Origin: Stentor roeselii
Lineage: Eukaryota > Ciliophora > Heterotrichea > Heterotrichida > Stentoridae
DNA length: 64,000 bases
Direction of reading: 5' to 3'
NCBI GenBank assembly: GCA_006503475.1
Contig: RSEH01000069.1
Location: forward strand, 110,948 to 174,947
Shown here: one piece after another, positions 1 through 64,000 of the stretch
Layout of the letters: every line of letters starts with the position of its first letter
Numbering within the stretch: position 1 is the first letter of the stretch
Translations under genes and position numbers: made by a program
Notes under the pieces: generated by a model
Told to the model about the DNA's origin: nothing
Seen by the model: the letters and a program-made list of their open reading frames with translations, nothing else
The model's database searches: none

Positions 1-78
1 AGAAACGCTTAAATTTACCAGGTACCAAAAAAGTTATGTTCATTTGTAGAAATTCTTAAATAATAAAAGTTCTAATAA

Positions 79-2445
79 ATGTCAAAGCCGATACTCCACC
101 CGGTTCCCATTGAGGGACAACACGTCTCTTACAGAGAATCCAGTGGAAAGGATAACAATCAGTATTACGGACCAAAGCAATATCAAATTAATAGTCAAAT
201 TTATATCACAGAGGTCTTGGCCAATCAAAATAACCAAACCTTCGAAAATTTCTTAAAACAAACTTCAAATCTTTCCAGAATCCCCTTTATTCGATGTGAA
301 AACAAGAAAACTTTAAATATCTTGTTTTATGAAAATCGTTGTCAAACAAAACAACTGGAAAATATTGTTGAATCTATTTATAAAAATTATAATTTTAAAG
401 ACTCTGAAGTTTTAAATCATCTTAAAGAGCAAATTCTTTTTGGTATTCAAGCCATGGGATTCAAAAATACAAAAATTAATGCAGAAGAAAAAAAAGTGAC
501 TTTTTTATATGCAATCAACGATAATTGCAATAATTTAAATTCTAAAGTGTCTACTTTCCCGATATTGATGGCAGTTAATTCTAAATTTATTGAACTGAAA
601 ATCATTTTTGCAGTTGACTGTAAACCTGGAATTTTTGTTGATCAAGGACTTCTAAAATCAACAAATTTATCTTCTTTGTTTCTTATGGACAAAAAACATA
701 AAAATATCAGTAACATCTTACCAATAACATCAAAATTTTCAAACTCTCAGAAACTAAAAACTATGAGCTTAGATTATGGACCTTTTTATTATTTGAAACT
801 TGTTCTTTTCCTGATAAAAGAAGTAAACAAGCATCTCAAAGCATGGAAGTTTGTTTTTGATTTTAACAAAAATCAAATTTATTGCAGATTAGTGACCAGG
901 GTGTTGTTTCCTTTGACTTTAAATAGACATTTACCTCAAAATTTAACAAGTGAAGGAATTATTTATTTTACTTCAGTGGCTCATGGACTTTACCTGATTT
1001 ATGATATGAAACAAAAAGGGGTATGGATTGAAAGGGATAAAGTAGGAGAATGGATGAAGAATCTTGTTGAAGATATTAAAAATAAGCTAAAAAAACCGAT
1101 TATTCCTTTTTCATTAGAAGATACTCAAAGCAATAAAAAACATTTTTCTATTAACCTTCAAAGCGATAAGGACATTTTTCGGATTTTAGAAAAACAAAAA
1201 AAATGTAAAAAAATCTTCTTTTGTGGAAATCCGACTAAGGGAGCAAATGAAGATATAATTATTTTTATAAACCCAAGCGATGTGAATTTAGATAAAAATA
1301 TAGCAGATCAAGATATTAATATTAAAATAATGAACCAGATTAGGAAACTATACAAAGAACTTTACACCAATAGTATTATTTTAGATTTTAATGATTTAAA
1401 AGAAAACTTTTGCATAACAAATAAACATATTTTTTATAAGTATACAAAAAATTTAAGTGACATTTTAAGGATTCAAAATAAACATGACGATGAATATAAA
1501 GAAAAATATAATAATATAGAGAGAATTATAAATGGATTATATAAAAATATTATTTATGAGAATAATTTCTCAGAACTGAATGATTTAAAAATAAATGATT
1601 ATATTCCTAATTCTGGAAAATATAGAGGAATGAAAGTATTGGAGATACATTTAAAATATTTAAATGCTGAACCCCAATCCTCAGAAATATATTCAGAATT
1701 GGATCAAATTGAAGAAAATGAAAAAGATATAAAAAATAAAAATAAAGTCACATTTGATAGACTTATGTTAAACAGTAAATACTTTTACAAACCTATAAAC
1801 CGTCATATTGGTTATATAAAGTCCGGGATTATTCTAGTCGAGGACTATGGAATAAAATTTTCAGATATAGCGATTCATGGTATGAATAATAAAAACTTAG
1901 AAAGAAGTAAAAATTTTAGAAAACATAAATCAAAAATAGATGATATAAATTTATATTTATCAAGCATAAAAAATTATAAAATTGTTCCAATTCAGGATTG
2001 TTCATATCTGAAAATTTATCGAGCTCCTAATTCTACAATTGATCTTCAAAACCTGAAACCTAAATGGAAAGTTAATATTAAATTTGATATTTTATCAAGA
2101 TTTGAAGAAAAACCTACTACCGAGGTATATTTGAAAAACTTAGAAAATGTCAAAGAAATTAGGAAATTGAGAGTTCCTGCTTGGCTAGATTATAATCCTT
2201 TGATAATTTTAACAGCACTAAACGAAAGTAATTATATTTTGATGAAAAAAGATGACTTTAATGAAAAGATAAGAATTTTTACGGATGAGGCTTCTGAATT
2301 CTTTAGGAGTTTAGAAGAAAAAAGGATTAAAGGATCAAAGGATAACTATATTTTTGGAGAAAATAATAATGGTTTTCCAAGCATTATTTTATATGGAGAA
2401 ATTTTTAAGAATCTAGATAAGGGTATTAATATTAAACAGAAATAA
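79..2445 (+). CDS. Uncharacterised 788-residue Lys/Asn/Ile-rich protein
   Basis: I do not recognise this protein. It is one open frame of 788 codons starting at an ATG preceded by TAA (taataaATG) and ending in TAA. No signal peptide, clear membrane helix, Cys/His cluster or repeat is visible. The N-terminal 50 residues are rich in Gln, Asn and Tyr; the rest alternates hydrophobic beta-like stretches with Lys/Asn-rich loops and looks globular. Base composition is clearly more AT-rich than the next genes (long runs of aaaaat/ataaaa), resembling the membrane protein genes at 57.3-61.2 kb. Such composition fits a fast-evolving lineage-specific gene, but that is inference. The nearest downstream gene is convergent. 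A profile-profile or structure search would be needed to name it. Confidence 0.75.
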   Translation: MSKPILHPVPIEGQHVSYRESSGKDNNQYYGPKQYQINSQIYITEVLANQNNQTFENFLKQTSNLSRIPFIRCENKKTLNILFYENRCQTKQLENIVESIYKNYNFKDSEVLNHLKEQILFGIQAMGFKNTKINAEEKKVTFLYAINDNCNNLNSKVSTFPILMAVNSKFIELKIIFAVDCKPGIFVDQGLLKSTNLSSLFLMDKKHKNISNILPITSKFSNSQKLKTMSLDYGPFYYLKLVLFLIKEVNKHLKAWKFVFDFNKNQIYCRLVTRVLFPLTLNRHLPQNLTSEGIIYFTSVAHGLYLIYDMKQKGVWIERDKVGEWMKNLVEDIKNKLKKPIIPFSLEDTQSNKKHFSINLQSDKDIFRILEKQKKCKKIFFCGNPTKGANEDIIIFINPSDVNLDKNIADQDINIKIMNQIRKLYKELYTNSIILDFNDLKENFCITNKHIFYKYTKNLSDILRIQNKHDDEYKEKYNNIERIINGLYKNIIYENNFSELNDLKINDYIPNSGKYRGMKVLEIHLKYLNAEPQSSEIYSELDQIEENEKDIKNKNKVTFDRLMLNSKYFYKPINRHIGYIKSGIILVEDYGIKFSDIAIHGMNNKNLERSKNFRKHKSKIDDINLYLSSIKNYKIVPIQDCSYLKIYRAPNSTIDLQNLKPKWKVNIKFDILSRFEEKPTTEVYLKNLENVKEIRKLRVPAWLDYNPLIILTALNESNYILMKKDDFNEKIRIFTDEASEFFRSLEEKRIKGSKDNYIFGENNNGFPSIILYGEIFKNLDKGINIKQK

Positions 2446-2817
2446 CTGAAGAAAGGCATAAATATATAAAATAATTAATAGTGATATATAATTGCTATTA
2501 TTCCTTGCATGTACAACGTTTTACTCTATTCTCTCACTTATTTCCAACATAATTCAAATGAAAATTCTTATTATATTAAAATACAGTAAAACACAATTCA
2601 CATTCTCTAAAGACTTCCATAATCCTAAAATTCACAAAAGCTAAATTTATTAAACTTATAATTAAAAATAATAATCTTCATCCTTTAATATTCCACCTAA
2701 AATCTACAAAATTAAAAATATAATCTTCAAATAAAAAATCCTTATTTCCACCTCTCCAACATTTCACCACCCACTAAAAAATCCCCATAAAAAAAGATAA
2801 CTATTCAATAATCCAAA
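2446..2817. other. Intergenic, convergent gene ends
   Basis: No gene seen. The right half (about 2640-2817) is almost free of G on the plus strand, which is the 3' flank of the minus-strand RING gene. Confidence 0.6.
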
Positions 2818-3669
2818 TCAACTAAAACTAACACCAAAAGTCGCTTCAATCCTAACCTGACAAGCCGAGCACAACTTTTCATTTCCATTCCAAGGTCCAA
2901 TATCCATTTTGAAGTTATTGACAAGACAATTCTGACAAACTTCTACATGTCCACAAGGTAAAAACATAATATTTTTAAACTCATTCATACAACACCCACA
3001 ATACAAATTTCTTTGATCAACAGTCTCATCATGTAAATTTTCAATTTCCTGTACTTTCCTCCTGACACTGCTTTCAATTTTTCTTTTCTTTTCCTTTACT
3101 TTTTCATTTTCATAGTCAAAATACTGAATCGCGTCTTTACTATGACTGATCGATTTGCTTATTTTTTCCTCTTCAACCGCCAGTCTTTTCAGCAGTCCTT
3201 CCATTTGATTCTTGACACTTCTCAGTTGATTGATATGCTCTAAGCAAAAGTCTACTTTATTATGAGTCAATTCATCAATTGTAAAGCAAAACATGCCGAA
3301 GCTCTTCGAGCCGAGGTCCAAAGAACTGATGACAGGGTCTGAGCCGAGGATTAAGAAATAAATCAACTCGTAGTTAGTTTCTGGACTGTCGCAAATAATC
3401 ATCAGTCCTTTTTTCAAGTCTTTCAGGTTTGTGTTGTTTTGAGCTTCGAACTCTTCGAAGAATTTTAAAGATTTTTCGTCGTTTTGGATACTCAGAACAC
3501 TGATGCAGTGTGAAAGGAAGTCTTCTTTGAAGAAGGATGAAAAGTCAGATGTCTCGGTCACTGAATGGACTTCGAGAATGTTGATTAAACTGTGAACTCT
3601 GTTGTATTTTGCGGTTAACTTCACGGAATGGTTTTGTAGTTGAAGCTCGATGTAAGTTTTTCCTATCAT
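2818..3669 (-). CDS. RING-HC finger protein with coiled coil (probable E3 ubiquitin ligase)
   Basis: The 283-residue protein ends in a C3HC4 RING: Cys224, Cys227, Cys239, His241, Cys245, Cys248, Cys267 and Cys270. This spacing is typical of RING-HC E3 ligases, in which the two zinc sites dock an E2 enzyme. Residues 145-220 are charged and heptad-like, so a coiled coil probably dimerises the protein in front of the RING. The first 140 residues are globular with no domain I recognise. There is no membrane segment, so a cytosolic or nuclear protein is expected; the substrate cannot be predicted. The start is ATG and the stop TGA, one of the places that shows TGA acting as a stop here. The gene is divergent from the transporter gene across 515 bp. 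Confidence 0.85.
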   Translation of the reverse strand: MIGKTYIELQLQNHSVKLTAKYNRVHSLINILEVHSVTETSDFSSFFKEDFLSHCISVLSIQNDEKSLKFFEEFEAQNNTNLKDLKKGLMIICDSPETNYELIYFLILGSDPVISSLDLGSKSFGMFCFTIDELTHNKVDFCLEHINQLRSVKNQMEGLLKRLAVEEEKISKSISHSKDAIQYFDYENEKVKEKKRKIESSVRRKVQEIENLHDETVDQRNLYCGCCMNEFKNIMFLPCGHVEVCQNCLVNNFKMDIGPWNGNEKLCSACQVRIEATFGVSFS

Positions 3670-4184
3670 TTGTATTGAATTAAGGTTAATGGTCGAGATT
3701 GAAGTGAATATTCTGATTTTTGTTTGGAGATTTGGAATGGGTTTAGAAGGGTTGATGAGAAGGAAAAGTTTAGTAAATCAATAAGTTGAATGAATTTATA
3801 TGGGTGGATCATTTAGGACTGTGGAGTTTTGAGATTTTATAAAATCAAAGAAAATATATTATTAAAAATATTAGATTGGATGAAAAAAGGCTTTTTTAGG
3901 GGAAAAAAATTAACTTAGGATTTGGATCATTATATTGAAGAATTATTTCAAGTTTTTTGATGTTATCTCTTGTTCTTCATAAGTTTAAGTAGTGTTTAAT
4001 TGTTCATTAAAGAGTTAAACAATTTCATACGATTTTATCATCAATATAAAACATAAACAAATATTAAAGCTGAAATATAAACTTACATATTCAATAAACC
4101 CTTAAACTTCATCCCAGTTGATAAAATCTCAGTAAATCTTTACATAATAAATCATTATTTTTTATATACCCAATCAAAATACTA
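3670..4184. other. Divergent intergenic region
   Basis: No gene seen between the RING gene and the transporter gene. The left part is G/T-rich on the plus strand, so it is C/A-rich in the sense of the minus-strand gene it precedes. The right part is AT-rich. No recognisable promoter motif. Confidence 0.5.
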
Positions 4185-5636
4185 ATGGCCCTTCAAATAA
4201 ACCGTGAGTCAATTGACGAGCCCCTTGCAGAACCAGAGCAATTCACTCTTATAACTGGTTATATTTTCGCAATAAACTCAGTAATCGGAGCAGGTTTTCT
4301 CAGCATTCCCTGGGCTTACGAAAATTCAGGATGGTTATTTTCACTGATCTTCCAACTCTGTGTAGCGATCCACAGTTTATACCTCCTTCTACAGCTACTC
4401 GAGATGATGAGCAGAGCAGAAGTCCTTCTGCGAATGACAGAGTCATCAAAGGACATTCATTCTATTTCCTTAAAGCAATTATTTAAATCAACAAAAACGG
4501 AAGACTTGATGTTGCCTCCTCATCTAATTCCAACAATTACCACTCGAGTAATAAACATTTCTGACATCGTCAAAATAGTTTTCGGTGAAAAATTAGGTTT
4601 CTTTTATGTTATCATTACAGGATTATTCGGTTTAGGTGCTTTAGTAGCTTATTCTGCTATTTTTGCCAGTTCTTTCGTGTCAAATGTGCCTTTAGGACCA
4701 TTGGAAACTTGTGATATTTACGAATCTTCAGAGTTTTTCAGTTCTTGTCGAGTTAAATACTGGGTTTTTCTTACAATTTTTTTCGTTTTTACCCTTTATA
4801 TGACTATGAATGGGATACAAGAACAGAAGACTGTGCAGTATTTGATGTCTGTTCTTCGATTTGTAGTGATTTTTCTGATTATTGTCACTTGTATCTACTC
4901 GATGTCGAATAGTTCTAGCTTAGAAGACGACTCTTCGAATAGGCCCAGGTTTCCTTCAGCTGTGAAAAATAAAAATATTGGCCATGCGATTCCAATCATT
5001 TTGTTTGCAACTTGTTATCATACTCAGGTACCTTCTATCTCGCACTTGGTTAAGGATAAGAAAAAAAATCTGAAAAAAATTCATTTGGCTTCAATTTTTA
5101 CTTGCTGTTTTTTTTATGTTTTATTGGGGATTATTACTTCCACGGTTATTGAAAATGTGCCAAGCATGGTTTCGATGAGTTATCGCAATTACTCGGCTGG
5201 ACACTCATCTGCAGAAAGACCTGCTTGGACTTACATAATTGAATATATAATATTGATATCTCCTGCCTTAGATGTTATGACAACTTTTCCAGTATTCGCT
5301 TTAGCCATATCCAGTTCCTTAGTTAGCTGGAAATATGAAGGAAATATTGACCTTGTTGAAAAGAAAGTGTTGCTTTCATTTCGGTTTTTTGTTGTATTTA
5401 TCCCGATTTTTATTAGTTTTTTCGTTTTTGACTTGGGACAAATACTAGACTGGGCTGGATTGTTAGCATTTATTGTGATTCACATTCCAATACCTCTTTT
5501 ACATACAGGAATTAGACATTTGGTTCAGGGAAGATCAGATTTTGATGTTTGGGGAGCTTATTGGGTTAATTTGATTTTATCTTTTGTTGCTTTTGCTTTG
5601 CTGATGGTTGTTGTAGTTATGAATTTACTAGACTAA
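4185..5636 (+). CDS. Amino-acid transporter, AAAP (Aa_trans) family
   Basis: The 483-residue polytopic protein begins with a short hydrophilic cytosolic tail and then the family's first helix, containing the N-S-V-I-G-A-G-F-L-S-I-P motif (residues 31-42), the unwound substrate-binding segment typical of AAAP/SLC36-SLC38 amino-acid permeases. About ten to eleven hydrophobic helices follow, to the C-terminus. A hydrophilic loop of about 45 residues lies between helices 2 and 3 (about 80-127) and another Ser-rich loop lies around residues 245-260. Length matches the family (about 400-500). Substrate and whether it sits at the plasma or vacuolar membrane cannot be read from sequence. The start is ATG just after a TAA-like context (ctaATG). 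Confidence 0.85.
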   Translation: MALQINRESIDEPLAEPEQFTLITGYIFAINSVIGAGFLSIPWAYENSGWLFSLIFQLCVAIHSLYLLLQLLEMMSRAEVLLRMTESSKDIHSISLKQLFKSTKTEDLMLPPHLIPTITTRVINISDIVKIVFGEKLGFFYVIITGLFGLGALVAYSAIFASSFVSNVPLGPLETCDIYESSEFFSSCRVKYWVFLTIFFVFTLYMTMNGIQEQKTVQYLMSVLRFVVIFLIIVTCIYSMSNSSSLEDDSSNRPRFPSAVKNKNIGHAIPIILFATCYHTQVPSISHLVKDKKKNLKKIHLASIFTCCFFYVLLGIITSTVIENVPSMVSMSYRNYSAGHSSAERPAWTYIIEYIILISPALDVMTTFPVFALAISSSLVSWKYEGNIDLVEKKVLLSFRFFVVFIPIFISFFVFDLGQILDWAGLLAFIVIHIPIPLLHTGIRHLVQGRSDFDVWGAYWVNLILSFVAFALLMVVVVMNLLD

Positions 5637-6226
5637 ATTAATTATTAAGTGAACAGGATTTTTTTTAAAGGGTCCTTGAAATTGTGAGACTTTGGGGAAA
5701 TTATTAATGTATATCTGGATTGAATGATTAATAATGAATATATTTACTTATTTAGGATTAATTGTTTGATAGAAGAACAGTTTGATAATCGTATGTAGTG
5801 ATTGTCTTTAGTAGGTTTCAATTCTTATAAATTAACTTTTGTTATCAATCCTAGAATTAATCATCGATTATTAATACAAATCAACTTTAATAATGAATAA
5901 CAAAAATCATGAAATCCTCCTAATCTCAAAAATTTCCTAAACCTACTCCTCCTCTTTCCAAATTTTCAAATTCTCTAAAATATCCAAAAACCTAAAATAA
6001 TCCAAATAAACCCCATACCTCCTCAACCACTCCAACACTTTAAAATCCACCTACCCAAGCCCATCCTCCTACAACCTTCTCCAAATAAAACCCTTAAAAC
6101 CTTCCATCCGATCCAAATCCCAAAAAAAAAACCAATCAAAAAAATTCCCTTAAATTTCAATCGAATTTTCTTGAATCATCTCTCGCGTAATCCTCTTAAA
6201 GTCCCAAAAAATCGTGTCCATAAAAC
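5637..6226. promoter_or_regulatory. Upstream region of the eS4 gene with a long G-depleted tract
   Basis: No gene seen. From about 5921 to 6140 the plus strand is nearly free of G and rich in C, A and T, ending about 90 bp before the RPS4 start. The same G-poor, C/A-rich 5' flank precedes several other genes here, but this is the longest and cleanest. It may contain the promoter of this highly expressed gene; no specific factor site is recognised. Confidence 0.4.
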
Positions 6227-7024
6227 ATGGCAAGAGGTCCTAAGAAGCACCTGAAGCGAGTGAATGCTCCTCACCACTGGATGCTGGGCAAAATGGGAGG
6301 CACCTGGGCACCCAGGCCTTCCACAGGTCCACACAAGCGGCGAGAATGCCTTCCTCTAGTCATTTGTCTTAGGAACAGATTAAAGTATGCACTAACTGCG
6401 AGAGAGGCCCGACTTATCATGATGGAAAAAGGAGGACACATTAGAGTTGATGGAAAACCAAGAACTGATATCAACTTCCCTGCTGGTTTCCAGGACGTCA
6501 TCAGCATTACCACCACTAATGAGAACTTCAGACTTCTTTATGATGTCAAGGGCAGATTCGTACTTCATCCAATTGATTCAGATGAGGCTAAGTTCAAACT
6601 TTGCAAGGTCAAAAGTAGACTCGTTGCTCCTAACCATGTTCCTTACATTGTCACTCATGATGGAAGAACTATTAGGTACCCTCACCCAGACATCAGAGTG
6701 AATGACTCAGTCAAATTAGACGTCACCAAGAACGAAGTGACAGACTTCGTGAGCTTCGAGCCAGGCAACCTAGTAATGATGACAGGAGGTAAGAACACTG
6801 GAAGAGTTGGAGTAATCAGCCACACCGAAAGACACGACGGAGGATTCGACATCGTGCACGTGAGAGACACTCACGGACATACATTCGCAACAAGGCTGAC
6901 CTACGCATTCGTAATCGGTAAAGGAAAGAAGCCAGTGATCTCTCTTCCAAAAGGAGACGGTGTGAAAGAAAGCATTTTAGAGGAACAATCCCGAAGATTC
7001 CCAGATGCTGTGGCTAGTAGTTAA
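6227..7024 (+). CDS. RPS4: 40S ribosomal protein S4 (eS4)
   Basis: The 265-residue product is a full-length eS4, close to the usual 263 residues. The N-terminus ([20 protein letters not shown]) is the classic conserved start. It is followed by the S4 RNA-binding region, the central eS4 domain, and a C-terminal KOW-like segment with GGKNTGRVG around residues 187-195. eS4 sits in the body of the small ribosomal subunit and contacts 18S rRNA during assembly and translation. Codon choice is more C/G-rich at third positions than in neighbouring genes, as expected for a highly expressed gene. No intron is needed. This is the most securely identified gene in the window. Confidence 0.98.
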
Positions 7025-7091
7025 GAATTAGTAAGGAAATCATCAAAACCCTTCATAATCCTCTAAATTCAATCATACAATCTTTATTCTA

Positions 7092-7787
7092 TTATCTACC
7101 CGACTTCCTCAACATCCAACTTGCACGTCTATCAAGAAACTGCACAACACCCTCCGGCAAGACCTGAGGATTCATATACAAAAAAATCGTAAGAAAAATA
7201 ACACCCAGTGCTAAAGTCATCAACAAAAACCTGAAAATAACAGGCCATAAACCTTCTCTATTCTCTGATATTTCACAAAATTCTCCAGTTATTCCAACAG
7301 GACACTGACAAATTCCATCAACACAAATTCCTTTATTCTTACATCGACATTGAATCTTTCCAACATTCACTAAAATATCAGCACAAGCAAATCGACTTCC
7401 AATATTTCCCTGAACTAAAAGTTGCAAAGTGCAAAATGAACAAACGAACTTTGAAGGGACTTGAAAAGAATGATGCTCGATTCCGACTGTCCTGGAACAG
7501 GGAAAACTTTGAAGGTCTCCAGGTTGACTTAAGACTTGAATGTACTTCGAAGGGTCTGCCTGGGGAAAGACTTTTAAAGAGCAGTTCGCTTTTAAGTCAT
7601 TTTCAAGCACGTCAAAGCTGAGAGGTTCTAAAGACCCAAGAGATGTCAACAAGTGACTCTCGCCTCCCTCGTTCGCCTTGCATGGACTTGAAGAGAGACT
7701 ATCTCGGAAGATGGGGGACAAGAGAATCAAGTCCTGAATGAAAAATACCTGCGCCATTGAGGACAGAAGGGTAAAAAAAAGAAACAT
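7092..7787 (-). CDS. Small type I membrane protein with one EGF-like domain
   Basis: The 231-residue protein starts with a hydrophobic signal peptide (residues 1-18). The ectodomain holds paired cysteines, then one EGF-like module at about 147-171 with the CxCxNxGxCxxGxCxCxxGxxGxxC pattern (Cys147, 149, 155, 160, 162 and 171). A single membrane helix spans about 182-204, followed by a short basic cytosolic tail ending RKSGR. It probably sits on the cell surface or in the secretory pathway; no partner can be named. Its start codon lies only 19 bp after the stop of the next minus-strand gene. The signal peptide supports this ATG as a true start rather than a continuation of that gene. It is convergent with RPS4, 67 bp apart. 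Confidence 0.8.
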   Translation of the reverse strand: MFLFFTLLSSMAQVFFIQDLILLSPIFRDSLSSSPCKANEGGESHLLTSLGSLEPLSFDVLENDLKANCSLKVFPQADPSKYIQVLSQPGDLQSFPCSRTVGIEHHSFQVPSKFVCSFCTLQLLVQGNIGSRFACADILVNVGKIQCRCKNKGICVDGICQCPVGITGEFCEISENREGLWPVIFRFLLMTLALGVIFLTIFLYMNPQVLPEGVVQFLDRRASWMLRKSGR

Positions 7788-7806
7788 TTTATTTTTTAGG
7801 AAAAAG

Positions 7807-8130
7807 TTAATCGTTCAGTGGTGAATGGTTTATGTAAAGATCTGGAAGGATTGAGATGCTTCGAGGTGCTCGCTTTGGAGATGCGATTGGCTTACTACAT
7901 GAAAAAAAGTAACGTTTGAATAACTTTGGAAGGGCTGATGTTTCTAGTTGAAGGTCTAGGATTTTTAATGATGGATTTTTGGGAGAACGGAGAATGTGAC
8001 GGTTTAACTTGAATGAGGGCTTCAGGATCGGGTTGTGGTAGATGTGCTCGAGTGGTTTGGCTTTTGGAACTGATAGACAGTGGACTCTTTTTGGAGATTT
8101 TTCAAAGTAAAATGATTGTTTGTTTAGCAT
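7807..8130 (-). CDS. Small basic hypothetical protein (107 residues)
   Basis: An open frame of 107 codons runs from ATG to TAA and lies tightly between the EGF membrane-protein gene and the giant surface-protein gene. The product is basic, with Lys/Pro and Ser-Pro patches (for example KSPKR, RSPKNPS, ASPKRAP), no signal peptide and no known domain. Support is the length of the frame, a codon pattern like its neighbours and its fit between two solid genes. It lacks recognised homology, so it could still be spurious. The Ser-Pro sites would suit proline-directed kinases, which is speculation. Confidence 0.5.
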   Translation of the reverse strand: MLNKQSFYFEKSPKRVHCLSVPKAKPLEHIYHNPILKPSFKLNRHILRSPKNPSLKILDLQLETSALPKLFKRYFFSCSKPIASPKRAPRSISILPDLYINHSPLND

Positions 8131-8228
8131 TTTTATTTGGAAGGGTTGAAGACTATTGCTTGTTTTGGGTTTAGGTTTGGAGAAGGGTAATTTTTAGTTT
8201 TTTATGAGGTTCTTTGAGAATCTCTGAG

Positions 8229-11200
8229 ATGATAAAAGTTTTGTATTTCCTTATAAAAATGATTTTTTTCTTATTTCTCCCGTATTTGGCACGTTCAGCT
8301 ATCCTTTCACAAGTATCAATTTCAATGGAAAACAGCACAATCACCTCAACAACAACTTATCAGGTTAACTTGAAACTAATAACTGCAATCTCAGAGACCG
8401 GGTATATTTTGATTACATTTCCTTCAATCTACACAGAATTAATCCAAGGATCATACAATTGCTTTTTTGATTCATCAAAGAAGTGCACTTGTGAACTAAA
8501 CAGCTTGACAATGTCAATAAGTTCATGTTTTCCGATGTTCAATGGGTCAACATTTAATTTAAAAATACAAAAAATTAAGAATCCTTCTATTGCAAAGACT
8601 TCTCCTCCATTCATAATCAACACCTATGTAAAAGCCGACACTCTAGGAGACACTCACTCATCATTAACCTTGAAATTCACTGAAGCAACTTTATCCAAAG
8701 CGAAAATTCTGAATTCAGGTAGAGTTGCCGAACTTTCTACTTGGACCTTGGATTTAACCATCAGTCTTAAAATTCCATCAGGTGGGTTCATCTTTTTAGA
8801 AACTCCTTCATGGACTGCTAATCTCGGTACAAGTAAATCGGGGTCTTCAAATGGAAAGTACTGCACAGGGTCGATTACTTGTAAAGAGATATCATCTCTA
8901 AACATTTTTTTACCTTGTGAATGCAGCACTTCAGGTGTGAATGTGACAGTCACTCTAGATTTGCAAGGTTCAGTCCAGCTGCAGATCTTTTCATTGACTA
9001 ACCCGCCAAGTGCAGCAAATGTTTCTGGGTTCGTCATTAAAACAGGACTTTCAGATGGTCTTTATGAAAAATCAGAAAATTTGGTTGTTCTTGTCACATC
9101 TCCTTCTTTACTTAAAGTGAATCGATTTAGCTTAAGTTCATTGGAAGTCTCAAAAAATAGTTCTTATTATTTCGAAATTTTCACTTTAAGTCCTATTCCT
9201 CAATTTAGTTTCATTTATTTGAACTTTTCGAGTGAATTTCAAGTTTCTTCTAGTTTGATCATATCTGAGGTATTTGGGATTTATAATTCTAAAGTTTCTG
9301 TTGTTAATGGGAAAGTGAGAATTGATAATGGGTTTAATTCGGAGTATCTGCTGGAAAATTCTACTATCGCTTTTTACTTGACTTTTATTAGGAATCCGGA
9401 GAGTAGTAAAGAATCTGAATCTATTTCGGTCTCTGTATTTGAGAGAAATTCTGCGTTGATGGCTTGGGCTTTGACTGGACTGACTGTTTCGGCTGTACCT
9501 GGGTCGTTAAAGGTGAATATTGAACCATCAAGTTGGAAGGTATCAGAAACAAGTATTTTCACATTTACCCTTACTCTAACCCATTCCATAAATCAAGGAG
9601 GAGCAATATCCCTTATCTTTCCCGATGAAATCATACCTTCAAATAGCGACGGCAAATGTCTCTATATTCCAGACAACTCAGCACTCGACAAGTCAGCAAA
9701 CTGCAAAGTTTCTCAAAACAAATACTTAATAGTGACTGATGGTTTTCCTTCAGGCAACAAGACCAACACGATTATTTTCCAGATTTCAAATGTTAATAAC
9801 TCGAAGTCTACATCAACCACATCAAATTTTACAATTTCCACATGTTCAACTAGCTCTTGTTTGTATTTTATTGATAGAGATAACAATTTTTCGATGAAGT
9901 TTTTGCCTAATTCTATTACTTCAGTTTTCATTGAACCTTCAGTAAAAACAACTGGAGTTTTAACTGGACTTGTTTTTATTGTTGAGGTTGTTTCAGTTAT
10001 TCCTCAAAAGTCTTATATTGAAGTTGAATTTCCTGAGAGTTTAAAGGTTGATATTAAGAAATGTTCTGGGATTAGTGGAGTTGGCTCAGATATCAGCTGT
10101 AAGTATGATGGATTGCTTAATATTACTGGTGGATTTGAAACTGGAGATTTTTCTGGGAAATTTAGTTTTTTGGTTACTTCTGTTACTAACCCTCCTTCAA
10201 CAAGACCAGTATCATTAATTAAATTCAGCATAAAATCTAAAGGAAACCTGATACTCTATAAAAACGACTGTTTTTTCCAAGCCTCAGAGCCTCACCAATT
10301 AAAATCCATATCAATCCAAAGCGTGAACTATACAGTAGGCAGTACTTCAGACATATATCTAAACCTCGAAGTCTTTAATCAAGTACCCGCATCATGGATC
10401 TTATTAAAAGAAAATACCGAGATTAAACTAAAAAATTCATTCTGTTCAGGATCAGGAGTAACAAAATGCTTAACAACCAACACTGGTTTAAACATAACAC
10501 TAGACGGACAACTCCGACCTTCAATATCATTAAACCTCTCAAACATCGAGATGCCAAAATCAACCAAGCCAACAACTTCTCTTGAAATTTTCACATACGA
10601 GTCAATTTACCAAGTCGACTATCAAAACACTTCGATATCTCTTCAAATGCTGACACCAAATTCACTACTTTCAGTTTCAATATCATCTTCAAATCCTTAT
10701 ATAAATGAAATTTCAGATTTTTCTTTCAACATTAAAAACAAGAACCCTATTCCTAGTTCAGGTTTTGTCTTGATTCTCTTTCCTGAAGAAATTTCATTTA
10801 TCGACCCAACATCTTGCTTGTTTTCACAAAAGACGACAACTTGTTCAAGATCTTCAGAAGGGGTAAAAATTAAAGTCTTAAATGACATTTTTTCAAGTTT
10901 TTTCTCAGTTTCAGTGAAAAATTTGAAAAATCCAAGTAAAGCTGGTTCAAGTTCTTCATTTAAAATCACGACATTGACTGAAGATTCTTATTTAATCGAT
11001 CAGCTGACAGGATTACTCACAAGTTTCACCTGTGCAAGTCTTTGTGAGACTTGCGAAAATACTGCATCAAACTGTACATCATGTAAAAACAGTTATTATT
11101 ATAATAACAGTTGCCATTCTTCATGTTTGGAAGGGTTTTACTCAAGTGGTTCCTTTGAATGTTTGAAATGCGACGATTTGTGTTTGACTTGTCAGTCTTT

Positions 11201-14200
11201 CGAAGCATGTACTTCTTGTTTGGGCTTCAAAGTACTGAATAACGGGAAGTGTCTTGACGTTTGTCCAGATGGATATTTTAACAACTCTTTTATTTGTGAA
11301 AAATGTGAGGATCTCTGTCTTAGATGTGCGGCAACTGGATGTCTTCAATGCACTTCTGGGTATTTCTTGTATCGGGGAACTTGTGTCACTCAGTGTCCTG
11401 GATTTATTAATGGAGATTATTGTCAAGACTGCTCAACTGGATGCAGGAAATGTGAAAATTTGAATAGTTGTTTAGATTGTATCACTGGGTACATCTTTTA
11501 TGAAAACTCTTGTGTTTCTAGCTGTCCTCAAGGGACTTTTGAAGTTTATAACTCTTCGAGTTTTGAATCGTTTTGTCAGGATTGTGAACCGAATTGCTTG
11601 ATTTGTTCAGGACAGAATAGTTGCTATGAGTGTTCAGGTTCTTTTGTGTTGCATGAAGGAAAATGCTCAAGCAACTGTCCCCCAACTTACTTCACCTCAA
11701 ACAAAACCTGCGAGATCTGCCCATCCAACTGTTTAACATGCGATTCTTCAAACTGTTCAGAATGCCTTCCAAATTTTTTCTTCTACAACGGTCAGTGTTT
11801 AAAGTCCTGCCCATCTCACATAACAGTATCAATATCGGGTAAATGTCAAGAATGTCTTGAAACCTGTCTAACCTGTTCAGTCTCTCAACATTCTTGCACC
11901 AGTTGTTTATCCCCTTTAAGTCTTTACGATTCGACCTGCTTATCATCATGTCCAAGTCCTTTAATTTCCTTCAACTCAAGATGCGTCGAATGTTCAGGTT
12001 GCCAGTCTTGTGAAGGGTCTCCTTCGAACTGCTCATCATGCGATTCCTCTTTATTTTTACATGAAGGTACCTGTCTTGAAGCCTGTCCATTAAACATATC
12101 AGTTCCAGTAGGAAGACTCTGTGAAAAGTGTTCAGAACCTTGTCTCTTTTGCCAGAATCAGTCAAACTTCTGCACTCAATGCAAAACTGGCTTTCAATAT
12201 CAAGGCAGTTGTCTTGAGACCTGCCCTTCTGGTTACTTTGAAGTTTCAGGTAAGTGTGAATCTCAATGCGCTTCTCAGTGCTCAGCAGAAAAACTAAATA
12301 ATCAAGTCTGTGATGATGAATGTAATGTCGCTGCCTGTAACTACGACAACTTTACATGCAGCATATCATCTCGGTATAGTTCTTCACTAGATGTTAAAAG
12401 TACTCCATTCCCTTCTACAATTGCATCAGTGTCAACGACAGGAGTTTCAGGAATCTCGAAGTACTTCGTCCCTGCGACTTCTTTTGTGTCAAGTTCAGTG
12501 AGTCTTATGTCGATCTCAGAGTCAGCCTCTTGGGTGAACCTTGCTTATCAGATAAGTCTTGTGGACTACACACATGGAAGAGAACTTTTTAATTCCAAAC
12601 AAAAAACTCGTCTTGCATTCGCTCTTGTCGTCAGTTTTCTCGTCATTCACTTCTTGATGAACCTGATCTTTGTACTTGTTTATTACTTCCAAATCCTCAA
12701 AAAAGATGAAAAGTTGAAAATCTGGAGCAAGTCTCATAAGTTTTCAAATGGAATCATCGTCACTTTGTCTTGCCTTGTTAGCTTCAAGTTCATGAAAATC
12801 GTTGTTTCGAATATGTTTGGGTTTAGAGTTTGTAAAGCGGACCTTGATAAAAAGTCGACTTTGTTGAAGCCGATGTTGATAATGAGTTATATTAGCATCA
12901 CTACTACTTCGGTTCCTATTCTTTGTATTCTTGTTTATATTCTCTCGATTTACTCTTCTGGAAACCCGGTATTTATTTTTGCACTTGATACATTGATTAC
13001 CACCATGATATGCACTTTGATGATGATTCCTGATATTGTTTACTTGCATAAAGAAATTAATGGCGAGAATGCATTGGCTGTCATGCCTGAATTTTTAACG
13101 ACTTTTGAACCCGATGGGAATAAAAACTTGAAAATTGAAACTTTTAATGTTTATGAGGTTCAAGATAATGATAGGACTTGTATGGATACTGGAAGGACAC
13201 TTATTAATCCTGTTATGGAAACTAGGGGGAATGAATTGGGTGATAGAGTTGAGAACTCTTGTCAGACTTCTGAGGAGATTTTTTTTGCAGCTTTTCGAGT
13301 GAATTTACCAGAAAAAACTGAAGATGTTTCTTCTGAAATTGAGAAAATTGAGGAAAATCTCCCTGAAACCAACAATTTTGATGAAAAACTCCCTGAAACC
13401 AAAAATTATGATGAAAAACTCCAAGAAACAAAAAATTACAATGAAAATTTTCTCAAAGTCACAAATCATGAAGAAAAACTCCTAGAAATCAACAATCATG
13501 AAGAAAAACTTCCAGAAACCAACAATCATGAAGAAAATCCGCCTGAGCTAAAAAATCAAGATGAAAACCATCCAGAAGTCACTCAAGAGTTGATAGCATT
13601 CGAAGAAGTTCTCTCTTCCCAAGTATCAAGACTTCGACCTGAAACCCTAAACCTAAGCTTCCAAAGAGTTTCATACGACTCAATCCTCCCAACATTAAAA
13701 GAAATTCGGATGAACGAAACCATAACTCTAAGTTTTGAAAGAGTCTCACATGATTCCGTAAGTCCAACAATAAAACAAGAAATCTTAACAATAGAATCAG
13801 TAAACAATTTCGAAATCCTTCCCTTTCGACCCACAATAATCGAAGACGAAAGTCAAGACCTCGAAGTTTTCGATAGTTCCAAAGAATTCATAGACGATGA
13901 AAACGAGCCTCAATTACTTGAAACAATTAACGAAGAAGACGAAATCGATCTTTCAAATGCCCAAGTCGATACTTTTGACATGGAATGCATCAAAGTCCCT
14001 CATCGAGCTTCAGGGCTAATTGTTTTAGTTAAGAAAAATTTTCTAAATGCAATTGGCGAGGACGGTGTCCAGGTAAATGACAAGAACTACTCAGTTGAAG
14101 AAATCGACCAAGGCGATGTGAGACTCGGAGTCTTAAAACGTTCGAATTCTGACTCATTCTTCAAAGCTCGAAGGCACTTCAGAGGTTCCACTATTGTTGA

Positions 14201-15248
14201 CGTCGAACTTCGAAGCGGCATTTGGCTTGTCGGTCGAACTGTGAGGTCAGAAAATGACTTCGCCTTTGATAATGCACGACTTTGCTTAGGGGGTCGCTCT
14301 GTACTTGTAGAACATGTCTTAAGTGGAATTCCTTATTTGGTCACGAAAAGTTTCGTTGGAGCTGTCAATGAAGATGGGGAAAAGTTGGAGTATGACCCTG
14401 AGAATTTAGTTGTTAATGAACAGGATCCTCATTTGGCTTGCTTTGAAGGGGTTGTCTTTAGAAGGTCTTTTGTTGGAGGACTGGTTTCTGCGGTTTTGGA
14501 TGAAGAGGACTTTGAACCTTTTGTGCCGGACTCGAGGACTAGTGATAAGACGGCGTTTTTTGAGAAAAGGTCGAGTCAGTCTGAGTTTTCGGCTCCTGCT
14601 GATAATTCGGAATTTATGTCGACGTTTTCTGATGGGTTCTTTGTTAATAAACCCTCAGCTTCGATTGAAATACAGACTGAACAGGACTTTTTGCAGAGTT
14701 CTAGCTTGTCGCTTAGCAAAATTGACTCTATTTCGGTAACGCCTTTGAAAATTAAAAAAATTCAGTCGGTTTTACAGGTGGATGACCCTGTAAGCTCCCA
14801 AAGAAAATTCAAAAGATTCAGCAAAATCAGCGAAGTAAACGACTCAATAACCTCAAAAAAATCCTCCTCAAAATCCAAAGGCACCCGTTTAAAAAAGCGT
14901 CCGAAAAAGCAATCAAAGACAAACCAAAGTAAATCCTCATCCAAGCAAAACACCCCTCGTCACACCTTACGAAAGTCTCAAAAATCTCCATCAAGTAATT
15001 CAAACGACAGCCGTTCATCACTCGAAGCTATTTACCTTCAACGTTTACGAACTCCAAAAGACCGAGGTGAGAAGTTTCCAAAGTCTTCAAGTAAAAGTTT
15101 CCACGAAGATTCAAATTTTTCATTATCAATCCAGCAGTCGCTGAACCAACTCCATTCTCAAGCAGCTCCTTTGAAGCCACTTCAACCCTGGGGAACCTCT
15201 GATCATTTCCACCCAGACGACAGTGAACTTCCTTTAAAATCTAAATAA
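8229..15248 (+). CDS. Giant surface protein: repeated ectodomain, furin-like Cys repeats, LNR, membrane helices, long cytosolic tail
   Basis: I take the ATG at 8229 as start (2339 residues) because it opens a strong signal peptide (about 1-28). Residues 30-930 contain about seven degenerate repeats of 130-140 residues; each ends in a signature like N-P-x-S-x(4)-S-x-F-x-I-x-T (near nt 8566, 8992, 9385, 9783, 10178, 10540 and 10915). Residues 935-1350 are furin-like CxxC repeats, the type common in ciliate surface proteins. They end in a Notch-type LNR (CDDECNVAACNYDNFTC, about 1361-1377). Four hydrophobic helices lie at about 1460-1490, 1505-1530, 1546-1577 and 1579-1606. The cytosolic tail has an acidic 10-residue repeat, an unrecognised globular part (about 1920-2100) and a Lys/Ser-rich end. 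Adhesion or sensing at the cortex is a guess. The stop directly abuts the next ATG. Confidence 0.85.
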   Translation: MIKVLYFLIKMIFFLFLPYLARSAILSQVSISMENSTITSTTTYQVNLKLITAISETGYILITFPSIYTELIQGSYNCFFDSSKKCTCELNSLTMSISSCFPMFNGSTFNLKIQKIKNPSIAKTSPPFIINTYVKADTLGDTHSSLTLKFTEATLSKAKILNSGRVAELSTWTLDLTISLKIPSGGFIFLETPSWTANLGTSKSGSSNGKYCTGSITCKEISSLNIFLPCECSTSGVNVTVTLDLQGSVQLQIFSLTNPPSAANVSGFVIKTGLSDGLYEKSENLVVLVTSPSLLKVNRFSLSSLEVSKNSSYYFEIFTLSPIPQFSFIYLNFSSEFQVSSSLIISEVFGIYNSKVSVVNGKVRIDNGFNSEYLLENSTIAFYLTFIRNPESSKESESISVSVFERNSALMAWALTGLTVSAVPGSLKVNIEPSSWKVSETSIFTFTLTLTHSINQGGAISLIFPDEIIPSNSDGKCLYIPDNSALDKSANCKVSQNKYLIVTDGFPSGNKTNTIIFQISNVNNSKSTSTTSNFTISTCSTSSCLYFIDRDNNFSMKFLPNSITSVFIEPSVKTTGVLTGLVFIVEVVSVIPQKSYIEVEFPESLKVDIKKCSGISGVGSDISCKYDGLLNITGGFETGDFSGKFSFLVTSVTNPPSTRPVSLIKFSIKSKGNLILYKNDCFFQASEPHQLKSISIQSVNYTVGSTSDIYLNLEVFNQVPASWILLKENTEIKLKNSFCSGSGVTKCLTTNTGLNITLDGQLRPSISLNLSNIEMPKSTKPTTSLEIFTYESIYQVDYQNTSISLQMLTPNSLLSVSISSSNPYINEISDFSFNIKNKNPIPSSGFVLILFPEEISFIDPTSCLFSQKTTTCSRSSEGVKIKVLNDIFSSFFSVSVKNLKNPSKAGSSSSFKITTLTEDSYLIDQLTGLLTSFTCASLCETCENTASNCTSCKNSYYYNNSCHSSCLEGFYSSGSFECLKCDDLCLTCQSFEACTSCLGFKVLNNGKCLDVCPDGYFNNSFICEKCEDLCLRCAATGCLQCTSGYFLYRGTCVTQCPGFINGDYCQDCSTGCRKCENLNSCLDCITGYIFYENSCVSSCPQGTFEVYNSSSFESFCQDCEPNCLICSGQNSCYECSGSFVLHEGKCSSNCPPTYFTSNKTCEICPSNCLTCDSSNCSECLPNFFFYNGQCLKSCPSHITVSISGKCQECLETCLTCSVSQHSCTSCLSPLSLYDSTCLSSCPSPLISFNSRCVECSGCQSCEGSPSNCSSCDSSLFLHEGTCLEACPLNISVPVGRLCEKCSEPCLFCQNQSNFCTQCKTGFQYQGSCLETCPSGYFEVSGKCESQCASQCSAEKLNNQVCDDECNVAACNYDNFTCSISSRYSSSLDVKSTPFPSTIASVSTTGVSGISKYFVPATSFVSSSVSLMSISESASWVNLAYQISLVDYTHGRELFNSKQKTRLAFALVVSFLVIHFLMNLIFVLVYYFQILKKDEKLKIWSKSHKFSNGIIVTLSCLVSFKFMKIVVSNMFGFRVCKADLDKKSTLLKPMLIMSYISITTTSVPILCILVYILSIYSSGNPVFIFALDTLITTMICTLMMIPDIVYLHKEINGENALAVMPEFLTTFEPDGNKNLKIETFNVYEVQDNDRTCMDTGRTLINPVMETRGNELGDRVENSCQTSEEIFFAAFRVNLPEKTEDVSSEIEKIEENLPETNNFDEKLPETKNYDEKLQETKNYNENFLKVTNHEEKLLEINNHEEKLPETNNHEENPPELKNQDENHPEVTQELIAFEEVLSSQVSRLRPETLNLSFQRVSYDSILPTLKEIRMNETITLSFERVSHDSVSPTIKQEILTIESVNNFEILPFRPTIIEDESQDLEVFDSSKEFIDDENEPQLLETINEEDEIDLSNAQVDTFDMECIKVPHRASGLIVLVKKNFLNAIGEDGVQVNDKNYSVEEIDQGDVRLGVLKRSNSDSFFKARRHFRGSTIVDVELRSGIWLVGRTVRSENDFAFDNARLCLGGRSVLVEHVLSGIPYLVTKSFVGAVNEDGEKLEYDPENLVVNEQDPHLACFEGVVFRRSFVGGLVSAVLDEEDFEPFVPDSRTSDKTAFFEKRSSQSEFSAPADNSEFMSTFSDGFFVNKPSASIEIQTEQDFLQSSSLSLSKIDSISVTPLKIKKIQSVLQVDDPVSSQRKFKRFSKISEVNDSITSKKSSSKSKGTRLKKRPKKQSKTNQSKSSSKQNTPRHTLRKSQKSPSSNSNDSRSSLEAIYLQRLRTPKDRGEKFPKSSSKSFHEDSNFSLSIQQSLNQLHSQAAPLKPLQPWGTSDHFHPDDSELPLKSK
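13353..13586 (+). repeat. In-frame 30-bp tandem repeat in the cytosolic tail
   Basis: About eight degenerate copies of a 30-bp unit encode ten residues each, approximately E-E-K-L-P-E-T-N-N-H/Y. Units differ by substitutions but hold the frame, so the repeat is old or under selection. It codes an acidic, probably disordered linker just after the membrane helices. Confidence 0.85.
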
Positions 15249-16997
15249 ATGGATAACGACAAAATCGCGACTCCCAGTAGTTCAAAGTCAAACATAAGCC
15301 GTCTTCAATCTTTACCATCATTCAAAAAGAAGATGCGTTCAGGTCTAAGCAGTGAGATAAGATCAAGACAAAAAGGTCTGATGACTCCTGCATCATCACG
15401 GAAAAAAGACTCAGAAGGTCTTATCACTCCTGAAATCGCAGCAGTAGTCGTAAGACAATACCTTCTACCGATGTTTGAAAGTGAAACAGCTTCTCGACAA
15501 AAGACTTCAATTTTAAACTCTCTCTCTGAAGAGACTCATCGACCCTTAGAAGCTATTTCAGGGACTGTCTACGGAGAACTCAAACTCGCTGATAGTCTGA
15601 TGACCCAACTCACGTCAGCAAGAGAAGAAATTGAAAAAGTAACTCAAAGTCTCAAATTCGCTGAACAGGAGCGGCAGTCGGTTTACGCTGAGTTGGAAAA
15701 CGTGAAGAAACAATATCAAAACGTCATGGAAGGAATCGATTCCATGAATGTTAACTTTCAAGATACTATTAGAACTGGACAAAATTCAGACTTGGCACTC
15801 AGTTGGACCAACAGTCAACTAAGCGAATATCGAAGACTTTACTCTGAATGTGAAGCTGAAAATAAAGTCCTTAACACAAAACTTCATGATGAAAAAGCTC
15901 TTAATGATAAAAGAAAAAATACTGCTGCTGAACTTGAACAAGGAAATGCTTTACTTAATGTGGAAAATGAAATCATGGCTGAAAGACTTCAGGAACTTTA
16001 TAAAGAACTTGATAATTTACCTGAAAGGAGATTTGTAGAGGAAAAACTCAGTGAAGAACTTGAAATTTTAATTGTTTCTTTGAGAAGTCTTGCAAACTTC
16101 TGTGATGATCTGGGAAATAACTTGACAACTTCTCTTTCTAAGCGAGATGAGTTAAAAAATCAGTATAATGAAATCTGTCAGTTGACAGAAGAGATAAAAC
16201 TTCAACGTGACAAACTTGTAGCAGCATCAACTGAACACATCAACAAGTTAAAAAAAGACTTATCAATCACCAACGAGCAAAGAGAAGAATACCGAAGCAA
16301 ACTCGCCACTCTTGAAAAGAACTACAAAGATTTAACTGAATCTTATGATAAAATGCGTCAAAAGCTAAAACAATGGAAACAACGAGGAAAACAATACGGA
16401 GAAAATGAGGAAAAAACTTGTGTGGTCTGTAGAAAGACTTTCACTGAAAATGAAAATTATAACTGGTCTTGCAAGACCCATACCGGAAAATTCAGCAAAG
16501 AAACAAATCAGTACTGGTGCTGTGGAAAGACTGGAAAAGACTCAACTGGATGTAAAAACTCTAAACATCGAGCAAAGGATGAGGAAGAAGCTGCTGAACA
16601 GGATAAAGAAGATGATCGTCTTAAGTATGCTAATGCAAGATGCTCCAGTTGTAAGGAAATGGGACATAAGGCCTCTGAATGTCCCAAGGATCCGAATGTT
16701 AGAGACTCTAATGACCCTGCAGAGGAAATGAAAAGAATTGATGATCTTATGAAGAAAAAAAAAGCTGCTCCTATTGATAGCAGCGTTAATCAGAAAATCA
16801 TGACTATTCTTGGAATTAAGTATGGAGAGTTCTCGGCTTTTAGTATGAGAGATGTTAGCTCTGGAAGTGAAATTGAAGAAGGAGAAGAAACTCCTGAAAA
16901 TTATGTACATGATCCGTATAAGGATATCAAAGGATACCAGAATGCATTTTCGAAACATTTGGAAACTGGTTTGAGTAGTAATACAGTTAAAAAATAG
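15249..16997 (+). CDS. Coiled-coil protein with Cys-rich zinc module and CCHC zinc knuckle
   Basis: The 582-residue protein opens with a Ser/Lys/Arg-rich segment (1-60). A long predicted coiled coil follows (about 115-385). Next is a Cys/His cluster (about 391-440) beginning CVVC and containing SCKTH, CCGKTG and GCKNSKH, which looks like a zinc-binding module. At about 465-478 lies a zinc knuckle, CSSCKEMGHKASEC (Cx2Cx4Hx4C), a motif that often binds single-stranded nucleic acid or proteins. The C-terminus is acidic. Role is unknown; a cytoskeletal or centrosomal scaffold is one possibility from the coiled coil, RNA binding another from the knuckle. The ATG directly follows the TAA of the giant surface-protein gene with no spacer, so its 5' leader must lie inside that gene's coding end. 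Confidence 0.8.
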   Translation: MDNDKIATPSSSKSNISRLQSLPSFKKKMRSGLSSEIRSRQKGLMTPASSRKKDSEGLITPEIAAVVVRQYLLPMFESETASRQKTSILNSLSEETHRPLEAISGTVYGELKLADSLMTQLTSAREEIEKVTQSLKFAEQERQSVYAELENVKKQYQNVMEGIDSMNVNFQDTIRTGQNSDLALSWTNSQLSEYRRLYSECEAENKVLNTKLHDEKALNDKRKNTAAELEQGNALLNVENEIMAERLQELYKELDNLPERRFVEEKLSEELEILIVSLRSLANFCDDLGNNLTTSLSKRDELKNQYNEICQLTEEIKLQRDKLVAASTEHINKLKKDLSITNEQREEYRSKLATLEKNYKDLTESYDKMRQKLKQWKQRGKQYGENEEKTCVVCRKTFTENENYNWSCKTHTGKFSKETNQYWCCGKTGKDSTGCKNSKHRAKDEEEAAEQDKEDDRLKYANARCSSCKEMGHKASECPKDPNVRDSNDPAEEMKRIDDLMKKKKAAPIDSSVNQKIMTILGIKYGEFSAFSMRDVSSGSEIEEGEETPENYVHDPYKDIKGYQNAFSKHLETGLSSNTVKK

Positions 16998-17237
16998 TAA
17001 ATTTTCAGGGTTTTTTATAAGATTTTGTAAAGTTTTAAGGAATAGTGGACTTTTGATATGATTAAAGGGAATCAATGAAGACTTTCAAAAATTAAGATAA
17101 TCTCAAGTCTTATTTCTAAAAATCCTGAAATTCAATCAAATCCATCATTTTTTTGAATACCACTCACAATGATCACTAAATTCTCAAAAGATCCTTTAAC
17201 CTCAACATAAAAACCAAAGAAATTTCTAAAAAGACAT

Positions 17238-18449
17238 CTAATTAATTCTTCTGGGAGTAACAAAGGCATAAATATGAATTCCCATATCATTCCTTCCACT
17301 CGAATTGATCTGTGAGAGTTCTTCCGGAGAAGGCATAACAGGCACAACACTATTCTGACTCAAATGAGCCAAGTCAGTTAAAAGTCTTCCAACCCTGTCC
17401 ATAAGTGGCGCAGTTTGAACGGTGAGTAGCGCCATTTCAGTGTCCGTAGAAGTGCCAAGATCTCTAATCTCCTCACTTTCAATTGATTCTTGATCTAAGT
17501 CCATGCTAAAGCTGTCCTCTTCATAATTTTTCTCAATGATTTCTCCTAAATCTTTAGAATCTTCCCAGGATTCAAGACCGACTCTGGACCTTTTCTCTAA
17601 AGTTTTTTCAGAAGCTTTTTCAAACTTGACTAATGAACTGACTTTATGAAATTTTTCGAGAATTATTCGCATCCTGGATAATAAACAGGAACCATTTTGA
17701 ATCATTTCGTCGGCGGATGTAGCGCCTTGGATCCGAATCTGGCCTTCGTCTACAGGGATTGAGGGGTAGGGACTGTGCATTGGGGCTGTGATGGACTGGT
17801 TGGTATAAGAGTGGAACGGCTGGATTCTTGGAGACCCTGAGTCAAGCCACTCGTCCCATTGAGACGGCCACCCATTATAGTGCACGAAGACCATAGACCC
17901 TGTAGAGGTATTTGCAATTTCCAGGATCTGTGCTTCAAGCCACTGGTCCACTGTGTCTAAAACGTCCACCCATTGGCCTTGTTGGAACTTTCGCCGGGTG
18001 TTGTCGAAACCAATTATTTCTTCTTCTGCTTTAGGTGTTAACACGTCGAACATTAAGCTGCTTGTTGATATGTTTTGACGCATTGCTTCAAATCTCTCTT
18101 GTTGGTCTATAGAACGGGGTCTTCTTGATGATGGTACTTCTGAGGGCTCTGGTTCTGGAATTTCAGGCTTTTCTGTCAGTTGTACCACACTTCCTTCTTT
18201 TAAGGAGTAGAAGGTTAGTTGCTTGTCGTCTTGCAGAAGTTTGCCTGAGGATATTAACCGCATTTTACCTTGGTCTAAACGTATTTGAGCACAAAGGATT
18301 GACTTCAAATCTTGCACTGTCATGTCACTTGTTACTAGCACTTCAAATTGGCAATGATTTAGTTGTCGAATTTTTAAGCGAAAACGCGTTATTGTGGGTT
18401 TTTGTAGTACTTTTATCGGTTGTTGGTCGAGCTCATCGTCAGAATCCAT
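17238..18449 (-). CDS. Ubiquitin-like domain plus Tudor-knot/chromo-barrel-like protein
   Basis: The 403-residue protein has an N-terminal ubiquitin-like domain (about 22-94: TVQDLKSILCAQI, then LISSGKLLQDDKQL, the typical beta-grasp pattern). It lacks a C-terminal Gly-Gly, so it is a built-in domain rather than a conjugated modifier. Residues 155-213 (GQWVDVLDTVDQWLEAQIL, then VHYNGWPSQWDEWL) match the aromatic-rich Tudor-knot/chromo-barrel pattern that reads modified chromatin or recognises ubiquitin-pathway partners. The remainder is acidic and low in structure. Integral ubiquitin-like domains usually dock the proteasome or ubiquitin receptors. The combination suggests a link between the ubiquitin system and a methyl-ligand reader, which is inference. 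Start ATG, stop TAG. Confidence 0.8.
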   Translation of the reverse strand: MDSDDELDQQPIKVLQKPTITRFRLKIRQLNHCQFEVLVTSDMTVQDLKSILCAQIRLDQGKMRLISSGKLLQDDKQLTFYSLKEGSVVQLTEKPEIPEPEPSEVPSSRRPRSIDQQERFEAMRQNISTSSLMFDVLTPKAEEEIIGFDNTRRKFQQGQWVDVLDTVDQWLEAQILEIANTSTGSMVFVHYNGWPSQWDEWLDSGSPRIQPFHSYTNQSITAPMHSPYPSIPVDEGQIRIQGATSADEMIQNGSCLLSRMRIILEKFHKVSSLVKFEKASEKTLEKRSRVGLESWEDSKDLGEIIEKNYEEDSFSMDLDQESIESEEIRDLGTSTDTEMALLTVQTAPLMDRVGRLLTDLAHLSQNSVVPVMPSPEELSQINSSGRNDMGIHIYAFVTPRRIN

Positions 18450-18776
18450 TTAAATTATATGATTTTCGATCCTTTGAAAAGATTCGATTAATAGAAGCGA
18501 TGATTAAAATTTATCCAAACAAAATCGTCTACTCTAGATACTTTTTATATAAAAGTATTTAATTCTAAATATTTCAAAGCCTTCTGAAAGAATATATAGA
18601 TAATTTATCAAAATAATGAAAAATGAAATTGATGTAACAATATTCCAAACAAAAAAAAATCAAGAAAACCACCAATAAAGTTAAATCTTTCCTAAACCCC
18701 AAAAAATAAAAAAATTTCCAATATTTCAATAACCCAAACCATAAATTCCCACTTTCAATTCCTAATCACCTTAAAA
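18450..18776. other. Intergenic region
   Basis: No gene seen. The left part precedes the ubiquitin-like gene. The right part (about 18650-18776) is G-poor on the plus strand, as in other 3' flanks of minus-strand genes. Confidence 0.5.
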
Positions 18777-19535
18777 TTAAATACTTATTTTTAAACACCT
18801 TTCTCTGCAGGCAACCATGTGTTTCTGTAAAGTGTGATTATGCATTACAATCGATTTACATATCTCACAAGTAAACCCTACCTTTTCATGAGCAGTTCTT
18901 ATATGAGTGCGAAGATTCGACCTAGTCGAGTAAACTTTAAAACAGTCCGGATAGAAACATTTCCACTTTTCTAAAGTTTCACTTTCAGCCGAGGTCTCTC
19001 TTTTAATCCCAACAAGATCTTCTTTCTCATCATGTAAAAAAAATTCAAAATCTTTAACCTCTTCAATTTTTTGACTTTCTGATTCACTTAAATCAAAACT
19101 TTCCCCTTTTAAAGAAATCAAGTCATGACTTTCAAAGTTTTCCATAAAAACTTCATCATTTTTTCCTTCTTGAACATTTTTTTTTTCAATTAAATGAATT
19201 TTTTTAGGACATTTGTGAGAGTTAAATGCATTCACTCTTTGAAATACTTTTCCACAGTCCTCACAAATGAATGGGACGTGTTTTCTTGTGTTAAGATGAC
19301 GGTGAAGATGGTCTTTGCTGGTGAAAGAAACGTTGCATTGGAAACAAGTGTAAGGTTTTAGACCTGAATGTTTTGTTTCTCGGTGACGTTTGAGGATCCA
19401 TTCAGCTGAAAGCATTACACTGCATTCTGGGCATTTGAATGGCTTCAGCTGCTCGTGGGACATCAGGTGCTTTTTGTACTTTCCTTTGTGATTAAATTGT
19501 TTCGAGCATTTGGGACACTCGATTACTTTAACCAT
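18777..19535 (-). CDS. C2H2 zinc-finger protein (six fingers)
   Basis: The 252-residue protein has four tandem fingers at the N-terminus: Cys7/Cys10/His23/His27, Cys35/Cys38/His51/His56, Cys64/Cys67/His80/His86, and a CCHC variant Cys91/Cys94/His107/Cys109. An acidic Lys/Glu-rich linker (about 115-195) separates these from two more near the C-terminus (CFYPDCFKVYSTRSNLRTH and CEICKSIVMHNHTLQKHM, the last ending in Cys). Tandem fingers with short TGEKP-like linkers normally bind DNA, so a nuclear transcription factor or chromatin protein is likely. The acidic linker could act as an activation or protein-binding segment. DNA target unknown. Confidence 0.88.
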   Translation of the reverse strand: MVKVIECPKCSKQFNHKGKYKKHLMSHEQLKPFKCPECSVMLSAEWILKRHRETKHSGLKPYTCFQCNVSFTSKDHLHRHLNTRKHVPFICEDCGKVFQRVNAFNSHKCPKKIHLIEKKNVQEGKNDEVFMENFESHDLISLKGESFDLSESESQKIEEVKDFEFFLHDEKEDLVGIKRETSAESETLEKWKCFYPDCFKVYSTRSNLRTHIRTAHEKVGFTCEICKSIVMHNHTLQKHMVACRERCLKISI

Positions 19536-19590
19536 TTATGGGATTCTGGAAATGGTGAGAAGGACTTGCAAATCATTCCAACTAACTAAT

Positions 19591-21273
19591 CTAATTATTT
19601 CTAGTTGTTTTTCCTGGCATTTCTGCAAGAGCCTTATTGAAAGAGGGTCTTTTACTTGGATCCTTATTCAACATTTTCAACATCAAATTTTGACAACCTT
19701 CATGGTCAACTTTAGCTCGAACAAGATCAAGCAAAGATTGGTTGTTTTCCTCAAGATTCTTACCTCCAAGGTCGTCAAAAGTGAATAAGTTCAAAAATAC
19801 AAGTCCAAGCGAAAAAATATCAGACTTTCCTGGTTTTATCTGTGCTCTGGCGGGACCACCAGAGACTTGGTTTAAATGAGCTTTAAGCATTTCAGGAGAC
19901 ATCCAATTTCGAGTGCCCTGAACAAAAACATTCTGAGTGATTTCACTGGCTTCAACATCATTAATGGTGATATTAACATTAAAATCAATAATCTTCACAG
20001 TTCCATTAGCAGCAAACATAATATTCGCCGGTTTGATATCCTGATGCAAAATTTTTCTCTGTCTCATAATAGTAAACCCTTCCAACAAATCATTCATAAT
20101 CCCAATTCTTTCATCTAAACTAAAAGGCCTATTTTCTCTCTTCCTATTAAAAACATCTTCTCCAAGCGTTCTGCTACAAAGTTCCATAACAACGCTAAGT
20201 TGATTTCCTTTCAAAAAGTGTCCAAAATACAACAAAAAGCATTTTTTCTTCCCCGAAAGTAATTTCAGCGCTTCAGGTTCTTTTTTATACTCTTCCAAAT
20301 CAGCCTGATTCCTAGCATTATAAATTTTAACAGCGACTTGAATTCCAGACTGCAAACGACCAGCCCTGATCAAGACTTCGACTCCAGCCTGATTGGGTTG
20401 TCGATGATAAATAACCCGATCATTAAAAACGACTTCATCCATCGAAGTTATTTGATTAAGTCTAACTTCTTCTCCAAGTTGAAGTCTCCCCTGCACATGA
20501 AAATGATTCCTCAAGTTTTCAAGTTTTTTCTGTGATTCCTTCGAAGAAAGTTCAACCGAGCTTAAAATGACCAAAAGTCTCGAAGTTCCTTCAGGGTCAG
20601 GTTGAACCAAATTTCCAATATTTCTTTCAATTTCATTCACATCATTCGTAGTTTCAATGAAATCAATGCACTGGTCTGATATAATATCGATCATGTCACT
20701 GAGGTCTACATCTTTGTAAGACATGCACTTCGCAAGTGCTGTGGCCAACTCGATGTGTCCTTCCATTGTGTCTGTTTGAATCATGTTCCATAAAATCGAC
20801 TTGATTCGAATGCTCAGGATCGGCAAAAAGTTGTCTTGTGAGGAAAGACTTTGTGGAATTGAATTCACGAACTTCGCCCAGTTGAATAGATCATCAAGTG
20901 ACGACTCGGAAATCACGGAGTCAAGGTTTGAGATAAGCTCCTCTATGCAGCTGTTTGTGTCTATATTTGCTTCAGGCTTCAGTTTTTTCACTTCGCTTAG
21001 AGCGAAGACGGCCTTTTTTGCCTGGTCTAATGTTATTTTTTCTTGCTCGTTGGTTTGGAGAAAGATCTTAGAGTAGTATAGGGCTTTTAAGTCCTTTTCG
21101 CAAGTTGATATCTCGCTGGCAATTTCGTTTAGGTCTGATTGCATTGATTGAAGTTCGGAGAGTGGAATGTCTTGGAGGAGCTTAGAGGCACTGCTTCGTG
21201 TTGTTCCGATCACGGCGCTGATTGATGGTAATAGGGTCTGGTAAGTGTAGATCAATAAATCGACTTCTGACAT
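19591..21273 (-). CDS. Atypical protein kinase with HQD and DFN motifs
   Basis: The C-terminal half of this 560-residue protein (about 285-555) is a protein kinase domain. The ATP-anchoring lysine is present in VAVK (Lys316), the catalytic loop reads H410-Q411-D412 then IKPAN, and the APE position reads SPE (459-461). Two canonical residues differ: the HRD arginine is Gln, and the DFG glycine is Asn (D430-F431-N432). The proton-acceptor and Mg-binding aspartates remain, so it may still be active but with altered activation control. The glycine loop is weak (RAGRLQSG). Residues 1-260 are helical with no named domain. It is tightly packed between a zinc-finger gene (55 bp) and a RING gene (33 bp). 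Confidence 0.85.
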   Translation of the reverse strand: MSEVDLLIYTYQTLLPSISAVIGTTRSSASKLLQDIPLSELQSMQSDLNEIASEISTCEKDLKALYYSKIFLQTNEQEKITLDQAKKAVFALSEVKKLKPEANIDTNSCIEELISNLDSVISESSLDDLFNWAKFVNSIPQSLSSQDNFLPILSIRIKSILWNMIQTDTMEGHIELATALAKCMSYKDVDLSDMIDIISDQCIDFIETTNDVNEIERNIGNLVQPDPEGTSRLLVILSSVELSSKESQKKLENLRNHFHVQGRLQLGEEVRLNQITSMDEVVFNDRVIYHRQPNQAGVEVLIRAGRLQSGIQVAVKIYNARNQADLEEYKKEPEALKLLSGKKKCFLLYFGHFLKGNQLSVVMELCSRTLGEDVFNRKRENRPFSLDERIGIMNDLLEGFTIMRQRKILHQDIKPANIMFAANGTVKIIDFNVNITINDVEASEITQNVFVQGTRNWMSPEMLKAHLNQVSGGPARAQIKPGKSDIFSLGLVFLNLFTFDDLGGKNLEENNQSLLDLVRAKVDHEGCQNLMLKMLNKDPSKRPSFNKALAEMPGKTTRNN

Positions 21274-21306
21274 TTTTAGCCCCTTAACTCGTAAAAAATT
21301 ATTAAT

Positions 21307-22170
21307 CTACTCAGCACTTCCCAAGTCATTATTTCTATTGAAATCAGCTTTGCAAAGCGGACACGAGGTATGTTGCATAAGCCAAACATCAATACACGGC
21401 AAATGATATCTATGTCCACAACTAAGTTCTCTCATTTTCTGTCCCACCGTAAAATCATCAATACAAATCGAGCATTCTCCATCATTTTCCTTAGCAAGAG
21501 CGACTTTGCTAGTTTCAATGATCTGTCTCGGTGAAAGTCCATAAAGACTAAAGTTCATTTGCGGTCTTTCATCGCCTTCATATTGAAGCAGCAAGTTTTC
21601 GTACTGAACTTCGAAGGCTCTTTGGCGATAATAAAGAATCGCTGCATAAGTGATGATAGTAGTCGAGATAATGATAATGACATAAAAAGTGACTATCCAA
21701 GTCAAAAAGTACCAACTTGTCGTGTTTTCGGAATTAAAACAAGTTGACTTGGCCGAAGTGTTCGAAACGACTTCTTCTGAATGGTCTTCTGCGGGTTGAG
21801 GGTCTAGAGTGTTCGTGTTCTCAATGTACCAAACTGTTCCCAATAGTGTCCAGCAGACGAAGGCTGGGTATATCAGGCCTACTGTTATAAAGGACTGCAA
21901 CTTGTAGCCTCTTCGGAAGATGTTGATTCGGATTATTTCTAAATCGTCTTCTTCTTCTGGGTTCTGGAAGTAGACTGATATTAGGTGGTAGAATAAAAGA
22001 CCGATTAAACCGATTATTAACCAGTAGTGAATTGGCTTTGCACATGCTCTGTTTGGATTTTACGAGAAATCGTCCCATTGGAATAGGACACTCACTGCGG
22101 AATAGCAGATTATGAAAAAGATAAACAAATCGTTACTGCTTAGAGACTACCAGGTAATTCTATGACACAT
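21307..22170 (-). CDS. Multi-span membrane RING-H2 E3 ligase, three exons
   Basis: Reading the minus strand from an ATG at 22170 and removing two 15-nt introns (22136-22150 and 22049-22063) gives 277 residues. Exons are 20, 72 and 742 nt. The spliced N-terminus is MCHRITCNDLFIFF, followed by a hydrophobic helix, the segment CAKPIHYWLIIGLIG and a second helix. Two more helices lie at about 84-102 and 144-169. The RING-H2 is at 223-263: CSIC, then CGHRYHLPC, then CPLC (C3H2C3). Four membrane segments plus a C-terminal cytosolic RING fit membrane-anchored E3 ligases that ubiquitinate membrane or ER substrates. Without splicing the frame has no ATG ahead of its first helices, and both introns are needed to keep it open. 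Confidence 0.85.
22049..22063 (-). other. 15-nt intron in the RING-H2 gene (second intron)
   Basis: On the minus strand it reads GTAAAATCCAAACAG. Its removal joins ...DDFS to ACAKPIHYW and deletes an in-frame TAA. It has GTA at 1-3, A at 10 and AG at 14-15. Confidence 0.85.
22136..22150 (-). other. 15-nt intron in the RING-H2 gene (first intron)
   Basis: On the minus strand it reads GTAGTCTCTAAGCAG. Its removal deletes an in-frame TAG and joins a seven-codon first exon to the first membrane helix. Confidence 0.8.
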
Positions 22171-22370
22171 TTATAACCCTTCACATCACTTGTATCATAT
22201 TATTATCAAATACCAAAACCCCAAAATCCCAAAACCCTTCCCAAAACCCTAAAATTCAACCCTAACCAAACCCTCCAATCCAACCACAACATAAACTCCA
22301 AAAAACCATCTCATCCATCACATTAATCACCACCCTACTCCATCAACTAAAAAATAATCTATACCAAAAT

Positions 22371-23042
22371 CTAAAAACAGCAACTTTTCTTCCCCCCCGA
22401 TTTCTTAATCAACTTCCTAACATCCTGACTAGCAGCCACCTTATACGCCAAGTTAATTTCCTTTTTACTCCATTCCATCTTCATCAATTCCTTAACAACC
22501 TTAGAATGTTCCCACCTAGCAGCGGCTTCAAGAGCGTTTTCCTTATCAAAAGTCGATCTGATCTTCCAATCAACTCCATGAGCCAAAAGAAACCTAACAA
22601 ATTCAAGACTTCCATTTTTCGCAGAAACAATCAAAGGTGTGACTCCTGCATGATTTTTTGAATTCATTAAAGAATTCGGAGCAGATTTATCCCTGAGGTA
22701 CTTTCGAGGGTCTTCATCAATAATTCTTTCCAATTCAGGAAGGTCTTTCGGGTTTCCCTGTTCAATGATTTGAAATATTGACTGGACTCGGCGGTACTCA
22801 CGGACTGCTTGTGCTAAAGAACTGGAAAATTTTTCATGTTCTTTACGGATTCGGTATGGACGGTCTGTAGGAATCTGTTGGACTGAACGGACCAGGTCGT
22901 TTACGTCTTCGATTGTTTTAGCATCGTGATGACGGAATAAACAAGCTGCTCGGAAAAGGTTTCTTAACATTCGCCAGTGCTTGTTTTGAGATGCACTGTC
23001 TAACTGGATTATTGAGAACTCAGAAGAATCACTTGAACTCAT
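22371..23042 (-). CDS. Small ankyrin-repeat protein with C-terminal CCF
   Basis: The 223-residue protein has a helical, Arg/Lys-rich N-terminal half. One clear and one weaker ankyrin repeat lie at about 127-185 (GVTPLIVSAKNGSLEFVRFLL, then ENALEAAARWEHSKVVKEL). The C-terminus is strongly basic and ends GGKKSCCF. A CC(X) end after a polybasic stretch resembles the lipid-modified tails of Rab-type proteins, so membrane attachment by prenylation and/or palmitoylation is plausible; this is inferred, since Rab-type prenylation needs escort recognition of a GTPase. Ankyrin repeats mediate protein binding. Start ATG, stop TAG. It ends only 37 bp from the UTP11 stop region. Confidence 0.8.
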   Translation of the reverse strand: MSSSDSSEFSIIQLDSASQNKHWRMLRNLFRAACLFRHHDAKTIEDVNDLVRSVQQIPTDRPYRIRKEHEKFSSSLAQAVREYRRVQSIFQIIEQGNPKDLPELERIIDEDPRKYLRDKSAPNSLMNSKNHAGVTPLIVSAKNGSLEFVRFLLAHGVDWKIRSTFDKENALEAAARWEHSKVVKELMKMEWSKKEINLAYKVAASQDVRKLIKKSGGKKSCCF

Positions 23043-23079
23043 ATAGGAATTATGGATGAGATATCAAAACCGTAAATTA

Positions 23080-23778
23080 TTATCTTTTTCGCTCACGAAA
23101 CCACTTGTATATGTTTTTATCGGAATCTATTAATTTGTACTTGTCTTTGTTTAGAAATTTCTTATCGAACTCGTTTTTTTCTAGAGATTTTCGAAGTTTT
23201 TTCTCGGTTTTTAACTGGCTTTCAAATTCCACGTACCCTGAAGGAATTTCGTATTGATTTACGGGAAGATCGAATTTTTCTATTTGTTCTCGAGTCAGCA
23301 GGTTAGTTTTTCCAAGAAGTTCAGGAATAGTGTTAAAATGTTGGGCAAGGTCAAATTCCTCAACTTCTTTTTCATCCTTTACAAAAACTAGATGTTTATT
23401 TGAAGCAGGAGCGTCAATCAAATGAAGTTGATTTTTTAGTTGATTTAATTTATTTGCTTTTGCCTGAGTTTTCATATTTAGAAGATTCCCGTCAATGATT
23501 TTTTGTTTTTTTTTAAGTTTTTCATCAGGTTCTTTGAAGAGTTTCTGATGTTTTCCTCCAACAATTCGAGAATTTTCCATCGCATAGTAAAACTCGTCGG
23601 GATTTTTCGTCAAGGCCTGTTCTCGAAGTTCTGCTATTTTTTTTTCTTTCTTGTGGGCGTCATCAGCTCTTTGTTTATAGTCCTGCTTCTTTTCAAGCAG
23701 TCCCAAATGAGACCTAGAAGAAAGTTGAGACCTTTCTCGATAGTGACGCTTGGGAATGGCTTTTTTGAAGCTGGACAT
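23080..23778 (-). CDS. UTP11: U3 snoRNA-associated protein 11, SSU processome subunit
   Basis: The 232-residue basic protein matches UTP11 along its length. The hallmark N-terminus is present (residues 5-31: K-x-x-x-K-R-H-Y-R-E-R-S-Q, then LGLLEKKQDYKQRADDAHKK), followed by KNPDEFYYAM and a long charged helix-rich body ending in basic KWFRERKR. UTP11 is a component of the small-subunit processome that binds U3 snoRNP and pre-rRNA in the nucleolus and is needed for 18S rRNA maturation. Length is close to the human protein (253). It is divergent from the MORN gene with 97 bp between start codons, so the two may share a promoter region. Confidence 0.95.
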   Translation of the reverse strand: MSSFKKAIPKRHYRERSQLSSRSHLGLLEKKQDYKQRADDAHKKEKKIAELREQALTKNPDEFYYAMENSRIVGGKHQKLFKEPDEKLKKKQKIIDGNLLNMKTQAKANKLNQLKNQLHLIDAPASNKHLVFVKDEKEVEEFDLAQHFNTIPELLGKTNLLTREQIEKFDLPVNQYEIPSGYVEFESQLKTEKKLRKSLEKNEFDKKFLNKDKYKLIDSDKNIYKWFRERKR

Positions 23779-23875
23779 TAAGATTATAGAAAATATGAAA
23801 TTGATTAAAGAAGGGAAACTATTAACGCGGGAGTTAAAATGGTGAAGATACTTGATCTTCAGTTAGTTCTTTATT

Positions 23876-24832
23876 ATGAATTTGTATGAAACTGGCAAGT
23901 TATTACCTGAGGTCTATCATCGGTTAAATGAAATTGAGATAAATGTCGCACATATCGAACTCACCCTGCAACGAGAACGAGAAGTCAAACTTCCTGTTGA
24001 ATTTAACTTTGAACCAATCTGTGAGTCAAATCTTCGAATTTTTAATATCAACTCTTGCTTAAAAGAAACAAATAAAGGCCTAGTCTTTGCTTGTGAAGGC
24101 ACAAAACTTCCAGTTTCTGGTTTTTTTTCTTATGAGTCGACTTCTGGAACTCATTACAAAGGTGAGTGGAAAAACAATAAATTTCATGGAACTGGTCTTT
24201 TAGTTGACTGGAAAGGTAATACTTTCATTGGGGAGTTCTCTGAAGGTAAACTTCATGGAAATGTCCTGGTGAAGTACTATGACGGGTCTGTTTTTCGAGG
24301 AAAATATTTCAATAACTCCAAGAATGGACCTGGAAAACTTCTCTATTCGAATGGAAATTATTTGGTCGTCAACTGGGTAAACAACTTGCCTGAAGGTTGG
24401 GGAAAGCTTCATGATTATGAAGATCTTCTATTATTTGAAGGAGATTACAAAAATGGCTTAAAACATGGAATTGGATTTGAAGTCATTGTTGATACTGGAG
24501 ATAAATATTTTGGAGAATATCAAAATGGATGCATTCATGGACTTGGAAAATATATTTTTGCTTCGGGAGTGACTTATGTTGGAGAATTTCAATATGGAAT
24601 GAAACATGGAGTTGGAAAAATCATTGGGAAACACTTTTTCGCTGTTTGTATTTTTGATAATGATAGGGTTCTTGGAAATGTTGATGTTACTTGGGATGAT
24701 GGGTCGAAATTTTTTGGAATTTGTAAAAAGGGATCGTTTTTTGAAGGGGTTTTAGACTTGAAACACTCGGTGTATCGGGGATCGTGGGTTAATGGAGTTG
24801 GAGAGATTATTAAGAAACCTGGATGGTATTGA
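23876..24832 (+). CDS. MORN-repeat protein
   Basis: After an N-terminal helix of about 90 residues, the 318-residue protein consists of eight to ten MORN repeats of about 23 residues (pattern YxGEFxxGxxHGxGxxxxxxG). Clear copies begin at HYKGEWKNNKFHGTG, TFIGEFSEGKLHG, LFEGDYKNGLKHGIG, KYFGEYQNGCIHGLG and TYVGEFQYGMKHGVG. The last two are degenerate. MORN repeats form a flat beta sheet used as a scaffold at membranes, basal bodies and the cortex of ciliates. No kinase or other catalytic domain is attached. Start ATG, stop TGA. The next gene starts 48 bp downstream on the same strand. Confidence 0.9.
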   Translation: MNLYETGKLLPEVYHRLNEIEINVAHIELTLQREREVKLPVEFNFEPICESNLRIFNINSCLKETNKGLVFACEGTKLPVSGFFSYESTSGTHYKGEWKNNKFHGTGLLVDWKGNTFIGEFSEGKLHGNVLVKYYDGSVFRGKYFNNSKNGPGKLLYSNGNYLVVNWVNNLPEGWGKLHDYEDLLLFEGDYKNGLKHGIGFEVIVDTGDKYFGEYQNGCIHGLGKYIFASGVTYVGEFQYGMKHGVGKIIGKHFFAVCIFDNDRVLGNVDVTWDDGSKFFGICKKGSFFEGVLDLKHSVYRGSWVNGVGEIIKKPGWY

Positions 24833-24880
24833 TTTGGGTAGGTTATAAATTTGATTGAAGGTTTTTAAATTCAGTTGTAA

Positions 24881-27800
24881 ATGGTATTTCTCTATACATT
24901 ATTTATTGCTTCACTATCTTATAAACTAACCTATGTCCCTGAATCTGTATCACCCCCTTCAAAAACAACTCAATCATCCGCTGTTTTCAATTCAAAAACC
25001 AATGAAATAATAACAATAGGAGGTCTATCTTCAGAGCTCTCTCCAAAAATTTACATCTTCAACCTCTTCTCAAAGACCTTCAAAAAAATCGACGCTCAAA
25101 GCCACACAGAGCCTCCATACTTATCAGGTCATCGTTTATTCCTATCCGATTCATTAAAAATCTACACTTTCGGTTCATCCTCTGAAATATATTCCTTCAA
25201 CTTAAAAACATCATCTTGGTCAATTGAGTCTTTTTCAGGAGATTCTTTAAAAAGTCGGCGATTTTTCGGATTTGATTCATTTTCCTTTAAAAATTCAAAG
25301 TTTATCGGAATATTCGGAGGCCAGTCAGACGAGGGGTACTTATCTGACTTCATCATGTAAGAGTAAGTCAGGGTGGACATAGAAAACTTGAAGATTATTG
25401 AACCAGAGACTTTTGGTGACAAGCCTTCTGCGATGATTGGTTGTTCGCTTTCATATCACGAAGAAAGTCTTTACCTTTACGGATACAGTCCATTTGAAGA
25501 TAAAGAAAACAGTTTATATAGACTTGACCTTATCTCCATGACCTGGTCAGTCATTCTAACGACAGGTCAAAAGCCTCTTCCCTGTGCTCATCATTATTCA
25601 AAAGTAATAAAAAACAGCTTATTCGTTGTATTCGGATTTCATTATGAGTCACTTTCTCAATATTCCTCGATTTACAAGCTTGACCTGATAACTTTTAATT
25701 GGACTTGCCTTTCTTTTGAATCAAATTTTTCTATGTTTGAATCAGCTGAGGTCTTCATAGGGTCTACTCTTTACCTGTTTTACGGAAAGTCAGGGGAAAA
25801 TACTCTTAATTCAGTTATTTCAATAGACCTTGATAAACCTATTCTCACTGCTAATATCTTGGCTAATGATTTCGATTCACCTGTCTCGAGAATGCATCAT
25901 TGTTCTGTTGTTATTGATAGATATATGTATACTTTTGCTGGAAGTCATTTGGTTGCTTTTGATCATGAAGAATTGCTAGGTGATCTTTGGAGATTTGATT
26001 TTGATCTGAAGGTTTGGAACATCGTTCATACATCTGGACATTCACCGGAAAATAGAAAAAATTTCGCATGTTGTAAGATGAATGGAGATGTCTTAGCTGT
26101 CTTTGGAGGAATTGGGTTGAATGGATTTTTACATGATTTTTATTATTTTCATGAAAGTTTTAAAGTTTGGCATCAAACTTCTGAAAATAAAATTGAACCT
26201 AGAGCTGACTCTTGTATGACTTATTCGAAACATTTTTATTTTATTATTGGAGGACGGGATGGACAAAAAGGGTTTAATGATATTTGGACATATAATGTTG
26301 AAACATGTACTTTTGACCTGTTCCTACCAAAAATGAAAAATCCCCTGAAAGATCTTCACGGAAGCATTTGCTGGGTAGAAACATTCTCAAATTCATCATC
26401 AATCTTAATCCAAGGCGGTAGTAACTTCAAAAAAGAGCCAAATCCCTTCACATTTGAAATCCACCTCGACATAAACATGAAATTTCTAAAAATGCAAATA
26501 AACAACTCAGAAACCCCTGACAAATCTCCATTAATCCTTTCAACCTACTCATCCTCAACTCGAATCCACGACAGTCTACTAGTCCTCGGCGGTCTTCTAT
26601 CAGACTCAATGATGATTTTCCCTCCAAGAATAAAAAACTTAAAAACCAACAACTTTTCCAATCTAAGTCCTTCAAATTCGCTGAACTTATTTGGTCACTC
26701 TGCAGTCCACTTCGAGAAATCTTTATTCATCTTCGGGGGTCAACAATCAAGTGGTTCTTTCAAGTCTCTTCTGAAAATGAACAGCTGTTTAATAAAAATC
26801 GACTTCGAAGAACTTGACCTTTCCTGCAGTGAAGGTCATGTTGGGAAGAACTGTGAAGCTTGTCCAGCAGGTACTTTTGAAACAGGAGGTTTTTGTGAAA
26901 AGTGCCCGAAAGGCACTTTTAGTGAAGTCGTTGCTGCTTCTGATATTCAACAGTGCCTGCCGTGTCCTTTTGGAAGCTATGCTAGTGAAGAAGGGTCTTC
27001 GAAGTGCCTCGAGTGCTCTTTTGCTTCCGTTTGTTTTATTGGGTCAGATAGTCAGAAGGAGGTCCTTTGGCTTCCTGGAAATTCTTCGAAACAACCTGGA
27101 GATTATCAGGACTCGAAAAAGATTATTTCGAAGATGAATGAAATTTTGAGTTATGCTTTGGTTTCTGTTTGTTTATTTTGTGCTTTTGTTGTTTATTTTA
27201 GTGGAAAAGTTTGGAGATTTATGCAGGGATTTGATATTTTTATTAGTCAGCATAGTTATTTGATTGGGGTGCCTGTTATTTTGAGGAAAACTAGAATTGG
27301 AGGGTTTTTTACTATTTTGTTTGTTTTGTTTGCTTTTTTTACTTTAACTGAAGCTGTTTTGTTGTATGTTTTTGATAATGTTAGGGAAATCAAAGAAATG
27401 GTACCTGCTGCTATTTTAGACTGTGAAGTATTTTCAGATAAAATAGAACTCTGGGCAGGTTTTATGTTTTACGGAGGTTCCTGCACAGTAAACTCAGAAT
27501 GTATAAAAGAAATTTCCATAAAAGAATCCGGTTTCCACTACAAAACCAAAACAATCTCCTGCATTTCAACCGAATCTCACTGTTTCATAAAACTACTTTA
27601 CTCTAAAGTATCCCTTCTCAAGAAAACCTCTTCAATTAATATCACCTTAAAAGAGCCTTTAAGTTTTGCAAGTGCTTTAACCCCAAACATAAGCAGCAGT
27701 TCATCAATTCCATCTGAAAACAGTTCAATAAGTTATTCTCTAAAGCCTACAGACAACAACACAATTTTACGTGGCAGTAAACCAACCCTGTTCTCATTCG

Positions 27801-28300
27801 AGTTGATTCCAACAGTACCAACTATTCAGGTCTTCCATTCAGAGTCCTCCTCCTGGGCAAACCAACTTACAGGCTTCCATATTTTTTCAAGTCAAGACCC
27901 AGTACTTGGTTCTTTGGCGACTCAAGAAAGGTAAAATAAAATTAGCATGAACCTTGACTTCCATCTTCTTCTTCAAGTAAAGCTAATCAACAGCGACTCT
28001 GGATTAATCATCAAAAGAATCCTCAATCAGTCGGTTTTTAACTTCTTAGCCGCTATTCTTGGGTCAGTCTTCGGCCTGATGGGCACTTTCGCAGTTTTGA
28101 TGGGCATGGCAGAGTCACTCAGTGAAAAATTCGAAGCAAAGCAAAGCAAAAGTGCGAGATTTGAAAAAATGAAACAAAAAAAAATTATTCTTACTTCACA
28201 ACTGGAAAAAAAGAGAAAGATTTTAGGAAAGTCCTTGAAGATCATGCCAGTTGACAATCATGATGAAAGCACAATAGTAACTCAATGGACTGTAGTTTAG
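24881..28300 (+). CDS. Kelch-repeat membrane protein with Cys-rich stalk, three exons
   Basis: Three open segments join through two 15-nt introns (25357-25371 and 27931-27945) into 1129 residues. A short signal peptide (about 1-14) precedes Kelch-type beta-propeller blades (about 20-620; repeated GG/FGG and YxF/W patterns such as IFGGQS, VFGGIG, IIGGRDG, IFGGQQ). A TNFR/ephrin-receptor-like Cys-rich segment follows (about 643-720, CPAGTFETGGFCEKCPKG). Membrane helices lie near 749-768 and 801-826, an extracytosolic Cys-containing loop at about 827-1040, and a third helix at about 1043-1068 before a basic tail. Propeller outside, helices and short tail inside suggests a surface receptor or adhesion protein. 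Exon junction codons are ATG and AGC. The DUF4291 gene starts 4 nt after the stop. Confidence 0.88.
25357..25371 (+). other. 15-nt intron in the Kelch gene (first intron)
   Basis: Sequence GTAAGAGTAAGTCAG. It contains an in-frame TAA; removal joins ...YLSDFIM to VDIENLK and keeps the Kelch frame open. Confidence 0.93.
27931..27945 (+). other. 15-nt intron in the Kelch gene (second intron)
   Basis: Sequence GTAAAATAAAATTAG, with an in-frame TAA. Removal joins ...LATQE through an AGC codon to MNLDFHLLL, adding the last membrane helix. Confidence 0.9.
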
Positions 28301-28304
28301 AATA

Positions 28305-28958
28305 ATGGAATATTTTCAAGGAATCCGTATTCAGGACTACCAAAGCCAAAAAAATACCTGGCCGAAGACAGGAAAGTCGATTTCAGGTCATTTCAACTCT
28401 TCATGTATTTTACTTTATCAGGCCTTTTCCAGTGAAATTGCCCGACCTGCTCTAATCCACGGTAACTTTTTAACTGACAACCCTGGATTCTCCCCGACTC
28501 GGATGACTTGGATCAAGCCGAACTTCCTTTGGATGATGTTTCGAAGTGACTGGGGCCGAAGTAAAAACCAAGAAAATATTTTGGCTTTTTGGGTAGACTT
28601 GGAATGGTTCCGGTCAGTTCTGGAACAGGCGAAATTGTCGGGAAAGGATAAAAACTGCAGAGGTTCAGATGTCGTTGTTCAGTGGGACCCTGATCATGGG
28701 CCTAGTGGAGTGAAAAACTCGCTTAGAAGGGATATTCAAATTGGAATCAGGGGAAAAAAAGCAATTGAATGGGCTCAGGGAACTGCTGGACCTGCGGTTA
28801 AGGAAATTATTAATTTTAACCCCTTGGTTGAACAGGCAAGGAGGGTTAAGGATCATGGTAATTTTTTTATGCCTGTTGAAGAGGTTTTTGAGTTTTATTC
28901 TGAAAATATTGATTTGGTGGAAGTGGGTATTGATGAGAGGAAAGAAGATAATGAGTAG
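28305..28958 (+). CDS. DUF4291 family protein
   Basis: The 217-residue protein carries the DUF4291 signature: LLYQAFSSEIARPAL (about 36-50), then RMTWIKPNFLWMMFRSDWG (66-84), then NQENILAFWVDLEWF and SVLEQA. The family is found in bacteria and many eukaryotes; its molecular function is not established, so none is assigned. Residues 1-32 extend beyond the usual family start. The ATG lies 4 nt after the stop of the Kelch gene, so the promoter or leader must overlap that gene's end, or the two are co-transcribed. A later start would truncate the family core, so this ATG is preferred. Confidence 0.88.
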   Translation: MEYFQGIRIQDYQSQKNTWPKTGKSISGHFNSSCILLYQAFSSEIARPALIHGNFLTDNPGFSPTRMTWIKPNFLWMMFRSDWGRSKNQENILAFWVDLEWFRSVLEQAKLSGKDKNCRGSDVVVQWDPDHGPSGVKNSLRRDIQIGIRGKKAIEWAQGTAGPAVKEIINFNPLVEQARRVKDHGNFFMPVEEVFEFYSENIDLVEVGIDERKEDNE

Positions 28959-29222
28959 TTATAATTAGAAATTTTTCGATGGATTTAGTAAGTTTATTTT
29001 TTCATCATCGTTACAATTTTGTGATTTCTTCTAAATTTCTCCAGATCAATTTACTATTGAAAAATCTTTATTTCCACAGAGTTTATTTAAAAATTAATCA
29101 CTTCAATCAGTTAAAAAAAATTTTAAACCCAAATGAAAATACCTTTAAACCCAACTTCCAACTATCCACTTCAAATAATCCCTCCATTACCTTTCTAATC
29201 TCCTAAAAGAAACCCTTTAATA

Positions 29223-29960
29223 ATGGATAAAAAAAAGAAGTCAACCTGCGGATGTCTGAGTTTCCTTCGCAAGAAAAAAACATCCTCAGTACAAAAAGCT
29301 GAAGATTCCCAAAAAAATCAATCAATTCCCTTCGTCCAAGAAAGAATCCTGCCAGGCGAGGTGCAAGTAAATCGTTCATCATCATCATACCCTCGCCATT
29401 CAACAATAGTACCTCCTCTATCCCAACGCCCCTCTTTTTACCCTTCAAGCCACCCTGACAGTGCAGGATGTTTTTCATTTACAAGAGAAACTTCAGTTTC
29501 TAGACCGACTTACAAGGAACTTCCTATTATTTCTGCAGTTCCTTTAGAAGTTCAAGAAAAAAGTGAAAAAATTGATAAAATTGAAGAAATCTCGAATTTT
29601 CAACTGGATATCAAGGAAAATGCTGGAAAAGAAGGAAATCATGAAGGCCTTAATGAAAAAAATCCTCATTTTTTTGCTTCTTCGGGACCTTCTCCTGAAT
29701 GGCTGGTCGGAACAAGCAAGTTTGCTTCTCCGGCTCTTGCCTCGATTGGATTGAGTCCTGTTCGGATGGATGATAATTATGAAGACTTTGCTGATGTTGT
29801 CTATCTGATGAAAACTTCAGCTTGTCATCAGAGGGTACCTGATATCTTTGGACAAAATTGTATTAGACCTAGGTTTTTGCCTGTTATTAAACCCACGACT
29901 CCTGCTTTTTTTGCTAAGAGGAGGCCTTGTCCTATTTTTAAACAGGAAAAGAATTTATAA
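29223..29960 (+). CDS. Hypothetical protein, tandem-paralogue family A (copy 1)
   Basis: The 245-residue protein is unrecognised by name but is a diverged paralogue of the next gene on this strand (30755-31456). Both begin MDK-x-K and share a C-terminal block of about 75 residues: P-x-W-L-x-G, LSPV, a D/Y-x-L-x-K-T helix, PD-x-F, then PVIKPTTPAFFAKRR (here about 223-237). The N-terminus is basic with Cys residues (KKKKSTCGCLSFLRKKK), a pattern that could be palmitoylated. The middle is Ser/Pro/Glu-rich and probably disordered. A short conserved module at the end of a disordered chain suggests a docking or targeting peptide; the partner is unknown. Confidence 0.7.
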   Translation: MDKKKKSTCGCLSFLRKKKTSSVQKAEDSQKNQSIPFVQERILPGEVQVNRSSSSYPRHSTIVPPLSQRPSFYPSSHPDSAGCFSFTRETSVSRPTYKELPIISAVPLEVQEKSEKIDKIEEISNFQLDIKENAGKEGNHEGLNEKNPHFFASSGPSPEWLVGTSKFASPALASIGLSPVRMDDNYEDFADVVYLMKTSACHQRVPDIFGQNCIRPRFLPVIKPTTPAFFAKRRPCPIFKQEKNL

Positions 29961-30754
29961 AGGTTGATTAACTATGTAAGATTTTAAGGTGGTAGTAGTG
30001 GAATGGGTTTTGAGTTTTTTTAGAAAGTGATGTGTTTTAGGGTGTCTGTAAGTTGAATAGAAATGTTTATAAATTTGGTTTTTCATTTGACTTTATAATT
30101 GGAGTCAACTTGGTATATTTATTACAAGTACATCTAAAAAAATATGTGATTTTTATCTTGTTTTATTTATCAGCAGATCTAGTTTTTATTTTTCTTATTA
30201 GGTTGATTCATAGTCCCAAATGAAAAATTTTCTGAAGTCATCTTAAAGTAATAATTAACCAGATAAATTTTTAAAAATTATATAAAGATGCATAAAAGTG
30301 ATGCAATCTTTAATCGATATCATTTCCCTACTGAGAAGATTAAAATATGTTAATGTATTCAAAATTTCAATCTAATACAACAAATATCTTCACAGTTTTT
30401 AAATATATGTTAAATCAAGTAAAGTAAATTTTTAATGTAAATGGTACTTCATTTTTTAATAGATCTTATCCGAATAATTTCCCACTTCAACAAAACCCAA
30501 ATAAACTCTATAAATAATCCTTCCAATATCATTCCTTCAATACATACTTCCCAATACCTCAAAATTTTTCCAATTTTCACTAAAATCAACAACTTTTCAG
30601 TCTTAAACACAAACTAAACAAAAACATAAACCTATTTAAAAAAACTCAAATAACCGTAATTAATTTCTAAAATCAACTCATATATTCCCCTAAAGTTTGC
30701 AAAGATTATAAATTTCCTGACCCTTATTCTTAAGTCCTCAAAAACTTTTAATAA
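29961..30754. other. Intergenic region between the paired paralogues
   Basis: No gene seen. About 29961-30070 is G/T-rich (3' flank of copy 1), the middle is AT-rich, and about 30480-30650 is G-depleted and C/A-rich (5' flank of copy 2). Confidence 0.5.
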
Positions 30755-31456
30755 ATGGACAAAAATAAAAGGCGAAATTCTCAAGGTCGACTCATCATCA
30801 AAAACCTGAAAGAGTCTGATTCTCGAGTACCTGATGATATGAATTCACCAAAATCAATTCCAAAACTGGCCAGTTCGTCGATAAAGTTAAAGGAACTACA
30901 GACAAATCCGAACATTAATCAAAGTCCTGGCCTTTTGACTACTACAAGCCCTAATTTAAGTCCTTCGTCTTTGCCTGGTACTTCGGGACAAGTTCTAGCT
31001 TTTAATCAAAAGACACCTACTCAGGGGTCAATCAAGAAACTTCCTACTGTCAAAGAAGCCTTGATGATTAAAGTTAGATCTCAGAGGACTGGATTGATTC
31101 AAATGAATCGTTTTAAATTTGAGAAAAACGATGAAAAAATTCGAGAAAAATTTAAATCAACTAGTCCTCATTTCCTTGAAATTCCGAATTATCCTCCTGA
31201 CTGGCTTAAAGGAAGCTGTCAGGATCATATGCTTGATTCGTCCATTAAATTAAGTCCTGTTGAAAACAAACAGATAAATGACGATCTTTCTGATATCAAA
31301 TTTTTGGCAAAAACTCTTTGTATTCGTTTGAATACCCCTCCACCTGATGTTTTCACCGAAACATACCAGAAACCAAATCAGATGCCTATTTTAAAGCCCA
31401 CATCTCCAATTTTCGTACTAAGAAGGAGAGGTTTTCGTTATTTCAATGAAGAATAG
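30755..31456 (+). CDS. Hypothetical protein, tandem-paralogue family A (copy 2)
   Basis: The 233-residue protein is the second member of the family seen at 29223-29960. Its C-terminus repeats the shared block: PPDWLKG, LSPV, a D-x-KFLAKT helix, PPDVF, then MPILKPTSPIFVLRRRGF. Residues 35-100 are Ser/Pro/Thr-rich and probably disordered. It lacks the Cys-containing basic N-terminus of copy 1, so any membrane targeting would differ. Divergence outside the C-terminal block is high, which implies an old duplication with selection on the block. Function unknown. Confidence 0.7.
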   Translation: MDKNKRRNSQGRLIIKNLKESDSRVPDDMNSPKSIPKLASSSIKLKELQTNPNINQSPGLLTTTSPNLSPSSLPGTSGQVLAFNQKTPTQGSIKKLPTVKEALMIKVRSQRTGLIQMNRFKFEKNDEKIREKFKSTSPHFLEIPNYPPDWLKGSCQDHMLDSSIKLSPVENKQINDDLSDIKFLAKTLCIRLNTPPPDVFTETYQKPNQMPILKPTSPIFVLRRRGFRYFNEE

Positions 31457-31889
31457 GGTTTTAATCGTTAATTCATTATTTTAAATTTGAGTGTATTAAC
31501 TATTCTTTCATGAATGGTGTTAGGTGCTATTCTTACGTTAATAATAATATTTACAATGATTAAATATTTGAGAATTACAAAAATCACCTCATAAAAGTAA
31601 ATTATTATTAGTGAACATTATAATCTTTAATTGTTGTGCAATGAGAATTATTAGACAGTAATAATAGCAAATATCAAGAATGGGATTGATAATTAGATTA
31701 ATTCATTATAAAATAATTTATCGAAAATAATAAACATTTGCTTAACAACTACTAATTCCTCTTTTTCAAGCTTTATTATATTTCTAGTAAAACTAAACTA
31801 AAAATAAATCATCATCTAAGCCTCAAATCATATAAAACCCCATCATTTAAACAAACCAAAATAAAAACATCCTTAATTAACTAATCTAT
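31457..31889. other. Convergent intergenic region
   Basis: No gene seen. It is AT-rich; the right end (about 31740-31890) is G-poor on the plus strand, as in other 3' flanks of minus-strand genes. Confidence 0.5.
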
Positions 31890-33644
31890 TCACTTCATAC
31901 TAAGCATCTTGGCTTTTTTCTTTTTCGACCAATTCAAAACCACACTTTTAATAATCTCCATCTGATCAACAATCCCAGAAGTATCCGGCGACAATTCCGA
32001 TATATCCGCCCTAAGCACAAAGCTAAGATTAGCCATATACTCCTTAATCTTAATAGTCAAATCCATGGCTTCAGAAATATCATAAATCCCTGCAGCCATA
32101 TTTCCAAGAATACAACTAAAAGTAGTAACAATCTGCAATTCTTTCTTCGAGAACCCTCCACTTTTATTCCCAAGTTGCAAGACCGCGAAAATTCCATTAT
32201 TCGGTCCAAGACAACAGCTCATAAGACTAAGATTCAAATCAGGAGTTCCAGCAATATTATCAATTTCAGGATTATACAAATTCCTTTTCTTCACATTATC
32301 AAAAATCATCACACCTCTCGACTTGTAAGTCTCTCCAGTGAGTCCCATGTTGATCGGAAACCTGATAATGTCCTGAGAAAATAACTGGTTCGGCTCAGAT
32401 GAATAAGCCATCGTGTAAGACTCTTGCCCGTCCTCATCAATAAAAACTATTCCAGCTGATTCACATTCGAAGAACTTGGGCAGGGTGTAATGAATGGCAT
32501 GAGCTAAACTTTGATGATTTCTTGATTTTGAGATATGTGAAGAGACTTCAACGATATCGACTAGTTGTTTTTTCAAGGCTTTTTCACGGTCATTGGAAAG
32601 GACCAGGCGAGTCATGACAGCAGCGGCTTGAGTCATGATAGAAAATATTTTTTCACAGTGACTGTCGAATTGCTTGTCAGAGCTGATGCATTGAATAATG
32701 ACGGAAGTTTCTCGAAGAACACTGATACTGCCGATTAACTTTTCACTTGACTTGAAACTTGGAAGCACGTCTTCGAGTTTGGAAAAAAAAGGCTCGATCA
32801 CGTCACAGGACGGGTCAGTGTGAACTTGAATCCAGCTGTTGTTAAACAAAACTCTTTGAACATGCTGCACTGACTGGAAGTACCTTAAGTAAAAACGCTG
32901 CAGGTCTTGAGATATCAAATAAATCGTCACTTTATTTGAAGGTAAAAGTGACTTGCAAGCAGTGCAGATTTTTGTAAATAAAATCAAAAGATTAGAACTT
33001 TCTGACATTTCTTTAATCACTCCTTCTAAAGATGAGTAACTTTTAAAGAAGGACTTTTCGTTGTGAGTACGACTTGAATCTGATGATCTTTTTGTTGATA
33101 ATTCCTCGTCGTTTGAAGGAAGATCGAGAGGGATGAACCGGTTTGCAGTGTTTTGCATTATCATCTTTCGGTACCTTTTTATACTTCCTTCGATTCGCCT
33201 GTTTTCTTGTTGGATTGCTTCGTATTTTTTCTTGGTTCTTTCAGCGTCGAGACGGTATTTTTCGATTTCGTTGTGAGATTCTTCTAGTTGTTTTTTTATG
33301 TCGTTCACGATGATGTCTTGTAAAAAATAACTGATGTCTGGAGAACTTAGGTCAAGCTTTTCAGATAAAAGGGCCTTGTTCACTTGTTGTAATTTGTCGG
33401 TTTGGATTGAAAGGTCTGATACTGTTTTTTCGAGAAGTTTTATTCGTTCTCGGCAAAGTTTTACTAGGGTTTCCATTTCGGTTAATTTTAGTTTCAGACT
33501 TTTCAGGTTCGCGTCTTGCGAACTTGTGCTTCGACGGTGGTCTAAACAGGGAAACTCGACTAGGTTTCCTTTCAATGATTCGTATCCTTGAAGGGTTCTT
33601 CCTAGATCGTTTGCTGTCCCAATACTGTTGCGAAGACTTCTCAT
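31890..33644 (-). CDS. Coiled-coil protein with two GAF-like domains
   Basis: I use the ATG at 33644 (584 residues, MRSLRNSIGTANDLG). Residues 45-160 form a coiled coil. A weaker GAF-like domain follows (about 215-348) and a clearer GAF domain at about 368-520: a helix, ECESAGIVFID, FPINMGLTGETYKS, then GIFAVLQLGNKSGGFSKKE and a closing helix. GAF domains bind cyclic nucleotides, other small ligands or dimerise. The NKFDE cyclic-nucleotide motif is only partly evident, so the ligand is uncertain. No catalytic domain is attached, so this is probably a regulatory or structural ciliary/cytoskeletal protein; GAF coiled-coil proteins are common in ciliates. Stop TGA. Confidence 0.82.
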   Translation of the reverse strand: MRSLRNSIGTANDLGRTLQGYESLKGNLVEFPCLDHRRSTSSQDANLKSLKLKLTEMETLVKLCRERIKLLEKTVSDLSIQTDKLQQVNKALLSEKLDLSSPDISYFLQDIIVNDIKKQLEESHNEIEKYRLDAERTKKKYEAIQQENRRIEGSIKRYRKMIMQNTANRFIPLDLPSNDEELSTKRSSDSSRTHNEKSFFKSYSSLEGVIKEMSESSNLLILFTKICTACKSLLPSNKVTIYLISQDLQRFYLRYFQSVQHVQRVLFNNSWIQVHTDPSCDVIEPFFSKLEDVLPSFKSSEKLIGSISVLRETSVIIQCISSDKQFDSHCEKIFSIMTQAAAVMTRLVLSNDREKALKKQLVDIVEVSSHISKSRNHQSLAHAIHYTLPKFFECESAGIVFIDEDGQESYTMAYSSEPNQLFSQDIIRFPINMGLTGETYKSRGVMIFDNVKKRNLYNPEIDNIAGTPDLNLSLMSCCLGPNNGIFAVLQLGNKSGGFSKKELQIVTTFSCILGNMAAGIYDISEAMDLTIKIKEYMANLSFVLRADISELSPDTSGIVDQMEIIKSVVLNWSKKKKAKMLSMK

Positions 33645-33938
33645 ATTAATAGAGCAATGTATATTTTGAAGTATTATCAATGAACTTAAACTATTTCGAG
33701 CAAGGCAACAAAGAAAGAAAATTTTGCCTTGAATGCATACAGAAGCAATTGTAAAAATTTACAAGATTGGTTTTGGTCTATGAATAAAAAGAAAATTAAC
33801 TAGAGACTATCCTTTATTTCAATTTTCATCTTTAGTCCTTTCAACCCAAAAGACCATTTACACCTCATCCAATTAAAAAAAAATTCAATTTCTCTAAATT
33901 TTCAAATCTTTTAATTAAAACCTTCATCCATTAATTCT

Positions 33939-34334
33939 TTAAAACTTAAGTAATCTTTGTAAGCTCAAGTTAATCAATTTGCACTTCTCACTCCTCACAC
34001 GATTGACGACAAACTTACATTCTAAATAATCCTTACTTTCCTTAATCTCCACTGCTTTAAAAGTCCTAGCCAAAGTTTCTTCAGTTGAAAAAATCGGGAC
34101 GATTTTTTCATTACTTTCCAGATTCCTTCTTTTTTTATGATTTTTCGGTCGGTCTTCAGTAATTCCATTATTTTTCCCCTGAAATTTAAACCCCTGATCA
34201 AAAAAAATAATATCCTGAGTGTCTTCAGCTTTCCTTCCCTTTACTCCAATATAAATTTCTTTGCTAATCACTTTATAAATAAGTGTCTCAACAAGTACAG
34301 TCAAAATAACAGCAAGTCTCTCACGTTTTTCCAT
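33939..34334 (-). CDS. Small hypothetical protein (131 residues)
   Basis: An open frame runs from ATG (context ataaATG, the common start context here) to its stop. The product is basic with a hydrophobic N-terminal stretch (RLAVILTVLVETLIYKVI, about residues 6-23) that is mixed in character and may be a buried helix rather than a membrane anchor. No known domain. It is divergent from the coiled-coil gene, with 65 bp between start codons. I consider it real because of the start context, length and placement, but it has no homology support. Confidence 0.6.
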   Translation of the reverse strand: MEKRERLAVILTVLVETLIYKVISKEIYIGVKGRKAEDTQDIIFFDQGFKFQGKNNGITEDRPKNHKKRRNLESNEKIVPIFSTEETLARTFKAVEIKESKDYLECKFVVNRVRSEKCKLINLSLQRLLKF

Positions 34335-34399
34335 TTATAAACCCAAAGATCATCTTCGCTGTTCAGAAAACTTTTTCCGCATTTTTTTCCGCTTTTATA

Positions 34400-36334
34400 A
34401 TGAAAACCTCAGCAGAAGAAGTGCTGAACCACCTGGCTCCTCGCATAAAGTTCTTAGAAAAAAGTTACTCATCATCCTACATTCTAATCTCAAAAGTCCT
34501 GCTAATGAAACAGGCAGATTTGGTGAATTCAAGCAAAATGCTTCCAGTTCGAGACGCTTTCAAAGCCCTTCCAAAGCCGGAGTTTTCAGTGGACGACCAG
34601 AAAGAAGTAATAGAAAAAGTTTTGGAAACAGCGAGAACAGCTTTGAAAGAAAAATGTGAAAAAGTTGCAAATTGTGAAAATTTTCAAATTTCTGAAGTTT
34701 TTGAAGTATTTGAAAAGTTTTTGAGTTCAGTGTTGAGGTATTCTCAGGGAAAGATGATTGAAACAGTGCTTCCTAAACCTGTGAGTCGGGCAGGTGAGCG
34801 GGTGATTAAATACACTGCTCAGAAAATCACGGTTTTTCAAAAAGAAGCAAGAAGACCGTCAGTTGACAGAAACCGTTCTCGAGACTTGACGCCGAAAAGG
34901 CCGCCTTCAGCGAACTTGTCCGTCAGTCCTTCAGACAAGAAGATCCATCATGTCAATCAAGAGAACCAGGAACTTAAAGAAACTCTTAAAAAAATCATAG
35001 AAGAAAGAGATATTCTTAAAGTTTGGAAGGAAAACATGCTTAAAGCCCCTGCAAGTCTCTCAGAAGAGTGCAACTCTATCATTAAACAACAGGAACTTTT
35101 TATCAAACAACTTCTTATCAGCAATAAAGTCCTCATCAGTAAATTACAAGCATTAGTCGCTTCAGTTCTTCGTTTTTTAAAAGAAACTTCTACTTTTCAA
35201 AAGACAACTCGTGAAAAAGAAGGGTTCAGCTCGTTTGACTCTTATGAGACTGAAAAAAGTAAATTAAAAATCAAGTTGAAAGAATTGGCAGAAGTAAAAG
35301 ATGGTCAAGTCTTTGTTTTCGACTTTCCCTTCTTTTCACCCAACGGGTCTTTTGACTTTTCTCAGTTCACTGAAAAGTACCTGGCAGTTCAAAGCGAAAG
35401 CCAAACTTTGAAGATCCAAGTGAAAGATCTTCATAAAAAAATAAGAAAACTCGAATGTCGCAGTCCTGAAAGGTCTTTTTTTGCTAGTCCAGAAAAGTCA
35501 TTTTTGCTTAGTCCTGAAAAAATCACTGAAAGTCCTTCAAAAAAAAATGAAATTGTCAAAAACTGGGCCTTGGGGCAAGTCAGGGTGTTAAGTGGTTATT
35601 TCGAGAAGGTTTTTCAAGATATCAGCAGAAAAATGACTGAAAAGGAAAATGCCTTAGTTGAGATTCGGACTAAATTCGTTGATAATCTCGGCGAAAATTT
35701 GAAAATGTTAATTGAATTGAAAAATAACGTAAAAAAGTCCATCGGGCACGAAGGTTCTGAAAGTGTCGGGCAACATATAAAGGAACTAGAGACTCTTATT
35801 GAACAAAATCGGTTTTACAAGGAAAATGAAATCAAGGAACTCAGTCAAGCCGTTGAAAATCTTCAGTCTCAGAAGAACTTGAATGAGGAAAACCTGAGAC
35901 TTGTGGAGAAGGAAAATTGGGAACTGAAACAAAAGATCCTCACGCTTCTTGATGTCGAAGCTGCTTTGAACCAGGCAAGAAATCTTAATGAAGAACTCGA
36001 AGGCCAAATCGCTATTTTAAATAAAAGAATCAGAGAAATGAAGCAAAAGGAAATGGCTTCTGAGCAGCTTGTTTATCAAAAAAGCATTCTTGAACTACAA
36101 GCTAATAAAATCAAGGACGACTTGGAACAGAGGGAAAAGATGATTGAAGAGCTTAACCAGGTTATTTCTCTTGAAAGGATCAAGTTTTCTGCTGAACTTC
36201 AGCAGGTGATGCTCAGGGAAACTTCTACTCAGAAAGAACTGGAGTTGGTGAAAATTGAAATGGATACTTATAAGATGCAGATCAGTGTTCTGGAGAATAT
36301 TAACCAGGACTTAGAAAAAAAACTAGTGGGTTAA
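34400..36334 (+). CDS. Large coiled-coil protein with SPEK motifs
   Basis: The 644-residue protein begins with a globular helical region (1-130) and a basic Ser/Pro-rich linker (about 150-185). Extended coiled coils cover about 195-260, 330-350 and 390-644. Three closely spaced S-P-E-R/K repeats (SPERSFFASPEKSFLLSPEK, about 354-373) match proline-directed kinase sites with basic +3 residues, so the coil could be regulated by CDK- or MAPK-like kinases. There is no motor or other domain. A cytoskeletal, basal-body or cortical scaffold role is plausible only from the architecture. Start context ttataATG. Confidence 0.75.
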   Translation: MKTSAEEVLNHLAPRIKFLEKSYSSSYILISKVLLMKQADLVNSSKMLPVRDAFKALPKPEFSVDDQKEVIEKVLETARTALKEKCEKVANCENFQISEVFEVFEKFLSSVLRYSQGKMIETVLPKPVSRAGERVIKYTAQKITVFQKEARRPSVDRNRSRDLTPKRPPSANLSVSPSDKKIHHVNQENQELKETLKKIIEERDILKVWKENMLKAPASLSEECNSIIKQQELFIKQLLISNKVLISKLQALVASVLRFLKETSTFQKTTREKEGFSSFDSYETEKSKLKIKLKELAEVKDGQVFVFDFPFFSPNGSFDFSQFTEKYLAVQSESQTLKIQVKDLHKKIRKLECRSPERSFFASPEKSFLLSPEKITESPSKKNEIVKNWALGQVRVLSGYFEKVFQDISRKMTEKENALVEIRTKFVDNLGENLKMLIELKNNVKKSIGHEGSESVGQHIKELETLIEQNRFYKENEIKELSQAVENLQSQKNLNEENLRLVEKENWELKQKILTLLDVEAALNQARNLNEELEGQIAILNKRIREMKQKEMASEQLVYQKSILELQANKIKDDLEQREKMIEELNQVISLERIKFSAELQQVMLRETSTQKELELVKIEMDTYKMQISVLENINQDLEKKLVG

Positions 36335-36463
36335 GTTAATGTCGTTTATGTGAGTCTGCTAGTTGTATCATCCCAATGAAAAGTTTCTGGAGTTTATTTT
36401 AAATCTAATCATTAACTTCCATTAAAAGGTCTTTAGTCCTTTAATCTTGAGACTTTTATAAAT

Positions 36464-37267
36464 ATGCAGAATCTAGCATCTAAAACTTATCTTTTTCTTG
36501 AGTTATTGAGCCACTTAAATTACCAAGAAATCGCCTTTTTACGATCGGTCTCAAGATTTTTTAGAGATCGAATTGATAATATTGATATCTGGTCGAAAGT
36601 TATAGAGAGAGATTACCCCAATCTTGTCTTTCTTTGTGAACCGACGACAACGATAAGTCTCTCGCTGTTGAAAAATAAACTGAAGTTTAAAGAACTTAGT
36701 CCTGAGCAGAACATCAACGTAGGGATTTTCGGGTCCATGGGAATCTTTCCAACCGAACTCAACGAGTCTGAGTCTTTAAAAAGGTCTGGCTTTTTAGGAA
36801 GTATGAAAGAATTCGTATGCAATCTCGGATACTGCAGGTTCAACATTGTTGCCTTTCCAAAAGTCGCTGATGGGAAGTGCCAGAAAAGGTTAATCTCCAC
36901 TTTTTTGATACTTGCGAAAGAAGAGGGCGATTGGGAAAATACTCTCAGTAAAATGATTGAAGAAACTTTGCAAATTGGAATCGGAAAGTTCGTTGTTGGA
37001 CTCAGAGCGAATGAAAATCATCCTTTTGTTGCACAGTTAAAGGAAAGGCTGAAGTATGTTGTTGTTGTTGACTCTTGTACTAAAGAGAATGTTAAGAAAA
37101 TGATGATCGCCTTGAAGGCTGCTTATAGTGATACGGATTTGGTTAATACTGAGGAAAGCTTGATTACCCCGGAAAGTGTTAGCTTGCTTTATCCCCCTGC
37201 TCCTACTCCTACCCCTACCACTGCACCTGAAACTAATGAGAAGAAAAAGAAATGCTTAGTGTTTTAG
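36464..37267 (+). CDS. F-box protein fused to a degenerate Ras/Rab-like GTPase domain with a CaaX box
   Basis: The 267-residue protein starts with an F-box-like helix set (about 8-50: FLELLSHLNYQEIAFLRSVSRFFRD). Residues 84-222 follow a Ras/Rab fold order: a beta strand and loop NVGIFGSMGIF at the P-loop place but without GKS/T; VVGLRANEN where NKxD should be; and VVVDSCTKENVKKMMIALKAA matching the G5 SAK/last-helix region. The nucleotide-binding residues are lost, so it is probably a pseudo-GTPase. A Pro/Thr linker leads to KKKKCLVF, a polybasic CaaX motif (Cys264) suited to geranylgeranyl or farnesyl transfer. F-box proteins recruit substrates to SCF ubiquitin ligases, so this could be a membrane-tethered substrate receptor (inference). 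Confidence 0.75.
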   Translation: MQNLASKTYLFLELLSHLNYQEIAFLRSVSRFFRDRIDNIDIWSKVIERDYPNLVFLCEPTTTISLSLLKNKLKFKELSPEQNINVGIFGSMGIFPTELNESESLKRSGFLGSMKEFVCNLGYCRFNIVAFPKVADGKCQKRLISTFLILAKEEGDWENTLSKMIEETLQIGIGKFVVGLRANENHPFVAQLKERLKYVVVVDSCTKENVKKMMIALKAAYSDTDLVNTEESLITPESVSLLYPPAPTPTPTTAPETNEKKKKCLVF

Positions 37268-37973
37268 ATTAATTCTAGGAAAGTTTGGAGTTTTTATTTG
37301 GGTTGGATGTGGAGTGGATATCGAGGTGGTTTTCATATTGGGAGGATGGTAGGGTTAGTTTATAGGGGAAAATTTAGAGGATTGGATAGAAGAGGAGAAG
37401 TTATTCTTTTTATTAAAAATGTTTAGTAATAATTTGTCTTTTTTTTTGGTTCTAATTATTTGAGTGAATTATTATTTATTTGGGAAGTTATTTCGATTTA
37501 GTATATTTAGAGAGGAATCAGAAAAATTTGAGGCATGGACTATTAAATGATTAGATAGTAGTTAGATACAATTAAGTGATTCTTAATATTGTTATTTTTG
37601 AGTTTTTGTCTATCTGGCACATAAATTAACCTCTTATACTAAACGAATCTGATAGAAAATGTTGAGGGTAAAAGAAGAAAAGTTTAAGAGTAAACTAATA
37701 AGAAGAGTTTAATGATGTTCTTAAATATTCACATGCAAATATTAAGTTTAAATACAAAATTTACAACATCTAAGATAAAAAAATCCTTCTATTTCAAAAA
37801 TTTCAATCAATCCAACAACAAAAATAATGCAGGCTGAATACCTTCTCAAAGAATATTCAATAAAATTATCCAACATTAAAAAATTATTTAAACCTTTAAT
37901 TTCAATCAAGTTTCACTCTTTGTTTAACCTTTTCATCATTCATCAAAGCATCCAACTTAGCCTCCAACAAAAA
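37268..37973. other. Convergent intergenic region
   Basis: No gene I can support. About 37268-37450 is strikingly G/T-rich (3' flank of the F-box gene), the middle is AT-rich, and about 37740-37973 is G-poor (3' flank of the minus-strand gene). A 61-codon frame at 37827 has no supporting features. Confidence 0.5.
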
Positions 37974-38492
37974 CTAAATAATTTCTACCAAGTTAGACTG
38001 CAGATAATTTAAATACTCAACCTGAGCATCAAGATTCACCCCACTAAAACTTTGCTTGGAATTGAAAATATTCGAAAGATTTACCATAAGTGCATCAATT
38101 TCTCTTTTATTCAATTCAATCTTTTTATACTTTTCATAAATTTCTTCACTACTTTCAACAGGTCCATTTCCCTCTAAAACTTTGATTTCAATCATTTTTT
38201 CTTCAATTTTATCAAGTTCTTCAACGACCTGGTTTTGTCTTTCAATGATTCTCGTCAGAATTTGATCCATCTTGTTGTGATGATCACAAACATTCTGTAA
38301 AGTTGACACTGTGTTCATCACTCTAGTTTCATTTTTATAGAGATTTAATACAACTTCTTGGGTTTTTTGACTGAACTTGTCTGATTGGGAAAGATGAAGG
38401 TTGAGATCTTTTTTCCATGATTCACAGAACTGAAAAGCTTCACTTTTAGAAGATAGGTCTTCTGGCTTGGATAAGGAAAATGGTCTCGACAT
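37974..38492 (-). CDS. Coiled-coil protein resembling the Nup62/Nsp1 C-terminal domain
   Basis: Almost the whole 172-residue protein is coiled coil. Its pattern fits the Nsp1_C/Nup62 core: an early Trp-centred helix (FCESWKKDLNLHLSQSDKF, about 22-40), a second helix of the V-x-x-L-x(6)-N type, the D-Q-I-L-x-R-I-I-E-R-Q-N-x-V-x-E-E-L-D segment (about 76-94), and a terminal helix ending in LNYLQSNL. In nuclear pores this domain trimerises with Nup58 and Nup54 in the central channel. The usual N-terminal FG repeats are absent, so it would be a core-only version, a truncated gene, or an unrelated coiled-coil protein. Coiled coils give false matches easily, so the identity is tentative. Start ATG, stop TAG. 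Confidence 0.5.
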   Translation of the reverse strand: MSRPFSLSKPEDLSSKSEAFQFCESWKKDLNLHLSQSDKFSQKTQEVVLNLYKNETRVMNTVSTLQNVCDHHNKMDQILTRIIERQNQVVEELDKIEEKMIEIKVLEGNGPVESSEEIYEKYKKIELNKREIDALMVNLSNIFNSKQSFSGVNLDAQVEYLNYLQSNLVEII

Positions 38493-38736
38493 TTATGAGG
38501 GGAATATTTTTGGTTATATGAGGAAAGATTGATAAAACTAGAGATTTCGCTTTAAGGGAAGAAAGACCTTAAGTAAAATTATTATTTATTAAGATAGGTG
38601 AATTATTTAATAAGTTTAAGCAGCGAAACTTTTTGTCTAAATGAAAGCAGCTCTAAATAAAAGAAAATTCTTCGTATCTGAAAATAGAAGATTAATTTAA
38701 CCTTCCATTAACCATCTTCCTACAGTTCTTAATTAA

Positions 38737-39036
38737 CTACCCGTCAAAACTTTTAGAAAAATTATTGACTTTCTTTCGATTGGTCATCCTGTACTCAAAT
38801 CGCTCTTCCTCGGTCATGAATTCAAGACTTGGTTTTTCAAAAAAAGTAGTGACTTCCTTTTCAGGTGGCAGTATAGGTCTAGTTAAAGAGTAAATCTTGG
38901 AGTGAGTTTTTCCGTTTAAATGCAAAGTATACAAGTTTTCAACCTGGTTCTCCGCAAGAAACTGAGCCATTTTCTTAAACATGAAATAATAATAATTTTC
39001 TCTCTTACCTAGTCTTTCGACCTCCCTCATTACCAT
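38737..39036 (-). CDS. Small hypothetical protein (99 residues)
   Basis: The first in-frame ATG is at 39036 (MVMREVERLG), with a further ATG two codons on. The product is charged, with a Tyr-rich helix (ENYYYFMFKKMAQFL) and an acidic/basic C-terminal end. No known domain. An ATG at 39059 lies in another frame and no 15- or 16-nt intron joins it properly. The gene ends 244 bp from the next minus-strand start. Placement and length make it plausible; nothing more can be said of its role. Confidence 0.5.
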   Translation of the reverse strand: MVMREVERLGKRENYYYFMFKKMAQFLAENQVENLYTLHLNGKTHSKIYSLTRPILPPEKEVTTFFEKPSLEFMTEEERFEYRMTNRKKVNNFSKSFDG

Positions 39037-39237
39037 CCAAAGAATTCCCAATAAACCATCATTTTCTCCTCCTTCTCATCCACTTCTAATCCTCTCATCT
39101 TTACTCAAAAGAAAAATCCTAAAAAGTCCAAAACCCTACAAATCAATTAAACCTATTTCCACAAAAAACCGCCAAACTATGAATAAAAATATAAAAATCA
39201 AATATTCAAAATGACTTGCATATAAATTACGCACTTT

Positions 39238-40305
39238 ATGTCGATTACCACTTCAAGTATTACCGAACTATTCCTAAGAGAGACAGGGAACTCAATGTCT
39301 CATTCAACGATTCGAAGCGATTTCAAGGCTACTCCAGCCAGTTCACCTGCTCAAGAGACTTTTCCGACTTATTTCAAAGGGTCCTCAGCAGTTTGGGTGG
39401 GAAGTCGATACAACCTGACATTCATGCTTGACAGTCGGGGACGTGTCACAATGTACAACTCGTTTTTAAACAACTCAGGCTTTGTTCTGATCAATTCTCC
39501 AGACCATGCATTGAAATCAATGATCAGCAATGATTTTCTCTACGTTCTTGTCAGGTCTAAGTCTTCTCAGACCACATCTTTCATTCGATTTAAACTTAGT
39601 GACTTGCAGGTCTCGCTTTTTTGCCCTGAAAGACTTTTAGAACAACTTCAAGTCACTTATGAAAAGATACTTGAAGTAAACGAGCGGGATTTATTAGTCA
39701 TCTTGATCAATGGTGCCTTTTTGCAGGTCTGGTCTTTGGCTGAAGTGGCTTTGGTTCAACAGTTTTCTTATTCACCTGAACTGAAGTTCAGGTATTGTGA
39801 TGGAATTTTGGTTTTTTTTCAGCAGAACTTGAAAAAAACTTTTTTTGGAGTACTTCGAGATGGAGAGTTGAAAAGCTTTTCTTTCAACTCGGATCAAGAG
39901 ATTTATTTTTGTGAAATCGCTCAGGGAAAGGTGGTGGTTGGAATGAAAGGATGTCATTTGCAGGTTGTGGATTTGAGCAACTTTGAGATTGAGGTTGTTC
40001 AGAAAGGAATTCCGAAACAGGTTTTTTATCTGCCTTTGCATGACGAGGTCTTGGCGTTTTTTTCGAATGAAGAAGTTTTTATTATTGGCCAGGAAACCAC
40101 ATCACTTCAATTAAAAGGTCGTGATTTCGCATGTAGCGAGACAGAAAGCGACTTGCTGCTAACCTCATCAGACGGGTACTCCTACCTGAACTTCGACCCA
40201 ATCACGATCCTCCCATCAGGAAAGCACATCATCTCAACGGGCATCAACCCAGACACCCGTCAAATAATCTGCGCAGAAAAAGGTCAGATGCACATTTGTG
40301 ATTAA
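39238..40305 (+). CDS. WD40-like beta-propeller protein (weak repeats)
   Basis: The 355-residue protein has a Ser/Thr-rich N-terminus (1-45) and then a chain of short beta strands alternating with turns (for example NLTFMLDSRGRVTMY, FLYVLVRSK, DLLVILINGAFLQVWSL, KVVVGMKGCHLQVVDLSNF). The spacing of about 40 residues and strand pattern suggest a six- or seven-bladed propeller like WD40, though GH and WD dipeptides are mostly missing (one VWSL-type end is seen). Propellers usually act as protein-binding platforms. It is followed after only 20 bp by a coiled-coil gene on the same strand. A fold prediction is required to confirm the propeller. Confidence 0.65.
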   Translation: MSITTSSITELFLRETGNSMSHSTIRSDFKATPASSPAQETFPTYFKGSSAVWVGSRYNLTFMLDSRGRVTMYNSFLNNSGFVLINSPDHALKSMISNDFLYVLVRSKSSQTTSFIRFKLSDLQVSLFCPERLLEQLQVTYEKILEVNERDLLVILINGAFLQVWSLAEVALVQQFSYSPELKFRYCDGILVFFQQNLKKTFFGVLRDGELKSFSFNSDQEIYFCEIAQGKVVVGMKGCHLQVVDLSNFEIEVVQKGIPKQVFYLPLHDEVLAFFSNEEVFIIGQETTSLQLKGRDFACSETESDLLLTSSDGYSYLNFDPITILPSGKHIISTGINPDTRQIICAEKGQMHICD

Positions 40306-40325
40306 TTATTAATTCGCTGATAATA

Positions 40326-41567
40326 ATGGACTGCTTCGTCTTGAACCCTTCAACAGGTCCTTTCACTGAGAGTCAAAACTTGTTGAAACTCTTGCAAACC
40401 CTCGAACAAGACCTGGAACAGCCTTACATTGAAAGAAGACTCAAAAGTGTCACTCAAAAATCAAGTCTTTTAGATGAGTTGCAAGACACAGTCCATGAAC
40501 TGAACCAAAGAGAAAAAGACCTCTTGGCTTGCATTGGAATCGCGAAAATGCTGGTTTCGAACAATGGGACTTTACTGCAGGAAAATAATGAACTTAAACT
40601 TGATGTTATTCGAATTAAAAGTCATTCACAATTGCTTAGTGATGAAATCGCCAGGCTCAAGGAAGAACTTGAAATTGCTGAAGAGAAATATGTTCAGGTT
40701 AATCATACTTTGGTTAATACTGAGACTGAGTTTATTAAGTTGTGTGCTGAAGTTAAAATTAAAGCTGAGACTGGGGAGAAACCTAGTAGGAAAGTTAGTG
40801 TTGATCGATATGAGGCTGAGTTGTTTGAGATTTCTACTAAGTTTATGGCGGAAAAAGACTTTTTACTAGCAGCTAAGCTAGAAGCAGAAAAAAAAGTAAA
40901 ACACCTCGACTTAAAACACCAAGAATCTCAAAAAACTCTATCCGAACTCGAAGACAAGAACCAAATCCTTCTCTCAAAACTATCAAAACTAAAAGAAAAG
41001 TTCGAAACCCTTCAAGAAAAATTCAACCTCGAGCTACAATCCCGTGAAGAATCCGAAATTTTATACGACCAATTATTCGACAAGCACAAAAAGCTGTTAA
41101 TTTTAAGCGAAAAGCAATCAGAAGAGCTAGAAATCCTAAAAAATCCTTCTGAATCTTCAGCCTTTTTAACCTCAGCCGAAGGCGGAAGTCTTCAAAGAGA
41201 ACTGCAAGACCTTGAAGAAGACTTCGAAGCAGAAGGTTTTGAAAGTCCTCCAAAGCGACGTTTAAGTTCAAGTTTAAGAAATAGTTTCAAAATGATGGCA
41301 AGGACGATAGGAATCTTCAAACAAGACCCAGTCGCAGTCACCACAAAGAAAAAACAAAGAAAAGCGCCTTGTGAAGAGTACTTCGTCCTCGCCACTCAAG
41401 CCATCAAGCTGAACTCGCCTTACATGGACAGTATCTGCACGATAAACGCGAAAAAATTATATGAAAACGCGCTGCAAAATGAGGTACCTTTCCACAAATG
41501 GCACCTTTGGATTGAAAATCAGCTGAATTCGGCTTATTTATCTGGAGTTTATGCAAAAGCTAGGTAA
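40326..41567 (+). CDS. Coiled-coil protein with a possible CC1 box (HAP1/BICD-like dynein adaptor)
   Basis: The 413-residue protein is mostly coiled coil (about 45-280), ending in a globular tail with a conserved-looking segment (YFVLATQAIKLNSPYMDSI, about 349-367, and WHLWIENQL). Residues 65-80 (KDLLACIGIAKMLVSN) resemble the CC1 box of HAP1, TRAK and BICD adaptors, in which an A-A-x-x-G core binds the dynein light intermediate chain; here the core is A-C-I-G. This suggests a dynein/dynactin cargo adaptor, which is inference from one short motif. An alternative is an unrelated cytoskeletal coiled coil. It starts 20 bp after the preceding stop (context gataataATG) and is convergent with the VWA gene, 36 bp away. 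Confidence 0.7.
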   Translation: MDCFVLNPSTGPFTESQNLLKLLQTLEQDLEQPYIERRLKSVTQKSSLLDELQDTVHELNQREKDLLACIGIAKMLVSNNGTLLQENNELKLDVIRIKSHSQLLSDEIARLKEELEIAEEKYVQVNHTLVNTETEFIKLCAEVKIKAETGEKPSRKVSVDRYEAELFEISTKFMAEKDFLLAAKLEAEKKVKHLDLKHQESQKTLSELEDKNQILLSKLSKLKEKFETLQEKFNLELQSREESEILYDQLFDKHKKLLILSEKQSEELEILKNPSESSAFLTSAEGGSLQRELQDLEEDFEAEGFESPPKRRLSSSLRNSFKMMARTIGIFKQDPVAVTTKKKQRKAPCEEYFVLATQAIKLNSPYMDSICTINAKKLYENALQNEVPFHKWHLWIENQLNSAYLSGVYAKAR

Positions 41568-41603
41568 GATTATTATAATTCTGCAGAACTTACTTAATTA
41601 ATC

Positions 41604-44600
41604 TTATTCTTCAGATTTTTCAGCACTTTTCAGGTACTGGTCAAGATGTTTCCAGGGATGTTTGCTTGAATTTAGTTTCTTGAGAAGGTCTTTCGTTTTG
41701 AAGTCCCAGTCGATTTTTTCGTTTTTTTCAATGCGAGCGATTTTGAGTCTTTCCACGAAATTTTTAACTTTATTTAAAATTCTGATTTCAGAGTGTCCAT
41801 TGATGCACCATTCGATTAAAACTTTCTGATTTTCTTTCAAGTTATTTTCCTTTAAGATTTCAGATATATCAATATGATAACTCGTGTAATCTTTAAGTTC
41901 TTCCAAATGTTTTTCAAGTTTTTTCACTTTTCTCTTTTTATTCTTCCTGACCTCATCATCATATTCTTGAGTCCATCCATGAGGACCTGGAAATTTCAAG
42001 TCTTTTGTATGACCATGTCGATTAGGAGCAGTCGTGTTTCGAAGACATTCGACTGTCTTTTTAAAGAGACTTTTGATGTTTTCACTGAGTTCTTCAGAGA
42101 ACTGGAACTTCTGAAGTACCTGTCTTAATGACTTGCGCAAGTCCCCTGGAGGCGAGTTGGTCCAGTCGCCGATGACCAGAGCGAGTCCAAGAGTCCTGAG
42201 CTTGTCTTCCTCGTTGATCTGATTCAAAACTTCCAGCACATCACTGCGGCAGAGTTTCAAAGAAAAGCCATCAATTGAGTACTCTAAACTTTTAAGACTT
42301 TCGTTGCAGGATTCGAAAGAACCTGCAGGTAAATTTAAAACTTTTTCAGTTAAAAAGGCCAGACCTGCTGCTTTTCGTTTCAAGTTCCACTGGTTGACTT
42401 GTTCTCTGAATTCTTCTTTTAAGATCTCCACGCAACGGTCATGAAGAGCGGAGATGTTCAAAGGTTCAAGAGAAATTCTTAGCCATTCTTTTGAGCCTTC
42501 GTCGAGTTTGTAACGAGCTGTTCGCTTTTTCACGAGTAAGGACTCGATAAACACGTCGAATAACAACTCGTCTGAGCAGAGTGATTGAAAAGAAAGGACC
42601 TTTGCGTCGTTAAAGGCTTCTTCGCAGTTGTTGGTTTTTAAATTGCACACGAAAAGGCCGATTGCTGTTTTAAAGACGTTTAAAGCTCCAGTGATGACTG
42701 AGTTGCTTGAGACGTGAGATTTTACCTTTAGAATAAAACTGTCTTCAAGTCTTTTTCCTCGCTTTAGAACTTCTTCTAAGTAATGTTGGCCGCTCAGAGG
42801 GTCAAAATCTGTGATGCTCGTGGATTCTATGATTAGAGAAGCAAGTTGTTTTTCAGTTGGTAAACGTAATTCTGGTCCGTCTTTTTTCAACTCGTATGAA
42901 ACTACCTCTGCTGAGTACTCTTCGAATAAAAGACGTAGGACTTGCTGGGATTTTTCGGTTTCTGGAGAGTGTTTGCGGAAAAATGTTAATATTCCTGCGA
43001 AGACCTTTGATATACTGTCTACTGGATTCAATGCTAGACCTTTTTTCGCTGCTCTGTAAAGTTGTAGGCCTGGTTTGATATCTGAAACTTCAAATGAATG
43101 AGCAAGACTTCTCAACAAGTCCCATTCACCTTGATTAAAATTCGGGCCTTTTTCACGAATTCGAATCAAATGCCATAAAGTTGCTGATTGAAGGCCGATG
43201 CTCATCGAAGGAAAGATTTTGTAGCCTCCAGAGACCAAGTGACTTTGAATCAGTCCTTGCAGGGTTGGGAAGAAACCGAGTAGTTTGTAGAATTCTGATA
43301 ATAAACTTGAAGACGGAGGAGCGAATATCAAGGCTGAGTTGAATTTTTCAGAGGATGCTAACGATATGTAGGTGTTTTCACCTTCAGGACGTGAAGATAT
43401 TGCTGCTGATGCTGTCGATATCCCTGAATAGTCGATTTTTCCGAGAGAGGCTGACCAGGCATCGCCGAAGTCTTCTTTGCCTGTTGCATCTGTGGTAAAC
43501 TTAACGTCGATGAAACGGATGAGAATCATTTGAAGTACCAAGTCCATCCAGTTACTAACATCAAGTTCCGAGTAAGGTTTCGGGTTCAATTCAATAATTT
43601 TCGCAACAAGTTTATCAATAATAACCAAAGGATTCACAGGCAGATCCTCCTGATGAGTAAAAGTTTTCCCTTCACCTTTTTCCTTAACACTTTTGATATA
43701 CTTTTTGAAATTTTCAAGTTTTTTGACATCCCATTCAATATTCCTTTCCTTAGCAGCAAGTACCTGAAGAGTAGCCATCAAATTATTGACATCAACTTCA
43801 ACCTGGTCAAAGTTCCCATTTCCTAAAATAAACTGAAATCCTCTAAGCAAGACCCTAACAGAAGCCGCGACCTGATCAGCAGAGACTCCTCTGCACCGAG
43901 TAGCAGCTTTTTTTCCAGCGAATCTATCAATAGCAGTTCTAAAAGGAGCAGCGATTCTTTCAGCCAGTTGTTCAGAGTCTCCAATTTCCTTATAATCTTT
44001 ATGAACTTTATCATTTTTCCCCTGATCTTCTTCGACCATCTGGAAATCGTCAGGGTCAATGTCAAGAATTCCGAAGCCTCCCGACAAGTCTTCAGTGTTG
44101 ATGGTTCTCAGAAGGTTCAAGTCTCTAGAAACTGAAAGTCTTTGAAAGGTGTCCAACAAGACGCCCAGTCCTCCTGCCAAGGCTTCACTCGAGGCTTGTT
44201 TGGGGCACAGGACAAGTCCTTCAGTCATGACTGCAGCTTGATGGAACCAGACAGATCTTCGTGAGTCGCCGTATAAGACAGGGACGAAAGTGACGTTTAA
44301 AGAGTCGATCACCTGACAAAGAACGATGAAAACATCAGTATCGTCAAATCCTGCATTTTCCAACCATTTTCGCTCATCAAGTGTTTCAGCGCCTTCTCCG
44401 AAACACTTGCAATGAGGAGGGGCATCAGTGATGATAAAGCAAAGAAGGTTGTCGTTGATGTCGAAACTGTCGACTAATGAAGCGATTCCTGCTGTCACGT
44501 TTTCAGGACCGTCTCCTCCGCCTGCGTTGATTGTTGGGTTGTCTGGAGGATGGCAGAGGGTGATGTCTTTGGTGTACTTCACAAGGCCTTCTGATTTTAA

Positions 44601-44801
44601 ACCCACTGGGGATTTCGACACGTGGCAGCCTGGGTTCTCGGTGAAGGTCCAGATGTGGATGTCGACGAATGGACGGTCGATTTCACAGAACTTTGCTATC
44701 ATTTGCTTTACTCCTTCGATTTGACTACCCATACTTCCTGTGATGTCAACTAAAAACACCACTTGAAGAGATTTTTGAGTCACTTCTGCTGCTTTGCTCA
44801 T
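41604..44801 (-). CDS. Large protein with N-terminal VWA domain (vWKA-like)
   Basis: The first ~230 residues of this 1065-residue protein form a von Willebrand A domain. The MIDAS is largely intact: D19-I-T21-G-S23-M, D97 in GGGDGPENV and D126 in ITDAPPH. The GGGDGPE and TDAPPH segments match the VWA type found next to alpha-kinases (vWKA) in protists, but no alpha-kinase follows. The remaining ~830 residues are helical and hydrophilic with no domain I can name; the C-terminus is basic (about 960-1050). There is no signal peptide, so this is an intracellular VWA protein, a type used as a protein-complex scaffold. Start ATG (context ataaatATG), divergent from the kinase gene over 156 bp. Confidence 0.82.
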   Translation of the reverse strand: MSKAAEVTQKSLQVVFLVDITGSMGSQIEGVKQMIAKFCEIDRPFVDIHIWTFTENPGCHVSKSPVGLKSEGLVKYTKDITLCHPPDNPTINAGGGDGPENVTAGIASLVDSFDINDNLLCFIITDAPPHCKCFGEGAETLDERKWLENAGFDDTDVFIVLCQVIDSLNVTFVPVLYGDSRRSVWFHQAAVMTEGLVLCPKQASSEALAGGLGVLLDTFQRLSVSRDLNLLRTINTEDLSGGFGILDIDPDDFQMVEEDQGKNDKVHKDYKEIGDSEQLAERIAAPFRTAIDRFAGKKAATRCRGVSADQVAASVRVLLRGFQFILGNGNFDQVEVDVNNLMATLQVLAAKERNIEWDVKKLENFKKYIKSVKEKGEGKTFTHQEDLPVNPLVIIDKLVAKIIELNPKPYSELDVSNWMDLVLQMILIRFIDVKFTTDATGKEDFGDAWSASLGKIDYSGISTASAAISSRPEGENTYISLASSEKFNSALIFAPPSSSLLSEFYKLLGFFPTLQGLIQSHLVSGGYKIFPSMSIGLQSATLWHLIRIREKGPNFNQGEWDLLRSLAHSFEVSDIKPGLQLYRAAKKGLALNPVDSISKVFAGILTFFRKHSPETEKSQQVLRLLFEEYSAEVVSYELKKDGPELRLPTEKQLASLIIESTSITDFDPLSGQHYLEEVLKRGKRLEDSFILKVKSHVSSNSVITGALNVFKTAIGLFVCNLKTNNCEEAFNDAKVLSFQSLCSDELLFDVFIESLLVKKRTARYKLDEGSKEWLRISLEPLNISALHDRCVEILKEEFREQVNQWNLKRKAAGLAFLTEKVLNLPAGSFESCNESLKSLEYSIDGFSLKLCRSDVLEVLNQINEEDKLRTLGLALVIGDWTNSPPGDLRKSLRQVLQKFQFSEELSENIKSLFKKTVECLRNTTAPNRHGHTKDLKFPGPHGWTQEYDDEVRKNKKRKVKKLEKHLEELKDYTSYHIDISEILKENNLKENQKVLIEWCINGHSEIRILNKVKNFVERLKIARIEKNEKIDWDFKTKDLLKKLNSSKHPWKHLDQYLKSAEKSEE

Positions 44802-44957
44802 ATTTATTGCAACAGAACTTGTCAGAATATGGAAGGATTAGGAAAATTTATAGATTAAGTTATGAAAGGAGTTATTAAGATTTTCAGAAAAGGTTAAAAA
44901 ATTTACTTTAAGAATTCTTGAATCACTTATTTCATTCTTCATTTTCCAATAATCCAA

Positions 44958-47045
44958 ATGCGACTCATTTTTAAGTTCGAATCTCACCGAATCGTGCAAG
45001 AAACGAACACAAGTCAATCAATAGAACAAGTGAAAAAACAAATTTCATCTCGCGCAGGAGTTTCTTGGGACTCACTATTATTTTCCCTAGATCTACCTTC
45101 AGGTCGTCGAGACTTGCAAGATTCCGAGTTGCTATCAAATCTAAATCTTTCGGAGAACAGTACAATCCAAGTGAAGACGGAATCAAAAAACCCAATAACA
45201 AGGACAAAAACCCGAGAACGTTCATATCTGGAGTCCATAGGAATGGACGAGAATCTCCCATCACGGGACTCGAACCCTTTACAAGTGGCGATAGACGCCT
45301 GCAAGCGAGGGTCATTAAAAGAGCTGTCAAGAATAATAGAGATCTTCGAGCAGACCAATCCTGGAGAGATCGATTTGATGCATCATTGCACTGACAACTT
45401 GTGGACCCCTCTTCACTACGCAGCTTACTACGGCAGAGACGACATCGTCAGGTACCTGATCAGCCGGATGGTGAACGTGAATTCAGTGACTGTTGATGAG
45501 TGGACTCCTTTACAACTGGCCAGCTGTAGAGGCCATATAAGTTGTGTTCAAGCACTTGTCGCTTATGGCAATCTTCAAGTCAACAAAATGACCAGATTTC
45601 GAGGCACTGCCTTGCACCTCGCTTGTGAAGTGGAATCTGTTGAGATTGTTGAACTTTTACTGCAAAAAGGATCTTTCGTTACTTTAGTTGACCCTAATGG
45701 CGATACTCCTTTTGATAAGACTCATAATGACAGGATTTTAAAGACTTTGGCTTCTGCGATGACCTCTGAAGAAAGTAACAAGATGAAAAATCGTGTACCG
45801 GTCAGTCGTGTCGATGAAGTCTTTATTTCTAATGCTTTGGATATACATGGAAGACCTGTCGTTGTACATCTTGATATTCAACAACAACAACTGAAAAGAT
45901 TTCCTAGCATGGAGGTCTTCAACGCCCGAGGAGAAGCTGAAATGACTTTAAACCTTCAAGACGTGCAGAATGTGAGGACTGAGTTCAACAAAGCCACTCA
46001 TGAATATTATTTCATTGTGGAAAGTGACTTGGCCTGTGACAGGTACTACACTTATAACAAAGAACTCAGCCTTGAATGGGCAAATGAACTAAAATATGCT
46101 GCTAATCATGCACAGACGTTAAACATCGTCAGAGAAAGAGCAGTCACTAAGATTGAAAGACCTGTCAAAAAAGAACAGGTCGAAAATCACAAGGTCGAAG
46201 GAACAGAAGTCATTAATTTCGAAAGTTTTGAACTGTTAGGAGAACTCGGCCAGGGCAGTTTCGGAATTGTTTATAAAGCGAAAAAAAAGAACTCCGGAGA
46301 AATTTTCGCTATGAAGTGTTTATCGAAGGTCGCTTTGAAGAAACAACGTCAGTTGAAGTACGCGATCAGTGAGTGCAAAATAATGAAAATCCTGAAAAAT
46401 CCTTTTGTTTTAATGATGCATTACGCCTTTCAAACCAGTCAGTCCTTATACATGGTTCTGGACTTTTGCCCCAATGGTGACCTGTTAGGTCTGATAGAAA
46501 AATACGAGAAACTTGGAGAAGACGTGGCAATGTTCTACACTGCTGAGACAGTTCTAGCACTGGACTATCTTCATTCACTTGATATTGTTTATCGTGACTT
46601 GAAACCTGCGAATATTTTGGTGGATAAAGATTTTCATGTGAAACTCGCAGATTTCGGCCTGGCGAAAGAAGACATCACGAATACTCCTGCCATGACCATG
46701 GCAGGCTCTCCAGCGTATTTACCTCCTGAGATAGTTGAAAGAAAAGGCGCTTCTACTGCTTCTGACTTGTATGGAGTTGGAGTCTTGCTTTATGAACTAC
46801 TCACAGGCAACTTGCCTTATTACAACCCTGACATGGAAGCATTATTTGACAGTATTGTTAAGGATACCATCAACTTTCCTAGTTTTCTCTCAACTGAAGC
46901 TGTGGATTTAATTAGAAATTTGATGCAGAAAGACCCTTTAAAACGTTTAAAAGTCCCAGAAATTAAAAACCATCCATTTTTTAGAAGTATCAACTGGGAA
47001 CACCTGGCGAAACGAAAAATAGTTCCACCTTCCTTATATAATTAA
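44958..47045 (+). CDS. Ubiquitin-like/ankyrin/PH/AGC-type protein kinase
   Basis: The 695-residue protein combines four modules. Residues 1-75 are ubiquitin-like (two strands, a helix, then LDLPSGRRDLQDSELL). Residues 146-265 hold three to four ankyrin repeats (TPLHYAAYYGRDDIVRYLI and two others). Residues 285-395 look like a PH domain. The kinase domain spans about 421-680: GQGSFG at 432-437, Lys453, Y545-R546-D547 with LKPAN, D565-F-G, and SPAYLPPE as activation segment and APE site. YRDLKPAN and the sequence style point to the AGC group. All catalytic residues are present, so it should be active. Membrane recruitment by PH and partner binding by ankyrin repeats are likely modes of control. 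Its TAA overlaps the stop of the convergent SHIPPO gene. Confidence 0.88.
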   Translation: MRLIFKFESHRIVQETNTSQSIEQVKKQISSRAGVSWDSLLFSLDLPSGRRDLQDSELLSNLNLSENSTIQVKTESKNPITRTKTRERSYLESIGMDENLPSRDSNPLQVAIDACKRGSLKELSRIIEIFEQTNPGEIDLMHHCTDNLWTPLHYAAYYGRDDIVRYLISRMVNVNSVTVDEWTPLQLASCRGHISCVQALVAYGNLQVNKMTRFRGTALHLACEVESVEIVELLLQKGSFVTLVDPNGDTPFDKTHNDRILKTLASAMTSEESNKMKNRVPVSRVDEVFISNALDIHGRPVVVHLDIQQQQLKRFPSMEVFNARGEAEMTLNLQDVQNVRTEFNKATHEYYFIVESDLACDRYYTYNKELSLEWANELKYAANHAQTLNIVRERAVTKIERPVKKEQVENHKVEGTEVINFESFELLGELGQGSFGIVYKAKKKNSGEIFAMKCLSKVALKKQRQLKYAISECKIMKILKNPFVLMMHYAFQTSQSLYMVLDFCPNGDLLGLIEKYEKLGEDVAMFYTAETVLALDYLHSLDIVYRDLKPANILVDKDFHVKLADFGLAKEDITNTPAMTMAGSPAYLPPEIVERKGASTASDLYGVGVLLYELLTGNLPYYNPDMEALFDSIVKDTINFPSFLSTEAVDLIRNLMQKDPLKRLKVPEIKNHPFFRSINWEHLAKRKIVPPSLYN

Positions 47046-47911
47046 TAGTCTTTCCCGAAGTCATCAATTTCACTTAAAGAACTGTGAAGTTTATAATTCG
47101 TGCAAGAAGAAGTAGTGAGTTTCCTTCCACTACTCACATTATAATCAGAAGGTCCAGGAAGAGCAGGTCCAGAGAGTCTTTGGAATTTTTCAGCTTTAGA
47201 AACAGCGAAAGACTTATATTTCAAGTTCTTCACCACGTCGTACTGCCCTGGCCCTGGCAGCTCTGAAAGTCTTTCAGATTTCCTCCCTGATGGAAACTTG
47301 AAGACCATGGAACTTAAAGTCGTCGGACTGTTGTAAGCCCCAGGGCCAGGAATTTCTTCTATTTCTGCATATCTTCTGCTCAAGTCAGACCCAAACCGCC
47401 ACCGAGGCCCTTCTCCGAAGGAAGATCTTTGACTGTACTCCCCAGGACCTGGATTTTTGGCGAGTTCTGGATTAAAAAAGTTATCTTTTCGCTTTTCACT
47501 GCCGAAAATAGCTCTTCTTGGCTTACTTTGAGTTTTTTGATATGACTCGTGGATGTCGGGGAAGACGGAATTTGTTTGGGTCAGGACTTGAAGAAAGAAC
47601 TGGTCGTTAAAAGGAAGCTTTTTTAAATTGATTTGGTTTTTGAAGGATTTTGGCGAAAATGATGGCTTTTTTTGATTGAATGATGATGGCAGGTCGTAGG
47701 AACCGGGAGATGGGGATTCTGGGATTTGGTAAAAAGATGATCTTTTGGTTTGAGAAAATTTTACACCTGGAGACTGGGAACCTCGTGTGAAGTAACTGCC
47801 TGGACCTGGGATTGGGTCGACTGATTGGGTGTAAAATCGAGAGGCTCTGCTCATTGAGGGGTTTTGTTTGATTTTTTCACTTTGCACACTTTTGTAACGA
47901 ATATGCTTCAT
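47042..47911 (-). CDS. SHIPPO-repeat (PGPGxY) axonemal protein, STPG/ODF3-like
   Basis: The 289-residue basic protein contains about five to six SHIPPO repeats: IPGPGSY (about 34-40), SPGSYDL, NPGPGEY, IPGPGAY, LPGPGQY and LPGPSDY, spaced 20-40 residues with Ser/Lys/Phe-rich linkers. SHIPPO proteins (ODF3, STPG, CIMAP families) bind microtubules and several are inner proteins of axonemal doublets. Length fits the family. The ATG at 47911 lies within a locally duplicated sequence: diverged copies of the start region lie further upstream. The stop overlaps the convergent kinase gene at TTAA (47042-47045). Confidence 0.9.
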   Translation of the reverse strand: MKHIRYKSVQSEKIKQNPSMSRASRFYTQSVDPIPGPGSYFTRGSQSPGVKFSQTKRSSFYQIPESPSPGSYDLPSSFNQKKPSFSPKSFKNQINLKKLPFNDQFFLQVLTQTNSVFPDIHESYQKTQSKPRRAIFGSEKRKDNFFNPELAKNPGPGEYSQRSSFGEGPRWRFGSDLSRRYAEIEEIPGPGAYNSPTTLSSMVFKFPSGRKSERLSELPGPGQYDVVKNLKYKSFAVSKAEKFQRLSGPALPGPSDYNVSSGRKLTTSSCTNYKLHSSLSEIDDFGKDY

Positions 47912-48300
47912 CCTTCTGTAGAAAAGTATTGAGATTTAGTTGATTATTAAAGGAATAAATTAAGGGGTTTCGGATGTGGTAAATGGAAAGGTTATGTTTC
48001 ATCTTTCTGTATATGATTAATGAGAATTGTTTGATTATTAAAGAATGAGGGTTTTTTTGGCTTTGGGTAAATGAAAGGTTTAATTTTTGACTTGAAGAGT
48101 ATTTTAATGAATATGCTTCATCCTTTGGAAAAATAATTGATTACAAGGTTATTAAAAAAATAATTGAGGCTTTTAACTTTGTATAATTTTAGAGTTTTTT
48201 CTAATTTTTTCACTTACCCACTATTATATCGAGTATGCTTCATCCATCTCTCTATAATTATTGAAAGATGTTTTATTATTAATGAATAATTTATGGTTTT
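47858..48300 (-). repeat. Degenerate tandem duplications of the SHIPPO gene's 5' end
   Basis: The minus-strand motif GGATGAAGCATA, which contains the SHIPPO start codon, recurs upstream. Intact or near-intact copies lie at 47902-47913 (the gene), 48112-48123 and 48234-48245, and a mutated copy at 47993-48004. The spacing is about 91, 119 and 122 bp. The flanks match too: each has a TTATTAAT-type stretch just before the ATG. The farthest copy still resembles the first ~18 codons of the gene but has a stop and small indels. This leaves no room for another gene in the 449 bp between SHIPPO and MON2. Confidence 0.85.
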
Positions 48301-48360
48301 TCAACTGTGAATAAATAAAAACTCAAAAATTTCAAAGCCCAGATTTTTCATTAAATATTT

Positions 48361-51300
48361 CTACAAATTTCGTGATACCTCTAAAAATATCTCCTTAAGA
48401 CTCTCCTTCACATCCGGGTCCTTGGCAGTGATAAGTTCACAAAGTTGCGGGAAAAGTTCAAGCAAATGTGCTTTTTTCCCAGGTTTCTTCAAAACTCCTT
48501 CAGAAACTTCATGTTTTTTAATAGAATCCAAGACTTCAAACATTTCAAGTAACTTGATCCTTGGAAGTGGCATCATTCCAGAAAGTTTTTCCTCTTTACA
48601 GAATTTTCCAATGATTTCTCGACATCTGTTGACCATGACATGACTGGCGACATCTGCGCATTTTGACTGAAGAGACGAAAGTTTTAACAGGCAAGAGAAA
48701 CAAGTGTTGTTCAGGGCTTTTTGAAGGGTGAGCTCCTGGGTGTGAACAATTTTATAAAAACTTTCACATCCTGAGTCGATGACGCCGATGAATGCCTTCA
48801 AAATATCTTGATCTTCCACGATTTGTTCATATAAAAGTTCAGTCAAAGCACAGGCAAGTCGCATGTCAAGGTCTTCAGCAAGTTTGCAAAGTAACTCCAA
48901 ATTCGATTTTCCTAATTTTCCAATAATTTTTTCATTCGGGCTGAAAATCGCTGAAAGTGTTGAAAGAATCCTGGAAAAGTACCCAGGCCTGAAAATCACA
49001 GGCAAAACTCGTAAAAAGAACTCACCTGCCTGCACCCAAATAGGACTGAAACCTTTCGCTATGTTTATCGTTGCTAAAAACGTGTCGCTGTTGAACCTTC
49101 CGAAGAGAATCGTTTCGATGCTGTCTAAAAGTTCATGACTGAAATTTTCACATTTTTCGAAATGGTTTTCAAAGAGTTTTTCTAGAATTTCTAAAGATTT
49201 TCGGCAAAATATGTCGGAGTGGGAATCGTCTGGAGTAATTTTTAGGTGATTTTTAAGGAAATTTGAGAAAGGATAGAGATTTTTCTGGTTTTTTATAAGA
49301 ATTTCTAGCAATTTTTCGCTGAAGTCCCAGATTTCTCTTTGTTCTGGCAGGAGTTTTCCAGAAGTCAATGCAGATTCAGCTGAGGTTGACTTGAGCAAAG
49401 ATGCGATGATAGAAAAAAGACAGTTTAAAGCAGGTTCTTCAAAAGGGTAGTCAAAAGAAGTAGAGTAAACCAAAGTAAGCACTTCTAAAACAATTCCAAT
49501 GATTTTATATTGAATATGAAGACTTTTCGTTTTAAGTCTTTCGTCAATACTTTCAAAGAGTTCCCAAGACTTCTGCCATTTCGAGTAAAACAAAGCTGAG
49601 ACTTGACTACACATAAGAAGTTCTCGAAGAGTCTTTAAAACCGAGGTGATAATCGATAAAGTTCCAGATTCAATTCCTTGTTTAAGCCCAAGAATCATGA
49701 CTTCCCAATTTTTTCCAACTTCAGGTTCATCAAGCACATCTTGTTCAAGTTTTTGCAGATTTTGAAGATAAGTAATAAAAATCCTTCCAAGGTTCTGAGT
49801 GAAGATATTATAAGTCTCTTCCCATTGTTTTTCATTGCTTTCTTGAATCAACTGGTTAGAGCGGTTCAAGTCGACTTTCAAAGCAATTTTCGAGTAATTC
49901 AGAAAAATCCTGCTAAAAACTCCTAAAACGACATCTTGCATGACTCGCTGCCAATGAGCTGATGTGAAGAGTCGCCCATGGGTAGAAAGAGTGATATGCA
50001 AAGAATGAAGTGCAGAATGTCTTACTTCAACTCTAGGGTCTTCTCCTAGAACTTTCAGTTCCTCAAGTATAATCCACCAGAGTTCTGCCTTGTCACTTTC
50101 GCGCTTTCCCAAGAAATCCGATACATTCCAATACATCCCAACAGCGCCGATTGCCTGAGTCGCATCTTCTGAATGTGCATATTTCGACACACAGGAGATA
50201 AGTCTTTCCATTGACGTCACCAAACTTTCACATTGCAAGAAGTCGCTGATTATCAGCTGAAGACACTTGAAGCCTTCTTTTCCTCCACTGGGCCCTGAGA
50301 CGTTTATCTTGCTTAAAATGAATAAAAGCATTGACCAGCCAGTTTCATCGAGTTGGCCTCCAGAAGACTGAAGAATACTATGCAAAATGACATAAACGTA
50401 CTCTTGGGTGTCGATGTAAGCTGACCCGTGCAAGTCATGAAGAACTAAAAGTAAAGTCCTCTGCCAAGTCTTCCACTTAACGACATTTACACAAGGAGGA
50501 TTTTCCACAAATCGTTTAAAAGCGCTGATCATTATTCTAAAAATTGAATTCGAGCCTAAACTTCTAATCTCTGGGTATTTGTAGTTACTGATGCAGTCCA
50601 AGTAAGCAATCAGTGAGTCCCAGTAAAGTTCAACGCGATGCAAGTTATTCTGAGCAACGATGATCATTTTTTCAAGTCCGAAGAGTTTCCCGCTGTTTAA
50701 TTTTTTGTCGTTAGTTGAAAGAGTTTCCATGAATTCTAAAGTGAGTTGTCCAAGGGCGGACATGAGGTCACTTATTGTACAGTCAGGCCAGATGTGTGTG
50801 TTTTTAAATAAGGAGTCCATTGCAGAAGTCAAAATTCCGACATCTGAAGCCAAGTCCTGCACGTCTTGTTTAAATAAGTTGTTTAGTAAGTAGTCGAGTT
50901 TGTAAAGAGTGTCTAGAACTTTGTGCCAGGCTTTTGAGTCAAGTACTGATCCTAAACAATGAGTTATGTTGAATAAAGTTTTGCATATTTGAAGGTTCTT
51001 TTGGCTTAGGGTGCCGGTTGGACCTGGCACGCAAAACTGGCATAAGGAAGCTAGCAGTGCTTCTCGAGCCATTGGGAGGTTCAAACTACCGGATAGGTTT
51101 ACTAGGGTTTGGTATGAGTTTAACATTGTCTGGAGAGTTGTTTCGTTTGCGCAGTTTGATACTACTATGCTTAGGATTGGAAGAAGCGGCTTCCAAATCG
51201 TTGAAACCAGGTCAAAAGCCAGAGAGTCTTGAGTCGAGGACTGCGGCTCCCCTAATTTAATTCCCGCTTCTTGAGATATAAGACTAATGCTATCAACACA

Positions 51301-52347
51301 GTGACTCACTATTTCAGACACAGCTCTAACACGAGTCTTCCAGTTCAAAGACTTGAGATCTTCAGTCTGTGCGAAAAGCTCATGACTGACCTTGCTAAGA
51401 GTATCAAGTGTCTTCAAGTAAAGTTCCTCCTTAGAATGAATAAACTTAAAAATTTCCACATTTCCAAGAACAGAACTCATAAAATCCAAGCAAGCCAAAC
51501 TTTGCCATTCAGGACTTTTTCGATTTTCCAATATTTTCAGCACCGATTTAATAATTTCAGCATTAGTCTTAGTAACTTCACAGACAATCAAAGAGATTTT
51601 CACAACTTTAACCCCAACAGGCTCTTCTAAATCCTCACTGAGCATTGAAAGAAGAAGGCAAAGTAAATCATTTTCCATAATCTTCAAAAGTTGCGGTACT
51701 TGTTCAATGAAATTTTTAGAATTTTCCGCCAGGTCCTGAATAAGACTTAAAATTTCCTGCTTTAAACGAACCAGTTCATGTGTTCTGGACTTAGCGACTT
51801 CACAAGAGTTGATAAGAAGAATCACTGCAGAAGCGACGAGGTCTTCACTTCTGTTGTCCTTGAGCTGGTCAAAGGTGATGCCTGTGAGATGTCTTAAAGT
51901 GGCATAAGCCGTATTCCGTACAAGTCCACTTTTACTAGCTTGCAACAAGATGAACACGTCCCAAATGGTATTAGTCAGGTCTGGATAGACCCGCGCTCTG
52001 TTGGGGTCAAGAATCAACATAAATGTCTGAAGGACTTTCAACTGTGTAGACTCTTCCGGGATCTCCTCCAGCAAAGTCTTCAAATAATGAAGCGCCGGGT
52101 ACAAAGAGTCCAGACTTCCAGATGTCAGGAGCTTCTGAAGAATCGACAAGGCCAAAGCACAAGTCTTCGCGTTGTTCGTCGATTTCGCAGAGGCCAACAC
52201 CTGAAGAATCAGCGAAATTGGAGGCTTTTCACTTGACCGCAACTGTGAAATTGCAGACTCAGTCAGTTGTTTCAAGTCTGAAGATTTTTTCTTGCTTTCA
52301 TTAGCAAGAGCGCGTAAGTCGACTTCTATTGAAGAATTCAGACTCAT
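48361..52347 (-). CDS. MON2: MON2-like Golgi/endosome trafficking protein
   Basis: The 1328-residue helical protein starts with a DCB-type domain shared by MON2 and the Sec7 ARF-GEFs: DLRALANESKKKSSDLKQL and SAISQLRS near the N-terminus, then long HEAT-like helical repeats to the end. There is no Sec7 domain, which fits MON2 rather than BIG/GBF. MON2 acts with DOP1 at the trans-Golgi and endosome in retrograde and vacuolar sorting. The human protein has about 1717 residues, so this is shorter. A DCB-only HEAT protein of another type is the main alternative. The start codon is 24 bp from the divergent casein kinase 1 start. Confidence 0.75.
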   Translation of the reverse strand: MSLNSSIEVDLRALANESKKKSSDLKQLTESAISQLRSSEKPPISLILQVLASAKSTNNAKTCALALSILQKLLTSGSLDSLYPALHYLKTLLEEIPEESTQLKVLQTFMLILDPNRARVYPDLTNTIWDVFILLQASKSGLVRNTAYATLRHLTGITFDQLKDNRSEDLVASAVILLINSCEVAKSRTHELVRLKQEILSLIQDLAENSKNFIEQVPQLLKIMENDLLCLLLSMLSEDLEEPVGVKVVKISLIVCEVTKTNAEIIKSVLKILENRKSPEWQSLACLDFMSSVLGNVEIFKFIHSKEELYLKTLDTLSKVSHELFAQTEDLKSLNWKTRVRAVSEIVSHCVDSISLISQEAGIKLGEPQSSTQDSLAFDLVSTIWKPLLPILSIVVSNCANETTLQTMLNSYQTLVNLSGSLNLPMAREALLASLCQFCVPGPTGTLSQKNLQICKTLFNITHCLGSVLDSKAWHKVLDTLYKLDYLLNNLFKQDVQDLASDVGILTSAMDSLFKNTHIWPDCTISDLMSALGQLTLEFMETLSTNDKKLNSGKLFGLEKMIIVAQNNLHRVELYWDSLIAYLDCISNYKYPEIRSLGSNSIFRIMISAFKRFVENPPCVNVVKWKTWQRTLLLVLHDLHGSAYIDTQEYVYVILHSILQSSGGQLDETGWSMLLFILSKINVSGPSGGKEGFKCLQLIISDFLQCESLVTSMERLISCVSKYAHSEDATQAIGAVGMYWNVSDFLGKRESDKAELWWIILEELKVLGEDPRVEVRHSALHSLHITLSTHGRLFTSAHWQRVMQDVVLGVFSRIFLNYSKIALKVDLNRSNQLIQESNEKQWEETYNIFTQNLGRIFITYLQNLQKLEQDVLDEPEVGKNWEVMILGLKQGIESGTLSIITSVLKTLRELLMCSQVSALFYSKWQKSWELFESIDERLKTKSLHIQYKIIGIVLEVLTLVYSTSFDYPFEEPALNCLFSIIASLLKSTSAESALTSGKLLPEQREIWDFSEKLLEILIKNQKNLYPFSNFLKNHLKITPDDSHSDIFCRKSLEILEKLFENHFEKCENFSHELLDSIETILFGRFNSDTFLATINIAKGFSPIWVQAGEFFLRVLPVIFRPGYFSRILSTLSAIFSPNEKIIGKLGKSNLELLCKLAEDLDMRLACALTELLYEQIVEDQDILKAFIGVIDSGCESFYKIVHTQELTLQKALNNTCFSCLLKLSSLQSKCADVASHVMVNRCREIIGKFCKEEKLSGMMPLPRIKLLEMFEVLDSIKKHEVSEGVLKKPGKKAHLLELFPQLCELITAKDPDVKESLKEIFLEVSRNL

Positions 52348-52371
52348 TTATATTGGTAAAAATATTCAGAT
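52348..52371. promoter_or_regulatory. 24-bp divergent spacer between MON2 and CK1 start codons
   Basis: Only 24 bp separate the two start codons. The MON2 ATG has the context tataaATG and the CK1 ATG attcagatATG. Any promoter or leader must overlap the coding starts or be extremely short. Confidence 0.75.
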
Positions 52372-53283
52372 ATGGAAGGTCTCGTCGGGCGAGTCGTTGC
52401 AGGAAAGTATCACATTCTTAAACCCATCGGCCGAGGCTCTTTCGGAGAAATTTTCCACGCGGTTGACCTGGAGAACGATTCGCCAGTCGGGGTAAAAGTA
52501 GAACTGGCGGATTTGGACTATCCTCAGCTGGTCTCTGAAAGTCGAATTTATGACGAGTTGAAAGGTGGAGCTGGAATTCCTCATATTTATTGGTTCGGTA
52601 CTGAATCTGAACATAATTTCTTGGTCATGGACTTACTGGGAGAGTCATGTGAGTCACTGTTGGTTAAGAATGGAGGACGGTTTTCATTGAAAACAGTTTT
52701 GCTTATTGGTCATCAGATGATTTCTAGAATTGAGTATCTTCATAAGGCTGATTTTATTCATCGTGATATTAAACCGGAGAATTTCGTGGTGGGGACTGGA
52801 AGTAAGAAGAACTTTATTTACATTATTGATTATGGACTGTGTAAGAAGTTCAGGTTCTGGAGAACTGGCACTCATATTCCTTATTTGGAAGGAAAGGCCT
52901 TGACAGGCACTGCGAGATACGCTTCTTTAAACACGCATCTAGGAATTGAACAAAGCAGAAGAGATGACTTGGAAGGACTCGCTTATGTGTTGATTTATTT
53001 TTTGAAAGGAAAACTGCCCTGGCAAGACATCGCTGCGAAGGAAAAGCAAGACCGTTACGAGATCATCAAGACCCTGAAGCAAACAATTCCAGTTGAAGAG
53101 ATCTGCGAAGGCCTTCCATTGGAGTACTGCGAATTTTTACGGTACTGCCGAAGTCTTCAGTTCGAGCAGGCCCCGGACTACAACTACATCAAAGGATTAT
53201 TCGAAAATCTAAGAACCCGGTTGAAGTACGACTATGACTACATCTACGACTGGACAGTCCTCGAAGAGACGAAGCGTAAATAG
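52372..53283 (+). CDS. Casein kinase 1 family protein kinase
   Basis: The 303-residue protein is almost only a kinase domain: glycine loop G20-R-G-S-F-G, Lys42, H130-R-D132 with IKPEN, and D153-Y-G155, the DYG that replaces DFG in this family. The CK1 signature GTARYASLNTHLGIEQSRRD (179-198) is intact. Catalytic residues are complete, so it should phosphorylate acidic or primed Ser/Thr sites. There is essentially no C-terminal tail, so the autoinhibitory tail of CK1 delta/epsilon is missing and it probably resembles CK1 alpha-type or plant-like short forms. Location and pathway cannot be set from sequence. It is convergent with the NEK gene, 8 bp apart. Confidence 0.95.
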   Translation: MEGLVGRVVAGKYHILKPIGRGSFGEIFHAVDLENDSPVGVKVELADLDYPQLVSESRIYDELKGGAGIPHIYWFGTESEHNFLVMDLLGESCESLLVKNGGRFSLKTVLLIGHQMISRIEYLHKADFIHRDIKPENFVVGTGSKKNFIYIIDYGLCKKFRFWRTGTHIPYLEGKALTGTARYASLNTHLGIEQSRRDDLEGLAYVLIYFLKGKLPWQDIAAKEKQDRYEIIKTLKQTIPVEEICEGLPLEYCEFLRYCRSLQFEQAPDYNYIKGLFENLRTRLKYDYDYIYDWTVLEETKRK

Positions 53284-53291
53284 CTGTGTTA

Positions 53292-54902
53292 CTAGCCTAA
53301 GTTAATCGTGTCACTTTCACCTTCGAAGACCAGCAACGTGTGAATTAACGGCAGGTACTCTTTCGCAGTTTCTGCATTCATCAGGTTTTTGAGTTTCATG
53401 TAAATATCTTCGTATTCCCACTTTTCTCGCCCTTGTCCAATCCACTGTTTTAAAAGGTTATAAGCTTCTAAAAAGGTGTCGATTCCGAGCTTTCTCTCTA
53501 AAAACATACGGAGAAGCTCGCATCGGCTTTGAGTTGATCGGTCGTTTATTTGGAAGGAATTTTCTTCTTCGACTTGTGCTTCTGATGTTTTTGTCTCTTC
53601 TATTGCGTGGCTTTTTATCACGTCTTCTTTGTAGATGATTTCTTCGTTTGAGGTCATTGAAAGGTCGAAGGTGTCGCTTAGGATTTCGTCGTCTTTTACT
53701 TCAACATCAGCTGCTGCTTGAAGCTCTTCGACCAGGCGAGACTCTTCCTTGCTTGTTCCGATCCACTGAACTAGTTCGGAGTTGTTTTTTGTTTTTGAAC
53801 GGGATTTTATGTCTTCTCGCATTTTTAAACGGTCTTCTTCACGCTTTCTTGCCTTTTCTTCGCGGATTTTCTCTTTTTCTTCAGCTGTTAGCACTTTTTC
53901 TTTGGGTTTCTTTTTAGAGGATTTTTTTCCGCTGGATTTTAAAGAGTCTAAAGGCTTTGATTTGGGTTTTGATTCGGTTTTTTTTTCTTCGGGTTTTCTT
54001 TCTTCGCGTTTTGCTCCTTTGGGTCTTTCGTCGTTTAAGTCGACGAATTTTTCATTGTGCAGGATAGTGTGAGAAAACTCTCTCAAATTGATCGATTCAG
54101 TCAGCAAATTCTTAATTCTCCTATTAATAAAAGGCACTTTTAAAATTCCAGCAATACTAGGCCGTTTATTCGGGTCAATACAGAGCATCTGAGCGACAAG
54201 TGTTTTCAAATCCCTAGAATAATGAGGAGGAAGAGGTGGGTACGCCCCCCTTACAATCTTGAGAGCAAGAAAATGAAAACTAGAAGCATCAAAAGGCGGT
54301 TTAAGTGTACAAAGTTCATAAAGTAAAACCCCCAGTGACCAGACATCACTTTTAAAGTTGTAAGGTTTATTATCAACAATTTCCGGACTCAAGTAATAAG
54401 GCGTCCCAACAACAGTCTTCGCCTTGTCAATAGTGCTTGACAAGACTCGAGCAATTCCAAAGTCTCCAAGTTTAACAATATCATCTTTAGTCAAAAAAAC
54501 ATTCTGAGCTTTAATGTCACGATGCAAAATTTTCCTATCATGGACATGCTTAAGTGCGAGACAAAGCTGCACAAAGATGTCGATAATGAAAACTTCTTGA
54601 AAATATTTTCCTTTCTGGTTTTTTATTCGGTCTGCCAGGTCTCCGCCGTCTGCGTAGTCCATCACAATGTTTAACTTCCCAGTGTTGGTTGCGTAGATGT
54701 CGCGGAAGCGGATGATGTTCGGGTGGTCGAAAGCTGACATTATTTTCGCTTCGTGGTAGGATTCTCGCTTTTGAGAATCGTTCATGTGCGAGATGTCGAT
54801 TTGCTTGACTACCACTTTAGAGTTGTCTTGAGGGTCGATGCAGAGGTAACACTTGCCGAAGGAACCTGACCCGAGAAGCTGGATCTCTTGAAGTTCTTCC
54901 AT
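53292..54902 (-). CDS. NIMA-related (NEK) protein kinase
   Basis: The kinase domain covers about 4-262 of 536 residues: G11-S-G-S-F-G, Lys33, Glu51, H127-R-D129 with IKAQNVFL (NEK hallmark), D147-F-G149, and GTPYYLSPE. All catalytic residues are present. A Lys/Glu-rich coiled coil follows (about 290-375), then an acidic stretch and a helical C-terminal region (about 460-530). NEKs control cilia length, basal bodies and mitosis, and are greatly expanded in ciliates. The C-terminal coil probably dimerises or targets the kinase. Which subfamily it belongs to cannot be fixed without a tree, although the layout is NEK1/NEK4-like. Confidence 0.93.
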   Translation of the reverse strand: MEELQEIQLLGSGSFGKCYLCIDPQDNSKVVVKQIDISHMNDSQKRESYHEAKIMSAFDHPNIIRFRDIYATNTGKLNIVMDYADGGDLADRIKNQKGKYFQEVFIIDIFVQLCLALKHVHDRKILHRDIKAQNVFLTKDDIVKLGDFGIARVLSSTIDKAKTVVGTPYYLSPEIVDNKPYNFKSDVWSLGVLLYELCTLKPPFDASSFHFLALKIVRGAYPPLPPHYSRDLKTLVAQMLCIDPNKRPSIAGILKVPFINRRIKNLLTESINLREFSHTILHNEKFVDLNDERPKGAKREERKPEEKKTESKPKSKPLDSLKSSGKKSSKKKPKEKVLTAEEKEKIREEKARKREEDRLKMREDIKSRSKTKNNSELVQWIGTSKEESRLVEELQAAADVEVKDDEILSDTFDLSMTSNEEIIYKEDVIKSHAIEETKTSEAQVEEENSFQINDRSTQSRCELLRMFLERKLGIDTFLEAYNLLKQWIGQGREKWEYEDIYMKLKNLMNAETAKEYLPLIHTLLVFEGESDTINLG

Positions 54903-55404
54903 TTTGATTGATTTTACATGAATTTGAATTGTGGATCTGTTTGGAGATTCGGGGGTTTTTTGGGTTGGAGGAGATGATAAAGGGATTGTTTAATTTTGGA
55001 GTGCTGGATGTGGAAAGGATTTTAGAGATTTTAAGGGTTTAAGGGAATTTGTGAAGGGTTGATCGGGGTTGGTTAGGATGGGTATGTGGGTTGAGAATTA
55101 TGAAAACTATTGAAAAAATAATAACGATTCAAGAAATTTTCAAAATTTTTATTGAAGTTAGGTTTAATAGTTTCTAATCCTTTTCATTAACTTGTTATTT
55201 TAAGTCATTTTAAACCCCAAAATGTTTCTTTTTAAATTTTCTCTCAATTTATAAACAACTTCAAAATTATATTCTAATTAAACCCTAACTCTTAATCTAA
55301 CCTTAATCTTCTCTTAAAAAATAAATCTAATCCTTCAATTCAACCCTTCTGATTTCTCATAAATCAAATTATACCTTTAATACAAATAAAAACCCCCCTT
55401 GTAA
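54903..55404. other. Divergent intergenic region
   Basis: No gene seen between NEK and the HTH gene. The left half (about 54903-55120) is G/T-rich on the plus strand and the right half (about 55200-55400) is G-poor and C/A-rich. Each half is therefore C/A-rich in the sense of the gene it precedes. Confidence 0.55.
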
Positions 55405-55992
55405 ATGATCGAAAGTGATTCAGTAAAAGACCTGGTAAGAAAGCTAAAGTTATTCCGAGACGCTGTGAGATCCATAAACCACGGCGGGTTCATAAAATCC
55501 AAGTTAATCCCTCCTCTAATCCGAGAAGAAGCAGTGAAAATCTACAAGGAACACGGAGGAATCGATATTTTGATGGACGTTCTTCATGTTTCTGCAGAAC
55601 AGATCAGGAAATGGTGCAAGTCGATGCAGAAAGACCCGAACTACTACTCGAAAAAAGCTGCGAAAGGCATCGTCGGAGGAGTCATTCGGGATAAGAAGCT
55701 GCCTCGGAAGAGAAACAGGGCAAAACTTATGAATTACAGAGACAATATTCTTAGTGCTATCACTGGAAGTCTTTCTGATAGATGCGAGGGCTTGAAGCAG
55801 AAGATTGATGATTATAAAAGCAAAAATAATGGAAGTATTAGTATTGAGATCAAGAAGGAAGTAGCGGAACTTTTAAATGAATCTGGAAATATTAAAGCGA
55901 TTTCGATTTTACTTGGATTGAGTGAAAAAATGCTCATTGGGTGGAGGTATTATTATACGGAAAAACCTGATAATTCTGAAGTTTTTGATTAG
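55405..55992 (+). CDS. Protein of two duplicated HTH-like modules
   Basis: The 195-residue protein contains two related helical modules. Module 1 (about 1-80) ends with EEAVKIYKEHGGI, then DVLHVSAEQIRKWC. Module 2 (about 108-190) ends with EVAELLNESGNI, then ILLGLSEKMLIGWR. Each finishes with an S-x-x-x-I-x-x-W helix, like the recognition helix of homeodomain-like helix-turn-helix proteins and transposases. The linker is basic (LPRKRNRAK), suitable for DNA contact. DNA binding, possibly derived from a domesticated transposase, is plausible but not shown; no DDE catalytic domain is present. Start context gtaaATG, stop TAG. Confidence 0.7.
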   Translation: MIESDSVKDLVRKLKLFRDAVRSINHGGFIKSKLIPPLIREEAVKIYKEHGGIDILMDVLHVSAEQIRKWCKSMQKDPNYYSKKAAKGIVGGVIRDKKLPRKRNRAKLMNYRDNILSAITGSLSDRCEGLKQKIDDYKSKNNGSISIEIKKEVAELLNESGNIKAISILLGLSEKMLIGWRYYYTEKPDNSEVFD

Positions 55993-57324
55993 GTAAACTG
56001 TTTTTAATCAGAGTTTGTGTCGAAGGAAAGGTTTTAGAATTTTATTTAGTTTGATCTTATATGTGAGTTAAGTGATTGCCTGATAAGTGTTATGTTTATC
56101 ACTCTATTATAGGTAATATTCATTGGTTTCTCGATTTCTTAATATTAATGGCTAATTATTAAGATATTTTTTTTTTATTAGGTATTGAAGAGATTTAATC
56201 ATCGAATAGTTGCTTATAAAGATGATGTAACAGCAGATCAGCTCCTCACTATTAAAAATTCAAGATCATTAATATCAAACGCTTGAGATGCATCTTTTGA
56301 TAAAATTATCGAAATCTTCAAAATCTTTTAGTTTACTTATTTTTAGAGGTTTTAGTCATTTAAATATTTTTGTGGACAAGAAGGATGATTATGATAATAA
56401 ACCAAATAAATTCTTTAGAAATTAAACTTGGGCTGTCCAGAGTTGCTCTTATTATAACTCCAGAGACAATATATTTATCTTAAAATCATTTCAAAACAAG
56501 AAAAAATGAAAAATATATTTATCATTACCTGGAGATCTTTAAAGAATTGAGATACTTTATGAACTAGGAGAGTCATTTAAAATAAATTTATTAGTAAAAA
56601 AGCAGAGTTATTAACCTTAATTAAAGATCAATATGTCTATAATGATGAAAAGGAGTCAAAGTAAACGAGGTTAGAGGAAAATGAAAATTAATTACTATTT
56701 TTAAGCAGGAAGCTCAAGAAAAAAAATATTAATGGTTTATACTCTGCCTAAGTTAAATAGACATCAGTTTGTGCTTAAAAAATAAAAATCTATATCATCA
56801 ATGGTTTTCTAATAATTTTTGACTATCTTTTGTAATAATTTAATATAGTTCTTCTAAAATTTTCTTTACTCTTTTCTGTGCTATAGGAAATCACTAATTC
56901 GAAGGAGATGATTAATCACTTTCACTCATTTCTTCATTGTGAAAAATAGTCCCAAGAAGCTATTCGAGTTCAGCCGAAACTTAAAAGATATAGGATATCT
57001 TCAAAATATATATTTTTATAGAAGGTTTGAGATAATTTAGCATTTAGAATAGAATCATAAAAAAAAAGTATTTTAGTTAAGAGTGAAGTGAAATAGTTAG
57101 GATTTTTAACCATTTGGTAATAAAGGAAAAGCGAAAATTGAATATTAAGGAAAATTTTTGAAATTATTTTAAAAATATGAATCGGTTTCTTTTTATAGTT
57201 TTAAAAGGATTTAATCATCTTGCAATACCTTAAGAATATTCATCTCTGATTTTACAGGGGTTTTGATACTTCTTATCATTCTAAAAAAATTCAACATTTT
57301 CTAAAATAGCTTATTCTATAAATA
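55993..57324. other. Long AT-rich gap, possible gene relic
   Basis: No intact gene in 1.3 kb. Short coding-like pieces occur in different frames on the plus strand, broken by TAA and TAG (for example around 56235-56300, 56400-56480 and 56920-57000), which would fit a decayed gene. I cannot assign it to a family, and random AT-rich sequence could give the same picture. Confidence 0.35.
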
Positions 57325-58833
57325 ATGGAAAAAAAAATGTATGCTTTTTTACCAAAAGTCCTCAATATTCTTGCAGGATTGGTTGGAACTGGCTACTTTT
57401 ATAATAAAAATCCCTCAGACAGGTCCTTACAGACTCTCCCAATGATAATTTTAATCATCATCTTTTTGATACTCTCTTTTATCTACTCACTGTTTAGGAA
57501 AAAAATTCTAGAATCCAAACTCATCTCCCGAATGCTATTCTTCCTCGAACTTCACATATACAGGCGAGAAAAAGTGATGACATTGAATAACTGGGGATTA
57601 ATTTTAATAATCTCTTCAGCATCTATTTCGAGTCTAATGATTTCATTTTCCAGCAAACAATGGTCTGCCATCTTGGTCTTCTCAGTGATTCCAGTTATAT
57701 ATCTTCTTCAATTGCTTGCTTTTTCATTAAACCGTGGAATCGACAACAAATTGTCTGATTATTTGAGAATGCCTGTTCTTTATGGCTTACTTATTATTGA
57801 AGGGATATGTTTGTTAGAATTTTATCAAATAGATTTTTTTGAAACATCACAATTTGTTGCAATTTCTTCAGTGTTAACTACTTTTGGAGTCATTCTTTGT
57901 GGACTTTTATATTTTTTTGTGATGATTTCAAAATTTTCTAAGAGTATTGCATGTTTAAGTACTTTAGCCATTTACTTAATATTGTTCTTTGGGGCAAGAG
58001 AGGGAAGTTTAAATGAAAATGAAGAGTTAATAAAAATTTGCTTGTTTTTTGCAGCTTTGACTCCAGCTTTATTGATTTCTTCGAGTATTTATGTCAGATA
58101 TGATATTAATTCAGAAATGAAAAATTCGATATTTTTAGGGTTTTGGACACTTTGTTATGTGCCTAGTATGAGCTTGGTGTCAGAGGAGTATGAAAAAGCA
58201 AAGTTGTTAGGAGATATCATCAGTTATTCCTTTTTAGCTGTAGGGTTTTATTTAATGATATTTGAAATAGTTGCAAGATATAATGAAATAGTGGAAAGAG
58301 AAGATATAAACTTGATGATTTTGTGTGGCTTTTTTATTCCTTTGGGAATTTTAGCGTGCTTAATAATACACGGAGAAGTATTGATAGGAGTCTTAGTTGT
58401 TCTAATACTTTTTATTATTTTTTTCTGTTACTTTATTATAAGGAGATTTAAAAAAAACAATAAAGTAGATTCATCGACATCAACAAATAAAAAACAATTG
58501 CTTATTGAAAATAAATTGATTTTCACTATCTCAAATATATGGAAGTTTATTTATATTCTTTCGATTTGCTTTCTAACAAGAAGACTGTATCTAAACTCCA
58601 ATAATTTAGATAGTTCAAGCCGAGTCATCGCCGGGCAAGGATTACTAATCATTGTTAGTGGAATGATACACAGCGTATTAATTGAGAATATAAAATTATT
58701 CATTCGAGAAAAAAATCATGATTACCCATCCCTGACTAAAATTGATTTACTTGATCAAATCGAACCATCATCACTAAGGATAATATATAATTCAATTAAG
58801 AAAAATGGCAGAAAATTATATCAATTTATTTGA
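57325..58833 (+). CDS. Polytopic membrane protein, N-terminal segment (frameshift partner of next feature)
   Basis: This 502-codon frame encodes about twelve hydrophobic helices (for example at 40-57, 92-112, 115-135, 175-200, 235-255, 293-313 and 350-370). A Lys/Asn-rich cytosolic loop lies near 372-395. The segment FLGFWTLCYVPSMSLV (about 270-285) recurs in the next frame as FLVFIWTLIYVP, so the two frames carry copies of one membrane module. The frame stops at TGA 58831. The next frame overlaps it, is open from 58800, and has no ATG for its first ~88 residues although it encodes membrane helices there, so both frames probably belong to one gene. Family unknown; composition is very AT-rich like the gene at 79-2445. 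Confidence 0.7.
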   Translation: MEKKMYAFLPKVLNILAGLVGTGYFYNKNPSDRSLQTLPMIILIIIFLILSFIYSLFRKKILESKLISRMLFFLELHIYRREKVMTLNNWGLILIISSASISSLMISFSSKQWSAILVFSVIPVIYLLQLLAFSLNRGIDNKLSDYLRMPVLYGLLIIEGICLLEFYQIDFFETSQFVAISSVLTTFGVILCGLLYFFVMISKFSKSIACLSTLAIYLILFFGAREGSLNENEELIKICLFFAALTPALLISSSIYVRYDINSEMKNSIFLGFWTLCYVPSMSLVSEEYEKAKLLGDIISYSFLAVGFYLMIFEIVARYNEIVEREDINLMILCGFFIPLGILACLIIHGEVLIGVLVVLILFIIFFCYFIIRRFKKNNKVDSSTSTNKKQLLIENKLIFTISNIWKFIYILSICFLTRRLYLNSNNLDSSSRVIAGQGLLIIVSGMIHSVLIENIKLFIREKNHDYPSLTKIDLLDQIEPSSLRIIYNSIKKNGRKLYQFI

Positions 58834-61202
58834 TTGTTGTTGAAATCGTTAGTTTGGGATGTTTGGCGATATCTTGGAGGATAGTATTTATAATTATTTT
58901 TAATTTTATCACAGCGTTTTTATTTATTGTTGCCTTTGAAACGAAACTGAAAACATGGAGCGACGGGGAAAAAATAACTGCTGAATTTTTGGTGTTTATT
59001 TGGACTTTAATATATGTTCCTTGTGTTTGTGGGCCCTCAGTGATTATAACTGGATCATTTTCTGGGGAAATTGACTCTACTTCTTCACTAATGATTTGTT
59101 TTATTATTGTTTGTATTTGCATTCTATTTGGACTTTTCACTGGAGAACTTTATGAAAATAATTTAAAAAAAGAAACTATTCGTCAAAATACTATATTGAA
59201 AAATAAAGGATATTCATACGTTTATAAAAAATTAATTATTGAAGACCTTAAAAAGGTAACTAGAGAAGATATTAAAAAATTAAAAGATGGAAACATTCAA
59301 ATTCAAAATGATGAAAGAATTAAAATTTTCGAAATTATTTTTCGTGGACAAAAACATTTAGATGATTATAAAAACTATTCTCGTGAATATCATCTTAATA
59401 TTAATGAAAAAGATCATGAAACAGAAAGTTTTATATATCAACATAAAATTTATAAACTTTTTCAAAATATTTTGCTAAAGCCTTCTCCTTTTAATCATTG
59501 CCAAAAAAGTAGGAATAACAAAAATAACATCGATGAAGAGAATGCTATGAATGAAAAATTCAAACTAAAAGAAGAACAGATAAAAAGTTATAGAAAACTT
59601 TTCAAAATTCATGAAAATGATCATAATATCAAAAAATTTTTCTTCGTGAATGCCTTGGCTAAAGTATTTGAAAGTGAATTGAAAAAACGAGAAATCACAA
59701 GAGATGATTTTTTCATGATTTACTTAAGAATCACTCATGATGTATCAAAACAAGTGAACCAAAAATTTGATAATACATTTATAATACAAATTTTAGAAGG
59801 CCTTTCAAAGCTTATCTATAAAAATGTTAATGAAGAGAATATGATTAATATTCAAGATAGATTACTAAAAAATTACGATAATTGCAACGATATTGAAATT
59901 TTAGAACAAAATTTATCTAAAGTTCAAAAATTTATTGCTATTTCATCTAAATATAACTTGAAAGCTAACTTACTTATTAAACGTGCACTTGATAAATTTA
60001 TCCCTTATGAATTATTTAACATGATTTATGAAAATAACAACCAAGAAGTAGAAAATTGGCAATCTTTTCTAATTGATCTTAAATCAAAGCCCGATAAAAT
60101 TCAAGAAACAACGATAAAATGCTTTGAATTTTTAAGTAATCTTCTTGTTTTTGGATCAATATTCAACATGTATTCACTTACTTCAGTGGCTCTTACAAAA
60201 GAGATAAAATGGATTAAAAATAATATTCCGTTATCGATAGTAATTGTTCCATCTGAAAGTGACTGGCTGATTTCATTAATCTATAGTTTTACATTGATTG
60301 GTTTATTTTTTTTGGTTACATTTTTGTTGTATCTATCAATGAAGTTTAAAATAAAAGCATATAAATTTGTTATTAAAATGGGAAATTCAATTATGAGACT
60401 TATTGCATCAGGGTTACTTATTGAAAATATTATTTTTCTATTATCAAATCTGATTTGTGAGTCAAGTGATGGAAAACTACACATTAAAGATAATGAAAAT
60501 ATTGAATGTATGGGGTCAAAGCATTTAATTTTGATGTTATTTTCTATTTTTATTTTCTTGATTTACTTTTTCTTGGCTCAATTGTTTTACCCAAGTTTCC
60601 ACAAAATAAGTACACAGCATGAGTATTATTTTAATACTGAGATTCATTTTAAAGTGATTTACTCGGTCATAGCTAGCTGTATTAGTAACGATTTACTAGG
60701 GTTTAAGCTTGTTTTATGTTTGCTGTTGGGAATGGCTCTTTTAGGAAATATTATTTGCAGAATACGAAAAGACAGTAATAATAAAGATAAGTTCAAAAGT
60801 GATTTATTTGAATACTGTATTGTTGTTTGGGTTTATGTGTGGGCACTTTTAATTTACTATAATATCGGAATTCATTACGGGTTTGTCATTTTAATCTTAA
60901 CTATTTTCACTTACTCATTAGTTAAGTTTTATCATTTTTTTAAGAAATTATTCTGTGAAATATGTTGCGAAACGAATTCTAGATGTTCTTGTTGTAAAAA
61001 ATTGTTTGAAAAAAAGAAAGAAGAAACACCTGTGGAAAATAACAATTTGCATAAAAAACAATATAATAATTTTTTTTCACCAGTTGATGGTGGAAGTGTA
61101 ACTGCGAGACCCGGCCAGAATCAGTCTAAAAGTGGATCATCGGCAAATAAAACACGAATAAAATCAGAAAAAAAAACTCAAACAATTCGAATTAGTAAAT
61201 AG
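58800..61202 (+). CDS. Polytopic membrane protein, C-terminal segment (in -1 frame relative to preceding feature)
   Basis: The frame is open from 58800 and yields about 800 residues. It begins with three to four helices, including FLVFIWTLIYVP, which matches the upstream frame. A hydrophilic, mostly helical cytosolic region of about 320 residues follows (about 115-435). Further helices follow near 470-500, 505-530, 560-590, 620-640 and 660-690. The tail has a Cys cluster (CEICCETNSRCSCC), then a Lys/Ser-rich end. No family recognised; a channel, transporter or receptor are all possible. The shift from the upstream frame is -1 and cannot be a 15- or 16-nt intron (those change the frame by 0 or +1). 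A missing base in the assembly, a real mutation or frameshifting are the options. Confidence 0.65.
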   Translation, partial: EKWQKIISIYLIVVEIVSLGCLAISWRIVFIIIFNFITAFLFIVAFETKLKTWSDGEKITAEFLVFIWTLIYVPCVCGPSVIITGSFSGEIDSTSSLMICFIIVCICILFGLFTGELYENNLKKETIRQNTILKNKGYSYVYKKLIIEDLKKVTREDIKKLKDGNIQIQNDERIKIFEIIFRGQKHLDDYKNYSREYHLNINEKDHETESFIYQHKIYKLFQNILLKPSPFNHCQKSRNNKNNIDEENAMNEKFKLKEEQIKSYRKLFKIHENDHNIKKFFFVNALAKVFESELKKREITRDDFFMIYLRITHDVSKQVNQKFDNTFIIQILEGLSKLIYKNVNEENMINIQDRLLKNYDNCNDIEILEQNLSKVQKFIAISSKYNLKANLLIKRALDKFIPYELFNMIYENNNQEVENWQSFLIDLKSKPDKIQETTIKCFEFLSNLLVFGSIFNMYSLTSVALTKEIKWIKNNIPLSIVIVPSESDWLISLIYSFTLIGLFFLVTFLLYLSMKFKIKAYKFVIKMGNSIMRLIASGLLIENIIFLLSNLICESSDGKLHIKDNENIECMGSKHLILMLFSIFIFLIYFFLAQLFYPSFHKISTQHEYYFNTEIHFKVIYSVIASCISNDLLGFKLVLCLLLGMALLGNIICRIRKDSNNKDKFKSDLFEYCIVVWVYVWALLIYYNIGIHYGFVILILTIFTYSLVKFYHFFKKLFCEICCETNSRCSCCKKLFEKKKEETPVENNNLHKKQYNNFFSPVDGGSVTARPGQNQSKSGSSANKTRIKSEKKTQTIRISK

Positions 61203-61692
61203 GCTAGATTTTAATACATTTAAATCTTTAGAATATTGTGTTATTCATTCAAGAGTTTTGCCAAATACTTCTTTTTGTTAATCTTTAATCAACAAGTCTT
61301 TCATCTTCCATGCTTTTGCAGTTACTTCTATTATGATGCTAAGCTCAGATTTAAGCTCAACGAAAAAATTTTTATTAACTTAATAAAATTCAGAGGTTTT
61401 TCTATATATAATTAAGATATATATTAGGGATACATATAAATTTAGTGATTTTACACATAAGTTAGAATGTAAGCTATTATATATAAAATACTTACAAATT
61501 TTCCCTTTAAGATGAGCGTTGTTAATCATCAAATACATTTATATAGAGAGTTAGTCATCATATAACTTAAAATACAAAAATCCATAAAAATTTGATAATT
61601 CCCTAGATTTAATTGGCTTTAAAATAGGATAAATAATTTCTAGATCCTAATACTTATTAATCCTGTTAAGTAATTCAAACACTGACCTAAAA
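61203..61692. other. AT-rich intergenic region
   Basis: No gene, repeat or RNA seen. Confidence 0.5.
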
Positions 61693-62682
61693 ATGTCTGA
61701 AGATGTCAGCCTTTTTTTTAAAAACCTTACCCATTTCGCAGTATTTCCAGTAATCTCTGCACCGTTAAGCAACAGAATCGCAAAAAAGCTACAAGAATGC
61801 CCAAAGACCACAAAAGAGCTGAGTGAATCAACCAAAATGCAGCCTTACAAGCTTTTGAATACCTCAGATTCGCCTCTGTCTTTGGTTTATTCAGCTTCGA
61901 TGCTGAAACCAATAAATGGTCAAACACAAGAGGCTCTTCCTTTCTAAAACTGAACTAAGCCACTTCTCTGGAAGTGGCAAGACAACTATTTCAACATAAA
62001 GCATCAAATCCACACAGATGCCCAGCTTTCATCATCAAGTCGCCAATAGAAACTCTTAACCGTCCAAGTATTTTTGAACAATTATCTCAAAACCCAGAAC
62101 TCCTTGAAACTTTTCAAAGCATGATAGGAATATTTTCAAAGTCCAACTTGAAAGAGATCGTCGACTGCATCAGTATTGAAAAGCTCTAAAGCCTTGATCT
62201 CGGTGGAGGTGATGGAACCTTGATCATAAGTTTGGCTCAAAAATACCAAATGCAAGTTTTGGAATATTTGATAAACCTGAAGTCAGAAACTTTGCTCAAG
62301 TGAATATTGATAAATTTTAACTTGCTTTATGGGTAAAGTTTTATGAGGGAGATTTTTTGAAGAGGTTCAGAGTGGATTTGATGTGATTTTGATGAAACTT
62401 GTTTTGTATGATTGGAGTGATCAGCTATGTGAAGTTATTTTTAATAAGTGTAGAAAAGTGCTCAAGGAAGGAGATAAGTTATTTGTTGCTGGACAGATTG
62501 TTGATAGCAGTGCTGATGACTATTTTTATGCTCTTACTCTTGATCATGTTATGCTCATTGATATTGGTGGAAAAGAAAGAACTGTTGAAGAGTTTAAAAA
62601 ACTTTTTCATTTGGCTGGGTTTGAAGTTGTTGATATAAGGCGCGCATTATTTATGGTCGTTATTGAAACTAAGGCAATTTAG
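61693..62682 (+). pseudogene. Decayed O-methyltransferase pseudogene
   Basis: Reading across frames recovers most of a plant-type O-methyltransferase that matches the intact copy at 63070 from the dimerisation region to the last residues (both end VIETKAI). The copy is broken many times. One-base shifts occur near 61855, 61948, 62038, 62250 and 62358, with another disruption between 62318 and 62335. In-frame stops include TAA at 62187 and TAA at 62318. The SAM motif LDLGGGDGT and the later KVLKEGDKLFV block are still visible. It begins at an ATG (MSEDVSLFFKNL), so its N-terminus shows what the intact copy, cut by the window edge, should look like. It is not likely to make a working enzyme. 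Confidence 0.88.
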
Positions 62683-63069
62683 ATTAGATAAGTATTTGAA
62701 TTAGAGAAAGTGATTGTTTTACATGAATTAAGATTATTATTAAAGGTAAATTAATAGATTGTTGAGTAAACATCTAAGAATTCAAATCATGGTGGATTGA
62801 CTGAATATTTAGCTTTAAATAATTTAAGGTATAAATAATTCATACTAAAAATCATTTTAGTTTATCACTAATGGAATACTGAGAATGATGAGTTTGATAG
62901 AATTCAATAAATTTCTAGATTTAATTCTTTAAACTGAAATTTTTCAGCAATAAGTGAATTTACCAAATATATTCTGGTATAGATTTTTGTGTGAGTGATC
63001 ATCGAGAAAAATTAAAGTTAACTTAACAAGCTTAAAACTTAAAGACTAGTTCTAATCTATTAAATCTAT
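62683..63069. other. Spacer between inverted O-methyltransferase copies
   Basis: No gene seen; AT-rich. It separates the 3' ends of the pseudogene and the intact gene, which face each other. Confidence 0.5.
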
Positions 63070-64000
63070 CTAAATCGCTTTGGTTTCTATAACGATATGA
63101 AACAATACACGTTTAATTCCTATAATTTCGAATCCAGCTGCATCAAAAAGTTGCTTAAACTGATGAATTGTTCTCTCTTTTCCATCAATCATCATGAGCA
63201 TTAAATGATCAATCGCTAAAACATTCTGATAGTTTTCAGCATTAGGATCAACAAGATGTTCAATAACAAACAACTGATCTCCTTCTTTTAGCACCTTTCT
63301 GCAGTTTTTCAAAATAACTACACATTTCTCATCATTCCAATCATGAATAATATGTTTCATCACAATCACATCAAACCCGCTTTGAATCTCTTCAAAAAAG
63401 TCCCCAGCATAAAACTTGACCCTTTCAGTCACTCCAAACCTTTCAAAATTCGCTTGAGCCAAGCCATTCACCTCAGGTCTATCAAGAACTCCAAAACTCG
63501 CATTTTGGTACTTCTGAGCCAAACTGATGACCAAAGTTCCATCAGCGCCTCCGACATCTAAAACTTTAGCATCTTCTTTACAAGAAATCGCTTCGACTAC
63601 TTCTTTCGAGTTGGCCTTTGAAAATGCGGTCATGCAATTCTGAAAACTTTGAAAAATTTCTTGATTTTGAAGAAATTGTTCAAAGAGAGGTGGACGGTTC
63701 AGTATTTCCATTGGTGGCTTTGATGATGAGAGCTGAATTTCTGCATGAGTTAGAAATTCGGTATTGTATTGGTTTCCTAGCCAGCTCCAGAGAGCGTGAC
63801 TGAAAGGACTTGCTAAGAGTGAAGAGTCTTTGGTGTTTGACCATTTGTTTGTTTCGGCATCGTAGCTGAACACGCCTAGGGAAGACACTAGTCGAAGGAA
63901 TCTGAATAGCTTTTCAGGCTGCATTGATGTTGACTCGCAAAGCTCTTCAGCTGTTTTAGGGGATTCTTGAAGCTTTTCTGCGATGTTGTTGTTCACTAAG
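63070..64000 (-). CDS. O-methyltransferase (plant/ASMT-type, Methyltransf_2), 5' end beyond window
   Basis: The frame runs off the right edge; about 25 N-terminal residues are missing by comparison with the pseudogene, so the codon at 63996 (GTG) is not the start. The visible part has the N-terminal winged-helix dimerisation segment (KLFRFLRLVSSLGVFSYD), the SAM-binding motif VLDVGGADGTL, the following acidic DRPEV, and MKHIIHDWNDEKC with the His-Asp of the active site, then CRKVLKEGDQLFVIEHLV. These enzymes move a methyl group from SAM to a hydroxyl (or indole/thiol) on a small molecule. The substrate is unknown. Key motifs are intact, so it should be active. Stop TAG. Confidence 0.9.
   Translation of the reverse strand, partial: LVNNNIAEKLQESPKTAEELCESTSMQPEKLFRFLRLVSSLGVFSYDAETNKWSNTKDSSLLASPFSHALWSWLGNQYNTEFLTHAEIQLSSSKPPMEILNRPPLFEQFLQNQEIFQSFQNCMTAFSKANSKEVVEAISCKEDAKVLDVGGADGTLVISLAQKYQNASFGVLDRPEVNGLAQANFERFGVTERVKFYAGDFFEEIQSGFDVIVMKHIIHDWNDEKCVVILKNCRKVLKEGDQLFVIEHLVDPNAENYQNVLAIDHLMLMMIDGKERTIHQFKQLFDAAGFEIIGIKRVLFHIVIETKAI

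What the first reader, a model, noticed from the sequence alone, without database searches (positions are those of the whole stretch)
8229..54902. Sawtooth keto/amino skew inside long genes with abrupt resets
Read by eye, coding strands drift from C/A-rich to G/T-rich and then reset sharply: near 9530, 10200, 11680, 13350 and 14783 in the surface-protein gene, 26330 and 27400 in the Kelch gene, and 40860. In minus genes they reset near 43525, 43082, 51250 and 54070 in the opposite direction. Resets are about 400-1700 bp apart and do not match domain borders. Synonymous codon choice seems to carry it. I know no standard cause; nucleosome phasing, internal initiation, or repair/recombination tracts are candidates.
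Basis: seen in the sequence. Interest (0 to 1): 0.7.

Follow-up and report, generated by a model that had tools for sequence, protein, structure and literature searches.

The report
Sawtooth strand bias around fixed points
In the sampled parts of this protist genome the two DNA strands differ in base make-up in a repeating sawtooth that fades about 600 bases either side of sharp points, which looks like the long-term scar of DNA breaks made at the same places generation after generation.

Summary
In + strand coordinates the keto/amino (GT minus AC) balance rises slowly and drops sharply, in + genes, in - genes and between genes. Eleven of the twelve quoted resets lie within 75 bp of a called drop. 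Protein-preserving synonymous shuffles give z up to about 20. Among sampled ORFs outside the window 54 of 85 exceed z=3 (purine/pyrimidine: 1 of 85); an E. coli control has 0 of 17. Drops are sharper than rises (p<5e-5, 71 blocks), and time-reversible surrogates of the window do not reproduce this.

The bias is mainly C/T and A/G exchange on one strand at nearly constant GC. It fades to zero about 600 bp from a drop, whatever the distance to the next. Simulation favours fixed-length tracts running both ways from a point over replication-fork polarity. The GT-rich strand is the one whose 3' end faces the drop, the sign I read from published human meiotic-break data.

Best reading: a base-composition scar of recurrent germline double-strand breaks with 5'-to-3' resection. 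Pattern, symmetry and tract length are shown; breaks, meiosis and the mutation-or-conversion step are inferred.

The parts
8191..8251 (.). drop at about 8221 (GT-rich left, AC-rich right), at the start of the surface-protein gene
   Evidence: 8216; 8221
8229..15248 (+). large surface-protein gene with furin-like cysteine-rich repeats, carrying five internal drops
   Evidence: z=19.9; Pfam Furin-like_2
9491..9551 (.). internal drop at about 9521
10168..10228 (.). internal drop at about 10198, one of the strongest
   Evidence: z=7.6
11626..11686 (.). internal drop at about 11656
13328..13388 (.). internal drop at about 13358, where (by eye) a short tandem-repeat coding stretch begins
14755..14815 (.). 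internal drop at about 14785
22176..22236 (.). intergenic drop at about 22206 with a G-free right flank of about 70 bp
25433..27934 (+). Kelch-repeat gene with two internal drops
   Evidence: z=18.3; Pfam Kelch families
26286..26346 (.). internal drop at about 26316
27355..27415 (.). internal drop at about 27385
   Evidence: z=7.6
37480..37647. intergenic drop (37617, 37510)
40822..40882 (.). internal drop at about 40852 in gene 40326-41567
   Evidence: z=7.6; 40850
43521..43581 (.). internal drop at about 43551 in the minus-strand gene 41604-44801 (weak VWA match); same + strand direction as in plus genes
51148..51208 (.). internal drop at about 51178 in the minus-strand Mon2-like gene 48361-52347
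   Evidence: z=8.0
54039..54099 (.). internal drop at about 54069 in the minus-strand kinase gene 53292-54902
   Evidence: z=7.2
55063..55123. intergenic drop at about 55093 with a C-poor left flank; not in the stricter list
   Evidence: z=6.3

Best explanation
Each drop is a place where the germline DNA is opened again and again, most likely by a programmed (meiotic or post-meiotic) double-strand break. Shown: (a) left of the point the + strand, right of it the - strand, is enriched in G and T and depleted of C and A; (b) the exchange is mainly C/T and A/G at nearly constant G+C; (c) it is roughly level for 200-300 bp and gone by about 600 bp, whatever the distance to the next point; (d) the points are narrow (simulations allow a spread of 0 to about 50 bp), number one per 1.5 kb (window) to one per 3.4 kb (pooled, strict), and lie in genes and more densely between them; (e) the pattern recurs in the sampled contigs. 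Inferred: the strand affected is the 3'-ended tail left single-stranded by 5'-to-3' resection. That strand changes C to T and A to G, either because single-stranded DNA and its gap-filling are mutagenic, or because heteroduplex mismatches are resolved in a strand-directional way (A.C corrected on the invading strand, G.T left alone). Over long times neutral sites approach equilibrium, and neighbouring tract pairs overlap into a sawtooth. The sites must therefore have stayed fixed for a long time.
For: Direction-specific asymmetry: 71 blocks, sign-flip p<5e-5 at 60-240 bp, 47 of 71 blocks negative at 150 bp; window surrogates 0 of 4000. Held-out sites confirm a sharp drop and gradual rise. Distance test: the decay is the same for spacings from 1000-1400 to 2700-6000 bp. 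On held-out sites, beside one simulated genome per model, real data look like the fixed-tract model and not the linear one. Both transition types move together with G+C at 0.27-0.35 in noncoding DNA, and all 16 neighbour classes tested shift the same way. Hinch et al. [quoted passage not shown] with their Fig. 1 legend (single strand left of the break on the forward strand, right on the reverse) I take this to be the sign seen here. Rattray et al. 2015 (PMC4287439, abstract): yeast meiosis raises mutation 6-21 fold at a reporter, dependent on Spo11. The genome holds one Spo11/TopoVI-A-type ORF and two Rad51-family ORFs. Low-GC3 ORFs mostly lack the signal (3 of 14 with z>3, against 68 of 96), as expected if recombination drives both; this link is correlational.
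Against: No break map exists for this organism and its identity is unknown. No promoter preference is seen (divergent gaps with a drop 4 of 18, tandem 19 of 86, convergent 8 of 26), unlike yeast hotspots (recalled). No G+C peak at intragenic drops, which ordinary GC-biased conversion would give. In Hinch et al. some mutation types, A>G among them, peak 700-800 bp from the centre and the central 100 bp each side shows no asymmetry; here the bias is full from about 75 bp. Rattray et al. saw no difference in mutation spectrum or distribution between mitosis and meiosis (abstract). The size is extreme (noncoding C from 27% to 6%), so the asymmetric process must dominate substitution; that is hard for mutation alone unless sex or breaks are frequent or a conversion drive acts. 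Drop positions in six Kelch paralogs are only weakly in phase (p=0.03), so long persistence of sites is not demonstrated.
Confidence: 0.5

Rival explanations
1. Transcription-phase bias, as proposed for fungi: coding strands become C-rich after the start and G-rich before the end of transcription units.
For: Averaged over genes the coding strand is AC-rich near the 5' end (about -0.15) and GT-rich near the 3' end (about +0.13), as McLean and Tirosh report for GC skew (PMC3315797, parts 1-2 of 4 read). Such a rule gives a drop at every gene border, whatever the orientation.
Against: 66 of 105 strict drops lie inside genes, more than 60 bp from an end, five of them in one ORF. Direction does not depend on gene strand. 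In fungi A and T change little along genes; here A/T moves with G/C.
Confidence: 0.15
2. Sites of germline-limited insertions (internal eliminated sequences or transposons) if the assembly is a ciliate somatic genome, with repeated cutting or repair there.
For: Narrow points, one per 1.5-3.4 kb, no clear motif, denser between genes. Near noncoding DNA TA is in excess at drops (319 seen, 231.3 expected, z 5.8), which I put down to the AT-rich spacer context but cannot exclude as signal. Beta-tubulin is nearest, by sequence, to a chain recalled as Tetrahymena.
Against: No significant TA excess at the 64 intragenic drops (325 seen, 301.7 expected, z 1.3); no PiggyBac-type transposase matched, although that model rang in no control either; one 3-kb query found no second copy. 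Somatic excision is not inherited, so a germline step would still be needed. Ciliate identity is unproven.
Confidence: 0.12
3. Very dense, fixed replication origins with yeast-like skew (leading strand rich in A and C), giving a downward jump at each origin.
For: Sign agrees with S. cerevisiae, K. lactis and C. albicans (PMC3459929, passages read).
Against: Fork polarity predicts a linear change over the whole interval. Intervals of 2-8 kb are near zero beyond about 600 bp, whereas the simulated fork model is not. Spacing is far below known origin spacing (recalled).
Confidence: 0.07
4. Selection on codons, translation pace, RNA structure or protein repeats.
For: Seen first in synonymous codons; A/C-ending against T/G-ending codons resemble Watson-Crick against wobble decoding.
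Against: Noncoding DNA shows equal or larger swings, direction ignores gene strand, and there is no clear hairpin excess at drops (mean z -0.32 against -0.18 and -0.26 at offsets of 200 bp, standard error about 0.11).
Confidence: 0.03
5. Chance or assembly artefact.
For: Raw composition wanders in any genome.
Against: Shuffles, surrogates, held-out sites, the E. coli control (largest z 1.52 of 17 ORFs) and presence across sampled contigs. Long open frames stay intact through drops.
Confidence: 0.01

Closest known systems
Strand-asymmetric mutation flanks of human meiotic hotspots (Hinch et al. 2023, PMC7615360, passages)
   Same: C and A mutate on the strand that is single after resection, G and T on its complement; effect in resection-scale flanks
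   Different: There it is seen in rare de novo mutations at PRDM9 hotspots, partly with off-centre peaks; here it is a standing base composition in most sampled ORFs (71 of 110), tracts of about 0.6 kb, no motif found
GC-skew gradients along genes of unicellular fungi (McLean and Tirosh 2011, PMC3315797, parts 1-2 of 4)
   Same: C-rich 5' and G-rich 3' coding strand on average, extending into noncoding flanks
   Different: Theirs is tied to gene ends and hardly involves A and T; here resets also fall inside genes, five in one, and A/T takes part
Replication skew sawtooth (human skew jumps; yeast origins, PMC3459929, passages)
   Same: Keto/amino sawtooth with a sharp jump of one sign; sign equal to yeast
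   Different: Fixed decay of about 600 bp instead of a ramp spanning the inter-origin interval; kilobase spacing
Deamination gradients of mitochondrial heavy strands (recalled)
   Same: C to T and A to G on the strand left single, graded along the DNA
   Different: Nuclear, many two-sided points
Subtelomeric composition bias of hypotrich nanochromosomes (Prescott and Dizick 2000, not held; its citation and a summary sentence seen in PMC3558436)
   Same: Local breach of strand parity in ciliates (recalled)
   Different: About 50 bp at chromosome ends, with a 10 bp period

Membership tests
Compositional footprint of resected double-strand breaks | GT excess on the strand whose 3' end faces the point, on both sides | tested here: met
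Compositional footprint of resected double-strand breaks | finite tract length independent of spacing to the next site | tested here: met
Compositional footprint of resected double-strand breaks | break machinery present | tested here: met
   profile matches only: TP6A_N, Rad51; function untested
Compositional footprint of resected double-strand breaks | G+C peak at the site from GC-biased conversion | tested here: not met
   G+C flat at 0.36-0.38 around the 64 intragenic drops and lower, not higher, at the 39 near noncoding DNA; a common companion, not essential
Compositional footprint of resected double-strand breaks | coincidence with mapped breaks | not testable with these tools
   no break map for this organism
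Compositional footprint of resected double-strand breaks | fresh mutations with the same asymmetry | not testable with these tools
   no polymorphism data
Replication-origin skew | skew varies linearly across the whole interval between jumps | tested here: not met
Fungal-type gene-end GC skew | C-rich 5' and G-rich 3' coding strand | tested here: met
   (for the GT/AC measure, not GC skew alone)
Fungal-type gene-end GC skew | change limited to gene ends, A/T nearly flat | tested here: not met
Insertion-site scar (TA-bounded eliminated sequences) | TA at each junction | tested here: inconclusive
   intragenic 325 against 301.7 expected, z 1.3; near noncoding 319 against 231.3, z 5.8, confounded by AT-rich spacers

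The most novel reading that the evidence does not exclude
The raw sequence of this genome is a readable map of ten thousand or more long-lived germline break sites (13,000 to 29,000 if the sampled densities held throughout), each placed to within about 50 bp, with tract lengths and strand. Base composition at neutral sites is set mainly by distance and side from the nearest site. The driver may be a strand-directional biased gene conversion that favours G/T on the invading 3' strand at constant GC, a drive that I did not meet in the papers found here.
Probability: 0.35. Interest if true: 0.88.

Novelty: new variant of a known kind. Interest (0 to 1): 0.72.

Why it matters
If right, break sites and tract lengths of a germline process could be read from one assembly, without experiments, in organisms where meiosis is hard to study. 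It would show that a local, strand-directional repair or conversion process can outweigh other influences on neutral base composition. It also offers one explanation for gene-end skews in fungi that were put down to transcription. It warns that codon-usage and selection analyses in such genomes are confounded by position.

Tried and rejected
Considered and set aside: codon selection and translation (noncoding signal); fork polarity; transcription phase alone (66 of 105 strict drops inside genes); hairpins at drops (103 sites); a sequence motif: words holding TA rose near drops, part of it due to aligning on the K-to-M boundary; the TA excess is not significant at 64 intragenic sites but strong at 39 sites near noncoding DNA, where spacer context confounds it; bp-exact against spread points: simulations allow 0 to about 50 bp, so this does not separate models; a motif-specific deaminase: all 16 neighbour classes shift. 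A second copy with inserts was sought with one 3-kb query and only the window itself matched. Two RPL3 copies were compared by eye (a first attempt paired the wrong frame): their profiles are shallow, perhaps through codon selection; not tested separately. Results against: 47 rises passed the z threshold that 42 drops passed (ramps also ring the filter); asymmetry is weaker at 360 bp and absent at 600 bp; the raw-sequence contig-start sample gave only 54 drops to 45 rises; at 240 bp the E. coli control also had skewness -0.21, untested for significance; in real gaps of 3-8 kb (11 intervals) the last bins are noisy, up to +0.17. Dropped rows: L031 (copy of a window gene) from the pooled set; ORFs under 250 codons; gaps over 1500 bp from the gap counts; 7 of 122 intervals outside the classes; 2 of 105 strict drops near locus ends. 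The statement that no paper with this pattern was met rests on the searches and 68 of one open-licence library, whose listings were partly capped (15 of 328, 10 of 17 and 10 of 36 shown).
Full report
WHAT WAS CHECKED. The window is the right-hand 64 kb of a 174,947-bp contig in an unnamed 44.4-Mb, 522-contig assembly. The genes read are compact, mostly single open frames, and use the standard code. Beta-tubulin is closest in the PDB to 6u0h and then 7miz (best 60 of 72 matches shown), recalled as Tetrahymena and Toxoplasma, so the organism is probably an alveolate, perhaps a ciliate; this was not proved.

IS IT REAL. For each of 17 chosen genes, third codon positions were scored G/T=+1, A/C=-1, and the variance of 30-codon means was compared with shuffles that keep the protein and codon usage. 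The raw + strand profile in 150-bp bins shows the sawtooth directly, crossing genes of both strands and spacers. A matched filter finds drops at 11 of the 12 quoted coordinates. Time-reversible surrogates of the window never gave the asymmetry (0 of 4000 at each of three scales).

HOW WIDE. The pooled set is 354,202 bp: the window, 20 contig starts (one from the window's own contig), 4 other 10-kb stretches (one adjoining the window, three inside other contigs), 4 tubulin loci, 2 RPL3 loci and 5 Kelch paralog loci. It is a convenience sample of 44.4 Mb. Among ORFs of at least 250 codons, keto/amino z exceeds 3 in 17 of 25 in the window and 54 of 85 elsewhere; purine/pyrimidine in 1 of 25 and 1 of 85; G+C in 6 of 25 and 18 of 85. 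In an E. coli control region 0 of 17 exceed 3, the largest being 1.52. ORFs with GC3 below 0.27 mostly lack the effect (3 of 14, against 68 of 96 above).

DIRECTION. The third moment of right-minus-left differences is negative over 71 five-kb blocks at 60 to 240-bp windows (p<5e-5; 46 to 51 of 71 blocks negative), weaker at 360 bp (p=0.005) and absent at 600 bp. It has the same sign in gene interiors of + strand (45 ORFs) and - strand (50 ORFs). With drops called on half the sites and measured on the other half (98 drops, 83 rises), the mean goes from +0.29 at -120..-60 to -0.31 at +60..+120, whereas rises take about 500 bp. Codon positions 1 and 2 follow at very roughly a fifth of the size.

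WHICH BASES. In the window, sorted by local phase with a site and its near neighbours left out, C among two-fold C/T codons goes from 0.70 to 0.18, and G among two-fold A/G codons from 0.22 to 0.52. In noncoding DNA, G goes from 0.019 to 0.293, C from 0.271 to 0.058, and G+C stays between 0.27 and 0.35. Purines fall from 0.50 to 0.40 at four-fold sites and rise from 0.45 to 0.56 in noncoding DNA, so transitions dominate but are not the whole change. All 16 neighbour classes shift in the same direction.

TRACTS, NOT FORKS. If drops were origins, skew should change linearly across the whole gap to the next drop. Instead the folded skew reaches about zero at 600-700 bp for gaps of 1000-1400, 1400-1900, 1900-2700 and 2700-6000 bp alike; gaps of 500-1000 bp are too short to tell (115 of 122 intervals in the classes). 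Repeated on held-out sites beside one simulated genome per model, real data resemble the fixed-tract simulation; the linear simulation keeps skew beyond 1 kb in gaps of 3-8 kb, where the real data (11 intervals) are near zero with noisy last bins. A level of about 200 bp falling to zero by 600 bp, with a point spread of 0-50 bp, reproduces the mean profile.

WHERE. At the strict threshold there are 105 drops, median spacing 1540 bp. Density is 0.28 per kb in gene interiors (66 drops) and 0.40, 0.51 and 0.84 per kb in divergent, tandem and convergent gaps (4 of 18, 19 of 86 and 8 of 26 gaps with a drop). So there is no sign of promoter preference. At 64 intragenic drops TA is not in significant excess (325 against 301.7) and G+C is flat; at 39 drops near noncoding DNA TA is in excess (319 against 231.3) and G+C lower, as spacers are. 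No clear hairpin excess. Averaged over genes the sawtooth produces an AC-rich 5' end and a GT-rich 3' end.

PARALOGS. The search with the window's Kelch protein listed 55 matches. Six loci were read, the window's own gene included: z is 5.4 to 19.5. Their profiles are only weakly in phase (p=0.03 for six, p=0.05 for the three closest), and part of this may come from shared gene ends.

MECHANISM. A two-sided, fixed-length effect in which the 3'-facing strand loses C and A is what 5'-to-3' resection of a break would leave. Hinch et al. 2023 (passages) report C>N and A>N on the forward and G>N and T>N on the reverse strand in the flanks of human meiotic hotspots; with their legend on which strand is single, I read this as the same sign. 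Differences: their A>G peaks 700-800 bp out, and the central 100 bp each side is symmetric. Rattray et al. 2015 (abstract) report Spo11-dependent meiotic mutation in yeast, but no difference in spectrum between mitosis and meiosis. Akematsu et al. 2017 (abstract and one results section) report meiotic and post-meiotic Spo11-dependent breaks in Tetrahymena germline nuclei. This genome has one TP6A_N (Spo11-type) ORF and two Rad51-family ORFs. Two routes from break to base composition are open: mutation of single strands or of gap filling, or strand-directional resolution of A.C and G.T mismatches in heteroduplex. The second is my inference; it would keep G+C constant and act strongly in large populations, which eases the problem that the mutation route must dominate all other mutation.

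LIMITS. No polymorphism, break map, germline sequence or orthologue was available. Species and life cycle are unknown. Long persistence of sites is required by the size of the effect but not shown. That I met no report of such a pattern rests on the searches listed under Tried and rejected in one open-licence library.

Noticed in passing
window 1-3000 and 56000-62000: Low-G+C stretches (about 23-30%); two of the three long genes there (79-2445 and 59091-61202) show no synonymous sawtooth and 57325-58833 only a weak one (z 2.4). No Pfam match for the three. Possibly a distinct compartment.
   Followed up: partly
window 22212-22281 and 55030-55099: Spacer stretches of about 70 bp that are free of G (first) or hold a single C (second) on the + strand, next to drops.
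   Followed up: no
window 25433-27934 and elsewhere in the genome: The Kelch gene belongs to a large family: 55 matches at E<=1e-20 in the assembly, several in clusters on one contig.
   Followed up: partly
window 13350-13570: By eye, an in-frame repeat coding for an acidic, Asn-rich unit begins at a drop in the surface-protein gene.
   Followed up: no
window 15248/15249: The stop codon of the surface-protein gene is directly followed by the ATG of the next gene on the same strand.
   Followed up: no
L029 and L030: Two RPL3 copies, 374 of 390 residues identical but only 86% identical in DNA, with a G-poor upstream stretch in L029.
   Followed up: no
L003: A tubulin gene that reads like gamma-tubulin (my recognition) shows one of the strongest sawtooths of the sample (z 20.6).
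   Followed up: no
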